A stretch of 64,000 nt of DNA from Spirodela intermedia. Taxonomy: Eukaryota > Streptophyta > Magnoliopsida > Alismatales > Araceae. Both the position numbers and the translations under genes were made by a program. The stretch spans positions 3,868,501-3,932,500 of the forward strand of contig LR746270.1 of assembly GCA_902729315.2 (NCBI GenBank). Direction: 5' to 3'. Shown in pieces: positions 1 to 64,000 of the stretch. The first letter of the stretch is position 1. Each line of letters opens with the position of its first letter. The notes beneath the pieces are model-generated. The model saw nothing but the letters and a program-made list of their open reading frames with translations, searched no databases and had not been told where the DNA came from.

Positions 1-119
1 GCAGATTATCACCAATCGTTAAATATTGGAAGGAAATATCACACAAACAAGATAATCGGTCACCAAACAAGCAAAAAAGAGTAAAAAAAATTATTACGCG
101 TTATAAATGTAATTTTTAC

Positions 120-3100
120 TCAAATACACTTTCAGCACCTGGCTTTCAAAGTGGATAGCATGAAGTTCTCCAGTACTTGATGTTAGTACCCGAAGCCCAC
201 TGCACAGATGGTCGGCTAAAAGATTTTTCATGGTCCAATCTGCCAAAAAAGCTTTTCCAAGCTCGATCTCAGTCATAAAACAAAAACCTGACTGTGGAAC
301 TGAAATACTGGTGGAAGGATATCTCTGGGCGGAACCATGTGACTGAACCAATGAACTTTTGCTACCAACAGGGAAAAAAGGTTCCCCTCCAACTGGCACT
401 GTAGAATTAAAAGTTGAACCAGCAGCAGTATTTCCGCTAGTCAAAGACAGAAAATCTTCACCATAGCCAGCTGATAAATTAAGAATGATATAAGGAAGAT
501 AAAATTCACAAAGGGGTCTTGAACGATGACAAAAATGATTTATCATCAGTGCATCGTTAAATGTATCCATATCATATTCAGGCTTAAACACAGCTGAGCG
601 AATATCTGAAAAGTTCATCAGCAGTTTCAATTTCCTTTCTTCACAGGAAATCTGGATGAAAGATTTTGGAAGAAAAATTCCCCAATTAACATCTGGTAAA
701 TTAAGCAAATATTGGCCGTGAGATAAAGTGGTGCTGCTGGATGCACCACCTGTCCTCGTCAAGGTGGAATGATTTTTCCTTGAATTATTTAAAATCACGT
801 TAACAGAATCCGATTCAAAACAAGCGTTAATTGTAAATTGTGTACTCAAAAGCAAGATGTTATCTTTTGACCGAATCGCAGTTTGACCTCTCATGGCATC
901 CTTTCTCTCAGATATTAACCTCCTGATATATTCTCGAGAACTAGACACGATGGCATAATCAAAATCAACAGAGTTTCTTGATTTTGTCAAAATTGCGTCT
1001 CCAAAAACCTAAAAAAGAGCAAGTACTCGTCAGAATAAGTAGTTTGAAATTTGATAATCGATAATATCAAACAAAATGCAAGAGCGGCACAATTCAAAAA
1101 GCATGCAATAGTTTGGATTAAATTTGAACGTTTCTTGGACTTTCTGGTGTGTGACTGTGCGGGAGGGGGTGGCAATTAGAATGGTAGGGATGGGGAATAC
1201 AGGATTACTTCCAGGATTGGTCAAATCATGCAGTTGAAAGGAAAGTACCCTCACTTGAAGAAGTTACTGATAAATATTAGATAGACAGATTTTAAAAATC
1301 CATTTATTAAAAAACTCCTTTTTTGTCACGTCTGCAACTGATACCATTGAAATTCGTTTTGAATACTGTACATAAGATAATGTGAAATGTCTATTGTTAT
1401 CGTCAGCTATTCTCCATCGATTCACACACAATGATAAAATCCAGTTAACATACAGTATGCATGATAACTTGAATGAGAATAAATTACATACAAGTACCGT
1501 CTCCTTTTCTTCAAAAAATATGGCAAGACTGTAGGATGACAACTCTAATACTTTTCAATAAAAATAATTATATTTATTATCACCTCACTCTGGCAGGAGA
1601 TCTTCCAAATAGCATAGAAACCAAATTAAGGGAGACGTATAAACCAGCAAAAAGAAAATATAACCAGCAAAAAAAGCACCTAAAAAGAAAGAGCATTTTG
1701 CCATTTATTTTGAAAATGTTCAAATTCAATGTACACATTAGAGATAAATTCATGGGCAAGACACAAAAGAATCTATTAACACCTGGAAGAGAGTCCACAG
1801 CTCATCCAGGTAGAGGAACACATCAGTCTTTCCAGTCGTCCCACTTAAGGACAATGAGCATGCATTATCACTTGAATAGAAAGAATGTAGGTAGTGCCTG
1901 GAACAAAGAAATCATTCAGGCATTATTAATAGTAGAAAAAGTGAATGCAAGGCTTGTTAAGAGTTCAAGATTAGGGCAACATTGAATTAGACTAAAAAAG
2001 AGGCACCCAACATGTACAAAAAAAAACCTTGAGGAATGTGCATCTACAAATCTGAAGGTTCAAATCGGTAACAGTTCTTTTTAGAACAAGAAAATCAATG
2101 CCACAATTGGCTGCCGCAGAAAATGAATCCAGCAAGGGCTATAAACATTTCAATCATAAAATATTAAATCAGAACTATCGATTTTCAAAGGTTAATCATA
2201 CAAAAAAATCCTATTTCTTAAAATATGGAATTTCTGACTAATGAGGAATTTCAAGAAAATAAAGTTGGCTAGAATCAATGATTCCATATATCAAGTATTG
2301 CCTGTTTAGACATTGTTTTAACATTGATGGGAATACATTTCCCGAATTGAAAGAAAAACCACGTAATATAAATCACAAAAAAGTACATTAGTTATTCTGT
2401 TCTCTTTAGAATTCAAAGTAAAATAGCATAATATATGGACAAAAGGTTTTTGATGAGCATCATAGTAGTTCTGATTGCTTTATACTTGACATATGTTAGA
2501 AGTTCTAGGTTGTAAGTAAATACTATAAAAGACTGAGCGTATTTTGAAACATTTGTCTAGGGTTCCTCCCTAGATAAGGGGTGTTAGAGGTAAATGAAGA
2601 GTGGAGCAGTTTCTGCCATTCTCTCCTTTGTCCTCCATGGCAGAAGTCATTCTCCCTATATCTATGTTTTCTAACATGGTATCAGGGCAGGTTCGTTCTG
2701 CTAGTGTTTCATCATGATGTTCTTCTTTTGCAATTTGAGGGCATATGACCTTTTCACCATTCATAGGTGTGTTATCCTACCATTTCAAGTAGGTTTTCTT
2801 TCTGCCATTTAGAGTGGGTCCTACTTCCGTCAATCCTCTAGTCCAAGGACAACAAGTTTTTCTTCTTGTTGGAGCCACAAGTCACCACCACCATCATTGT
2901 CATCTCTGCTAGCACTCTGGCGTCATCCCCTCTTTGACATCTTATCCCTCTTCCAACCTGATCCTCTGCCGGTGAGGCAATTCTACAACAACACAGCACT
3001 GGTCTTGCTCTATTTCGTGTCTTCTAGAGTAATCTTCATCTGCCATTCGTTAGTATATCCAAGTTCATCAACAACAGGTTCGTCAACAACATCTTCAAGT

Positions 3101-6100
3101 CCATTGGCATCGTTTCTATCTGCATCAAGCCCCTTGTCAAGAGGCTATCATTCCTATGTAGTCATATGTCAAGTGTTGTCACAGTCCAGTATCTATCCTC
3201 CATCTTGTGACATCCAGCACCAGCGTCCTTGTCTGGTGGTCCCTTCTCCCTCTAGTGTCGTCCTTTGTCTGACGTACGTTTGGCATCTAGGGTCATCTTC
3301 CATCCTCCTCAGTCCATCTTCCTCTATGCTACATTAGTTCGACATCCGCCCCATCTTCTTCTATCCCACGTTTGGCTGTAAGGAAATATTGTAAGAGACT
3401 GAGGGTATTTTGAGACAACTGTTTAAGGTTCGTCCTTGCATAAGAGGTGCTAAAGGGGAATGAAGAGTGAGACAGTTGTCTGCTGTTCTTCCCTCTGTCC
3501 TCCATGATATAGGTCATTCTCCTTGTGCTTATGTTTTCCAACGAAGCAGACCTAAGCAAATATATGGAGAAACATTTTTGGATGAATTCCAGGTAGATGA
3601 AGTATTCACAGTAGAAAGGTCAGTAGTAGCGTTTTAAAGAGAACTTTGTGTTAGTCTCTTGTGTTCATATCATCGTGTATAGCACATGAGAGTAGTGAAA
3701 ATAAAAAAATGTCCAAAATTACCTTTTAAATATTTTCACGAATAAACATTATTTTTTTCAGCACACATCCATTGCCAAACAAATTCAATAAAAATAGATG
3801 TCTGGAAGATTCACACAACATCGGCTCTTTCATAGAATCAAATTAGAGACTTGGGTAAACTAAAATTCCAGATAACAGAAAAGGACCACAAACCTAACCT
3901 TGACTACTAAGAAAAGAGATTGAGGATAGCACTAAGAACATCCCTCTAGGGAAAGGTGGTACTGCAGATCTGGATTTTCTTGCCTACAAAAGGAAATCGA
4001 GAGATATGTAGATATGCCGCTGCAATCTACTTATTCAATGGATGACCAATTGATTTCGCGATCTAAGACATAGTTCACAAAGAAAAATCAAACTTCCCAC
4101 TTCTTTTCACACAAAAATGGCCTACAAACCACAGGAAGGGCCCTTCACACGTCAGACTGTAGGAGGGCAGAGCTGGATGACTTCCAGAAGATCATCAGCT
4201 ATCCCCCAATTACTTCATGGGATCCCAAATGCTGATATTCTCTATCTGGAATGATAACACAATCAACAATAATGCACTATCCCCGTCCTTCGACATTGAA
4301 TAAAAGAATCCTTGAGAATAACTAGATAATGCTTATTCTATCTCAAGTCGTGAGTCTTTTAGACCTTGTGTTCATCAGTAAAAGTAGGGGTTTTTCTCTC
4401 CTAAGCTGAAGAAGGAAAATCAACTGTGTTAACTTCTTTAAAAGACCATTTTCTAATTCCTTGGGTGGTCATCAGTATCCAAATTAAAAACAGAGAAGTT
4501 CAAACATTCAGAACTCAGTCAACAGCTGTCAACCAACCTCATGTTTGGATGTTCAGATTTTTGTAGTTACAATAGGTCATTAGACATAACCAGCACATTT
4601 ATTTTTTCTTCAAACTTTACATCTATAATTCCAACTCAGGTATCCTCAGCCTTTCTGAAGGTTATTCTGCCTCATGTGTCGCCCTAGATACCCATCGGTG
4701 GATGGTTCAAACAACTCCATGCCTTCCAGTCATTTTCAATAGAATTCCTTCTTCAAACACCAATTCACTGATCCTTAAATATCGTTGATACTGTTACTGC
4801 TTTTCTGGTCTTTTACAACCCTAAAATCTTCTTCCTTCCTCAAGTGAGGGGGAAGACCTTAAATCTTGATGTGTATATGTCGCATCTGGTTTCTTCTCAA
4901 ATGGTAAAAAGTTACGCCCATATTTGAAATTCTGCCACGAATTTCTATGTATTGCAATTTAGAGACCTCCAAACTCTCACACTTTGTTTATAATTGGCCT
5001 TGGCCTGCCCTTGATAGGTAGGATATGTTATTAATTCTCTTGGTAACAATCCAGCAATCAGGTCAGTGTTCACCTAGGTCAAAGCTGCATAACATCGAAT
5101 TATGCAAAGTTTATCCTCAACCATAACAAGAATAACATTGAAGCAGGAAGATACCCCACGGAATGTAAAAGGATACAGAGTGACAGCGATGTATCTCTGT
5201 GGAAAGTTATGTCCGTTCAGCTCACTAAGACAGGACAAGAGAGAATTTCTATCCTCAGTTGGACATGTCTTGATCTGCCAATTGTGAAAGAATGAAAAAT
5301 AGGGGAAACACTAAAGAATAAATGCAGGTTTTATATTGGATTTTTTCCAGGAGATCACGAGAAAGAAGAATGAGCACTTGTTTTAAAAAAATCATTCAAA
5401 GGAAACAGCTGAGCCACATGTTTAAGAATATCACCTGCACGTTGAGGCATTGATATTCAGTGAGATTGGTCCAATAGCCTGAGATTTCTGATTATCTTGT
5501 AAGTTTTCAAATGAAGCAGCAACGGAGAAACTCATGTAAGTGTTATGTGAAATCCTGCCTTGAGCGATAAAATTTTCATCTAGACAACCCTCTGAGATAT
5601 CTAATACCTGGGGTTCCTTCAACCAAAGGAAGTCCCCACGAGGTGCTTTGACTCCCAACCCTGGATACATTTCTAATAATTTGGCTATGGAAGCTGGCCA
5701 GACAGAAAGTTCAATACCGTTGAGATCAGTTGAAAAAGAAGACCACACATAAGTGGGATCTTGTTCCCTAAAGCCATGAAATGATATTTTGACGTTACAT
5801 CCAGAAACCATAGCTCCAACTTGAATGTTCTTCAATGGCATCATTTTCAGCATTGTCGTCTTCAACCTTGAGTCACATAACTGCAACTGTCCCTCCAAAT
5901 TCGTTTGCATTTCCTCCGTAGTCGTGAAAGAATTTGGAGGAAAATGAGGTTTACTGGCGTTAGCCATCCATTGAAAAGAACCAAGAATCTGTCCAAACAG
6001 CTGAATAAAGGAGACAGTGGATTCATAATCCAAGTCAATGTTCAACTTCCCCAAAGCCGCGATACATCGTAAAAGGCCATCAACTGCCCCATCAGAAGTT

Positions 6101-8225
6101 GGATTGATAAAATTTTCTCTCAATTCAAACAGGAAAAAAGGCTGAACCATTTGATTCCCCTCTACTTCCTCGCTAACCATTTTCCATGATGATTGTACAT
6201 CTCGCAGGCAGTTTTCCAAAATCATGCCATGAACATCAGTGCTAGACTGTTCATTGACGGCAGAAACTACTGGAGGGCGAAGTAAATGAACAGGCTCAAT
6301 CCACAGAACAGTTCGGGAGCCACTACCAGTCTCTGCCTGAGATACCCTAAAAGATGGAGTTGTCTCAAGTTCTAAGTCATTCTCCATCAGTGGAATGCTC
6401 AATGATGGAGAGAGTTGAATGCAGATATTCCCAAGTACCAGAAAAATAAATCGTCCAATTCCGTCCCTGACATGACTGAAGAAAAAAGACTTCAAAACTA
6501 GACAAATTGAAGGCATGCTCAATGGAGAAGTATCTCTGCCCAGATTTGTGCTGTCAGTTGAGGTTACACAGGCAACCGCTGTTGGATGTATACTAAAAGA
6601 AAACTCCCCTATAGTTAGATATACACATTTGTCTGAATCAGATGATCTGAAACAAGACACAGGAGGAGATGAAGACATGCTATGAATTCTTTGACGTGGC
6701 TTGAAAATATTCAGAAAGATGAGCACGATAATTGCCACTGACCGAAGTAAAAAGTAAATAAATTTCCAAATAAAAATAGATAAAATAAATATTTTCCCTT
6801 TCAATGCAGTGTATAGACCAGCTGATCTAGAAAGACTACTCCCTGGACATAGTCGTGCTCTCTTACGAGCTATCCACCGTGCTCGACCAACTGCTTCAAC
6901 TGGCAATTGCTTTTCCAGTTCGTCAACTGCCTTCAACTGGCGTTGAACACTGCTTGCAAACTCTAAGTCACAGCACACCCTCATGACAGAATGCTTGAGC
7001 GCATTTTCATCAGGATACCCAACCAGTAACAGAAAAAATTCATAAGCACGAACATATGTCGACCATAGCAGGACCATGCCAATCACCTTACGCCATGAAA
7101 CCCTTGGATGGTTACTCAGTTCAGAAATCCTTTGTGCAGCTATCCTCCATAATTCCTTGCCTTTCCTACTGTACTTAGTCTGTCCTGAGAACAAATTCAA
7201 CACTAGAAAAAAAATTGGCATATCCAAGGGAGAAAATCCAGAAACTATTGACGGAAAATTGATGTCAAATCTCATAGTTTTTAGTTTTCTTAGAATAATA
7301 GAAACGGATGGATCCCTTGAAGACACCAAGATTTTTACAAGGCCATTCTCCTTTAATCCAAACTCTAGAGAAGTGCACTTCCATGACAAGGACAAACTCT
7401 CCTTCTTTGACGTAAAGAACATTGTAGCAGTTCCTTTGTGCACACTAGTCTCATTGAGAAGACGAGGTTCCAGAGAAATTTCCCTTGATCTCAGCATACA
7501 TAGTTTACTTTCTCCAGTGAATTGAACTTGGAAACATGTATCATAGAACTGAAACTGGCAACGCTGTAGTAAGCCTTCAGTTAAGGAAGTCTTCAGCCAG
7601 CTGCCAGAGGGAGCCGCCATGAGAGCGTTTTCAAGGACTTGACGCAAGAAAGCGTCCTTGATTGATCAGGAAAACGGAAAAATTATGTCATTTCACTTTG
7701 ACTTTCACTTTACTAGAGACAAAAAAGGAAATGTTCCTCATACCTCTTGATCAACTGAATCCACCGTAATATCTTCTGATTCTGCATTTGAATATCTCAC
7801 TACATGGCTGCTCTCTTCAGTTAATTCCCTTTTAAAAAATAAAAAAATAAAAAAATAAAAAGGAAACAAATTTCATAATGACAGGACGGGCCGAAACGGT
7901 CCATCACCATAAAGATGTGGAGCAACATGAGACGAGAAACAGACCTAGGAACCAGAACCACATGGAAACCTGTGACGCTAACGCGCAGGTTGGGCCTCGA
8001 CCATGGGCTGAACCGGACGCTCAGCTCCGCCACCCGTACCTGCTTGAAAGCGAGCCCCGTAGACCCCTCGATTAAGGGGTCGAGCTTCAAAGGATCGAAC
8101 TCCAGGTCTCTCCAAGTCCCCTGACATCTCACAAACCCTAGCTTGATCTCCGCGTCCGGTTGCTCCCGCAGCCATGGCCCCAGCCAGGAAGCCACACGCG
8201 ACCTCACCGCCCCCTCGAAGGGCAT
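120..8225 (-). CDS. VPS13/chorein-like bridge lipid-transfer protein, 5' part (gene continues past left edge)
   Basis: Exons on the minus strand: 7945-8225 (ATG at 8225), 7744-7828, 5435-7656 and 120-1008; all have GT donors and AG acceptors. The first three join in phase (281, 85 and 2222 bp; 862 codons plus 2 nt). The N-terminus (MPFEGAVRSRVASWLGPWL, then a FKQVRVAELSVRF segment) has the layout of the chorein N-terminal domain of VPS13-type proteins, which form hydrophobic grooves carrying lipids between membranes. Exon 3 encodes about 740 residues, including one strongly hydrophobic stretch near 6710-6810 (IFILSIFIWKFIYFLL) that may contact membrane. Exon 3 ends in phase 2 (TGC AG|GTGATA) but the exon at 120-1008 opens in phase 0, so at least one small exon lies between them (see 1345-1411). 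The donor at 118-119 shows that the gene continues leftwards. The family is inferred from domain pattern and size; the exact subfamily is not established. Confidence 0.72.
1345..1411 (-). other. Candidate 67-bp internal exon of the VPS13-like gene
   Basis: This segment would repair the phase break between exons 5435-7656 and 120-1008. It has a good donor (ATG|GTATCA) and a weak acceptor (GGAG|AATAGC). Its length of 67 bp is exactly what converts phase 2 to phase 0. The reading, IADDNNRHFTLSYVQYS followed by KRISM, then runs into VFGDAILTKSRN of the next exon. The open frame around it extends further (1264-1542), but only this acceptor position fits the phase. This is inference; a different small exon is possible. 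Confidence 0.35.
1412..5434 (-). other. Large intron of the VPS13-like gene
   Basis: This is about 4.0 kb of AT-rich sequence between the donor at 5433-5434 and the candidate exon at 1345-1411. It contains the TRIM-like element at 2511-3543. I see no other coding signal: the open frames here are short and have no recognisable motifs. Confidence 0.55.
2511..3543 (+). mobile_element. TRIM-like miniature LTR retrotransposon
   Basis: Two similar direct repeats of about 166 bp (2511-2676 and 3377-3543) begin TGTAAG; the first ends CTAACA. Directly after the first comes TGGTATCAGGGC (2677-2688), which differs by one base from the usual plant primer-binding site for initiator tRNA-Met (TGGTATCAGAGC). 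The roughly 700-bp interior has no gag or pol reading frame. Short LTRs, a Met PBS and no coding capacity are the hallmarks of TRIM elements. No clear target-site duplication or polypurine tract is visible, so it is old or its ends are slightly misplaced. It lies in an intron, antisense to the host gene. Confidence 0.7.
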
Positions 8226-8650
8226 CGCGCAGGTAATCAGGATTTCTCACCATCCGCCCACTCTGCTCCACTGCATCTTCGAGGCTTCCCCATCGCTGGC
8301 CATAATCTCATCCCTGCCAGCCGAGAAGGCGGGAATCCCATCCGCCATACGAAGAAGCAGATCCTGCCCCCACGAAGAGTGATGACAACGACAACAACAG
8401 AATCCTCGGTGTTCTAAAAGTCTAAACTACCCTCTCCTTCTCTCTCTCGTCCGAACCTGGAATTGTTTCAAGTTTTCACACTGAGGGCAAAATAGTCTTT
8501 TACATCTTCGTCTTCCTTCTCCTTCCAGAATGGTACACGGAGTACGGCTAAGACTACATTCCCATTAAATAATTTCCAAAAACAAAGGTGTCGATATTTT
8601 AAAATAATAATTAAAAAAAATCACACCGCGAAAGAATTAAAGTGGAGGTG
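8226..8650. other. Intergenic spacer between VPS13-like 5' end and USP-kinase 3' end
   Basis: This 425-bp spacer should hold the promoter and 5' leader of the VPS13-like gene (minus) and the 3' end of the USP-kinase gene (minus). It is GC-rich near 8226-8390 and AT-rich towards 8570-8640. No clear TATA box or gene is seen. Confidence 0.5.
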
Positions 8651-11421
8651 TTAGTAGATGCGGGCCGGGTTCCTCTCCGCCGCATGAAGGAGGGCTCTCG
8701 TGATGGCCTCGTGTGGGATCCTCTGGGAGAGGCTCCCCTTTGACCAGCCGCCATTCCTCTCCTGACATGGATTGACGCAGCGCCGCCCACTGGCCTCGCC
8801 CTTGGGGCCCATGCTTGACCCCCCGAGGTCAACGGGCTCCTCCCCTTCCAGCATCCGCAAGACCTACGCCCAGTATAGTCAACCATATTGAGAGAAATCA
8901 TCGATTATTTTTACCATATGGTGGCTGATCCGCTTATTGAGAAAAACCCGGGCTTTCTCAAAGTATGTGGGTACCTTGGACATGGTGGGCCGGGCCTGGG
9001 GCTCCCGCCGGAGGCAGGCGGCGGCCGCCTCCGCGGCGGCGATCAGCCGCCGGGAGAAGCGGCGGGACTGCTGCGGATCAAGGCGGGGGTCCCACAGCCG
9101 GTCAACGGCCGTCGCCGGGGTGGCGGTGGCGCCGCCGGCCGCCAGCGACGATAAAGCCGGCCGTGCCCACTCGGCGAGGAACTGCTGTCCCTTGGGCCTT
9201 GCGGCGTCCACCGCTCTCCTCCCCGTGAGGAGCTCCAGCAGCACCACGCCGAAGGCGTAAACGTCTGCCTTCTCCGTGATCCTCCCCCTCTCTATGTACT
9301 CCGGCGCGAGATACCTTCACACCGGCCCTGCGTCAGCCTTCTCCGGCGTTGACATTTACGATTCAAAGAGCATAAAAGTCACCGAATTGCCTACCCGAAT
9401 TTCCCGAGCATCCGCCGGCCAGCACCGCCACCCTCCGGCTGCCATCGCGAGAATCCGAAGTCTGCGATCTGAAGAATTCCGTGGAGACGATCAGAGAGAC
9501 GCTGAGAGCTCGATGGAGAGGGGAGGGCGACGTACCAGAGGCTCGAAGTCGTGGGTGAGGAGGATGTTGGAGGGGCGGACGTCGCCGTGGATGAAGCCCA
9601 CTCTGCAGTCCTCGTGGAGGTAGCGGAGTCCTCTCGCCGTCCCAACGGCGATCCTCAGCCTCGCCGGCCAGTCCAGCGGCGGCGCTGCCGCCCTACCTCC
9701 TGCGCGCCGCCGGCGAGGACACAAGATCAAAGCGTGCTTTTTCCTTCACGTGGACGGCAAAATAATTGAGAGGGCTCACCGTGCAAATGAGCGGCTAAGG
9801 AGCCATTGCAGACATACTCATAGACCAGAGCCCTCTGCGTGGCCTCCACAGAGAACCCGACGAGCATGACCACGTTCCGGTGCTGTGCCCGGCTGAGGAC
9901 TTCTACCTCCGCCCGGAAGCCGCCGTCGCCGCCGCCGCCGCCGCACGGGTAAACCGCCATCATCCCCGGCGCCGCCGGCGGTGATGGCTTCAGCCTCTTC
10001 ACCGCCACCACCTGGCCATTGCGAAGCACACCGCGGTGAACCCACGTGAGCGCGTCCTCCGCCAGGAAGTTCTCGTCGCAGAAGCCACCGGTAGCCTCCT
10101 CCAGCTCCCCGACACCGAACCACCTGGGAGGCTTCCCGAACACGGGGGCTCGGTGCCGGCACACGCTGCACAGCGGCGGCGCCACAGCGGTGGAGCTGCT
10201 CCGCCGCCGTACGGCCGGCCGGACGGTGGTGGGCTGTAACCGGTCGGCAGGGGAATCTCCGCCTGACTCGATGAATATCTCCTGCAGGGTCTTGATACCC
10301 GAAGAAGGGTCTCTGTAGCAGACGACGGAGGAGGAGCCGCCATTAGTGGCCGTGCGTTCATCTTCAGGGCTGCTTGCTGGGGTCGAGTGCTTCAGACGGC
10401 GGTAGAGGCCCTGGCGGTCCTCCTCATTATCGTCGTCGTCATCATCGTCGTCGTCATCATCTTCTTCTCCCTCCTCCCTTGAGCTCTGCTTCTCACCGCC
10501 GCCGCGAAGGTTGAGGCGGAGCACCTTTGCGTGGGTTCGCTTCATCAACACGATGCTGCAGTCCGGGAGCTCCTGCATACAGTGCTTGGCCTCCTGCTTC
10601 AGCTGCCTGGTTCGGCACGTGAGGGCCACGTCAGAATATCCGACTCATTCTGAAAATTCTTAAATTCTGTAAATCCACGCGGCCACGTATCAGCCACAGA
10701 TGTGGCCTACCCTTGGGTAGGCCCCACTAGTTTCTCCTGCTCACTTCCGGGGTTGACTCTGCGGGCCGTGAGCTGCACTGGACTAGGTCCAATAATTCCC
10801 GGGACGTGGCAGGGGCATGTTCTCGGCCGCCTTCCGGTATTTGATTGATGACGTGGTCCTCCCCCCGGTGGGCCTACCGGTGTCAACAGTCTCGCTGACA
10901 CCCACGTGGCTTCTTAAAAGACCGGACCCGATCTGCCGGTCTCGGCCCGGACCAGCCAATGCCAGTGTGGGTCCGGCCCGGCGACCTCCACCGCCAGCGG
11001 CTCGGGGCCGGGCCGATGCAACCCCAAGGTCAACGACGCTCTACCGATGAAGAGAATTAACTGAGTGAGCGAGTCAGTGAGGGCATTACTTGTCGAGGAC
11101 GATCCAGTTGGCTCCGACTCGCTTCCACTCCGCCACCACAGCGCCGCCGCTTCCGCCGGCGGAGTGTGGCTCCGCCACCACGACCTTGATCCTCACGTTG
11201 ACCGCCTGGGGGTCGTGGCGGGCGTGGAACTGCAGCGCCATCCGGGAGCACAACGCCGAAACCTCCGCCTTCCGGCGACTCTCCGGCGACCCTCCCCCGC
11301 CGCCGCTCCCGCACTCGCCGGCGAATTTCGGGAAGCTCCACAGCCTCCTTCTCTGGCCTAAACAGACCAGATCAAACTACTCAGAAAAAGACCTGACAGG
11401 AAGAAGATGAAGATGAAGATG

Positions 11422-11463
<42 letters not shown>

Positions 11464-11841
11464 GCCACGTAAATCGTGTTTGGAAGCAGCAAAAATAGAA
11501 CGAGGAAACGTCTTCGGAGAGACGAGGGCAGGGGAGAGAGAGAGAGAAAGAGAGAAAGAATTCGCCACGTAAATCGTGGCTAAATGCCGCAAAAATGGAA
11601 CGAGGAAACGTCTTCAGAGAGACGAGGGGAGGGGGAGAGAGAGAGAGAGAGGGTGAGAGAGAGCTGGAATACCCTCATAGTGGTTAGGGATGACGGCGAG
11701 GAGGGTGACGATGTCGCCGGGGCGAACGACGTGGGTGAGAGCCCAGGAGAGGGCCATCTTAGACATCTCCCTCTCGGCTTTGACCGCCACCATCACGACG
11801 TTCTCCTCCGGCGTACGTTTCCCGAGGCGGGCTCCGGCCAT
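8651..11841 (-). CDS. Universal-stress-domain receptor-like cytoplasmic kinase (USP-PK fusion), 684 aa
   Basis: Seven exons on the minus strand join in phase: 11673-11841, 11090-11357, 9780-10606, 9536-9699, 9395-9468, 8975-9314 and 8651-8863 (stop at 8651). Residues 1 to about 150 form a USPA-like domain ([38 protein letters not shown]). A linker follows with an acidic run at 195-208 and CSVC at 292-295. The kinase domain starts near [20 protein letters not shown]. The ATP-anchoring Lys is K349 (VAVK), the catalytic loop is IHGDVRPSN (D461, N466), DFG starts at D479 and APE is at 504-506. The family (plant 'inactive protein kinase SELMODRAFT_444075-like') is cytosolic or membrane-associated signalling protein. 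Oddities: the glycine-rich loop is lost ([12 protein letters not shown] in place of LAEGGFGSVHRG), and HRD has become HGD. Catalysis is therefore doubtful. A polar 70-residue tail follows RMLEGEE. Confidence 0.9.
11426..11459. repeat. (GA)n microsatellite
   Basis: This is a GA-dinucleotide run inside intron 1 of the USP-kinase gene. Shorter GA runs follow at about 11537-11552 and 11635-11652. The segment around ATTCGCCACGTAAATCGTG occurs twice (about 11459 and 11560), so the GA tract and its flank have been duplicated. Confidence 0.9.
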
Positions 11842-12880
11842 CGCCGCCGCCGATCTACCTTCTTCCCCCAAAGGAGAAGAGAAGAGAAGACGAGAGAAAG
11901 CCTTCTTCAAGCCGCCTCCACGGCTAGAGGTAGCCAAGGGGGCACTACAAAATCCGAGGGGAACTCTTATGAGAAGTTGGCCGAATGGTGGTGTTATTTT
12001 ATTTTTTTCCAAATACCCTAATAATTATACATTATGTGAAATTTCACATTTCACTGATACGTATAAACTGCGTCTTTATTACCGAAAATTAAGCTTTTTT
12101 ACCTATCTTGCTTCACCTGCATGGTTTGACCTGGAGAGAGAGAGAGAGAGGAATGTAAGAGAGGCTGCCCAGTCCGCTCAAGAGAGAGGACGAGAGAGGA
12201 AGGCGGCCCAGTACGACGGGGGAAAGAGCTACAGCAAAGGGGCCAGAGAGAGAGGGATTCTCTCAATTGGACGGTCCAGATCGTTCGGATTATCCTCATC
12301 GACAGCTCGATTCCATCGTACGATTCACGAGTACTGCTGATGTCATACATCGGGAGGCAGTGGATGACGTGGCAAAGGCTGCATCTAAGTACTGTGCAGG
12401 GAAATGTAGACGACTCAACCCTTTTATATTCGATTATAGAATTAAAAAATGCATTTCTTTTTTAAAAAACGTATATAGTCTCGAATGTGAATGCGGATGC
12501 CTTTGAAGAGCCCAGAGAATAACGATTCGGCCAGGAATAAATATCCGGGGGAGATATTTCTCCCGGTGGGGCCCAGTACAGGTGTCGCTAGCATACACGT
12601 GGCGCCTATCGAGGACAAAATAACGTTCCACGGTGGCAGCGTCGTTTCGGACTTCGGGCAAAAGCCGACGGAGCCGAGGTTCAGCACCCCGCCTTGGACC
12701 GGGGCCGTCCCGGACACGTCCAGCCGGCCCGAAGGATGAGCCCCGGTGGATATTTCTGGAGTTAGCGGAATATTCTTCCGCAATGCGGAAACATTCCGTT
12801 GACGGGAAAACGAAGTTGGGCTGTCAAGACAAGGGGTTGCCGATGGGCTAACTCCGGTTTCGCTAGTGTACGCCCCCCAC

Positions 12881-12982
12881 CAGACTCTCTCTCTCTCTGT
12901 CTCTGTCTTTCGCTCTCTTCTTCCATCTCTCTTTCTCCCTCTTGCACTCTTCTTCTTCTTCTTCTCCTCTCTTTCTCTTCCT

Positions 12983-13016
<34 letters not shown>
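12881..13016. repeat. CT-rich/(CT)n and (CG)n tract
   Basis: This pyrimidine-rich stretch has CTCTCT runs and CTTCTTCTTCTT, and ends in CGCGCGCGCG. The open frames across it are composed only of low-complexity Ser/Leu or Arg/Glu and are not genes. Confidence 0.85.
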
Positions 13017-13017
<1 letters not shown>

Positions 13018-13437
13018 TGGGATTCAGTGTGAGACCAGATTTGGGGAATGAGGAGGTCGAATCAGCCACGAAAGAAGGCAAGAGATGGGTTCTGGGAATG
13101 GGGGAGGGGCTCTCACTCTCACTCTTACACTCTCTCTACACAAATCTGGAAGAAGAATTAAAAACAGCTTTGAGAGGTTGCGTAGGACATGATAGATAAT
13201 TAGAACCGGAATGGGAAAACATGGAAGAATCGCCTCCAATGCGGAGAAAAAAAGGGGCTTCCTCGTAGGAGATCTCCGGATCTCTCTCTCTTGAAGAAGG
13301 CACACGATTTTAGGGGCGCGATGCGGTTCGGAAATGGAAAGCTCTATATTTACGGAAAGTTATGGAAATCTAGTGAAGAGTGTACATAGAACGACAAAGT
13401 ACATATATACAGAGGGAGAGAGAGAGAGGGATCTCAT

Positions 13438-13442
<5 letters not shown>

Positions 13443-13485
<43 letters not shown>
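13443..13485. repeat. (CT)n microsatellite
   Basis: This pure CT run of about 43 bp lies immediately 3' of the first LMDRF small gene. The second small gene has a CT run at the same relative place (15702-15770). Confidence 0.9.
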
Positions 13486-13489
<4 letters not shown>

Positions 13490-13499
13490 CCGAGAGCCG

Positions 13500-13706
13500 T
13501 CAACAGGGAGAGAAGCGGTCCATGAGCAAGCCGACGGTGACCTCGGAGAGGGTTGACCGCCGGAGGGGCTTCTGCTTGAGGGCCTCCTGCTGCTGCTGCT
13601 GCTGCTGTGGTTGCCGGCGCCGGCCTTCATCTTCCGCCGTCCCCGGCCAGCACTTCTCCCGTAGTTTCGACACCCCGCTAGCCCACGTGTCCATCAGGGT
13701 CGACAT
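13500..13706 (-). CDS. LMDRF-type small protein 1 (68 aa), function unknown
   Basis: This single-exon gene has ATG at 13706 and stop at 13500. The protein starts MSTLMDTWASGVSKLREK, has a Gln-rich middle (seven consecutive Q) and ends TLSEVTVGLLMDRFSPC. The two ends are shared with the genes at 15793-16020 and 17095-17343, so this is a real tandem family and not a chance frame. The C-terminal pattern (S-E-x-T-V-x-x-LMDRF-x-P) resembles a small plant protein family that I know only as uncharacterised. There is no signal peptide or membrane segment, and the protein is basic and probably intracellular. The variable-length polyQ makes alignment of the middle unreliable. The start is supported by the conserved MST start in all three copies. 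Confidence 0.75.
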   Translation of the reverse strand: MSTLMDTWASGVSKLREKCWPGTAEDEGRRRQPQQQQQQQEALKQKPLRRSTLSEVTVGLLMDRFSPC

Positions 13707-13811
13707 GGCTGAATCTCCTTGGATCTCTCTCTCTCTTCTGTATCTCCTCTCTTGTGGTGGGGGAACTCTTCTGGATATTGATGAAGCTCCGCTTCCGCTC
13801 TGCAGGACGGG

Positions 13812-13818
13812 TTTTATA
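13812..13818 (-). promoter_or_regulatory. TATA box of LMDRF small gene 1
   Basis: On the minus strand the sequence reads CTATAAAACCC, about 110 bp upstream of the ATG at 13706, a normal distance for a plant TATA box plus a short leader. Confidence 0.6.
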
Positions 13819-15698
13819 GAGAAGCTAGAGAGAGAGAGAGGAAAACCGCGTCGGGTTTCCGATGGAAAAAGGAGCGGCGGCTCGCCGGAGATATTTACGG
13901 CTTTGACTTTCCAAATACCCGGAACCTATTATCCCCTCGGAATATCTCAATTTAAAAACATTTTAAAATCCCATTTTCCATGGAAAAAAAACTCAACCAG
14001 TTCTCCCCAACTCTCGAGGTCACTTTCATGGTTCCAAGAGCTGTGGTGTCAATGCTCGTGAAATCGGTTCTCATTGCTCTATTTAGGGTGGGAAGACAAA
14101 GTACATAAAATCTGACCAAATACTTTGATATATTTAGAAACACCGCATGAAATCTAACCGGTCTAATTACCACTTCACACATGGGTGATCATCTTAACGG
14201 TGTTGGATCCTACTGGTGTAACCTTGCGTTATCCTACTAATTCATGCTCTTCATGCTGAATGAGGTAATTGTTCTTCATAGTTCATAATGGTTAGTGCGC
14301 CGTCAAATGCTTGTCGAGCTTCTTCATAGTGTTGCAATGCTCTATAATAATCTTATCCACATATTGTGAGTTTCATATGTAGGCAATTTTTTAATCCATG
14401 AATTGTAGTGACACTTTCTATCTAAAGATGTCAGATAAGATTAATTCAAATATTTCTTATTCAAAGTTATTAATTTTTAAATCAGTTTACAAAGGAATTT
14501 AAAAATATTTCTCCCACAATACATATGTTCATTGTATTGATTTAATATTGCATTATTAATGTTTTCATTCATGTGAAATATCCGATGAAAAATGACCTCC
14601 AATTAAATGACACAACTAGGAAGAGTTACCATCTTCTAGAGAGATTTATATTTTTATTTTCAACATGATTGTACAATGTTTTGATGGAAAAATATGTATT
14701 AACTCAAGGGAGATTGCCTAGAAAAAAAAAATTAAAATACCCTTCAAATCTGATGGCCCAGAGTGACCCAAGTCAATGGTTTTTTTCTCAAGACTTGTTT
14801 GCCTTACCTAGTAGTATTTCACATTCACCCTATTTATAGCAAGATGAGAGCGACCGCCACTGAAAATAGTAGGAATTTTTTTACTACTAAAATAAGGTCT
14901 ACATGGAGGGCAGTAGAGAAACCGAGGGGAAGGGGAAGGGGAAGAGGGCAGAGAGATGGGGCTACCCTTCATGTGTATATTTATTTCACTTATGAGTTAA
15001 ACCATAATGGTCAAGATGGAAATATAAGAACTTGGGCAGAATGGCGTCCTTTATAAGATATTAAGAAAAAATATCATCTAATTAACTATGCCCATATGAA
15101 TGTGGCTACTTTGACTTTATGCCCATTTATAGATGCATCCAAACCAAACATCTTTTTTATAGCTTGGGCCATAAACTTCTGCCGACATAACAAAATTATC
15201 TTCTATTTTTTAACATGGGTTTAAGTCAGCGCAGTTTGAGAGTATCTGGGAGACTACTTTACGATCTCACTCTCTCTCTAAGATTCTTATAAAACGTTGG
15301 AGGATATTTGGTGTGCATAATGGGTCCCAAGACTACTGTCTATTGTTAAATATAAAAGTAAACCTGGGATTTTAGATATTTAGTGGAAAAAAAGAAGATA
15401 ATCTATGGATGATCCAGCAACTCGAATAGATCTAAGATCATAACATATTTCCACTTGTGGAATGCCCCAACTCTCATAAATCTGTGAATAAATCTGGGAC
15501 AAGAACATATGAAAAAAAGAACGAACCCAGAGAAGAGGGAATGACGAAACAATGTGAGCATCATGGGGATCGGGACGGAAGCTTGAGAGTTCTTGAGGGA
15601 ACGCAGCGGATCCTGGTCAACCAGATGGATTTCCGAAATCGCGAGCTCTCCATTAATTACACAAGGGAATGAACGGGATGTACACAGATTTCATGTAA

Positions 15699-15701
<3 letters not shown>

Positions 15702-15770
<69 letters not shown>
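15702..15770. repeat. (CT)n microsatellite
   Basis: This is a nearly pure CT run of about 69 bp, immediately 3' of LMDRF small gene 2. Confidence 0.95.
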
Positions 15771-15792
15771 AGAGATCGGAGGGGAGCCATCA

Positions 15793-15875
15793 TCAACAGG
15801 GGGCGAAGCGGTCCATGAGCATACAGACGGTTGCCTCGGAGAGGGTTGTCCGCCGGACTGGCTTCTGCCTGGGGG

Positions 15876-15920
<45 letters not shown>

Positions 15921-16020
15921 TCTGGTGACCTTCCTCCTCCGCCGCCGGGCTCGCCGACTGCCGGCGCTTCGCCTGTAGCCTCCTCACCTCGCTCACCCAG
16001 ATGTCCACCATCGTCGACAT
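15793..16020 (-). CDS. LMDRF-type small protein 2 (75 aa), function unknown
   Basis: The ATG at 16020 is chosen because it gives MSTMVDIWVSEVRRLQAK, aligned with the starts of the other two copies. An in-frame upstream extension to 16200 is low-complexity Ser/Leu from a GA/CT tract and is rejected. The middle contains a polyglutamine run of about 14 residues, encoded by CAG repeats (CTG on the plus strand, 15878-15918). The C-terminus is TLSEATVCMLMDRFAPC. It has the same small intracellular basic architecture as copy 1. Copies 1 and 2 are closest to each other. The polyQ run is a likely site of length polymorphism. Confidence 0.78.
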
Positions 16021-17094
<1,074 letters not shown>

Positions 17095-17343
17095 CTAAGC
17101 GCTGAAGCAGTCCATCACCATGGAGAGGGCCGCATCGGAAAAGGGGACCGCCGACGTCGCCCCCCGACTGCACAACGGCGGGCGGCGCCTGCGCAGCAGC
17201 TGGCTTACCCCTCCCGGCTGCACAGAAGCTGGCGGCGCCGCCTGCTCTCCGGTTGAGCCTGGCTCGCCAGAGGGGAAGAGACTCCGACTCTTCTCCTCTA
17301 CCTTCGTCATCTCACCGGTCCACCTCTCCATGAGCGTCGACAT
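17095..17343 (-). CDS. LMDRF-type small protein 3 (82 aa), diverged copy
   Basis: ATG is at 17343 and stop at 17095. The protein starts MSTLMERWTGEMTKVEEKSR and ends SDAALSMVMDCFSA. The C-terminal motif is recognisable but changed (LMDRF to VMDCF, final PC to SA), and the polyQ is absent. The middle is replaced by a Pro/Gly/Ala-rich then Arg-rich stretch. The matching N-terminus and position make it the third member of the tandem array. A TATATATG box at about 17459-17468 (minus) supports transcription. It faces the PPR gene head-to-head across 583 bp. Possibly a specialised or relaxing copy. Confidence 0.65.
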   Translation of the reverse strand: MSTLMERWTGEMTKVEEKSRSLFPSGEPGSTGEQAAPPASVQPGGVSQLLRRRRPPLCSRGATSAVPFSDAALSMVMDCFSA

Positions 17344-17926
17344 CGGAAGATATTCTCGTGACTGAGCTTCTGGCTGAGTTCTTACAGAAGGAGACTGCTG
17401 AAGGGAGAGTGAGCTAAACCTCTGTTCGACTGTAGCTCCCACGCGAGGGGAGGAGCCTACATATATACAGTAAGTAGATGAAGACACAGGGAGAGAGAGA
17501 GGATAAGAAGATGGCTGTCGGAAGTGGATGGTTTCGGTGCTAGAAGCCCGCAGGTTCGCTTATCTGTGTGCAGTTGGGGGGTCGGGGGGGGGGGGGGGTT
17601 GGCATATTTTTTGATTAAATCCAAAAATATATTATATAATTTTAAATTATATTTTTTTTATTAAATATATATTTGGATTGTTTCTCTTTAGTGTGCGCTA
17701 TGGAAGAGCGTCACTCGATTTTCGGCCCAATATGGACTAATGGGCTGATAAATAGCTCAAAAGGTCGAAAAGGGTTGGGCGGGGGAAGTATATGGGCCGG
17801 TCCAAATATCTCATGCTGACGTAAGCACAGTAGCTTCCCCTAGCCGGGCATTTCCCTCCCCTTCCCTCTCCTCTCTGCTCACCCCTCTCTCTCTCTCTCT
17901 CTCTCTTCTTCTCTCTCTTACTTCTG
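17344..17926. promoter_or_regulatory. Divergent promoter region between small gene 3 and the PPR gene, with TGGGCC/T elements
   Basis: This 583-bp head-to-head spacer has TGGGC(C/T) 'site II' type motifs at 17724-17729 (reverse), 17741-17746 and 17793-17798. Such motifs are known TCP-binding elements, enriched in promoters of nuclear genes for organelle function including PPR genes. It also has a TATATATG box at 17459-17468 for the minus gene, a 15-G run at 17584-17598 and a CT-rich leader at 17885-17920. Functional use is inferred from motif and position. Confidence 0.5.
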
Positions 17927-20167
17927 ATGGTCCTCTCCCACAAGTCAGCAACCTCTCTCATTCTTGTCGCCCGTCGGGCTTTCACGGACACCGCCGCCGT
18001 CGCCGCCGTTGTGAAGCCTTTCTTCTCCACCGCTGTTGACTGCTTCGCCTCCTCCCTCCGCCCTTTCCCCGACTACTCCCCGAGAAGACCCACCATTCGC
18101 GACGCAGAGCTCGTCCGCGACGTCGCCACTGCCCTCCTCCTCCGGCGGTCGGAGCCCCTCGGCCGCGTGCTCCGTCCCTTCGGCGCCGTCCTCCGCTCCG
18201 ACCACCTCCTCTGGGTCCTCCCCCACCTCCGCACCGAGCCCTCCCTTGCCCTCTCCCTCCTACGCTGGGCGCAATCCCGCCGCTGTCCCGCCTCTGCAGA
18301 GGCCCATGCTATTGCTGCCCACATCGCAGCCGCCGCCGGACACTGGAAGGCCGCCGGCGAGGTGGTCCTCGACGGCATCATCTCCCACAGGCAATTCGTC
18401 GAGCAGGTGATCTACACATACAAGCACTGGAGCTCCGAACCAGTCGTCTTCGACATTCTCTTCCGCGCCCTCTGCGAGAAGGGCAGGCTCAGCGATGCGC
18501 GAGCTCTCTTCCGGCGCCTGCTCAGCCACGGGATCGTCGTCTCCGCCAGTTCCCTGAACGCTCTTCTGGTCCGGCTTCCGGCGGAGGAGATGCTCCGGGC
18601 CTTTGAGGAGCTCCCTGAATCTGGGGTTCGGTGGGACCTCGTCTCCCACAACATTATCATCCACAATCTCTGCCGAATCGGGAGAGTGGAAGAAGCCCAC
18701 CAATTCTTGCAGGTGATGGAAGAAAAGGGCGGCCATGTTTCTCCCGACGTGGTGAGCTACAGCACTCTCGTCGATGGGTATTGCCGGTCGGGGCAGCTGG
18801 AGAAGGCCGCGGAGATGATGGAGGATATGAGAACCAGGGGATTGAGGCCCAATCTGTTCACCTACAGCAGCGTGATCACCCATCTCTGCAAGAACGGAGG
18901 GATCAAAGACGCAGAGGATCTGGTAAAGGAGATGGGGAGGTGCGGAGTACTTCCAGACAGAGCGATCTACACTGCTCTCATTGACGGGTTCTCCCGGGTA
19001 GGGGACATGGCCACTGCGCAAAAGCTGTTCGAGGAAATGGCGCAGAGGGGCTTAACCCCCGACGTGGTGGCCTACACCGCCCTCATCCGTGGACTCTGCC
19101 ATGGAAGGAAGCTCGAGGGAGCTCAGAGGATCTTCAGAGAAATGCTAGGAAAGGGGCTGACACCGGACGAAGTGGTCTACACGGTGATGATCGACGGGTT
19201 CTGCAAGGACGGGAGGATGAACGACGCCTTCGATCTTCACAACCAGATGGGTCAAGCGGGCCTCGTCCCCAACATCGTCACCTACACGGCCCTCTCCGAC
19301 GGGCTCTGCAAGCAGGGGGACCTTCCCGCTGCCAACGAGCTCCTCCACGAGGTATGCGGCAAGGGCCTGGAGCTGAACATCTTCACCTACAACTCCCTCA
19401 TCAACGGCCTCTGCAAGGCCGGAAACCTGGACCAGGCGAGGAAGATCGCCGGAGAGCTGGAAGCCGCCGGCCTCTCCCCGGATGCCCACACCTTCACGAC
19501 TCTCATGGACGCCTGCTTCAAGGCTGGGGAGATGGATCAGGCCCACGAGCTTCTCCGGGAGATGCTAGCACGAGGTCTCCGGCCAAGCGCCGTCACCTTC
19601 AACGTGCTGATGAACGGGCTGTGCCGCCGGGGAATGGTGGAGGACGGGGAGAGGCTCTTGGAGTGGATGCTGCAGAGTGGGATCACGCCGGGCGCCGCCG
19701 CCCACAACGCTCTCATGCGGTGGCGCTGCATGGAGAAGAAGATGAACGCCGCCATGGAGATTTACAGGGGGATGCTGTCCAGGGGGGTGCAGCCCGACGA
19801 GAACACCTACAATATTCTGGTCTGGGGGCACTCCAAGGCGAGGAACATGAAGGAGGCCTGCTACTTGCAGATGGAGATGACCCAGAAAGGATTTCACCTC
19901 AGAGGGAGGTCCTGCAACGCCTTCATCCGCGGGCTCCTCAAGAGGAGGAGAGTGGCGGAGGCCAGGAGCTTTTTTGAGGAGATGAGGGCGGGGGGGCTCT
20001 CTGTTGACAGAGAAATATACAACAGCTTCATTGACTTCAGCTACAGCGAGGGGCAGATTGAGTTGACCCTCGAGCTCTGCGATGAAGCCATGGAGAGATG
20101 CCCCGTGGGTCAAACCCAGCATGTACGGCCTTCGTCTTCCCCTGAAGAGAGTGAAGAAGATATCTGA
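17927..20167 (+). CDS. P-class pentatricopeptide repeat protein, probably organellar (746 aa)
   Basis: This is an intronless, GC-rich gene. The first 30-40 residues (MVLSHKSATSLILVARRAF) are rich in Ser/Ala/Arg and poor in acids, fitting a mitochondrial or plastid transit peptide. From about residue 165 to 715 there is a nearly unbroken run of 35-residue PPR motifs, e.g. VVSYSTLVDGYCRSGQLEKA, NLFTYSSVITHLCKNG and EVVYTVMIDGFCKDGRMNDA. No E, E+ or DYW domain follows, so it is a P-class protein expected to bind specific organellar RNA for stability, splicing or translation rather than editing. Length and layout are close to At1g05670-type mitochondrial PPRs; that assignment is recalled, not searched. 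The tail after the last repeat is short and acidic (SSSPEESEEDI). Confidence 0.93.
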   Translation: MVLSHKSATSLILVARRAFTDTAAVAAVVKPFFSTAVDCFASSLRPFPDYSPRRPTIRDAELVRDVATALLLRRSEPLGRVLRPFGAVLRSDHLLWVLPHLRTEPSLALSLLRWAQSRRCPASAEAHAIAAHIAAAAGHWKAAGEVVLDGIISHRQFVEQVIYTYKHWSSEPVVFDILFRALCEKGRLSDARALFRRLLSHGIVVSASSLNALLVRLPAEEMLRAFEELPESGVRWDLVSHNIIIHNLCRIGRVEEAHQFLQVMEEKGGHVSPDVVSYSTLVDGYCRSGQLEKAAEMMEDMRTRGLRPNLFTYSSVITHLCKNGGIKDAEDLVKEMGRCGVLPDRAIYTALIDGFSRVGDMATAQKLFEEMAQRGLTPDVVAYTALIRGLCHGRKLEGAQRIFREMLGKGLTPDEVVYTVMIDGFCKDGRMNDAFDLHNQMGQAGLVPNIVTYTALSDGLCKQGDLPAANELLHEVCGKGLELNIFTYNSLINGLCKAGNLDQARKIAGELEAAGLSPDAHTFTTLMDACFKAGEMDQAHELLREMLARGLRPSAVTFNVLMNGLCRRGMVEDGERLLEWMLQSGITPGAAAHNALMRWRCMEKKMNAAMEIYRGMLSRGVQPDENTYNILVWGHSKARNMKEACYLQMEMTQKGFHLRGRSCNAFIRGLLKRRRVAEARSFFEEMRAGGLSVDREIYNSFIDFSYSEGQIELTLELCDEAMERCPVGQTQHVRPSSSPEESEEDI

Positions 20168-21350
20168 GCGTGGAGACCTCGAGAGAGGGAGATCGGACCG
20201 GCAAAACGCTCAGAGACTTATTGAAAAATTAAGAGGCTTGGGAAGATGATGGTCAGTAATCTCCTCTCCTCTCCTCTCTGATGAGATTATTCATTTCCAA
20301 AAAATGTGTCTTCTTCTCCACAGGCGCCTGATTCACTGCTGGCGATGGCTTCCTCATTAATCCACCGGAAGCAAGACCCACCGCCGTGTATGTCCCTTCT
20401 TCCTTCTCTTCACCACATTTCAATCTTCTTGGCATCACCGAGTCATGGCTTTCGTATAACGCAAACCGATCATCATCAGGGTAGTAGGGAAATTAATCAA
20501 ATTCTTTTCTTTTCGCAAAGTCTGAGAATATCCTGATGCTGATACCTCATGATCAACCTCACCAGGGTGACCAGTTATTCTCTGATTGGTTTTCACCTTC
20601 GTTCAATCTGCAGGGTGACCAACTGTTGCCCGCAGCTCTCACCAGCCAACCTCTCGCCTGCCTTCTCTCCCTTCTGGAGGCCTGGAGCTCTGATTCGGCC
20701 TGAGTGGTCTCCACCATTGGAGCCGCCGCCCCCAGCCATCCTGAACTCTGAAGAAATGTGAAGCATTCCTGGGACGGGTTCGCATTCTGGTCGTCATTGT
20801 TGCAAGTCGTGAAGTTCTTCTCTCTACGTGGTTGAGATCATGCATCTAAGGAGAGGATCAGGGACAAAGCTTGGAGAATGATCTTGTCATTGACTTTAAA
20901 GAGTCCAAATTGATGAGTACCAAGCCAAGCCCTGGGTCAGCGCCGTGGGAATGAAGCCTTGGCCTGGCCCTCAGTGAGAGGGAGGGAGAGAAGGTGGTGA
21001 GCAAATGACGATGGGAAAGGAAAGAATTGTGTAATCTTTAACATGTATAGAGAGGCGTCAATGAAATCAAGTTACAGAATTTTATGTATTAATATGTTTC
21101 CCAAAACTCCCAACTACCTCTGGACAAGTCTTTATTTGGATAAGAGCGACATTAATCCGTACATTGCATCTAATAAGGAGGTCGCACCACAAGTGATGAG
21201 CATTTATTTTTAGCTTAAATGCACAGCTTTTTCTTCGAAACCTCTTAAAAAAGCGGCATTCTTAGCACCAGATGCTTCTCAAAGTGCCTGCAACTAGGCC
21301 ATTAAAAAACGTAGCGCTGCATTGAGAGGAGAGCAGGCGCGAGATAGCGA

Positions 21351-21576
<226 letters not shown>

Positions 21577-21818
21577 GCGTTAGTTGGAGGGCAGAAAATC
21601 CGATGCCGTGGTGTTTAACATGGAGGGTTGTCAACAAAATCCCCCGACAAACTTGTAGGGACGGAGATGATAATTTCGTCCAAATGGGTGAGTTATTGGA
21701 GCTTTGAAACAGATCTAATCGTCGAATGCGTTGTTGACTTTTGGGTAGCAAACCTTATCGTCGACTTTTGCTTGATTCGATCGGTCGTGATGATGGGAAC
21801 GTAGGTCATCGCGATCTC

Positions 21819-21829
21819 CATAAATAGGG
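21819..21829 (+). promoter_or_regulatory. TATA box of cysteine-rich peptide gene 1
   Basis: CCATAAATAGG lies about 105 bp before the ATG at 21931. The paralogues have CTATAAGATG at 37391-37400 and CCTATAAATA at 45031-45040, 101-110 bp before their ATGs. Confidence 0.65.
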
Positions 21830-21930
21830 GCCATCTTGGGGGTCCGAGCGCGCCATTCTTACCGCCAGCTGCGTCTCTTGTCTGGTATCGGCGAGATCAG
21901 TAGCACGGGCTGAGCGAAAAGGGAGGAGAG

Positions 21931-22509
21931 ATGGTGCCCACGGGCCGGGTTTTCCTCCTTTTGAAAATACTCGGCGCTGCGCTGGTCCTCCTCTCGTCCC
22001 TTACAGCCGCTCAGACGCCGCCGTTCCCGCCTAATCCCCCAGGTGAGATATCTTCACGGAACTACCGTGGGAGGCTTCTTTCTTCGTGGGTGGTCGTCTG
22101 CTTCGAAAGACTGTATTGGGTTCGTATCTCTAACGCATGCACATGCATCGCCCCACTGATCTCCACCCTCCGCTACTCGGACTTTGATTCTTCAGGTGCT
22201 CGCCGGGTGGCGGAATGGGCGGGGAACTCAACCACAGGACGCTGCTGTGGACGCTGCTGCGCAATCACCGATGACAAGTGCTCCGGTTGCTGCACCCCTG
22301 ACCCTGCGCCGCCGCCGCAACCAGTGCCGGCGCTGCCGCCACTTCGCGGGCGAGATGGGCGGGGACGAGGACCCGGACCCGGACGGGGACGACGGTTCGA
22401 TGGTCCGCGGTGTTGCCGCCGATGCTGCAGCTGGAGTAATACTTTCTGCCTTAGCTGCTGTCCCCCGCTGGCCGGAGACCCGAGGGAGACAGTATTTGAT
22501 TTGACATAG
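21931..22509 (+). CDS. Secreted cysteine-rich double-module peptide 1 (141 aa)
   Basis: Exon 1 is 21931-22042 and exon 2 is 22196-22509; the intron is 22043-22195 (CCAG|GTGAGA ... TTCTTCAG|GTGCT), phase 1. The signal peptide MVPTGRVFLLLKILGAALVL is followed by SSLTAA and a short QTPPFPPNPPG propiece. Module 1 is CCGRCCAITDDKCSGCC and module 2 is CCRRCCSWSNTFCLSCC; both are exactly CC-x2-CC-x6-C-x2-CC. Between them lies a Pro-rich then Gly/Arg-rich linker of about 45 residues, whereas the paralogues have only 7-8 residues. A 16-residue tail follows module 2. The 153-bp intron contains no in-frame stop, so retention would still give an open 192-aa product. The protein is likely apoplastic, with up to 14 cysteines for disulfides or metal. 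I do not recognise the family and assign no function. Confidence 0.85.
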   Translation: MVPTGRVFLLLKILGAALVLLSSLTAAQTPPFPPNPPGEISSRNYRGRLLSSWVVVCFERLYWVRISNACTCIAPLISTLRYSDFDSSGARRVAEWAGNSTTGRCCGRCCAITDDKCSGCCTPDPAPPPQPVPALPPLRGRDGRGRGPGPGRGRRFDGPRCCRRCCSWSNTFCLSCCPPLAGDPRETVFDLT

Positions 22510-25500
22510 ACGCGGGCGTCACTTGTTTCTCTTCGAGAGCCACCGCAGAGTGAAGTGTGGTGGGAACTGCTCGTGCTATCGTTTCCCTGGAGTTAGAAAA
22601 TAAGCCCCGACCGACTACGTTGGTCGTTTACTGCGACCTGCGTGGTACTACTGCGCGGGAATTCTACGCGTTTAATCAGCACACTGGCGCTTTACGCGTA
22701 CTACCATATCCCATACACTTGATACTCATAAATGAGACCAAAGTACTACTCATGAATTGGTGGGTTGTGGGGAGAGAGAAGTAAAGAAATCGAGATGGAG
22801 CAAGCGAGAGAGGGAGTGAGAGATAGGGAATGGATAAAGCCCTGTCGAACTCTATGGACTGCTAAATATCATAGAACTTGAAATGCGGTAGGGCTGTGCG
22901 AGGTCGTTATATAGTGTTCAATTGACGATGAATGGAGTAAGTCAGATGCTCGATAAAAAGTAGCGAAGGCGAATAAATAGTTTACAAGTCCAATTGTGTA
23001 TGCTTGGCCAACATCTGGTTAGGGTCCGAAATCTGCCCTTGGCCTGGACCGGGGTCTGGTCAGGGTCTACTCGGTGCTGTTCATTGCCTACGGTAGATCG
23101 CTCAGTTAATGGGTAGCCACCACATATTTTATTATGGTGACTGAGATTAATACTTGGATCTGGGAATCCTCCTAACCAGCATTTTTTAAGGATTTTGCTG
23201 CATAAATGTTCCTTGGGTATCAGATATTTGTTCAACCTTGTATGTGTTAGCTCTTACGCCCCCATCCTCACTTGAAATACTTTTACTGAGAATAAATGAT
23301 CATTTTTTTGAGAAAAAAATCTTAAGCTCATTGCTCACATGAAATCAAGAAAATTGCCTGGAAATATTCTAGTAACATTAGTAGCAGCAGTGCGATTATT
23401 TTAAATATCACTAGCATTTTTTTTTATTCATAAATTTATTCTCAAAACATATGCCAAAACTTTAGGCACGAACTCTCATGGCATGTGTTCGAAGATTTGA
23501 AGATCAATGACGAGATAGCATCAATCCCCTAATGTATTTGAAAGGAATGATACAAAAAGTTAAATAAGATGAGATCAATGTCACTAATGAGAATCTAAAA
23601 CAATTGACTAGTGATTGTTTGATTGGATATGCATCGCTGTCCAATTATCTAATATGGAGATTAATTCTGACAAACATCATTGAGAAAAACTACTCTCGTA
23701 AAATATTGGTCGAATTAATCAAATTCTAGGCCAGTGGAAGGGAAAAGAGTGTGCTAACTTCAAGATTTCACAAAGACATCGAATCATCAGGCTGTCTATG
23801 TTTTTACGCACGGTTCTGGGTGCCTATGTTTCATTATAACGTCACCCAGCGGGATATTCTTGTTTATTGGCCCACAAAAAAGTCACTGGAAAGTAAATGT
23901 AGTACTATTTTTCTGCTAAAATCTATCTTCCTTCTACTAGTTTAGTAATATACTTACGAAGGCAGCCAAAACAAGTTCGGGATTCCTCCATTATCTCCAT
24001 CAAATAGGCTGCTCTTGGCAGTATTAATCATAAGTCTGTTCTTACGGAAACAGTAATAGGATTTCCTCGCTAACTCCTTAACATACATTACTCAAATTTT
24101 ATGTTCCTTCATCGTGAATCAAAATGATAAATCATTTAAATCGAGGAACAAACCATTCTCATGTCATAAACTAAATGCCTACCTTTTTGACATGGATCAT
24201 GAAAGAGATTCTTAATTTCAAGTGTGATAAATCATGAAAGTTCCCTGTTACTAAACAAAAATATTAGGCATTCGCAACATGATCTTTTGCTCCTTGACAC
24301 TACAAATCACAAAGATATGCATCAATATACTTTGTGACGTTGTCACAATATTTTTTTCCTTGTTAAAATCTGTATACATGAGAATTAAAATCATAAATTA
24401 TTCAACAAATAGCCTTATTTATAAATAATGTTTCAGTGAATATAAAATATATCATATTGAAAACGAAGACATCATGTCATGTTAAATAATAGTGAGTATG
24501 ACTAGGATATAACTACTCTATAAAAATAACTTATTTAAAATCAGTTATATATATGAATTCGTTGGATTTTATTTTAAATTCCCATATCTTTTGCATTAAT
24601 TGAGTTTATCAAGTCTTTTTAAGTTGACCTTTTTGGAAGCCCACACTGTAGTAATTTTTTTCTTTGTGCATTTTATCTTTTCAATTATTATCTTTTCAAT
24701 TTTTCAATTAAATTCTTTTCAATTCGTAAGGCCTTTGGAAAATCTTGTTCCTTCTGTTTTCAACTTTTGGAAAATCTTGATTCTTCAGAAAGTTTCATCA
24801 AAAGCTAGCTTTAAATGAATGAAGGTTTTAAAAACCACACAATAGAAATCATTAATTCTTTTTTGCATTAATTTTTCACTTTCTAGTATCAACTATTCTT
24901 GGCAATGTCAGATCAGTTTTTCATTCGTTTACCACAAGACTTGACTTATTTTTTAAAGTCTCAACTTCTTTTGAGGTGGTCATTACTAAAGAAATCATAT
25001 TCATATTTTGATTCACTTCTTTCCTTTTTTTTAAAAAAATCAGTTTAATAGAAGGCTCCTATGAAGGATCTTATATTTTTCTTATTTGAGCGCATCTGTA
25101 ACTCATCAAAAGAAAGTGAAATTGAAATGAAAGATAGACATCTCCAATGCTTTCCCCTCATAATACAAAAAGCAAAAGAGTCATGAGCTGCAAACATTTA
25201 GTTGACCAAATAGGTTATCTGGCACAACCACTCTCCTTTTCTCTCTATAATTTTCAAGCCTAGTTAGGATTTTCAACGTCAAGATAAGAATATAGCCTTT
25301 TCATGGCTTTATTTTTGGGTTTAATAATTTATTTATTTTTGAAAAATAAAAACTATTCATAAAATTGTTAATATTTTATGATTATTATCCTCTAAACTAG
25401 GACAAATCTTTGACCCTTTTTAGGTTTTAGGTGTGGATCTAGAAGCAATTGTTAGATATGAAATGCCGGAAAGAGAATATTCCCTAGAATTTAAATCAAT

Positions 25501-26959
25501 GGATGTAAATTTTTATTGTAGTTCATACAAGTTCTATACTAATAAATTGTGCATTAGCACTTAACTACCTTCTAATAAATTGTTTTTGACACATATTACA
25601 TATTCACTTTCTTGAGATAAAAAATTAGACTAGCACAATAAATTTGGTTTTTCAAGTTAACAAGTAATAAAAATTTTATAAACTAATACTGATTAATAGA
25701 AGCCCAAGTAAAATACTTGTTTCCTAGTTGTTTTGAAGTCAAAGATCTGTAACTTGTTGATGCAAAGAATACCTATTCAAAGAGAGAAACTTTTATGAAT
25801 TTTTCTTTTTTATTTTTGAACGTCATGAAAGACTTCTCTACTTGATTATGGAGTTCCCTAATATAAAAAGAATGGGAAAAGTCAGGATTATGACTATTAA
25901 CATCTATTGAAGTTAGCTCTAATGTGCTGAATTTTTTATGGACTATGTTGTTGTTAATTAAATTCCTCAAATCTTAAATTTATATACCAAATAAAATTAT
26001 ATTTGTATTTCAATTATATAGTGGATTTTGGGTTGAACAAAAGGAGAATTATGTGACTGATCATGTATATTAATTAATGGTTTAATTCTGTTTTCTGAAA
26101 TTCAGCAACAACTAGATGAATGTGAAATTCCATAAATCTTTAAGAAGGTTGAATGCATGTTGAGAAGAGAAATCCTCTCAAAGTCTCACCAAGCACCACA
26201 TAAATTGGTTACGGATGTTTGATGAAAAGGATTCTTCAATTTCTTTAACGAAGTTGAATGATCAAATCACTGAAATGAGGAGGGACAATGATTGACAAAA
26301 TGTGAATTAAAAAATGAGTTCAATTACAACCAATTAAAAGGAACAAAACGGAAATAAACTTTTCCCTTTCGTTCTAAAAGATGTGGGAGAGAACGACAGC
26401 CTCACACAAGGGCTTCTTCAATTGATCCTCTTCTTGCTGCGCCAAGGGAGGAGATCTATGATCGTTTCTTGGTGTTGTCATCGCTAGAAGGGGAAGGAGG
26501 GAAGAGTTGGCTTGCCTATGGTGTGCAGGTAGTGCTGAGGGAGAAGGGGAGAGGAGGTTGGTTCTATTGTAGGAGAGAACTACACCAAACAAGGGAAGAC
26601 GAAGAGGTGATCGCAAATGTGTGGCTAAGCTGATGGTGGATCCCTTTTGGGATCATATGCCTTATTGTAGGCATGCCCGTTAGGCCCCTTTCAATCTACA
26701 AAAATAATAAGTCAGTTTTACAATTTTACCTTTTTATATTCATTACTTCTTCAATAGTCTATGATGAAACTAGGAATAAATATATGCTCATGCTCATGCA
26801 TCATGATTATCTATTAATTCTCTTCCCTTCAATAACTATTAATCATAGATTTCTCTTCTCATTTATCTTCACATTCTTATCCTTGTAGAAAAATAGAAAA
26901 ATAATACAGTTCATAAATCATCATGTGAAAATAAATAAGTGTAGTATTGAATGTGTACT
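22510..26959. other. AT-rich intergenic region
   Basis: The first about 120 bp after the stop share short stretches with the 3' flank of peptide gene 3 (CTCGTGYTATCGT; AAAATAAGCSCCGAC), probably a conserved transcript end. The remaining 4.3 kb is AT-rich with only short unsupported frames. A GC-richer patch at 26380-26680 is unexplained. Confidence 0.5.
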
Positions 26960-28591
26960 TGACGTGACTTAGTCGTTGTATAGTAAATCACGCAAATTTA
27001 AAATTTATAAAACTAAAAAAATATGAATTTTTGGATATTTAGAAGTATTTATAAACAAATATATCAATTATAATTCAATAAAGCATCCAAAAATAGCAGT
27101 AATTTTCCAAGTTGATCATAAGGATGTAATTTAATATATGGTAATTATTCAAAATTGTCTTCAAATAATACTATTTTCTATTAATTTTATACTAGGAAAT
27201 AAAAAAGAAATATATTTAAAATTCACAAAAAAAAGGGAAATAAGGGTGTAGACGTCAAGATAACATTGGCGCCCGGTGAACACCAATTGGGCGGAAAAAG
27301 AGTTTTGCCCAGTGATTCTTACATAAGCGATTACAGATGATTTAATTAATCAAATAAATATCTGTAAAAGTTGGAAGAATCATAATGAAATGAAGTATAT
27401 GTTGGTAAATTTAAAATCAACAAATTATCACTAAATGAAATAGAAATTAAGTTGAAAGTAAGAAAATAGAGTTCCGGTATCGCGGTGGTGATGCGTCGGC
27501 AATGCACTAGAATCCTGAACATTTGGGAGGATAGTCATGTAGTGTACATGGCCTTGAAGGCTCTCCTTAGACAAGGACGATGTGGCCAATCTCTAGATTT
27601 CATTGTGAAGTCTAGAGATCAATGAAATAGGTCATCAAATTGTCTCCGGCGGCTGTCACTTGGTGGAGTGGAAAAATAATGACTTTGTGGCTCTCTAGTA
27701 ATTGTCACTCAATAGAGAGGAGCTAGATGGAGGTGGGGCGTATGTGAGGGAGCTTCATCTTCAAGTCCGCACAGTAAGAGGAGACTCTTTATCGCATCTA
27801 GTATGATCTCAGGAGGTGGCGACTTGTCTCCCGGTGGATCGTCTTCTTCCTGACGGTGGCTTGTCCGTCGATCAATCGAAGGTGCTTTACTTGATGGATT
27901 CACGATCCTTTTATCGTGAATTGTTCATCAATTTTAGTAAAAATGCTTGCAAATCACGCTGACGAGATTTTCGTTGATGATCCAGCAATTTTGGTTGCTT
28001 AACCCTTCATCGGCGATCTGTAGGAAAGTCACGATATTCAAATAAAAAAAATATGAGTTTTAGGTCTAGGAGGATTCGAACCCACGCCGATTGCCCCACC
28101 CTTTTTGGGGAAGGTGACAGAGATTTAGTCCCACATCGGTTGTGCGCCAAAGTTTATGGTGAATATAAAGTAATATTACATTCTCGATCAAGTCCCTTTC
28201 TCGCGTGTGTACGACCACTCCTTGCCCCACACTTGGCTAGCCACTAGTGATGTAGAAGGGGAGTGGCACACATGTGCCCCCATCAGTTCAAGCCGCTCGA
28301 GCACTTGCTCGTGGCTCTTGCTTGACTGCGCTTCTGACCCACTTACAGGCCCGACTGCCCAATAGCCCCCCCTTATTTTCTTATATTTTTATTTTTATTT
28401 CTTTTCCTTTATTTATCTCAAAAGTAAGACTGTAAAAATCGTATAAAATCACATAATTAGCTAAAAAATCATGTTAATCAACTGAAAATCACTTTTCACA
28501 CTTTAACATAAATGTAAGTCTATTTATCATGAATTAAGACTAAAAATATATTATTTACTAATTATTAACTCATGATAATGAGAACTTATCA
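26960..28591 (-). mobile_element. Solo LTR of the Athila-like family (1632 bp)
   Basis: This segment aligns over its length with the full LTR at 53060-54730, starting TGACGTGACTTAG and ending ACTTATCA (TG...CA on the plus strand). The flanking 5-mers are GTACT (26955-26959) and ATACT (28592-28596), a target-site duplication with one G/A difference. No internal region or second LTR is attached, which is the expected product of unequal LTR-LTR recombination. Strand follows the orientation of the element at 47932-54730. Confidence 0.85.
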
Positions 28592-28739
28592 ATACTCATC
28601 ATATTCTTATATTTCTTAGGCTTTAAACAATAATACTCTTGCCCCTTTAATTTGATAATTGCTTAAATTATCAATTTTCATAGCTTATTTTCATATTTGA
28701 CATGTACCCAAGGTCAACTTATTGTCACAGTTTGACCAG

Positions 28740-30180
28740 TTTTCTAATACATTCTAGGGTTTGCTATTCTTATTTGCCTTGGCTACAGCCTTGACTTTTT
28801 AGGGAAACATATAGTGATGATGAGAAGAAGACCCAAAGAGAGAATGAAGGTACACAAATAATTTGCTGAAATTGCATCTTTGAATCTTTGCCGGAACAAG
28901 TTTTGGTTCAGCATTGAAGGGTAGATTTTAACGGTGATTACTTTACAAATGAAAAATGAGGAGAAATAGACCATAAATAACTAGAGTTATGAAACCCTTT
29001 ATTTTCATTTTTCCAACTATAACTACTGTCCTAAGCCACTAATGTTCATCAAGTCTTTTTTTCATAGGGCAGAAGAAACTCCATTAATGATGATGAGCAA
29101 CTTTCCTTTCCTCTTTTCACACTATTAAACCATGTTAAAATGTCCATGTCTCAAGAAAAGTATCAATAATTGATAAACTAATTTGATAAATAAAAAGCAT
29201 GATGAAACCTATTATCTTATGGTAAAAAGGTAATCAATAATGCTCTTAAGAACTTTTTCTACTTTTGAGTTTTGTAGATGCATGTGTAGATCAGATTATG
29301 TAAGCTTATTTGTAATGTGCACCTTATGTCTCAATTTTAGAGCATATGTCATTTAAATAATCATACATCGATAGAATAATATAATTGAAACCCTATGACA
29401 AACATTTTGGAAGGTATTATACATTTTGGATTAATTTGGTTGAAGTTTTCCCCTATTAATTCATAGTATTTGTTCAAATCTGTAATCACAAGATGATTTT
29501 GTTACACAAATTTGCCATAATCATCTTTGTACCCCATATTGGCTACTATGCATATACTTGTGAACTCAACTTCTCAGCAATAGATTTGAAGGCGTTTTCT
29601 GTGTTGCTTCTGTAATGTTTTTATGTTAATTTATTATCACTAACATTGACTTATTAAATTATAGTATAATAATCTCGTGAGCTTTTGAGCTTTATTGTAA
29701 ACTAATGCTACCATGTTTGAATATTTTTTAAACCTTAACGTTTCTGATAGTTACGGGTATGTATATACTTGTTTCACTCATCATTTGAAGCTAAAATGAT
29801 GCAAGAAACAACACAGAAGCTTTAAGAATTTGTAGTCATATGACTTTTATAAGTAATTCTTTTCTTGAGTAGTGTTATTGATGCATGACATGATAGATCA
29901 TTATTGCACTATCGGCAGTTAGTAATTGTCGGCAACCATTATTGGTGAATGCTACAAGAATATAATGTTTTTTTAGAAAATAACTGCATTATTCTTCGTT
30001 CTAAGATAAAAATAGAGAGCTCCAAAATAACAACCCATCATGCACACCTATCTTGCAGGATGCGAGCTGAGGCGCTAAAGACAGGCTATTGCTCAACTAA
30101 TTGCGCAAAGCTTCTGCCTGAACGGAGGCTAGTGAGTGCTTTAATTGCCGCCCGGGAACCAACCCAACTACTACGCTGAT
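28740..30180. repeat. Repeat X, copy 1
   Basis: This roughly 1.4-kb segment is repeated at 30360-31790, and in its right part at about 39545-40570. Landmarks shared by all three are a CACCTATCTTRCARGATGC motif near the right end (30045, 31715, 40495) and the TTTGATA(C/A)AT...GGTGATAAA(A/G)TCAT segment. No reading frame is conserved between copies, so it is non-coding or a long-dead element. Confidence 0.65.
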
Positions 30181-30359
30181 TACTTCCGGCGGTATCAGTT
30201 GCACTGACTCTGAAACAACCTAGTACCGTTCTCCCTCCCGCTGTGTTGACTTCCACGCTGGTTATGGTTCTTATCTTCTATATCTTCTGTTGAAGTTTGC
30301 TTCGACGGGGGTGCATTTTCATAGTTTATTTTTACGTTAAATTTGAGCTTTTGTCGCAT

Positions 30360-31790
30360 ATAGTTAGGGCCTGTTATTGCCTTTCGCCTAGGCTACAATC
30401 TTGCCTCTTAGGGCAGCAAATAGTAATGCTGAGATGACCACCCAAAAGAGAGAATGGAGGTAACAGGTAGTTTGCCGAAAATGAATGTTTGAAGTTTTGG
30501 TTCTGCATTCAAGGAATACGAAGGTTACTCCTGCCAGATGAATAAAGGAATGTCTTCCAACCATTGCACTTGCACTTGTTCTCCAAAAAAGGTGCTGCAC
30601 GATGAATGCACTACAAAGGGAAAACGAGGAGAAACGGAGCAAAGGAGTTCATGATAATAGGAGTTATTAAACCCTAGACGCTTATTCGTCCATCTTTACC
30701 TCTCATGATCATCAAACATTTTATTCCTAGGGCAGAAGAAACTCTGTTAAGGATGATTATCAACCTTGGTCTTTTCACATTATAAAACCGTGATATAATG
30801 TTCATGTCTTAAAACATAGTATTTATAATAAATTAAGTAATTTGATACATCACAAAAGGTGATAAAGTCATATTTATCTTATGATTAAAAAGTAATTATT
30901 AATCTGCTTAAGAGCTTCTGCTACTTTTGAGTAATTATTAACTTAAGAGCATATCACATTGAAATAATTTGGAATAGAAATTGTAGACTAACTTTAATAA
31001 TGATACATTAATAACAATGTATTTGAAACATTCTGGCTAACATTTGGAACTCTTCATTTCGAGGATGATGTTGAATTTTTTGGAAGGTGTCATAGATTTT
31101 GGATTAATTTGGCTGGAGTTTATAACAATTAAGTCATAGTACATGTTTGAAGTTACAATTCTAAATTGATTAAGACTCATTGTCTTGCAAAGTTTTAGTG
31201 GTTAAACTTTATTTTACTTAATCTTCTTCAAACTTTGGTCCCTAGGTCCACTACATATATACTTGTGAATTTAACCTGTCATTGAAAGATTTGAAAGTTT
31301 TTTTCATGATGATTTTATGGAAAAAAATTATTTATAACGATAGTATCTAATAATATACGAAGCTTTTATACTTGTAGAGGTTTAGCGCAAACTAATGCTA
31401 GCATGTTGAAGTAAAGTTTTGACCTTGACATTTCTCATAATCATAGGTATGTGAATACTTGTTAGAAATATAATTTAAAACTAAAATGATGGAGGAAAAA
31501 GTAGAAAAAAAATTAACAATTCGAAGTGATATGATTCTTATAAGATCAATGCTCTTCCGAAAATGGTGTGATAGGTGCGTGACAAGATGGGAAATTATTG
31601 AGTTCGACAATAAGTGTTTGTTGGTAACCAGTATTGGTGAATGTTTTATAAAATAACTAAATTGTTCTTCACTTAAAGATAATAATAGAGAGATCCAAAA
31701 TAAAAATCCATAATGCACACCTATCTTACAAGATGCCAACCGAGGCATTAAAGAAAGCCTACTGATCAACACTTGTCATTGTAATGCTTT
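30360..31790. repeat. Repeat X, copy 2 (tandem to copy 1)
   Basis: This copy is diverged from copy 1 but collinear: it shares the CAAAGAGAGAATGRAGG-like start region, the GAGGAGAAA segment and the CACCTATCTTACAAGATGCC end. Together with copy 1 it forms a tandem pair with a period of about 1.6 kb. Its right part belongs to the larger block duplicated at 39.5-44.2 kb. Confidence 0.65.
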
Positions 31791-34700
31791 ATATGTCATT
31801 GTACTATGCTGAAATTGTCAATGGGTTGCACTTAAGTTTGATAGCAACATGATGTGTTTGGTGGGTTAGAGCTACAGAGTCAGTCAATGTCATAATACCA
31901 CGAATGCCTATCTAGTAAGACAGATCTAAGAAAATAGTGATGGACTGATAACAGACCAGATATCTATGTGCCAGTCCCATTATTGGTAGAACATCACAAT
32001 AGTGATGACAGATATTTGAAGCTAGATTCATGAATTCTATGTTGATTTTTACTAGAGTGTAAATGGAACTAGGAGAGTGTTGAGTTAATCTTTTGTAAAT
32101 TTATATCTAATTTCTGGTTTCCTGTAATTTTTGGAACTAAGAATTATAATGTATGGCTCATCGGGGCTGCTGTCCTCTCCAAAGACTGCATCCATAGGTA
32201 CCAATATTTCATTTCGGTACATTCATTGAACACTAAGGCTTTAGCTAGCATCCAAAATAAGGGCTAGCTAATTGTCTATAGACTATTGATTTGAGATTAG
32301 GCCGAGTATGTGAAATACTTGAATAAAAGAATTGTTTAAAATAATGGTCTTAATATTTCCGCACATAGCTTCCTTTGGCTTGAATGCGTGGAGCTGATGA
32401 AGTTGAAAGCTTCTTTAAATGATGAGCTGCTTCAATGGTTGGAAAATATGGAAAAATGTTGATTTCAGAGAGTGGAAATATTTTTACAATGTTGGAGGGT
32501 TTAATCCTTGAATTCTATGCTTGTAAAACAAAAACAATTATCACCAATGATCATTTCAATGAAATCTTCCTACGTCCATGGAGGGGATTAAAGGGTTATT
32601 TTTTTTAGGTGGAAGGCCAAACGAAAAGGTAAGTAATGTGATTGCCTACCAAATTTCCAGGAGATATAATTCAGCGTTTCCTTTGGTCCCCTTGAAATCA
32701 ATCACTTGGAAATTGAACAATTACCAAGAGGGTTATCACAGAGGTTTGTAAAGTACCCATTCATCGGTTGAATCGAGCTTAACATTGCGTTCAAAAGTAA
32801 AAGCGATAGCAACGTCTGGACCGGCTGAACATTTCCCAGTCCAAGACAGACAGAAAATAAATGCATCTCAAAATCATATAGCTTTCTTTGGAACGAATCG
32901 TGTAGTCTCCACTGGGACCTTTTAAGTGAGTGGTATAAACTTATTACTAAAATGTTTTTTAAAAATTATGTCCCATACTAGACGTAAAATCTATATACTT
33001 TTCAGAGGAAGAAACAAAGGAAAGAGCTCTACAAGTAGAAGCACCAAAATCTTATCAGATTCGCAGCGTTTGTTGTGCCTTGGTTGGTTCGTTTGTCTGC
33101 GTTATATAATACATCACACAAAGTTATAGTGTGAAAAATTGTGTGGAGCTGCTACCTTAATGGAGGCTAGTACATATATGAGGCATGCATAGAGGAGCTG
33201 CCAATACTTTCTACGCACGTAATGCTTATTTTCTTGAAGAAACCTTATCCTTAGCATACCTCACTCTATCAAACCAGGTTATAGGAAATTGTTACAACCT
33301 GTATGAAATTCGCAGTCTTCACAACGTCTGTTTAATGTCGACACAATAACGTCCTCCTGAAGGCCATCATTAAACATCACTTAAAAACCGGAATATATCA
33401 TAACAGTAAATATGTAACCTTTTATGAGTTCATGTATTTAAAATTTTGAAATCGATAACGAAAATATGAAGAAAAATGGCTGAAATTTAAAGATTCTATG
33501 AACCAATTAATCTACCAAGATATAAAATTATATTTACTTTAATTACTAGGTTATCCGACTGAAATCACTGGAATTTACTCTTCAAGCCTCGCTTCCTTCT
33601 TTTGGTATACCTCCGTTGTAATGCAACTTCTGAAAGCCAGTGGTAGCCTCAGTCAGTTAAAGAGTGCTCTCACAGAAGTGATTACACCAGTTCTTACCTG
33701 CTTCTCCACTTGCCATCAGTTCCTTGATATTTCCTTTGCCACAAGCACCCATTCAAGATGCAATAGATCAATGACGGTCGTAATCCATAATCAACGGTCA
33801 GTACCCACAGAAGAGATTGATGGGTCCCACGAAGCCCATAGTTTCTCTCTCCGCCATCCTCATCCTCAACTAGTTCAATGCCACCGCGACATGAGAGAGG
33901 AGTTTGTACGGCTTTTGAATGTCCCCGAGTGGGGGCGAATAAACAAGCGCATTGCAACTACCCCTGCTGCTATACAACATACAACAGGCAGAATGCGTGT
34001 AAACTACCGCGTCCCCGGGACAAGGCCGCGGAGATGCAGCCACATGTTTGGTAGCTTCTGGCACACCTGGTTTCCGCGGTGGGGGTCAAGATCGGAATCC
34101 GAAACTCTCCAACTTTTCCCTGTTTTATTGCCTCTGCTAGAGTAATATAGTGTTAGAAAAAAGAGAATTCGCAAGTGAGAAGAGCAAGCTGTTTAATAAA
34201 GAAAAAAAGGTTACATCGTTGATCTTTTGCTACTTCAGATCCTTTTCAAACTTTCAATCTTGTTGTCATTACTATACTCCGTACTCGAGTTTGGAGAACT
34301 TGAACTATTCTCCTCGACGGACAGAAACCGCATTCGCAACACATTTATTAATTGATGAGCAAGGACTATTTAATAGTCTCTCAGGCTATATAGCTTATGA
34401 TATGCGAGAAGGGTAAAGGGCATACAAACATTATGTTGCTTCGACCTCTTATTTGCAGCGGATTGGTGGCAAGCCATGTGAAAATCGATAGTGAATTTGA
34501 CATGAAATTTATGTTGGGGGCAGAAATAAAAAAATCATTCTCTTCTGCGTTAGTCGCTGCTTGAAATGGGCAGCAAAGAAATCTGTACTGTTTTGTTTTT
34601 TCTGAACTTCTGAATAAGATCAAAAAAATATGTAGTCAAGAGTAGATATTGACGAATTTGGTGATCACATCAAGAACAGGAGAAAGGAAAGTGAGAGATC

Positions 34701-34940
34701 TGAATCTATGCATGAAGTCGTCTGAGTGTCATTTATTCTATCTTGGTTTTTTCAACAGGCAGACAAGAGAGGGTAGACAAAGGCCGCACACAGACAAAGT
34801 TGTGGGCATTTCTGGATATGGATACCAAAAAACATTCGTTGACCCTATACAAAGCGACACTATATTAGAAGGGTCACATGGGAGATTAACAGAATTGGCC
34901 TTCAAAACAGTGTAGAATTTCATCTTGTGTGCAACTCATG
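30815..34940. repeat. Segmental duplication, block I (partner about 39545-44030)
   Basis: Collinear matches include 31800-32300 with 40728-41230, 32926-33129 with 42054-42254, 33600-34140 with 42713-43260 and 34640-34925 with 43740-44030. The spacing is about 8.9-9.1 kb, with small indels. Copies look around 85-90% identical by eye (not computed). The duplication extends, after unit B, to the promoters of peptide genes 2 and 3. Confidence 0.8.
33480..34940. repeat. Unit A of the three-copy A/B/C repeat
   Basis: This roughly 1.46-kb unit has tandem copy B at 34945-36330 and copy C at 42590-44160. Its core (33600-34140) includes GAAGAGATTGATGGGTCCCA and CTACCCCTGCTGCTATACAA, both kept in C and mostly in B. 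Open frames exist on both strands in A and C but break in B, so coding status is unresolved. No known protein domain is recognised. Confidence 0.6.
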
Positions 34941-34944
34941 CATA

Positions 34945-36330
34945 TTATGTAAACCAATCAGTCTATTAGGATATATAAATATATTTACTTACTCGGCCAT
35001 CCTACTCAAATCAACGGACAAGAAGAATTTACTCTTCTAGCACTTCTGGCTTGCTTATCCACTTGCCATTATTTCCTTGATATTTCCTTTACCACAGGCA
35101 CTCCTTCACGATGCTATATAGATCAGAGCCCCACGTAGTCCATGAACAGTGGTGCGGACCTCAGAAGAGATTGATGGATCCCACGAACCCCATAGTTTCT
35201 CTATCCACCATTCTTGTCCTCAACTAGTTCCATGCCATCGTGACATTAGAGATGAGTTGTACCGCTTTCGGACACCTCAGACTGATTTCCATACGCAATC
35301 TACTTCTTCCTGCTCTTTAAAGGGCCTCTTCCTCTGTTAGAGATGACGGCGAATCGAATGAGAGCGAATAAATAAGTGTGTTGCGACTACCCCTGCTGCT
35401 ATACAAAAGGCGGAATCCGTGTACACTGCCGAGTCCCCAGGACTTGGCCGCAGAGATGCTGCCCATGCTGCAGCCATATGCTGGATAGCTTCTCCCACAC
35501 CTTGCTTCCCCGATGAGGATCGAGGACAGAAGCCAACAGTTACTGACAGACGTTCTCCTCGCTTGTGTTGTTTGTTGCCTCAGTTAGATTAATGAATCTC
35601 AGGAAAAAAGAGAGAATTGATTAGGGAGAAGATAGCTTTTTAAGATAGAAGAAAAAGGTTATATTGTTGATCTTTTGCTCCTTCAGATCTTTTTCACGCT
35701 TTAACAATCTTGCTGTCGTAAATATCCCGAGTACAAACGTTTCGAGTAGTGTGAACTATTTTTTTCCACGGACAGAAGCCATATTTGTTAGGCGCTTTTT
35801 AGCTGAGAACCCTTTTAGGAGTTTATCAGACTATATGGCTTACGATATGGAAGAATGGTAAATCGCAGAAGAATTTAAAATTGTTAGGTGCTATGGATGG
35901 CAGCAAGCCTTGTGAAAATTCTATAGTGAGTTTGACTTGAAATTATGTGCGGGCATAAATCATAAAATATTCATACTCTTCTGCATTTGTTGCTGTTCGA
36001 AAAGGACAGCAAAGAACACTACTAGTTTTTTCTTTTTTCTTAACTTTTGGATAAGAAAAATATTTATAACGAAGACGAGATATGGACGAAGTGGTGATCA
36101 CATAAAGAGGAAGGTGAGAGGTCAGAATCTATACAAGACGTCATCTCAGTGTCATTTATTCTCTATTGCTTTGTCCTCCAGAATGGTGATGGGTCATGCA
36201 TGTTATGATCTCTGGAACGAAAGAGACGGTTTTCCAGTCAATTAAACTTCCCACACAGTTTTCCTAAAATATCCTACCATATTCTTAGAGTTACATTCAA
36301 AAGTCGGATGTATTGAGTCCGTAGATTGAA
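34945..36330. repeat. Unit B (tandem neighbour of A)
   Basis: This diverged copy of unit A is shifted by about 1452 bp. Indels break all frames that are open in A and C. Its right end (CAGTCAATTAAACTTCC ... GAGTTACATTCAAAAGTCGG) matches the right end of unit C better than A does, so C looks like an A body with a B tail. Confidence 0.6.
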
Positions 36331-36342
36331 ATGACATGGTAT

Positions 36343-36373
<31 letters not shown>

Positions 36374-37160
36374 TGTTGTTGTGACGGTGAGCCTAGGTAT
36401 GAGCTATGATATGCTCTGGGGAAAATTATTTTTTTGAGAAGTTATCTGTTAATAATCTATACTTGGTTAAGCCATTTGACAAAATCATTATATGTATAGC
36501 GTCGTGTCCGAGTTGCTGGAGGAATTTTCCCCATCCAGTAACTAGATGTTTTGGCCGGGAAATTGGAGCGAAAAATCTTCAATCTAAAAGCTTCTCCGAG
36601 AAGATTATCCATTTGATATAAAGTTAGCTAAAGCTTGTTGTTTTGTTCTCCTCAAGTCTCTCTTAATTGATTTGTCCCAGTCCATTGGCTAAGATTTAAT
36701 GGTTATCTGAATCCAGTTTTAAACAATTTCAACATGACCAGACATCTACATTTATTGAGAGTAGTTTTTCAGATGAACATTTTATTAATTCTCAAGGAAA
36801 AGTCTAAATGGGACTGAAAAATCATCAGACATGTTCTAGTTTCGCATATTGAAGGCAAAATGCTCAAAATGCAATTAAAGGGGTGGCATAAGATTAAATC
36901 AATTAAATCTGGGATGGAGGGTTCTTATACCAGATGCAATTAAATCAAAATGGTCAAGAACTGACCAATAAAAACATGTTATCCAGCACAGTACTAAGTT
37001 TGTACTTTAAATTCGTAGATGTTAACTATCATCGAAGGCAAAGGTTTATTACATGCGGTGCTGAAAAATTCAACCTGTAGAGCGTTATTACTAAAACACA
37101 CCTATGACTTTGTAGGCAACGAAGTAATACTATTGCTAAACGAATGTTAATGACATACTA
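36331..37160. other. Spacer between unit B and the peptide gene 2 promoter
   Basis: This is AT-rich with a short (GA)n run at 36349-36373. No gene is recognised. Part of it has no counterpart in block II, where the spacing from unit C to peptide gene 3 is shorter. Confidence 0.45.
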
Positions 37161-37500
37161 GTAATACGAGCATATGTCAGGCTGCTTTCCAAAAGTCGGA
37201 GTTGAACAGGTCCTCTCAATGATTATATCGAAATTCATTGCCTTTATGAGGGTTTGAAAAAGCGCCTCCGCGCACAATGGATTGCGCCTCCATCTAAGCC
37301 AAGATAGACCTTATCCTTGAGTTTTGATCTGTTACACCATTCGTAGGAGTGAACGACACTGACTTGCCAGAGCGTCACTCCCTGTGTTCCCTATAAGATG
37401 AGGGGCAAGAAGGAAGCTCGAAGCACCACTCGTCGTACGTCTCTTGTCTACCATCTACGAGTGGGGTATCTGGGCTTGGAAAAGAGGGACGGAAAGAAAG
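37161..37500 (+). promoter_or_regulatory. Promoter/leader of peptide gene 2, homologous to that of gene 3
   Basis: It aligns with 44771-45141: shared segments include the TTTTCCAAAAGTC region, AGACCTTATCC, GTGAACGACA, GTGTTCCCTATAA with the TATA box, CTCGAAGCACCA, and GGGACGGAAAGAAAGATGG running into the start codon. The TATA box is CTATAAGATG at 37391-37400. Homology up to and across the ATG supports the start choice. Confidence 0.65.
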
Positions 37501-37916
37501 ATGGCTCTAACCCGTCTGGCAGTGATTCTTACCATCATCGTCGCTGGACTGGTCCTCTTCTCGGCCCTCGCAGACGCCGGGGAGCCACCTTCCCCCCCAG
37601 GTGAGAGCGGTTTAGTGCCCTTTTCTTTGAGTCTCCTTCCAGTTAATGTCTGTTTGCCGTGGAAATGGGCGGAACCCGTACTGTTAAACACAGGCAAACC
37701 TTCTTTTAATGAACCTTTTTTCCAGGTGCCCAGACCATAGCGGAGTGGCGGCATGCACAGTTCCTTCCCAGCTCGGACGTGCAATACTGCTGTCGTCGTT
37801 GCTGCCGTTTTGAAGACGTATATTGCACTAAGTGCTGTCACACACCGACACTTGGTACCTGTTGCTCCCGATGCTGCGTCGAGGTTAATGGCTACTGCTA
37901 TCGGTGCTGCCGGTGA
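37501..37916 (+). CDS. Secreted cysteine-rich double-module peptide 2 (96 aa)
   Basis: Exon 1 is 37501-37600 and exon 2 is 37726-37916; the intron is 37601-37725 (CCAG|GTGAGAG ... TTTCCAG|GTGCCC), phase 1. The signal peptide MALTRLAVILTIIVAGLVLF is followed by SALADA, with likely cleavage before GEPPSPPG. Exon 2 encodes a 20-residue spacer (AQTIAEWRHA...) and then two modules, CCRRCCRFEDVYCTKCC and CCSRCCVEVNGYCYRCC, separated by HTPTLGT. Both match CC-x2-CC-x6-C-x2-CC exactly, and the protein ends in CCR. All 14 mature cysteines lie in the modules. The mature peptide is small and Arg-rich. An apoplastic disulfide-rich peptide (defence or signalling) is a reasonable guess, but no known family is recognised. 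Confidence 0.88.
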
Positions 37917-39433
37917 ACCTTCTTCCTCGTTCCCAAGTCAAATAAAAGGAAGTAACTGATGTAACATAGGCCTTAAAAGAAATAAGAGGCGAGTCTTCGA
38001 CGGGCAAGGACGGGCGCCTGGATGTAATATGTGGTGTTGTTTCTTCGAAGATTGTGAAGGATTCTCTATCTCGTGACATTTCGACAGTATCGAACGAGGT
38101 TTCATTGAATTTAATGTGCACACAGGAGCAGTTAGTGACAGTCCGTGCCGAATCATACAATGCGATCAGTCCGTGCTCGTTGTACGACTCCAATGCATTG
38201 TAAAACAGGATAAACAGAACCCGCTTGCACCATTTACGTACGTTGGCTGGACAGTTTTTGAACCTTTTACAAAAGGTATTTTCATTAGGTTCCCGTCACT
38301 GCATGGAGAAAATCGATCACTTTGGTTATCTGCATAATTTGCAATCAACCGAAAAGATAGGACCCTATAAGTATTACAAACTGCAATGGAGATAGGTTAA
38401 GCATCCCTCAAAAACATTCTCAGTAATATTTTTTTTTTGTCTAAATATATTTTATGGCATAGATTAGAAGACTAAGGTATTGGTATATTTGGGGTAGAAG
38501 ACATAACAATGTCATATAAATGAATTGAGATCAAGAGAAAATTACTTAGCATCTAAGAAAATTAATGTATTTATCAAAATAAGCTTTTAATTTCTCATAG
38601 ACTGTTAAATGTGGTTTGCCGTTTAAGGCTGCCCCATTTAATGAAGAGACATGCTTTAGAGAAAAACAGTTAATTGGTGGACCAATCTTCATGGATCGAA
38701 ATGGCCAATAAAAGGGTGAACTATTTCTCAAGGAAATGGCCCACTTAAGGTGCTTCCACCACCAATTGTGAGGACATTCACTTCTGTGGCTTCTAGGAAT
38801 GTGGGATGAATATTGATGATATTTTTTCTGGATACTACAGCTTAATACCATGAGAGTGGTAATCAGAAGCAATGCCAGCTAAGTTTTGGACAGTGTAATG
38901 TGATTAATAAGGTGGAAAAATGCTTCAGTTTGTGTTCGTTGTATAGTACCATGCATCATATGCTTAATTTATTTTATTACATTCCCTTTACCTTAATTTC
39001 GTTTTACAAACATGAGTGGTTATCGGTGCATCCCCTGTCCTATCAGTTCAGTCATTATAATCAAGCTGCTGCTGCTCAGCTCACGTCCACCATGTCATAC
39101 ATACTGACCTTACTATCTTTGGTGATTCCTGGTACTGTGAAGTACTGGGCATGCTTGAATATGTTAAGATGCACCAATGACCTCGTAGGAGATTTTTGTC
39201 ATCAACTGGGATGGTCAGCCCAATTCTTCTGTCCTTGTGCCTTTCCCTTGAAAAAATCTCAACTTTTTTTTATGACAGAAATATTTGTCCCTTTTATCTC
39301 ATCATGATGTTGTTGCAGTCTTTTTCCTTTTTAGATATATTTTTTATTTTAAATTATTTTTCAAAAATTTAAATTTATCAAATATTTTTTTAATAATTAG
39401 TACTTGCAAATAATAAATAATGTTGGCTAAAAA
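37917..39433. other. 3' flank of peptide gene 2 and intergenic DNA
   Basis: The first about 120 bp are similar to the 3' flank of gene 3 (CAAGTCAAATAAAAGGAAG; GAGGCG...TCGACGG; CGCCTGGATG). The rest is AT-rich. A 135-codon frame at 38900-39307 has no recognisable motif and is not called. Confidence 0.45.
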
Positions 39434-39545
39434 GCTTGATACCTAATAAGTATTAATTATCATGATATAATAATTTATTTAATAATATATTTTATTTATT
39501 AACTCATGATAAATAGCCTTATCTTTGTGTTTAATTGAGAAAAGT
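39434..39545 (+). repeat. Decayed fragment of Athila-like LTR
   Basis: The segment with TATTAATTATCATGA and TTATTAACTCATGATAAATAG, then CTTATCTTTGTG, resembles the first about 110 bp of the LTR at 57026. It directly abuts the left edge of duplicated block II, so an old element may have been involved in the rearrangement. Confidence 0.4.
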
Positions 39546-42500
39546 AGTGTTTAATATTTCTAATTGATAAAGTAATTTGATACATCACAAAAGGTGATAA
39601 AATCATGTTTATCTTATAATTAAAAACAATTATTAATCTACTTATGAGCTGTTAGTTTTGAGTTATGTAGATGTTGTGTATCTTATACCTTAACTTAAGA
39701 GCAGTGTCATTCAAATAAATTAGAATATAAAAGGTAAACTAACTTCAATAATCATACATTAATAATAGTGTATTTGAATCATTATGGTCAACTGTTGAAC
39801 TCTTGATTTCAAGAAAATGTTGAACGATTTTTGGAAGGTGTTATAAATTTCACATTAATTTTCTTAGAGTTTACCACGATTAAGTCATAGTACATGTTTG
39901 ATGTTATATTTCCAAATTGATGAAGATTCACTGTGGTTTAACTTTATTTTACCTAACCTTCTTTATACTTTATACTGTCCACTACACATATACTCGTGAA
40001 TCCAAGTTGTCATCTAAAAATTTGAATATGTTTTTCATGATGCTTTTATGTTAATACATTACTTATAACCATAGTATATAATAATATACTAAGCTTTTAT
40101 ATTTTAGAGGCTTAGTGTAAACTAATGTTGAAGTAAATTTTTAACCCTGAAATTTCTTATAATCATAAGTGTGTATACTTGTTAGAAATATCTTTTAAAA
40201 CTAAATTGATCCAAGAAACAATAAAAATAATCCAATAATTCGAAGTGACATGATTATTAAGATTAATGGTTTTCCCAAATGGTGTGATAGGTGCATGACA
40301 AGATGGGAAATTATTTAGTGCGACAATAAAGGCATGCGCACCTATCTAAAGATTAATGATTCTAAAGATTAATGGTTTGTTTGTAATGAATATATGTGAA
40401 TGTTACATGAATATAATGTCGTTTTATAAAATAACTATAAATTTTCTTCATTCTAAGATAATAATTGAGATAAAAAATAATCATCCATCATGCGCACCTA
40501 TCTTGCAAGATGCTAGTCGAGGCATTAAAGGCAACCTATTGATCAACACTTTCAAGGGAGTTGAATTTAGACGCTGCCATAAAAACAATCTATAACGGAT
40601 TGGGTCCTTCCCATGCTTTGGAGAATATCATTAGTTGAATCTCATTTTCGTTGCTTTCAAGTTATATGAAGAGTACCCAACCCTGTAAATTGAATTACAT
40701 CATTGTAGTATTTTACATGTCATTGTACTATGCTGAAATTCTCAGTAGGTTGCACTCAAGTTTGATAGGAACATGAAGTGTTTGGTGGGCTAGAGCTGCA
40801 GGGTCAGTCAGTATGAGATAATACCACGAATGCTTATCTAGTAAGACAGATCTAAGAAACTAGTGATGTACTGATAACAGACCAGATATCTACGTGCCCA
40901 TCCCATTATTGGTAGAACATCATAGCGGTGATGACAAACATTTGAAGCTAGATTCACGAAACCTGTATTGATTTTTACCAGATTGTAGACAGAACTAGGA
41001 GAGTAGTGAATCAGTGTTTTTTTAGATTTTTATTTAAATTCAGGTTTCCTGCTATTTTTTTAACTAAGAATTATAATGATACGGTTTATCAGGCCTGCTG
41101 TCCTTTCCAATGACTGTGTCCTTAGGTTCCAATATTTCATTTCGATACATTCATCAAACACTGGGGTTTAGCTAATTTTCTATAGATTATTGATTTGAGA
41201 TTAGGCCAAGTATGTTAACTACTCAAATAAAAAGAATTTTTTAAAAGAAGTCTTAATATTTCGGCACATAGCTACCTTTGGCTTGAACGTGTGGGCCTGA
41301 TGAAGTGAAATCTTCTTTAAATGAGGAGCTGCTTCAATGGTTGGCAAATATGCAAAAATGTTGATTTCGTAGAGTGGAAATATTTTTTAGCATGTTGGAG
41401 GGTTTAATACTTGAATTTTACGCGTGTAAGACAATTTTTTTTTTTAAACGATCATTTCAACATCTAGGTGTCCTCAATCACAATACCTTGTGCTATCTGT
41501 ATTTGGACTTGCAATGCTGTGCCCCAACAGCCTTTTTGTCTAGTAAGTCAACTTTCAAAAATGTCCTGTGAAACACTAATTTTTTCTAAGAAAAACCCCT
41601 AAAGAGCTGCAGACGTTTTTAAATGTTAAAGTATGTTTTAATATCCAAAGGATATGAATAACCATAGTGGAAGTCGAACATTTAAATATGTTACCAATCG
41701 AAAGGATAAGTAATTTGATTCTCTGCCAATCGAAAGGATAAGTAATTGACCCCACTAGGAGATAATCCAGCGTTTCCCTTGGTCCCCTTGAAGTCAATCA
41801 GCTGGAAATCCAACTATTACCATGAGGGTTATCACCAAGTTAGGTTTGAAACGGAGCTTCATACTGTAGAAGCTGATAACACCTCGGGTTCTATGTTCAT
41901 AAATCACACATTCGTCGGTTAAATCGAGCTTAACATTGCGTCAAAAAGTAAAAGTGATAGCAATGTCCGGACCAGCTGAACCTTTCTCAATCAACATGTA
42001 GCTTTCTTTGGAGAAAATCGCGTATGTGGTATCGGTCTCTCCACTGGGACTATTTAACAGAGTGGTATAAACTTATTACTGAAACGTTTTTTAAAAATTA
42101 TGTCCCATACTTGACGTAAAATGTATATACTTTTCAGAGGAATAAACAAAGAAAAGAGTTCTACAAGTAGACGAAGCCAAAATCTTATCAGATTCGCAGC
42201 GTTTGTTGTGCCTTGGTTGGTTTGTTTCTCTGCGTTATATAATACATCACACAAGGTTATAGTGTGAAAAATTGCGTGGAGCTGCTACCTTAGCGTAGGT
42301 CAGTACATATATGAGGCATGAATAGATGAGCTGCCAATACTTTCTCCGCAGGTAATGATTATTTGATTGAAGAAACGTAACCTTAGCATATCTCACTCTA
42401 TCAAACCAGGGTATAGGAGATTGTTTCAACTTATATGAAGCTCACAGTCTTCATACCTCTTTAATGTCGATACAATAACTTCCTCCTGAAGAGTGTCATT

Positions 42501-44030
42501 AAGCTTCATTGAAAAACCGGAATATGAAACATTACCAGTCCCTGGATTTACAATTGTGAGAACAAGAACGAAAAAAGGAAGAAAAATGGCTAAAATTTAA
42601 CGATTCTATGAACCAATAAATCTACCAAGATACAAAATTATATTTACTTCAATTACTAGGTTATCCAACTGAAACGCAACTGGAATTTACTGTTCACGCC
42701 TCGCTTCCTTCTTTTGGTATACCTCCGTTGTGATGCAACTTCTGAAAGCCAGTGGTAGCCTCGGTCAGCCAAAGAGTGCTCTCACAGAAATGATTACACC
42801 AGTTCTTACGTGCTTCTCCACTTGCTATCGGTTCCCTGATGTTTCCTTTGCCACAAGAACACCTTCAAGATGCTCTAGATCAGACACTCGAAATCCATAA
42901 GCAACGGTGGGTACCCACAGAAGAGATTGATGGGTCCCACGAAGCCCATAGTTTTCTCTCTCCGCCATCCTCATCCTCAACGAGTTCAATGCCACCGCGA
43001 CTTGAGAGAGGAGTTTGTACGGCTTTTGAATGTCCCCGAGTGGGGGCGAATAAACAAGCGCATTGCAACTACCCCTGCTGCTATACAACATACAACAGGC
43101 AGAATCCGTGTACACTACCGCGTCCCCGGGACAAGGCCGCAGAGATGCAGCCACATGTTGGAGCCACACCTGGTTTCTCCGGTCGGGGTCGAGGTCGGAA
43201 TCCGACAGTCACCAGCAGACGTTCTCCACGCTTGCCCTGCTTATTGCCTCTGCTATAGTAATGAGTCTTAGAAAAAGGAGAATTCCCAAGTGAGAAGAGC
43301 AAGCTGTTTAAGAAAGAAGAAAACGGTTATCGTTGATCTTTTGCAACTTCATATGTTTTTCAACCTTCTCAATCTTGCTATCATTACTATGCTCCGTACT
43401 CGAGTTTTGAGAACTGTGAACTATTCTCGTCGACGGACAGAACCGCATTCGCAATGCGTTTATTAATTGATGGGCACGGACTATTTAATAGTCTATCAGG
43501 CAATATAGCTTGTGATGTGCGAGAAGGGTAAATGGCATACAAATTTAAAGTTTCATCGACCTATTAATTGCAAGGATAGGTGGCAAGCCATGTAAAAATC
43601 GATAGTGAATTTGTCTTGAAATTTATGTTCGGGCAGAAATAAAGAAGTATTCGATCTCTTCTGCGTTAGTCGCTGCTGGAAAAGGGCAGCAAAGAAATCT
43701 TTACTAGTTTTGTTTTTTCCTGAAATTTTGGATAAGATAAAAAAATATGTGGTCAAGAGTAGATATTGACGAATTTGGAGAAAGGAAAGTGAGCGATCTG
43801 AATCTATGCATGAAGTTGTCTCAGTCTCATTTAGTCTATATTGGTTTTTTCAACAGGCGGACAAGAGAGGGCAGAAAAAGGCCATACTCAGACAAAGTAG
43901 TGGCCATTGCTAGATATGGATACCAAAATATTAATAGTTAACCCTATACAAAGCGACACTATATTAGAAGTCTGACATGGGAGATTAACAAAATTGTCCT
44001 TCGAAATGGTGAATTTTTTTATCTTGCATG
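39545..44030. repeat. Segmental duplication, block II (includes repeat X copy 3 and unit C)
   Basis: Partner of 30815-34940 (landmarks given there). Repeat X copy 3 covers about 39545-40570 and unit C about 42590-44160. Within unit C, frames on both strands (42839-43258 plus; 42825-43169 minus) stay open like those in unit A, but neither has a recognisable domain. Confidence 0.75.
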
Positions 44031-44159
44031 CAACTCATACATATTATTATCCTTGGAGGGAAGGAGATCCGGTTTTTCAGACAATTACGCATCGAATAGA
44101 GATTATCTACAATTTGCTGCATTATTCTGAGAGTTACATTCAAAACTCGGATAGATGCA

Positions 44160-44770
44160 GTCCCTGAATAGATATAAAATAATGTAATATTGGATAGCGG
44201 GAGAGAGTGTGCCTCAGATAGCCGGAGACAGCGTGAGCGAGCGATATCTCATGAGAGATCGCTCGAAGAGCTTTTCGGATAAAGAAGTTAAATGAAATTT
44301 CGTGCATGAAATGAAGTACGAATTTCTCCACCTAGATGCTTCACCATGAAGATTATCCATTTGATAGAAAAAACTCTATATCCATTGAGCGTGATATTGA
44401 CTTTGCCCAATGTGAAGTTGTCTGCATCCGTTGTTTGGAACCATTTTAGACAGTTACGCAAAATATAATTGTTTCATGTGAGTAGTTTCCTCGAAACATA
44501 CTCTTTGAAAGGTCAAAGGAAAGTACAAATGGAAGTGATAGATATTGCCATCAAATTTCTCGCGTTAAATTAACTGGAATGGATCGTTCTCTTAAGAAAA
44601 GGTATCTAAATAAACATGCTCAACTAGTAAACCCCGTCATCCTCTTATCCGACATGCTGAAAGGATTATTTAAGACTAAAATATGAACGCTGTGTAACTC
44701 ATCATCTGAAGCAAAGGACGATTTCATGCGGTGAGGTAATCCTATTTTCAAACGAATACCAATGATATAC
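44160..44770. other. Spacer between unit C and the peptide gene 3 promoter
   Basis: About 600 bp with no gene recognised. It has short internal similarity such as the GAGAGAGTGTGCC / GGAGACAGCGTGAGC area near 44200-44270. Confidence 0.4.
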
Positions 44771-45141
44771 CAGTAATATGAGTATATGCCAAGGTATTTT
44801 CCAAAAGTCAGAGCTGCATTGGTCCTCTGGCGAATTACATCGAAATCCATTGCCTTAATATGGTTTTGAAAATGTATCTCCAGGCCCATTGGATTTGGTG
44901 GCGTACGGTGGAGAAGTGGAGGCCCACCTTCTTCCAAACCCAAGTCAGACCTTATCCGTGAACGCTGTTTTGTTCCACGAATCGCAGCAGTGAACGACAT
45001 TGTCTGATCAAAATGTCGCTCCGGGTGTTCCCTATAAATAACGGGCACGAAGGAAACTCGAAGCACCAGTCTTCCCGCGTCTCTTGTCCGCCATCCACGA
45101 CTGGGGTATCTGGGAATTCAAGAGGAGGGACGGAAAGAAAG
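44771..45141 (+). promoter_or_regulatory. Promoter/leader of peptide gene 3
   Basis: Homologous to 37161-37500. The TATA box CCTATAAATA (45031-45040) lies about 102-111 bp before the ATG. Homology continues through GGGACGGAAAGAAAG to the start codon. Confidence 0.65.
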
Positions 45142-45558
45142 ATGGCTCCAACCCGTCTGGCAGTGATCCTCACCATCCTCGTCTCTGGACTGGTCCTCTT
45201 GTCGACCGTCGCAGACGCCGGCGAGCCACCTGCGCCCCCAGGTGAGAGCGGTTTAGTGCGCTTTACTTTGAGTCTCCTTCCAGTTAATCTGTTTTGCGGT
45301 GGAAATGGGCGGAGCTCGTACTGTTAAACGCACGCAAGCTTCTTTTTAATGAACCTTTTTTCAGGTGCCCTCAGCGTAGCGGTGGAGGGGAACTCACAGC
45401 CCCTTGCAACCTCATCCGTGTACTACTGCTGTCTTCGTTGCTGCCGTTTCTATGCCGGGAGGTGCCTTGTTTGTTGTCACCGTCCGATTATTAGTACGAA
45501 GCCGTGTTGCAGGAAATGCTGCAATAGTGTTGGCGGCTTCTGCCTTAAGTGCTGCTAG
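45142..45558 (+). CDS. Secreted cysteine-rich double-module peptide 3 (97 aa)
   Basis: Exon 1 is 45142-45241 and exon 2 is 45365-45558; the intron is 45242-45364 (CCAG|GTGAGAG ... TTTTCAG|GTGCCC), phase 1. The signal peptide MAPTRLAVILTILVSGLVLL is followed by STVADA, then GEPPAPPG. Modules are CCLRCCRFYAGRCLVCC and CCRKCCNSVGGFCLKCC, separated by an 8-residue linker (HRPIISTK plus P), again exactly CC-x2-CC-x6-C-x2-CC; the protein ends at the last CC. It is closest to gene 2: the signal peptide is almost identical, but the spacer and inter-cysteine residues differ strongly. It belongs to the duplicated block, so the pair is recent relative to gene 1. It is an intact gene with all splice sites and no frameshift; function unknown. 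Confidence 0.88.
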
Positions 45559-46144
45559 GCGTCGGGATGCGGTTCTTCAACCTTCCTCACCGTTCCCAAG
45601 TCAAATAAGAGGAAGTGTCTGATGTATCAAAGAAATAAAAGGAGGCGTCCCATCGACGGCCGCGGACGGCCACCTGGATGAAACCTGAACTGTTTAGAGC
45701 ACGCTGCCGCTCTGGTCGGTGTGATATATTCTCGTGTTATCGTGTAGTTCTCGGTTAAAATAAGCGCCGACTAGGTGCCGTTTCTTTATAGATTCTGAAC
45801 GACTCCACTATCTCGTGCCTTCTAGACAGTATCGGACGGGGTTTCCTCGAGTTTAATGGGCAAAGAGGAGCAGTCAATAACAAATATTGTGCGAGCGATT
45901 GGTAAAAATTTTCGAAAGGAATATGAGTGGGAGGAATAGCGAGTGATTTGACGACAGTGGAGAGCGAAAGGGAGATTAAAACCCTACATGGACAGAGACA
46001 GACGGACAGATAGGGAAAGGCAAGCGTACGAAAGTAGTAAAGGGACAGCGTTGACGAAGAAATGTCGATGGAATCAACTTAATCTTTGTCATGAGTCTAA
46101 GTATGACCAATAGTGATCAGAAAGAGCTGGGGAGGCAGGGAGGG

Positions 46145-46288
<144 letters not shown>

Positions 46289-46796
46289 ATGAGGATCGGG
46301 AGCAGGGATAATGACATGAGTCTAAACATTACCAATAGAGATAAGAAAGGCAATCGAACTGGAGGTTCAACTTTATGCTCTGACTAATATCCAGTGCATG
46401 AAGCAATACGAATAAAACACACCAATAAATTTGTTGGAAACAAGGTATTAATGTCAGTTAAACCGGGGTCAATAAGTTTTTTTTTTCCGTCATTTAACTC
46501 TGTGTGGATGTGCTTCTCAAAATGCCGAATAACCTCGAGAATAGTTTGCAGCGAGACTGGACGGGAATTAGTCAACACATTGCTTTCCTCAAGTTTTGAA
46601 AAAATAGCTCCGCAGCCAATTAGTCTCCATCCGAAGGCAAGCTGTACAGTATAGTTGAATTTTACTTCGTTTAAACAAACTCAAGGCTCAGCGGATTGGT
46701 GCATTATACCGCGTCGGAATATTAGTCATTAAATTCCGAGGAACGACTCCGGCGCATTCTTTCTGAATATTCTAAAAGTCTTCTCTCTTATATCTA

Positions 46797-46884
46797 TTTC
46801 GACTTCTTCTGTTTGCACGAGTTTCTGAATATTCTGATGCATAATGGTTGCGAGAGAAACTCGTGCAAACAGAAGAAGTCGAAA
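46797..46884. repeat. Perfect 30-bp inverted repeat (hairpin)
   Basis: The arms 46797-46826 and 46855-46884 are perfect reverse complements around a 28-bp loop (arm core TCGACTTCTTCTGTTTGCAC). Flanking direct repeats occur: TCTCTCTTATATCTATTTCG at about 46783 and a near copy at about 46953, and TGCATAATGGTKGCGAG twice (46838, 46902). Confidence 0.9.
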
Positions 46885-47931
46885 CTTGGAACTTGGAACT
46901 CGTGCATAATGGTGGCGAGTTTCTGAATATTGACTGCTCCTCTTCTCTCTCATATCTATTTCGACTTCGTAACTTGGAATTATTTTCAGTCTCCCCATTA
47001 CAAAAGGTTCAACATGGAGACTATATACGTTATGAAAGACAACTTTTTATTTGAAAAAAATACCACTCCAAGTTGTTGTGCTTCAGATTTCACAGTTTCT
47101 TCAAGAAATCTCCTTTCCTTTTTGTGAAACCAATAGACTAACAAAAAATCCGTTTACAACAGCTTTTCTAATTCTTTATTTTATTAATCATCGACGATTC
47201 ATCATTACCTGGCATGTTGGCTCTTCTTGGATGTGCACCATGTTAAATTATATATTCTTGGATGTGGATACATATCAGTTTCAGCTTTCTCCATTTCTAT
47301 TCCTTGAAGGCCAATTAAATTGTTTTATTGTTCAGAATTTTCTCCTCACTTGTGCTGAATTCATATATTATTGATGTAATATAGTGGTGTTTATTGCCGA
47401 TTCAACATTCCCTTGTCTGATACTATCAACTATTGCATTACTTTGAAATCAGAAGTATCAATGAATCTCTCTACCTTCCCAAGGATCCTTTTGATTTGAT
47501 TGATATTCACTATTATAGTTCTTTGTTTTCTGAACAAAATGACATATCTAATACCATTTACATGGAGGAAACTCAATGCGTAAAACTTGCGTGCAAATTT
47601 ATTTTTCTTGGTTTGAGTAAGTACAATTTCTGAGAGGGTTCTTGTAATTACTTTGGTAGTAAAATAACATATTGATGAGGTTCCCTGATAGATTCTTTGT
47701 CTGGTTAGACGGAGAATCAGTGTGATGTGGAATTTAGATTTTGGAGAGGGGCCCATCGAGGGTCTAGACCGGTGGGTTACTGATTGCGAAAACCAAGTCG
47801 TAGATCTCATCTTAGAATTGCAAGATGTAGATAGATTGGTTTGTATTTTTGAAAGCACCGCTTCCGCCACTATTGGTGGGGTAATCGACTCCCCCCTACC
47901 AGATCGCCCCAATCACCTACCGAATGATCCA

Positions 47932-48132
47932 TGACATGACTTAGTCATTGTATATTAAATCACGCAAATCTAAAATTTATAAAACTAGAAAATACGAATT
48001 TTTAGATATTTAGAAGTATTTCTAAATAAATATATCAATTATAATTCAATAAAACTTCCAAAAATAGTGGTAATTTTCTAGGTCAATCACAGGGATGTAA
48101 TATAATATCTGGTAATTATTCAGAATTTTTTT
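47932..48132 (-). repeat. Truncated 3' LTR of element 1
   Basis: Matches the outer about 200 bp of the LTR at 53060. At 48125-48135 it passes directly into integrase sequence. The rest of the LTR, the polypurine tract and the 3' internal region are missing. Confidence 0.85.
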
Positions 48133-48139
48133 CAAAATT

Positions 48140-49260
48140 CTCTGAATTTTCTTATTTGCTACTTCAGCTTGCCCATTTGTTTGGAGATGATATGGAGTGG
48201 CTACTTTATGGTGTACTCCATTTTTTTCAACAGTTCCCTGAAATGTTTATTTGTAAAATGTGTTCCTCCATCACTAATAATGATTCTAGGACATCCAAAT
48301 CTTGAAAAAATAGTTTCCTATACAAATTTCATCACGATTTTATGATCATTAGTTCTAGTAGGAATAGCTTCCACCCACTTCGACACATAATCAACAGCAA
48401 GCAAAGTATATTCATATTTTTCAGTTGATGGGAAGGGACATATGAAATCTATTCCCTATACATCAAAAATTTTGACTACTAACATGTTACTCATGGGCAT
48501 TTCATCTTTTTTACTCATGTTACCTATAGATTGGCATGAAATACATGTTCTACTAAATTCTATAAAATCTCTAATGATTGTAGGCCAATAAAAACCACAC
48601 TGAAAAATTTTTGCAGCTGTTTTTTGTCTAGAGAAATATCCTCCATAGTTAGATGAATGGCACATGTTAATAATGTTATGGTATTCTTTTTCAGGAACAC
48701 ATCTCCTTAAAATTTGATCATTGCCCAAGTAATATAAATCAAGATCATGCCAAAAATAATTTCTAATCTTAGAAAAGAAATGATGTTTTCTATTCTTATC
48801 CCACTGTTCTGGAGTTTTTCTAAAAACTAGAAAATTAACAATATGTGCATACCATGGTGATGGTTGATGTTGAGCTGCCATCAGTTGTTCATCTAGAAAT
48901 GCATCTTGTAAAGGTGCTGCATTTATTCCTGTATCACTTAATCTAGAAAGATGGTCAGCAACAACATTCTCGGAACCTTTTTTATCTTTTATTTCTAAGT
49001 CAAATTCCTGCAACAATAAAATCCATCTTAATAAATGTGGCTTTACATCTTTCTTATTTAACAGATATTTTAATGCTGCATGATCAGTATAAATAATAAT
49101 TTTAGCTCCTAAAATATATGATCTAAACCTTTCTAACAAAAGTATTACAGCTAACAACTCTTTTTCAATCGTGGTATAATTTAATTGAGCATCAGATATA
49201 GTTTTATTAACATATAAAATTACTATGGGTTTTGACTCTTTTATTTATCCTATAACAGCT
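48140..49260 (-). pseudogene. RNase H and integrase remnant, element 1
   Basis: RNase H reads [20 protein letters not shown], followed by DHLSRL. The integrase zinc-finger region includes [18 protein letters not shown] and CISCQS. The open part is 48456-49157. The integrase core is only partly present, up to the deletion junction at 48135, and is interrupted by stops. At about 49240 a CAA codon for Gln in the related copy reads TAA here. Confidence 0.85.
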
Positions 49261-49630
49261 CCCACTACATAATTCGATGCATCACACATTATTTCAAAGG
49301 GAAGGGACTAATCAGGAGCTTATAAAATGGGTGCCTTAGTAAGTAATCTTTTTATTTTGGAAAAAGACTCAAAACATTTCTCATCAAAATTAAAAGCCAT
49401 ATCTTTAGATAATAGCATGGTGAGAGGTTTAGGAATTTTTGAAAAATCTTGAATAAATTTTCTGTAATAACTCGCATGACCTAAGAAAGATCTAACCTAT
49501 TTTACTGAATTTAGAGGTTTCATTTTAGATATAATATCAATTTTTACTCTATCCACCTCTAAACCCCTTTCACTCACAATATGACCCAACACAACTCCCT
49601 CTTTAACCATAAAATGTGATTTCTCCCAAC

Positions 49631-50206
49631 TCAAAATAATTTTTTCTCTGTGCATTTCTCAAGTACATGCTGTAAATGATTTAAGCATTCATCAAACGAT
49701 TCACCAAAAACAGAAAAATCATCCATAAAAATTTCCATACATTTTCCAATCATATCATAAAAAATAGACAGCATACATCTTTGAAATGTGGCTGGAGCAT
49801 TACACAGACCAAAAGGCATACATTTAAAAGCAAAAGTATCAAATGGACAAGAGAAAGTTGTTTTTTCTTGATCTAAAGGGTTTATATAAATTTGATTATA
49901 ACCAAAGTATCCATCCAAGAAACAAAAAAAGTTTTTTCTAGCTAATTTTTCTAGAACTTGATTAGTAAATGGTAGGAGAAAATGATCTTTTCTAGTAACT
50001 GAATTTAATTTTCTATAATCAATGCAAACCCTCCAACTAGTAGTTAATCTTGTTTGTATTTCATCCCCATTTTCACTTTTTATAACCGTGATCCCTGATT
50101 TTTTTGGCACTACTTGTGTAGTACTAACCCATTTGCTATTTGAAATAGGATAAATAATATCAACAGTCAACCACTTTAAAATTTCCTTTTTTACAATTTC
50201 CATCAT
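49631..50206 (-). pseudogene. Reverse transcriptase fragment, element 1
   Basis: Conserved RT motifs are VCIDYRKLNSVTRKDHFLLP, MPFGLCNAPATFQRCM and the active-site box EIFMDDFSVFG (FMDD in place of YVDD). The frame is open for 191 codons, then stops before the thumb/RNase H region, so the polyprotein is broken. Confidence 0.9.
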
Positions 50207-50214
50207 GTTAGGTT

Positions 50215-51612
50215 TTAATCTTCGTTGTGGTTCCCTACTAGTTCTAGCCCCTCCTCTAGATATATACTATGCATACATACACTCATATCAATACCCCTTA
50301 GATTGTACATTTTCCAGCCCATAGCCTTCTTACTTTTTCGAAGTACATCTAATAATTCTTCTTCTTGTTCATCACTCAAATCAGCTGCACTAATAACAGG
50401 AAATGAATTATTTTCCTCTAAAAATATATATTTTAAACTAGAGGGAAGAGGTTTCAACTCTAAATTCAGATGATCTTCCTCTTTCTTTTCTTCTGTATTT
50501 ATATTCTCTATTTCATCTAATTCTTCCAACACACAGTCATCAATAACATCTAGATCATCAAAATCATCTAGAAGATCTATGGTATGACAATCATATACTT
50601 GGGATTTCTTAAGATCATTTGGTACCTCAAAAATTTTAATTTCTACTGATTGATCTCCACATGAAATTTTCGCAATACCTGTAGGAAAATCAATATTCAT
50701 CTTTACTATATGCAAAAATTGTCTCCCTAAGATGATTGGTGTATCATAAAACTGTCCATTAAAATTCATTTCCAGCACTACAAAATCAATTGAAAATTTA
50801 CACCTTTTAACGGTTACTATCACATTTTCTAAAATACCTTTAGGATGTTTTATGGATCTATTAGTAAATTGTAAGGTAACAGTAGAAGGTTTAAGATCAA
50901 AAATATTAAATTTATCACAAATACTTGCAGGTAATAAATTAATACTAGCACCGGTGTCAAGTAATGCATTCTGAAAAATGAATCTACCAATATCATACGA
51001 AATTAAAGGGGCACCTGTATCTCTCAATTTATATGGTAATTGATTTAATAATAATGCACTAACATGCATAGATAATTTTTCTACTCTAGGTGCCCTTTTT
51101 GGTGTATACATTTTTGTCAAAACTTTAGCATATTCAGGAATATGTTCAATAGTAGTGAGTAAAGGAAGACTAATTTGCACATCTTGTAAAATTTTCTTTA
51201 TTTCTTTATTGTGTTCCTTTTTCTTTCTTTGTCTAGGCTCTAGAGCTTTAGGAAATGGAATGGTTGTCCTCTCTTTCAAAATTTTCTTGGTAGAATCTAT
51301 AAAATCCTCTTCTACTCGTATTTGATTTTGTTTTGGGTTGTCCACGTTTTCTTTTTCTTCTAATGTTTGGGGATAAAGATCAGGTAAGATCTTACCACTC
51401 CTTAATGCATTCACTGTCTTAACATTTTCATTTCGTAGGTTCTTTCCAAGATTCATGTTACTATACTCCCCTTGTTGAAATCTTATTATTGGGTGGTTCC
51501 CTAAGTTTTCTATGGGCTGACTAAGTAACTGTCCCTCTTTTCTCTTATTTCCAAGGGCCTCTATAATTTGTTTATGATGCTGCATCATTTGATTCATAGT
51601 TTGTTGCATCAT
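50215..51612 (-). pseudogene. Gag-pol junction with aspartic protease, element 1
   Basis: This 465-codon frame contains the retroviral-type aspartic protease motif LLDTGASINLLPAS (DTGA near 50955), then a typical Athila linker rich in Asp/Glu. The catalytic DTG is intact here, unlike in element 2. The frame is separated from RT by stops. Confidence 0.85.
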
Positions 51613-51639
51613 TGGCTCATTTGCTGCATCATTTCCATA

Positions 51640-52757
51640 GTATCAAGTTGGGTTTGAGAGAGCTGATTTTTCTGAAATCTGTTTTTTTGTTTTGGACGAA
51701 ATTCAAAGTTTGAATTAGGTCTAAGTGCTTCTAGATTTTGAATATTATTTGGGTCTCTTCATGAAAAATTATTCCTCCAATTAGGATTATAAGAATTTGA
51801 AAAAAGTTCCCTATTTCTATTAAAACTGTGAACTACTTGTACTTGTTCTTACATAGGGTGAAATGATTGTTCTAAATTATAACATTGAAATTCAAAATAA
51901 TCATTTTCACCATACATAGGACATGTACTATTCGAATTAAGTTGAGGATTAAAAAGTTTTCTAATATTGTCAATAAGTAAATCAATTTTTTCTAATCTTT
52001 GATTAATTTGATTAACCTCATTTCTAAGTTTAGAATCATCATCATGATGCAATTCATAAATTCCTCTCTTCTTATCCCTATTATATAATTTAAAAGAGGC
52101 TTGATCTCTAGAATTTTCACTTAAATTCTCATAAAGATTGTAAATCTCACCAAGAGTTTTCTCCATAAAAACTCCTCCACATATAGAATCAACCATATTT
52201 CTATGTTGTTCTAATAATCTATCATAAAAAATTATATTGAGCTGCCACTTGGGTATAGCATGGTGAGGACACTTTCTAAGTAAATCTTTGAATTTTTCCC
52301 ATGTCTCATGCAAAGTTTCTCTTGGTCTTTGAGAAAAACTCCATATATGTTTTCTCATATTTTGAGTTTTTCCTAAGGGATAAAATTTTCAAAGAAAGAC
52401 CTGTTTTATATCTTTCCAACTAGTTAATTCTCTATCCAATGTGGATAGCCAATGACTAGCTTTGTCCCTAAGTGTATGAGGAAATAATTTCATCTTTATA
52501 ATTTCTGGTGTAACTTGAGTTAGATTAACTAAATCACAGACTATATGAAATTTTTCTAAGTGCTAATGAGGTTCCTCTAAACGCAATTCATGAAAATTAG
52601 GGAGCATTTGAAAAATTCCTAGATTTATTTCGAATTTAACTCTAAGTGCTAATGGGACTCTAATATTTGATGCTCTTTGAAATGAATTAGGGATATAATG
52701 ATTTTTCATGGCCATAGGATTATTCTCAATTTGACTTGTACTTCCTTTAGGATCCAT
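51640..52757 (-). pseudogene. Gag remnant, element 1
   Basis: The likely gag start is ATG at 52757 (MDPKGSTSQIENNP). The core gag motif is in 51849-52358: RPRETLHETWEKFKDLLRKC and CPHHAIPKWQLN, typical of plant Athila gag. At least two stops or shifts separate the pieces. Confidence 0.85.
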
Positions 52758-53037
52758 CAAAATTAATTTTTCTTTCAGATTTTTATTTTTAAATAAAATA
52801 ATGAAAGGATTTTCTAGCCTTGGATGCAAGGATCTTCTACCATGCATAAAAATCAATAAATTTGAGAAACAAAATTAGTAATTGTTACCCTCCTTCAGGA
52901 TGCTCCAGTCCTTGCCTTGCTTCTTTTCGTTCCTTTTTTCTAAAAAAAATCAGCAAAAAGAAAATAAAACAAGAGTTAATTTTTTTTGTGTACTCTCTAA
53001 GAGAAAAACAGAAAAATACTAAATATTATGCAATACA

Positions 53038-53055
53038 TCCCTAACAACGGCACCA
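53038..53055 (-). other. Primer-binding site of element 1
   Basis: Directly inside the 5' LTR the minus strand reads TGGTGCCGTTGTTAGGGA. This resembles the Athila-type PBS TGGCGCCGTTGCCGGGGA as I recall it. The differences are C-to-T or G-to-A, the pattern left by methylation-driven deamination. Confidence 0.65.
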
Positions 53056-53059
53056 ACTT

Positions 53060-54730
53060 TGATGTGACTTAGTTGTTGTATATTAAATCACGCAAATCTA
53101 AAATTTATAAAACTAGAAAATATGAATTTTTGGATATTTAGAAGTATTTCTAAATAAATATATCATTATAATTCAATAAAACTTTCAAAAATAGTGGTAA
53201 TTTTCCAAGTCAACCATAGGGATGTAATATAATATCTTGTAATTATTCAGAATTTTTCTCAATGAATACAATTTTATATGAATTTTATACTAGGAAATAA
53301 AAAGGATATATATATTTTAAATTTACAAAAAAAAGGGAAATAAGGGTGTGGATGTCAGGATGATGTCTGCGCCCGGCGAATGCAAATCGGGCAGAAATAG
53401 AGTTCCACTTGGCAATTCTCACGTAAGCGATTACAGATGATTTAATTAATCAAATTAAGATCTGTAAAAGCCAGAAGAATCATAATTGAACAAAGTATAT
53501 TTTGGTAACTTAAAAATATAAAAATTATCACTAAATGAAGTGTAAAGTAAATTGAAAGTAGGAAAATAGAATTCCAACGTCGAAATGGTGATACATCGAT
53601 GATGCACTAGAATTCTGAACGTTCAGGAGGATCGTCGTGTAGTGTCCACGGTCTCGAAGGCTCTCCTTAGACAAAGACGATGTGGGTAATCTCGCGAAGT
53701 CTAGAGATTAATGAAATAGGTCGTCGAGTCGTCTCTGGTGGCTGTCACCCGGCGGAGCAGAAAAATAGTGACTTTGCGGCTCTTCGACGGCTATCACTCG
53801 GCGAAGCGGAAAAATGGTGACTTTGTGGCTCTCCGGCAGATGTCACCCGATAGAGAGGAGCTAGATGGAGGTGGGGCGCATGTCAAGGAGCTTCATCCTC
53901 AGGTCCGTGCAGTGAGAGGTGGCTCTTCATTGCATCTGGTACACTCTCAGGAGGTGGTGACTCGTCTCCTGGTGGATCGTCCTCTTCTTGATGACGGCTT
54001 ATTTGTCGATCAATCGGACATGATTTACTCGATGGATTTACGATCATTTTATTACAAATCGTTCAGCAATTTTAGTAACAATGCTCTGCAAATCGCGTTG
54101 ACGAGATTTTTGCCGATGATCAAGCGATTCTCGTTGCTTAATCCTCTACCGGCGATGTGTAGGAAAGTCACGATAATCAGATAAAAATATATGAATTTTG
54201 ACTCTGAGAGGATTCGAACCCGCACCAGTTGCCCGCCTCTTCTGAGGAAGGTGTGAGTTTACTCCCACATCAGTTGTGCGTCGATTTTTCGGGCGAATAT
54301 ATAGTAATGTTAGCTTTCTAAGCAAAGTCTCTTCTCTCGCGTGTACGACCACTCCTTGCCCCATAGTCGGTTGGCCACCGGTGACGTGGAAGGGGAGCGG
54401 CGCACACGTGCCCCTATCAGTTCAAGCCAAGCTGCTTGAGCCCCTACTTGCGGCTACTCCCCGACTACGCTTTCGGCCCGCTTGCAGGCCCAGCTTGCTG
54501 CCGGGTCCCCCCATTTTGCAATATTTTTATTTTTTATTTCTTGTTCTTCATTTATCTCAAAAGTAAGACTATAAAAATCATATAAAATCACATAATTACC
54601 CAAAAATTCACATTAATCAATTGAAAACCATTTTTCACACTTTAACACAAATATAAGTCTATTTATCACGAGTTAAGGCTAAAACAATATTATTTAATAA
54701 TTATTAACTCATGATAATGAAGACTTATCA
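53060..54730 (-). repeat. Complete 5' LTR of element 1 (1671 bp)
   Basis: TG...CA ended. It contains an extra copy of a roughly 54-bp unit (GTGACTTTGYGGCTCT-type, about 53735-53850) compared with the solo LTR at 26960-28591. It also contains a GGATTCGAACCC segment (54210-54221) resembling a reversed Pol III B box. Confidence 0.88.
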
Positions 54731-57025
54731 ATCCACTTCTATATGGACTAGTGTTGCTGAAGTTATTCAGCTGGATTAACGAGGGTAACTTGGGCTAGAC
54801 AGTTTCCGAAAGAACTGTGATTCACTAGTAGTTTGCCATAAAAATAGACACACATTACATTGGTAAAGTTACGTTGTGAAACTCTACATGGTTCCTATTG
54901 ATAGACGTTTGAAATCATTTACTTCAAGAACTGAAATCAAGTGCCCCACTGAGGAACAAGGATGTCATCTGGGCATGATATGAAAGCAAATCCTTGGGGT
55001 GGTTGAGTGCATTGTTTTCAGCTGCACACTCTTTCAATTGGGCAGATGTTACTATAGCCCTCGAGGACGTCTTTCGAGCTTCGACTACGTTCGAAAAGAA
55101 CAATAAGATATGATGAAATGATTTGTTTTCATTGTGGACTTCTTATATGTATGATCTAATTTACAGAAGATAGGCATGATCAAAATTAAAGTATATACTT
55201 GCATAAACTTGCATTCATCTAGAATAATAATGTGTCTTGGTTTTCTGCCAATGTAGACTCAGAGAATTCAGTTGAAGCCGGATGCAGATGTGTAGTTGAA
55301 GACACACCTTCTGCCAAAAACTAGAAAATTTTGGTACTAGTTATATACTTGTCTCTATCAAATGATGTTTTCATGATCTTGGCCCAGTTATAGATATAAG
55401 AAATAACGCATTTTAGGATCTTTGTCTGGTTCAATTACGTCAATACAGACTCCGACCAACCATGCAATAAGTGCAAGAGAGGATCTATTCCTCGAGTTTT
55501 TGGTGATTGTTCCTTTGTCAATTTATCTACACCTAGTGAAGCCTCTGTCTTGGTCCCCTATTTATTTAAGAGCCAGCTTTAGAATTGTGTTAAATTTCTC
55601 GTATTAATATTTTGCTGTGGGTTGATTATTATTCCCTATCCTTCTTGTCGTGGACATCACGAGGTCAATATTCCATTAGTGGAAATAAGTATTTTCCTGA
55701 ATAGTTTGATTGGTCTAGACTGATAGCTTTTAACTACATAAAACTATGGTTCTCATGAAGTTCATTGTAGGTCAGCAACATCAAGGAGACTTCAACGCAA
55801 CAAATTCCATAAAAGCAAACCAGTGAGAGGCAAGGAGATATATAGTAGAGAGAGAGAGAGAGGTGGAAGGAGGCAAGAGAAAGAAAGTGAGAGATAGGAG
55901 AATCTGACTAGAAACCTAGAGCAAGAGAGGGAGAGGAAGGAAAAGAATCAAAGAGGGAGAGGGGGAGAGAGGGAGTAGAAAAGATAGAAGGGGCAGAATC
56001 TGATTGGAAGGCTAGATGGAGAGAGAGAGAAAAAGTTTGAATAGAACACCAGAGGGGCAGAGGGAGAAAGGGAGGAGAAAAGAGGAAGAGGGGGAGGTAG
56101 AGAGAGTGAGGAGAGAGAGAGAAAGAGGGAGGGAGAGAGGGAGAGAGAGCATGATGGAGGGCAGAGTCTGAATCGAGCGTCCAATGGGAGATAAGGAAAG
56201 AGGTAGAGGAGAGAGATGGGGGGAGTCTGAGTGTAATATCTAGTGGGAGAGAGGCAAAAAAGGAGAGGAGAGGGGGCTGAGAGTGAGAGAGAGAAGGATA
56301 GAGGGAGTTAAACTTCTGATATAACATGCAAATATTGTGGTTATCTCTGATGTCCGACGCATATAACAGTGTAAAAGAACTCAGTAGTAAATTTCTATTA
56401 AATATGATCGTAGTATCCAAGCAAAGTAATGCAAGTGATGATATGTGATATATTTGCATGCTTCGATATTGTTGGAAAACGTGCAATATTATCAGTAAGT
56501 AATCAACTAGTATTATAAAGGATATCTAATGGACTAACCACATTATCAAAATGTTGTAATGAGTTACTTCTCTTGTTATTCGAGTAGATCTCAAGTCCCA
56601 ACTTATCTTTCTTTAAATAATTTGATATAACTTTTTGAACTTGCGATAGATTAAAGATCAAAGTTGAGGTAGAAAAGAAATGCACTAGTGATTTTGGTCA
56701 CAAGCCTAGAATGGCGAGGCAAGATCCTGTGGGTGGAATCTCAGAATTGATGAGTAGCTCAGGCATGGCGCAATGTGACGTGGATGCCAAATAGGGGTGT
56801 GATGTCTCGTGTGATATCAAGAACGGAGGCCTTAAATTATTGATTTTGAGTTCACTTAATCTAGGAATGGAGGGGTCTAACCCCCTGTATAATAAGTGTT
56901 AGGCGCCTAATGTAAGGTAACCTAGATTGACAAATAGAAGGTTATATGCTTTAAGCGTAAACTTCCAGTCGTGGTTTGCTACGAAGTAAAAAAACTATTA
57001 TGAAGTAATGTTTGTTATTAATAAC
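54731..57025. other. Spacer between the two head-to-head retroelements
   Basis: This 2.3 kb has no recognised gene. The segment about 55843-56310 is a strongly purine-rich plus strand (GAGAGA/GGGAGA); long frames there on the minus strand are only Ser/Leu/Pro low complexity. Confidence 0.5.
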
Positions 57026-57612
57026 TGATAAGTCTTTATTATCATGAGTTAATAATTATTAAATAATATAGTTTTAGTCTTAACTCATGATAAATAGACT
57101 TATATTTGTGTTAAAATGTGAAAAGTGGTTTTTAATTGATTAACGTGAATTTTTGGATAATTATGTGATTTTATACGATTTTTACAATCTTACTTTTGAG
57201 ATAAATAAAGAATAAGAAAAAAAATAAAAATATTGCAAAATGAGGGGACTCACCGACCAGCTAGGCCCGCAAGGGGGTCGGAAGCATAGTTGGGGAGTAG
57301 CCGCGAGCAGGGGCTCGAGCGGCTTGGCTTGGATCGATAGGGGCATATGTGCGCCACTCCCCTTCCACGTCACCAGTGGCCAGCCGGCTGTGGGGCAAGG
57401 AGTGGTCATACATGTGAGAGAAGGGACTTTGCTTAGAAAGCTAACATTACTATATATTTGCCTGAAAAATCTGCACACAACCGATGTGAGACTAAACCCA
57501 TGTCACACCTTCCTCAGAAGAGGCAAGCGACCGGTGAGGGTTCAAGTCCTTCTAGAGTCAAAATTCATATATTTTTATCTGATTATCGTGACTTTCCTAC
57601 AAATCACCAGTG
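57026..57612 (+). repeat. Truncated 5' LTR of element 2
   Basis: It is the reverse complement of the right part of 53060-54730, then breaks at ATCACCAGT|GATAAAATT into gag sequence (equivalent to about 52490 in element 1). Confidence 0.85.
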
Positions 57613-58470
57613 ATAAAATTATTTCCTCATACACTTAGGGACAAAGCTAGTCATTGGCTATCCACATTTGATAGAGAATTAACTAGCTGGAAAGATATAG
57701 AACACGCCTTTCTTTGAAAATTTTATCTTTTAGGAAAAACTCAAAATATGAGAAAATATATATGAAATTTTTCTCAAAGACCAGGAGAAACTTTGCATGA
57801 GACATGGGAAAAATTTAAAGATTTATTTAGAAAATATTTTCATCATGCTATACCCAAGTGGCAGCTCAATAAATTTTTTTATGATGGATTATTAGAACAA
57901 CATAAAAATATAGTTGATTCTATATGTGGAGGAGCTTTTATGGAGAAAATTCCTGATGAGATTTACAATCTTTATGAGAATAAGTGAAAATTCTAGAGAT
58001 CAAGCCTCTTTTGAATTATATGACAGGGATAAGAAGAGAGGAATTTATGAATTACATCATGATGATGATTTTAAAGATAGAAATGAGGTTAATCAGATTA
58101 ATCAAAGATTAGAAAAAATTGATTTACTTATTGACAATATTAGAAAGCCTTTTAACCCTCAATTTAATTCGAATAGTACATGTCCTATGTATGGTGAAAA
58201 TGATTATTCTAAATTTCAATGTTATAATTTAGATCAATCATTTCACCCTATGCAAGAACAAGTGCAAGTAGCTCACAGTTTTAATAGAAATAGGGAACCT
58301 TTTAAAAATTCTTATAATCCTAATTGGAGGAATAATTTTTCATAGAGAGACCCAAATAATATTCAAAATCTAGAAGCACTTAGACCTAATTCAAACTTTG
58401 AATTTCATCCAAAACAAGAAAACAAATTTTATAAAAATTAGCCCTCTCAAATCCAACCTGATGCTATGGA
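57613..58470 (+). pseudogene. Gag remnant, element 2
   Basis: Core gag is GETLHETWEKFKDLFRKYF, then HHAIPKWQLNKFFYDGLLEQ, with a frame break at about 57985 before SENSRDQASFELYDRDKKRG (57990 onwards). The N-terminus was removed by the LTR-gag deletion. Confidence 0.85.
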
Positions 58471-58648
58471 AATGATCTAGCAAATGAGCCAAATGATGTA
58501 AAAAGCTATGAATCAAATGATGCTGCATCAGAAATAAATTATAGAGGCTCTTGAGAATAAGAGAGAAGAGGGACAGCTACTTAGTCAACTTAGAGAAAAT
58601 CCAGGGAACTGCCCAACAATAGAATTTCAGCAAGGGGAGTCTAGTAGT

Positions 58649-59663
58649 ATGAATCTAGGAAAAAACCTACGAAATGAAAATGTTAGGACAGTGAATGCAT
58701 TAAGGAGTGGTAAGATCTTACTTGATCCTTATCCCCAAACATTAGAAGAAAAAGAAAACGTGAACAAACCAAAACAAAATCAAATAGGAGTAGAAGAGGA
58801 TTTTATAGATTCTATCAAGGAAATTTCAAAAGAGAGGACAATCATTCCATTTCCTAAAGCTCTAGAGCCTAGACAAAAAAAAGAAAAAGAAACACAATGA
58901 AGAAATAAAGAAAATTTTATAAGATGTGCAAATTAGTCTTCCTTTACTTACTGCCATTGAACATATTCCTAAATATACTAGAGTTTTGAAAGAAATGTGT
59001 ACACCAAAAAGGGCACATAGAGTAGAAAAATTATCTATGCATGCTAATGCATTATTATTAAATCAATTACCATATAAATTGAGAGATACAGGTGCCCCTT
59101 TAATTTCATGTGATATTGGTAGATTCATTTTTCAGAATACATTACTTGACATTGGTGCTAATATTAATTTATTACCTGTAAGTATTTGTGATAAATTTAA
59201 TATTTTTGATCTTAAACCTTCTACTGTTACCTTAGAATTTGCTAATAGATCCATAAAACATCCTAAGAGTATTTTAGAAAATATGATAGTAACAATTAAA
59301 GGGTGTAAATTTCCAACTGATTTTGTAGTGCTGGAAATAGATTTTAATGGACAATTTTATGATACACGAATCATCCTAGGGATACCGTTTTTGTATACAG
59401 CAAAGATGAATATTGATTTTCTCACGAGTATTGCAAAAATTTCATGTGGAGATCAATCAGTAGAAATTAAAATTTTTGAGGTATCAAATGATCTTAAGAA
59501 ATCCCAAGTATATGATTGTCATATAGATCTTCTAAATGATTTTGATGATCCAAATGTTATTGATGACTGTGTGCTGGAAGAATTAGAGAAAATAAAGAAT
59601 ATAAATTTAGAAGAAAAGAAAGAGAGATCATCTGAATTTAGAGTTGAAACTTCTTCCCTCTAG
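58649..59663 (+). pseudogene. Protease region, element 2 (catalytic motif damaged)
   Basis: Two frames (58649-58900 and 58926-59663) correspond to element 1 at 50215-51612. The protease motif reads LLDIGANINLLPVS: the catalytic D-T-G has become D-I-G. A further stop, TAG at 59734-59736, replaces the Gln of DEQEEE. Confidence 0.85.
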
Positions 59664-59935
59664 TTTAAAATATATGTTCTTGGAAGAAAATAATTTATTT
59701 TCTATTATTACTGTAGCTGATTTGAGTGATGAATAGGAAGAAGAATTATTAGATGTACTTCGAAAAAATAAGAAGTTTATGGGCTGGAAAATGGATGATC
59801 TAAGGGGCATTGACATGAGTGTATACATGCATAGTATACATGATATAAGGGGGCTAGAACTAGTAGAGAACCACAACGAAGATTAAATCCTAACATCATG
59901 AAAATTGTAAAAAAAAAAATTAAAGTGGCTGGCTG

Positions 59936-60595
59936 TTGATATTATTTATCTTATTTCAGATAGCAAATGAGTTAGTCCTACACAAGTGGTGCCAAAAAAA
60001 ATCAGGGATCACGGTTATAAAAAATGAAAATGGAGATGAAATACAAACAAGATTAACTATCGGTTGGAGGGTTTGCATTGATTATAGAAAATTAAATTCA
60101 GTTACTAGAAAAAATCATTTTCCCCTACCATTTACTGATCAAATTCTAGAAAAATTAGCTAGAAAAAACTTTTTTTGTTTTCTGGATAGATACTCTAGTT
60201 ACAATCAAATTTATATAAACCCTTTAGATCAAGAAAAAACAACTTTCACTTGTCCATTTGGTACTTTTGCTTTTAAACGCATGCCTTTTGATCTATGTAA
60301 TGCTCTAGCCACATTTCAAAGATGTATGCTGTCTTTTTTTTTTTATATGATTAGAAAATGTATGGAAATTTTTATGGACGATTTTTCTGTTTTTGGTGAA
60401 TCATTTGATGAATGCTTAAATCATTTAGAGCATATACTTGAGAAATGCACAGAGAAAAAATTAGTTTTGAGTTGGAAGAAATCACATTTTATGGTTAAAC
60501 AGGGAGTTGTGTTGGGTCATATTGTAAATGAAAGGGGTTTAGAGGTGGATAGAGCAAAAATTGATATTATATCTAAAATAAAACCTCCAAATTAA
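59936..60595 (+). pseudogene. Reverse transcriptase fragment, element 2
   Basis: Motifs are VCIDYRKLNSVTRKNHFPLP, MPFDLCNALATFQRCM (the normal MPFGLCNAPATFQRCM is changed at two places) and EIFMDDFSVFG. The frame ends at 60595 before the RNase H part. Confidence 0.88.
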
Positions 60596-60603
60596 ATAAA
60601 ACA

Positions 60604-62304
60604 GATTAGATCTTTCTTGGGTCATGTAGGTTATTATAGAAAATTTATTCAAGATTTTTCAAAAATTTCTAAACCTCTCACCATGCTATTATCTAAAGAT
60701 GTGGCTTTTAATTTTGATGAGAAATATTTTGAGTCTTTTTCCAAAATATAAAGATTACTTACTAAGGCACCTATTTTACAAGCTCTTGATTGGTCCCTTC
60801 CCTTTGAAATAATGTGTGATGCATCGAATTATGTAGTGGGGGCAGTTCTAGGACAAATAAAAGAGTCAAAACCCATAGTAATTTCATATGCTAGTAAAAC
60901 TATATTCGATGCTCAATTAAATTATACCACGACTGAAAAAGACTTGTTAGCTGTAGTATTTTCGTTAGAAAGGTTTAGATCATATATTTTAGGAGCTAAA
61001 ATTATTATTTATACTGATCATGTAGCATTAAAATATTTGTTAAATAAGAAAGATGTAAAGTCACGTTTATTAAGATGGATTTTATTGTTGTAGAAATTTG
61101 ACTTAGAAATAAAAGGTAAAAAAGGTTTCGAGAATGCTATTGCTAACCATCTTTCTAGATTAAGTAATACAGGAATAAATGCAGCACCTTTACAAGATGC
61201 ATTTCGAGATGAACAATTGATGGCAGCTCAACATCAACCGTCACCATGGTATGAACATATTGTTAATTTTCTAGTTTCTAGAAAAACTCCAGAACAATGG
61301 GATAAGAATAGAAAACATCATTTCTTTTCTAAGATTAGAAATTATTTTTGGCATAATCCTTATTTATATTACTTGGGCAATGATCATATTTTAAAAAGAT
61401 GTGTTCATGAAGAAGAATACCATAGCATTATTAACATATGCCATTCATCTAATTGTGGAGGACATTTCTCTAGATGAAAAATAGCTACAAAATTTTTTCA
61501 GTGTGGTTTTTATTGGCCTACAATCATTAGAGATTCTATAGAATTTAGTAGAACATGTATTTCATGCTAATCTATAGGTAACATGAGTAAAAAAGATGAA
61601 ATGCCCATGAGTAACATGTTAGTAGTCGAAATTTTTGATATATGGTGAATAGATTTCATGGGTCCCTTCCCATTAGCTGAAAAATATGAATATATTTTGC
61701 TTGTTGTTGATCATGTGTAGAAGTGGGTGGAAGCTATTCCTACTAGAACTAATGATTAAAAAATTGTGATGAAATTTGTGTAAGAAAATATTTTTTTGAG
61801 ATTTGGATGTCCTAGAGTGATTATTGTTGATGGAGGAACACATTTTACAAATAAACATTTCAAAGAATTGTTGAAAAAGAATGGAGTACACCATAGAGTA
61901 GCCACTCCATATCATCCCCAAACAAATGGGCAAGCTAAAGTAGGAAATAGGGAAATTCAGAGAATTTTGAGAAAAATAGTTAGACTAGATAGGAAAGATT
62001 GGCCCACGAAATTACAAGATGTATTATAGGCTTATAGAATAGCTTATAAAAATCCCATAGGTATGTCCCCATTTTGTCTCATTTTTAGAAAGCCATGTCA
62101 TCTTCTTGTGGAAATGGAGCATAAAACATTATGGGCTATAAAAAATTTATGTATGGATGAAAAATCAGCTGGTGGGCATAGAATTTTTCAACTGCATGAA
62201 CTAGAGGAGTTGAGAAATGAAGCTTATGAAAATCATAGAATATATAAAGAAAAAACTAAAACTTTTCATGATAAATATATTAGCAGAAAAAAATTTGATG
62301 TTTG
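60604..62304 (+). pseudogene. RNase H and integrase remnant, element 2
   Basis: RNase H reads [14 protein letters not shown] and [18 protein letters not shown], and stops at TAG 61091-61093 where element 1 has CAG (Gln). Integrase pieces are the HHCC region (61217-61477), the core [20 protein letters not shown] (about 61826) and [11 protein letters not shown] at 62027-62029 replaces the Trp of the conserved DVLWAYR motif. Confidence 0.88.
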
Positions 62305-64000
62305 ACAAAAAGTGTGGTATATGATTCTAAGCTGAAATTATTCCTAAGAAAATTAAAATCAAAATAGAAAGGGCCTTATGTGGTGGAAGAGACATGTGAT
62401 CATGGGGCTGTAATGATTAAAGATCCTAAAAGTGATCATAACTTTAAGGTAAATGGACAACGGCTTAAACATTATATATAACATGAACGCCTTGCAGAAA
62501 AAGAAATTTTATTATTAAAAGAAATTCAAGAGTAAGATCAAGAAGTCCAGCTGGAGACATTAAATTCAGCGCTGCATGGGAGGCAACCCATGGTTTTTAT
62601 TTCATTTTGTTTGATTTTTTTTATCTCTGTTTTTCTTAGAATTTTGTGGTACTTGTTTCTATATTTGTTTTTTCGAAAAAGTGCAGGAGGAGGAGGGTAA
62701 GACAAAGTGGAAAATTAAAAATGAGGTTGAGGTGATGTCTTTCGGAGCTTTATCATTTATGACAACATTTTTAATGCTTAACTTTGCATATATACATGCT
62801 TCACGTGAAAATTGAACTTTCAGCATATTCTATTTCGATTTTTCTATGTCATTGAGGACAATGTCATTTTTAAGTTGAGGGGTGAAGTATTCATTATTAA
62901 TTTATACAGTAGGATGATTAAGAACATGTGTTTAAATTTTATTCAACTTAGAATAGCAACTAAAAAAATAAAAAAAATAAAAAATCAGGAAAACTACAAC
63001 ATCTATTTTCTAGTTTTCTATCACGAACAATAGGCTGTCAAAAACAATAGACAAAAAAACAGCCCGAAATTTGAAATTCTAGAGACCCTTTTCTCACATT
63101 TCAATTCCTTAGATATATATTACTGAAATTCAAAATTACAACTATAAAGAGGATAGTTTTGATTTATTTTTGACAAATTTATTGCTGCTAAAAATAGAAC
63201 TTTAAAAAAAATAGAAATGTCAAAACTATCTAATTAACAAATTCTTACATCATATTGCATGCATGAAAAATTAAATCAATTAGATTGATTGATACTAAAA
63301 GATACTAGGAAGATTATTATTGAGTCAAAAGAATGATCTAGTAGCATGAAATGTTAGAATACTCCTTGGATACATGATAGATAACATGGATTTGATTTTA
63401 TAGATTTTCACTTCATGATCTTGATGGATAGTATTTACTTGATGTGAAAATTTGATTGATCATTTGAGTTTAATGGAGATTTTTGCACCCTGATCTATAG
63501 GACTCGTGATGAGAAATCACTTATTCTGAAAAAAAAGAAGAGAGAGCAATGTGAAAAATCTAGAAACGAAGAGTACACATGGAGGGTGTGAGACATTATT
63601 CTCATTGTCGAAAATCATGTATAGAAAAACATTTGCTGCAAAATAAGTGGATAAAGTGAAAGTCCTAAAAATGAAGAGTACACATGGAGGGTGTGAGACA
63701 TCATTTTTATTGTCAAAATTTATCTACAGGAAAAGCTACTTATCCACTATATATATTAAAAAAAAAGAAAAAATATAGTGCAAACTTCAAAAATCAAGCC
63801 ATAGAAAAAGGAAAATGTAGGATCAATATTATTCTTGGATGAGTATTGATAATTAGAACATCTTGTAAATACATCTATGAGTGAAGAAGTGATAAAGATG
63901 TAAATAGAAATAGTGAAGTCTAGATTGTTATTCCCAGGAGCGTTTAAACATTTAAGTGCTTGATATCATTCTTAAGTACTTGATATAAGAATCCAAAGTG
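62305..64000 (+). other. 3' internal region of element 2
   Basis: AT-rich region after integrase, without a conserved frame. It contains a roughly 105-bp direct tandem repeat (copies starting about 63567 and 63672; shared GAAGAGTACACATGGAGGGT). No 3' LTR is reached. Confidence 0.6.
63567..63725 (+). repeat. Two-copy tandem repeat, period about 105 bp
   Basis: Both copies contain GAAGAGTACACATGGAGGGT followed by GTGAGACAT(T/C)ATT and ATTGTC(G/A)AAA. It sits where Athila and Tat elements often carry tandem repeats, 5' of the 3' LTR. Confidence 0.75.

Follow-up and report, generated by a model that had tools for sequence, protein, structure and literature searches.

Three short genes lie within a stretch of 64,000 nucleotides of the Spirodela intermedia genome (the window, with positions counted from its first letter), and each encodes a small protein in which cysteines are arranged twice over as CC-x2-CC-x6-C-x2-CC. 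The question is what these peptides are, and whether they belong to a family which has already been named. They had been predicted, from the letters of the window, to form an undescribed, locally amplified family of three disulfide- or metal-binding peptides, in which purifying selection keeps every cysteine.

Gene structure and cysteine modules

All three genes are found where they had been placed (21931-22509, 37501-37916 and 45142-45558), each with the signal-like start, the Pro-rich stretch ending in PPG, the phase-1 intron and the two equally spaced modules that had been described. The features of the locus are as follows.

21819..21826, + strand: TATA-like box of gene 1, at -112 from the ATG
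21931..22042, + strand: gene 1 exon 1, encoding a signal-peptide-like start, then a Pro-rich stretch up to PPG
22043..22195, + strand: gene 1 phase-1 intron, 153 bases, stop-free, hence the unspliced frame is open too
22196..22509, + strand: gene 1 exon 2, mature part, with a long Pro- then Arg/Gly-rich linker between the two modules
22243..22293, + strand: gene 1 module 1, strict pattern match
22411..22461, + strand: gene 1 module 2, strict pattern match
37121..38027, + strand: gene 2 unit of a tandem segmental duplication, partner 44733-45683 with gene 3, 73% identity by self-comparison
37392..37397, + strand: TATA-like box of gene 2, at -109
37501..37600, + strand: gene 2 exon 1, encoding a signal-peptide-like start and a Pro-rich stretch with PPG
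37601..37725, + strand: gene 2 phase-1 intron, 125 bases
37726..37916, + strand: gene 2 exon 2, coding for the mature peptide up to the stop codon
37788..37838, + strand: gene 2 module 1, strict pattern match
37860..37910, + strand: gene 2 module 2, strict pattern match
45033..45039, + strand: TATA-like box of gene 3, at -109
45142..45241, + strand: gene 3 exon 1, encoding a signal-peptide-like start and a Pro-rich stretch with PPG
45242..45364, + strand: gene 3 phase-1 intron, 123 bases, with an in-frame stop inside
45365..45558, + strand: gene 3 exon 2, coding for the mature peptide up to the stop codon
45427..45477, + strand: gene 3 module 1, strict pattern match
45505..45555, + strand: gene 3 module 2, strict pattern match

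GT..AG splicing of genes 1, 2 and 3 gives proteins of 141, 96 and 97 amino acids, respectively, the signal peptides of which were judged by eye from the translated sequence. Two further copies from the same cluster, L009 and L010, have introns of 123 and 124 bases. Divided by three, the intron lengths of genes 1, 2 and 3, L009 and L010 leave remainders of 0, 2, 0, 0 and 1, and the spliced frame is open in all five. A TATA-like box stands 108-112 bases upstream of the ATG in each of the five cluster genes looked at.

When the window was translated in all six frames, the strict pattern was matched six times, always within genes 1-3; the window simulated 100 times with a first-order Markov model gave no match. 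Every module of the three window genes has seven cysteines, giving 14 per protein. The claim that every cysteine is kept therefore stands for the six window modules, but not for the relatives L009, P0002, P0003 and L013. Module 2 of L009 and of P0002 has C-x-C at its start instead of CC, and that of P0003 starts with PC and has another cysteine upstream in the linker; in these three sequences module 2 has its extra cysteine in a shifted position, whereas its core cysteines are fixed. The core spacing deviates in module 1 of L013 (x8) and module 2 of P0003 (x7), and two cysteines are missing from L013 (III and VI of module 2, by our own reading).

Cysteine totals were counted in the six intact genes of the family and two deposited relatives, broken copies being left out, and P0001 too, because its modules are identical to those of gene 3. 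All eight totals are even (14, 14, 14, 18, 14, 12, 14 and 14), which is weak evidence because the count changes independently only in L009 and L013. Net charge is positive in seven of these eight sequences (range -3 to +7), L010 being acidic (-3), and in the six intact genes 12-21% of the residues predicted for the mature part are cysteines. An alignment of 13 modules, chosen without near-copies of gene 3 or modules of altered spacing, has no invariant residue in the loops.

Copy number and selection

The family, predicted to have three genes, does have three in the window, but genome searches found eleven copies on five contigs, six of them intact (genes 1, 2 and 3, L009, L010 and L013) and five broken. 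This is a lower bound, because the genome search scores the best candidates only; the second homology search scored the 7997 candidates with most shared words. Two matches were dropped before counting, L017 (a match to the Arg-rich linker only, with no module pattern) and L018 (a weak match in which no module was seen), and a genome-wide DNA search for TGYTGY-N6-TGYTGY was too loose to use (2425 matches, against 1058 in the reversed control). Six of the eleven copies sit in one 102-kb cluster which, together with the tandem duplication of genes 2 and 3, bears out the predicted local amplification. In the truncated copy L011 one module is left, and three of its seven cysteines have gone, by our own reading, as expected once constraint ends. 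We also read the deposited gene models at the locus as mis-joined; two deposited S. intermedia proteins contain modules without the exon for the signal peptide; in a third, again by our reading, exon 2 is translated in another frame. The deposited annotation thus hides the twin-module family.

In order to analyse selection, we fitted a maximum-likelihood codon model to the four closest copies (genes 2 and 3, L009 and L010), a small set of paralogs, without the dispersed copies or any column gapped in one of the four; gene 1 was excluded because it is near saturation (dS 0.7-2.2). The joint fit put omega close to 0 for cysteine codons, at 4.4 for the other codons of the mature part (against 1, likelihood ratio test p = 1.5e-8) and at 1.1 for exon 1. 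All four copies encode cysteine at each of the 14 aligned cysteine codons, and the likelihood ratio for cysteine versus non-cysteine omega was 80.7; aligned pairwise with gene 1, gene 2 or L010, L009 has only 13 cysteines in register, because of its C-x-C shift. Between genes 2 and 3, however, dS is 0.45 in the mature part versus 0.14 in exon 1, with an intron distance of 0.11, so that the joint test is distorted, whether by gene conversion or by a mutation rate that is raised locally. A fair test is confined to exon 2 and is weaker than the joint fit: omega was 2.9 for its non-cysteine codons (p = 0.0012), 3.9 for the 20 in-module codons alone, where the alignment is unambiguous (p = 0.006), and 4.8 for the 20 codons upstream of module 1 (p = 0.014).

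Pairwise comparisons gave a non-cysteine omega of 1.5-3.1 in all six pairs of the four copies, the pair of genes 2 and 3 included; the four pairs with the distant gene 1, near saturation, gave 0.83, 0.73, 0.49 and 1.23. Raw divergence between genes 2 and 3 is 35% in exon 2, 9% in the intron, 11% in exon 1 and 25% in the upstream flank, and in the pairs with L010 exon 2 (29-36%) is modestly above the intron (24-25%) and the upstream flank (26-32%). Exon 1 is not clearly under constraint: pairwise omega was 1.8-3.8 for L010 against genes 2 and 3 and L009, and the maximum-likelihood value of 1.7 is indistinguishable from 1 (p = 0.28). The conserved cysteine scaffold of the original prediction is thus upheld, whereas its variable loops look positively selected among the four closest copies, the variation being driven and not merely tolerated.

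Nature of the peptides

Searches of known families gave little guidance. Neither the three window proteins nor any of the nine members of the family alignment A2 matched a Pfam family at E up to 10, whether defensin, thionin, snakin/GASA, LTP, hevein, MiAMP1 or metallothionein. A profile search of the PDB with alignment A2 gave two matches at chance level (E 2.2 and 3.6), one with the module profile A5 gave nothing, beta-gB1 included, and Foldseek against the PDB gave no matches; no family was hit in NCBIfam, a library made for bacteria and archaea. The AlphaFold model, built with six sequences, was poor (pLDDT 55, pTM 0.33), with weak hairpins in each module. Among the papers listed in our literature searches, none dealt with a twin-module cysteine peptide family of duckweeds. 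The beta-ginkgotides, from Ginkgo and other gymnosperms, are nevertheless a named family with the spacing C-x2-CC-x6-C-x2-CC (PMC5522442). A named family with the spacing was set beforehand as the finding that would count against novelty, and the outcome is divided: Pfam and the PDB gave no match beyond chance, but the beta-ginkgotides have the spacing bar the first cysteine.

The four closest copies are placed among secreted, diversifying cysteine-rich peptides by a signal-like start, gene duplication, unchanging cysteines and a mature part in which omega exceeds 1. We favour, with moderate confidence, the reading that this is a duckweed family of secreted peptides with a predicted role in defence; secretion, the disulfides and their pairing, and the defence role itself are what we infer. 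Exon 1 would provide the signal peptide and a short Pro-rich spacer, and exon 2 the mature two-module peptide, in both modules of which one additional cysteine precedes a core of six, C-x2-CC-x6-C-x2-CC. Three disulfides may close each core, probably I-IV, II-VI and III-V by analogy with the beta-ginkgotides, and the two extra cysteines could form a seventh bond stapling the modules together; this arrangement of three plus three disulfides and one inter-module bond is suggested by the shifting extra cysteine and the even totals. Concerted cysteine loss was considered as a guide to pairing and discarded because the events are too few (by our reading, the broken copy L014 lost I and IV of module 1, a beta-ginkgotide pair, and L013 III and VI, which are not a pair). 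Many different loops could be accommodated on a scaffold of this kind. Selection may go on altering both the loops and the stretch that precedes module 1, as would happen if the peptides were in an arms race against grazers or microbes, while local tandem duplication would supply new copies, many of which decay.

Fixed cysteines and fast loops would also fit reproductive or self-recognition ligands, similar to S-locus or pollen-tube attractant peptides and diversified by mate or pollen recognition. Diversifying selection is typical there too, the genes form a local tandem array, and the deposited S. intermedia protein P0002 differs from the copies found in this genome. However, Spirodela is mainly asexual, as stated in the passage cited here (PMC7645714), which would weaken selection through mating, and we consider this explanation unlikely. 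We also regard as improbable that the peptides are secreted inhibitors of proteases or other hydrolases of grazers and microbes, acting in defence through bait loops and not through membrane-active surfaces: two like domains per chain, variable loops, fixed cysteines and net charges from -3 to +7 would suit such inhibitors, but no known inhibitor family was matched in Pfam or the PDB, and the 13 modules share no invariant loop residue.

Duckweeds accumulate metals, and cysteines that make up 12-21% of the predicted mature part, in doublet-rich clusters, could be thiolate ligands of apoplastic, metallothionein-like peptides. This part of the original prediction seems to fare worse than its disulfide alternative, since each of the eight sequences counted has an even number of cysteines. 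The signal peptide would route the peptides to an oxidising compartment, the spacing is that of a peptide with mapped disulfides, no Pfam family was matched, and loops with omega above 1 are unexpected for a metal sink, all of which makes metal binding a poor prospect. Metallothionein identity was rejected on probable secretion and even cysteine counts. It is very improbable that the genes are non-functional or unexpressed, with frames left open by recent duplication and cysteines kept by chance, as five of eleven visibly broken copies and mis-joined deposited models might suggest, given the likelihood ratio of 80.7 between cysteine and non-cysteine codons, the survival of spliced frames across differing intron lengths and the loss of three of seven cysteines in truncated L011, unlike constrained copies.

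Comparison with known systems

If the defence reading is correct, these peptides are a concrete candidate for defence in plants without EDS1 signalling, as EDS1 is absent from duckweeds according to the part of a study cited here, which also describes the MiAMP1 antimicrobial family as expanded in duckweeds, with rapid birth and death (PMC9828482). The MiAMP1-domain proteins, an antimicrobial-type family that has grown in number within this plant family, differ from our peptides, which have no MiAMP1 match in Pfam. Conotoxins and other venom peptides, as portrayed in the section cited, combine conserved cysteines, hypervariable inter-cysteine loops and duplicated genes (PMC3823881). The mode of evolution is alike, but organisms and cysteine frameworks differ, and we do not claim homology.

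Hepcidin, a vertebrate iron hormone and antimicrobial known from animals, has after its first cysteine the same order of cysteine groups (CC, CC, C, CC). Its sequence, as given in PDB 1m4f, is nevertheless a single module of eight cysteines, C-x2-CC-x1-CC-x4-C-x2-CC, different from the duckweed modules; a relationship was rejected on this spacing and the likeness is regarded as convergence.

The closest comparison is with the beta-ginkgotides, which share the core spacing with all six window modules, although some duckweed relatives deviate, and which likewise have very high cysteine density and a secreted precursor with a signal peptide, the latter predicted for duckweed. The disulfides of beta-gB1 (PDB 5XIV) have been mapped as I-IV, II-VI and III-V (PMC5522442). 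Beta-ginkgotides have six cysteines in one core, whereas the duckweed peptides join two cores of seven cysteines each, the extra one in front; their loop 2 is conserved at Tyr, Leu, Asp, Glu and Gly positions, whereas that of the duckweed peptides is variable. Their precursor comprises signal peptide, propeptide, mature peptide and C-tail; the duckweed proteins have a signal-peptide-like start and a pre-module segment, and gene 1 alone among the three window genes has a C-tail longer than one residue. They are reported from gymnosperms only, the cited portion of the original description stating that there are "none in angiosperms" (PMC5522442), and Spirodela intermedia is a monocot.

Homology is unproven, because similarity outside the cysteines is no better than shuffled. 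When non-cysteine letters were permuted, the 13 modules were no closer to beta-gB1 than chance by identity (p = 0.52) or by BLOSUM score (p = 0.28), nor were the six window modules (p = 0.42 and 0.14, respectively); with filters off, beta-gB1 scored 21.3 bits and ranked 352nd of 502, 500 of which were its own shuffles (median 23.7). On these scores we dropped homology as a settled fact. We keep as a tentative, rather doubtful idea that the duckweed family is a true angiosperm branch of the beta-ginkgotide lineage. Its core would have been duplicated and the two copies stapled by newly gained, position-flexible cysteines, one in each, after which loops conserved in gymnosperms were released into an arms race. 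If the proposed structure is true, this is a natural double hyperdisulfide scaffold which tolerates much loop change and might be used for display. Either the beta-ginkgotide framework would then reach flowering plants, or the same 16-residue core of six cysteines would have been invented twice.

Gene copies and their surroundings

The original prediction placed three genes for presumably secreted cysteine-rich peptides in the window (G000:C7:3868501-3932500, in an assembly of 136.5 Mb and 32 contigs), and all three lie at the positions it gave. The strict module CC-x2-CC-x6-C-x2-CC was found by pattern search six times in the six-frame translation, each time within genes 1-3 as had been proposed, and in 0 of 100 simulated windows. 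After splicing, the genes encode 141, 96 and 97 aa, with putative signal peptides assessed by eye. Intron lengths are 153, 125 and 123 bases in genes 1-3, 123 in L009 and 124 in L010 (two further loci of the same genome); in all five the spliced frame is open despite unequal intron length modulo 3, the gene 3 intron contains an in-frame stop, and a TATA-like box lies 108-112 bases upstream of the ATG (5/5).

The genome was searched with gene 2, gene 1, exon 2 of L012 (from contig C1), the deposited protein P0003, L013, L010 and L015, which gave at least 11 family copies over five contigs, a lower bound because the search scores the best candidates only. Six copies are intact by reading.

Family copies in the S. 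intermedia assembly (contig and position, state).
Gene 1, window 21931-22509: intact
Gene 2, window 37501-37916: intact
Gene 3, window 45142-45558: intact
L009, C7:3944432: intact
L010, C7:3980846: intact
L013, C10: intact
L011, C7:3992614: broken, exon 2 mostly absent
L012, C1: broken, exon 1 interrupted by a stop, module frames open
L014, C3: broken, frame of the signal-like stretch without a start codon, stop ahead of the donor
L015, C7:1984332: broken, stop reached from exon 1, module 1 damaged
L016, C12: broken, module 1 frameshift, possibly an assembly error

The local amplification suspected at the outset was borne out, as 6 of the 11 copies form a one-strand cluster inside 102 kb of C7 and genes 2 and 3 are carried by a tandem segmental duplication. 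The introns of L009 and gene 3 are 99% identical. The family history looks like birth-and-death evolution.

Deposited S. intermedia protein P0001 includes exon 2 of gene 3; P0001 and P0002 are without the signal exon and carry an N-terminal stretch resembling a neighbouring repeated ORF (window 42839-43258), while P0004 has exon 1 of gene 2 followed by the wrong frame for exon 2. On their sequences, these three models look mis-joined, and the predicted secretion would therefore be hidden in databases. The published annotation is described as homology-based in the relevant passage of its paper (PMC7645714). P0003, P0005 and P0006 begin with a similar signal-like exon and then Gly-Glu, a pattern compatible, at the protein level, with translation through an unspliced GGTGAG donor.

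An uninterrupted PPR-repeat ORF of 746 aa (17927-20167) adjoins the cluster. The region 13443-17487 holds small, apparently duplicated genes or fragments (13443-13717 vs 15728-16031, 77% identity including TC-rich stretches), with two minus-strand ORFs, one of which contains a poly-Gln run; their C-terminal ends read MLMDRFAPC and MVMDCFSA. At E 0.001, Pfam gave no match for the ORFs of this region. A retrotransposon-like element is present twice, in opposite orientation (48125-52494 and 57612-61977), its copies being 91.8% identical across 4376 aligned positions; a reverse transcriptase was matched at 49631-50206. The stretch 52255-52361, which overlaps a retrotransposon-like ORF of the opposite strand, matches snoR71, a plant snoRNA family (46 bits, gathering 40). 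Long (AG)n-type arrays occupy 21341-21572 and 46140-46286, a repeat type that a passage of the genome paper gives as relatively abundant in S. intermedia.

Tests for selection on cysteines and loops

Between genes 2 and 3, all 14 mature cysteines are common with zero amino-acid change, and mature non-cysteine codons give dN 0.785 and dS 0.445 (pairwise Nei-Gojobori), compared with an intron distance of 0.114. Non-cysteine omega (dN/dS) was 1.5-3.1 in 6/6 pairs of genes 2 and 3, L009 and L010, and 0.49-1.23 in four pairs with gene 1, all near-saturated. A joint codon likelihood model on the same four copies gave omega 1.1 for exon 1, about 0 for cysteines and 4.4 for mature non-cysteine codons (against 1, LRT 32.1, p = 1.5e-8; cysteine vs non-cysteine, LRT 80.7). 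Because the mature part has a higher synonymous rate, the fair test is that on exon 2 alone, where non-cysteine omega was 2.9 (p = 0.0012). Every exon 2 subset tested pointed in the same direction: omega was 3.2 (p = 0.0011) once the linker had been removed, 3.9 (p = 0.006) for the modules by themselves and 4.8 (p = 0.014) for the stretch preceding module 1. For exon 1 taken separately it was 1.7 (p = 0.28); that the constraint on exon 1 is itself not clear (pairwise omega 1.8-3.8 for L010 vs genes 2 and 3 and L009) speaks against the selection reading.

Gene conversion between paralogs is possible and would also count against the selection test, as do comparisons of raw divergence. Raw divergence of genes 2 and 3 is 35% in exon 2, 9% in the intron and 25% in the upstream flank, and in L010 pairs 29-36%, 24-25% and 26-32%, respectively; the exon 2 excess is strong for genes 2 and 3, though their flank has also diverged considerably, and only modest in L010 pairs.

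Cysteine arrangement and possible function

Cysteine totals of the mature part, taken over the intact genes and two deposited relatives, P0002 and P0003 (mis-joined or unspliced models, counted from exon 2 onward), are 14 in genes 1-3, L010, P0002 and P0003, 12 in L013 and 18 in L009, whose second module has gained a C-terminal partial repeat C-x6-C-x2-CC (L009 1-1201 = G000:C7:3944100-3945300). Totals are even in 8/8 sequences, the 14 of most reflecting common descent. The core cysteines are constant while the first cysteine of module 2 moves: it stands as CC in genes 1-3 and L010, as C-x-C in L009 and P0002, and is shifted into the linker in P0003, whose core has x7 for x6. We infer that this mobile cysteine may act as an inter-module staple lying outside the core. 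The predicted structure model of the peptide was too weak for use.

Defence and venom peptides usually have a signal start, cysteines that stay fixed while the loops change fast, genes in tandem and a charge that is mostly basic, and the duckweed family has the same signature, its start being signal-like. Conotoxins are one such venom case (PMC3823881). According to sections of PMC9828482, which refers to An et al. 2019 on the expansion of antimicrobial proteins in S. polyrhiza, duckweeds are without EDS1 and their MiAMP1 proteins are expanded and pathogen-responsive. A second diversifying family would therefore fit. Since L010 is acidic, one membrane-lytic mechanism common to all copies would be unlikely, judging from the encoded peptides. 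The peptides may instead be reproductive ligands or enzyme inhibitors, though we give either reading a low probability.

Comparison with known peptides

In open-licence papers we found no description of the duckweed family, which An et al. 2019 may mention. The nearest framework is that of beta-gB1, a beta-ginkgotide of Ginkgo (YETGCKRCCYLDEYGCIRCC, in agreement with PDB), for which the sections of Wong et al. 2017 consulted (PMC5522442) give the core C-x2-CC-x6-C-x2-CC, disulfides I-IV, II-VI and III-V, structure 5XIV, and 76 relatives from 59 gymnosperms but from no angiosperm; parts of PMC6651024 also entered the comparison. The duckweed module is this core with one extra leading cysteine, so that the original view of an undescribed spacing fails for the core and holds for that cysteine. 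Non-cysteine likeness of 13 modules to beta-gB1 was no better than that of permuted versions (identity p = 0.52, BLOSUM p = 0.28), and loop 2, conserved in gymnosperm beta-ginkgotides, is variable in duckweed modules; we therefore speak of the same framework rather than of membership. In hepcidin, the order of cysteine groups equals that of the duckweed module, whereas the spacing differs.
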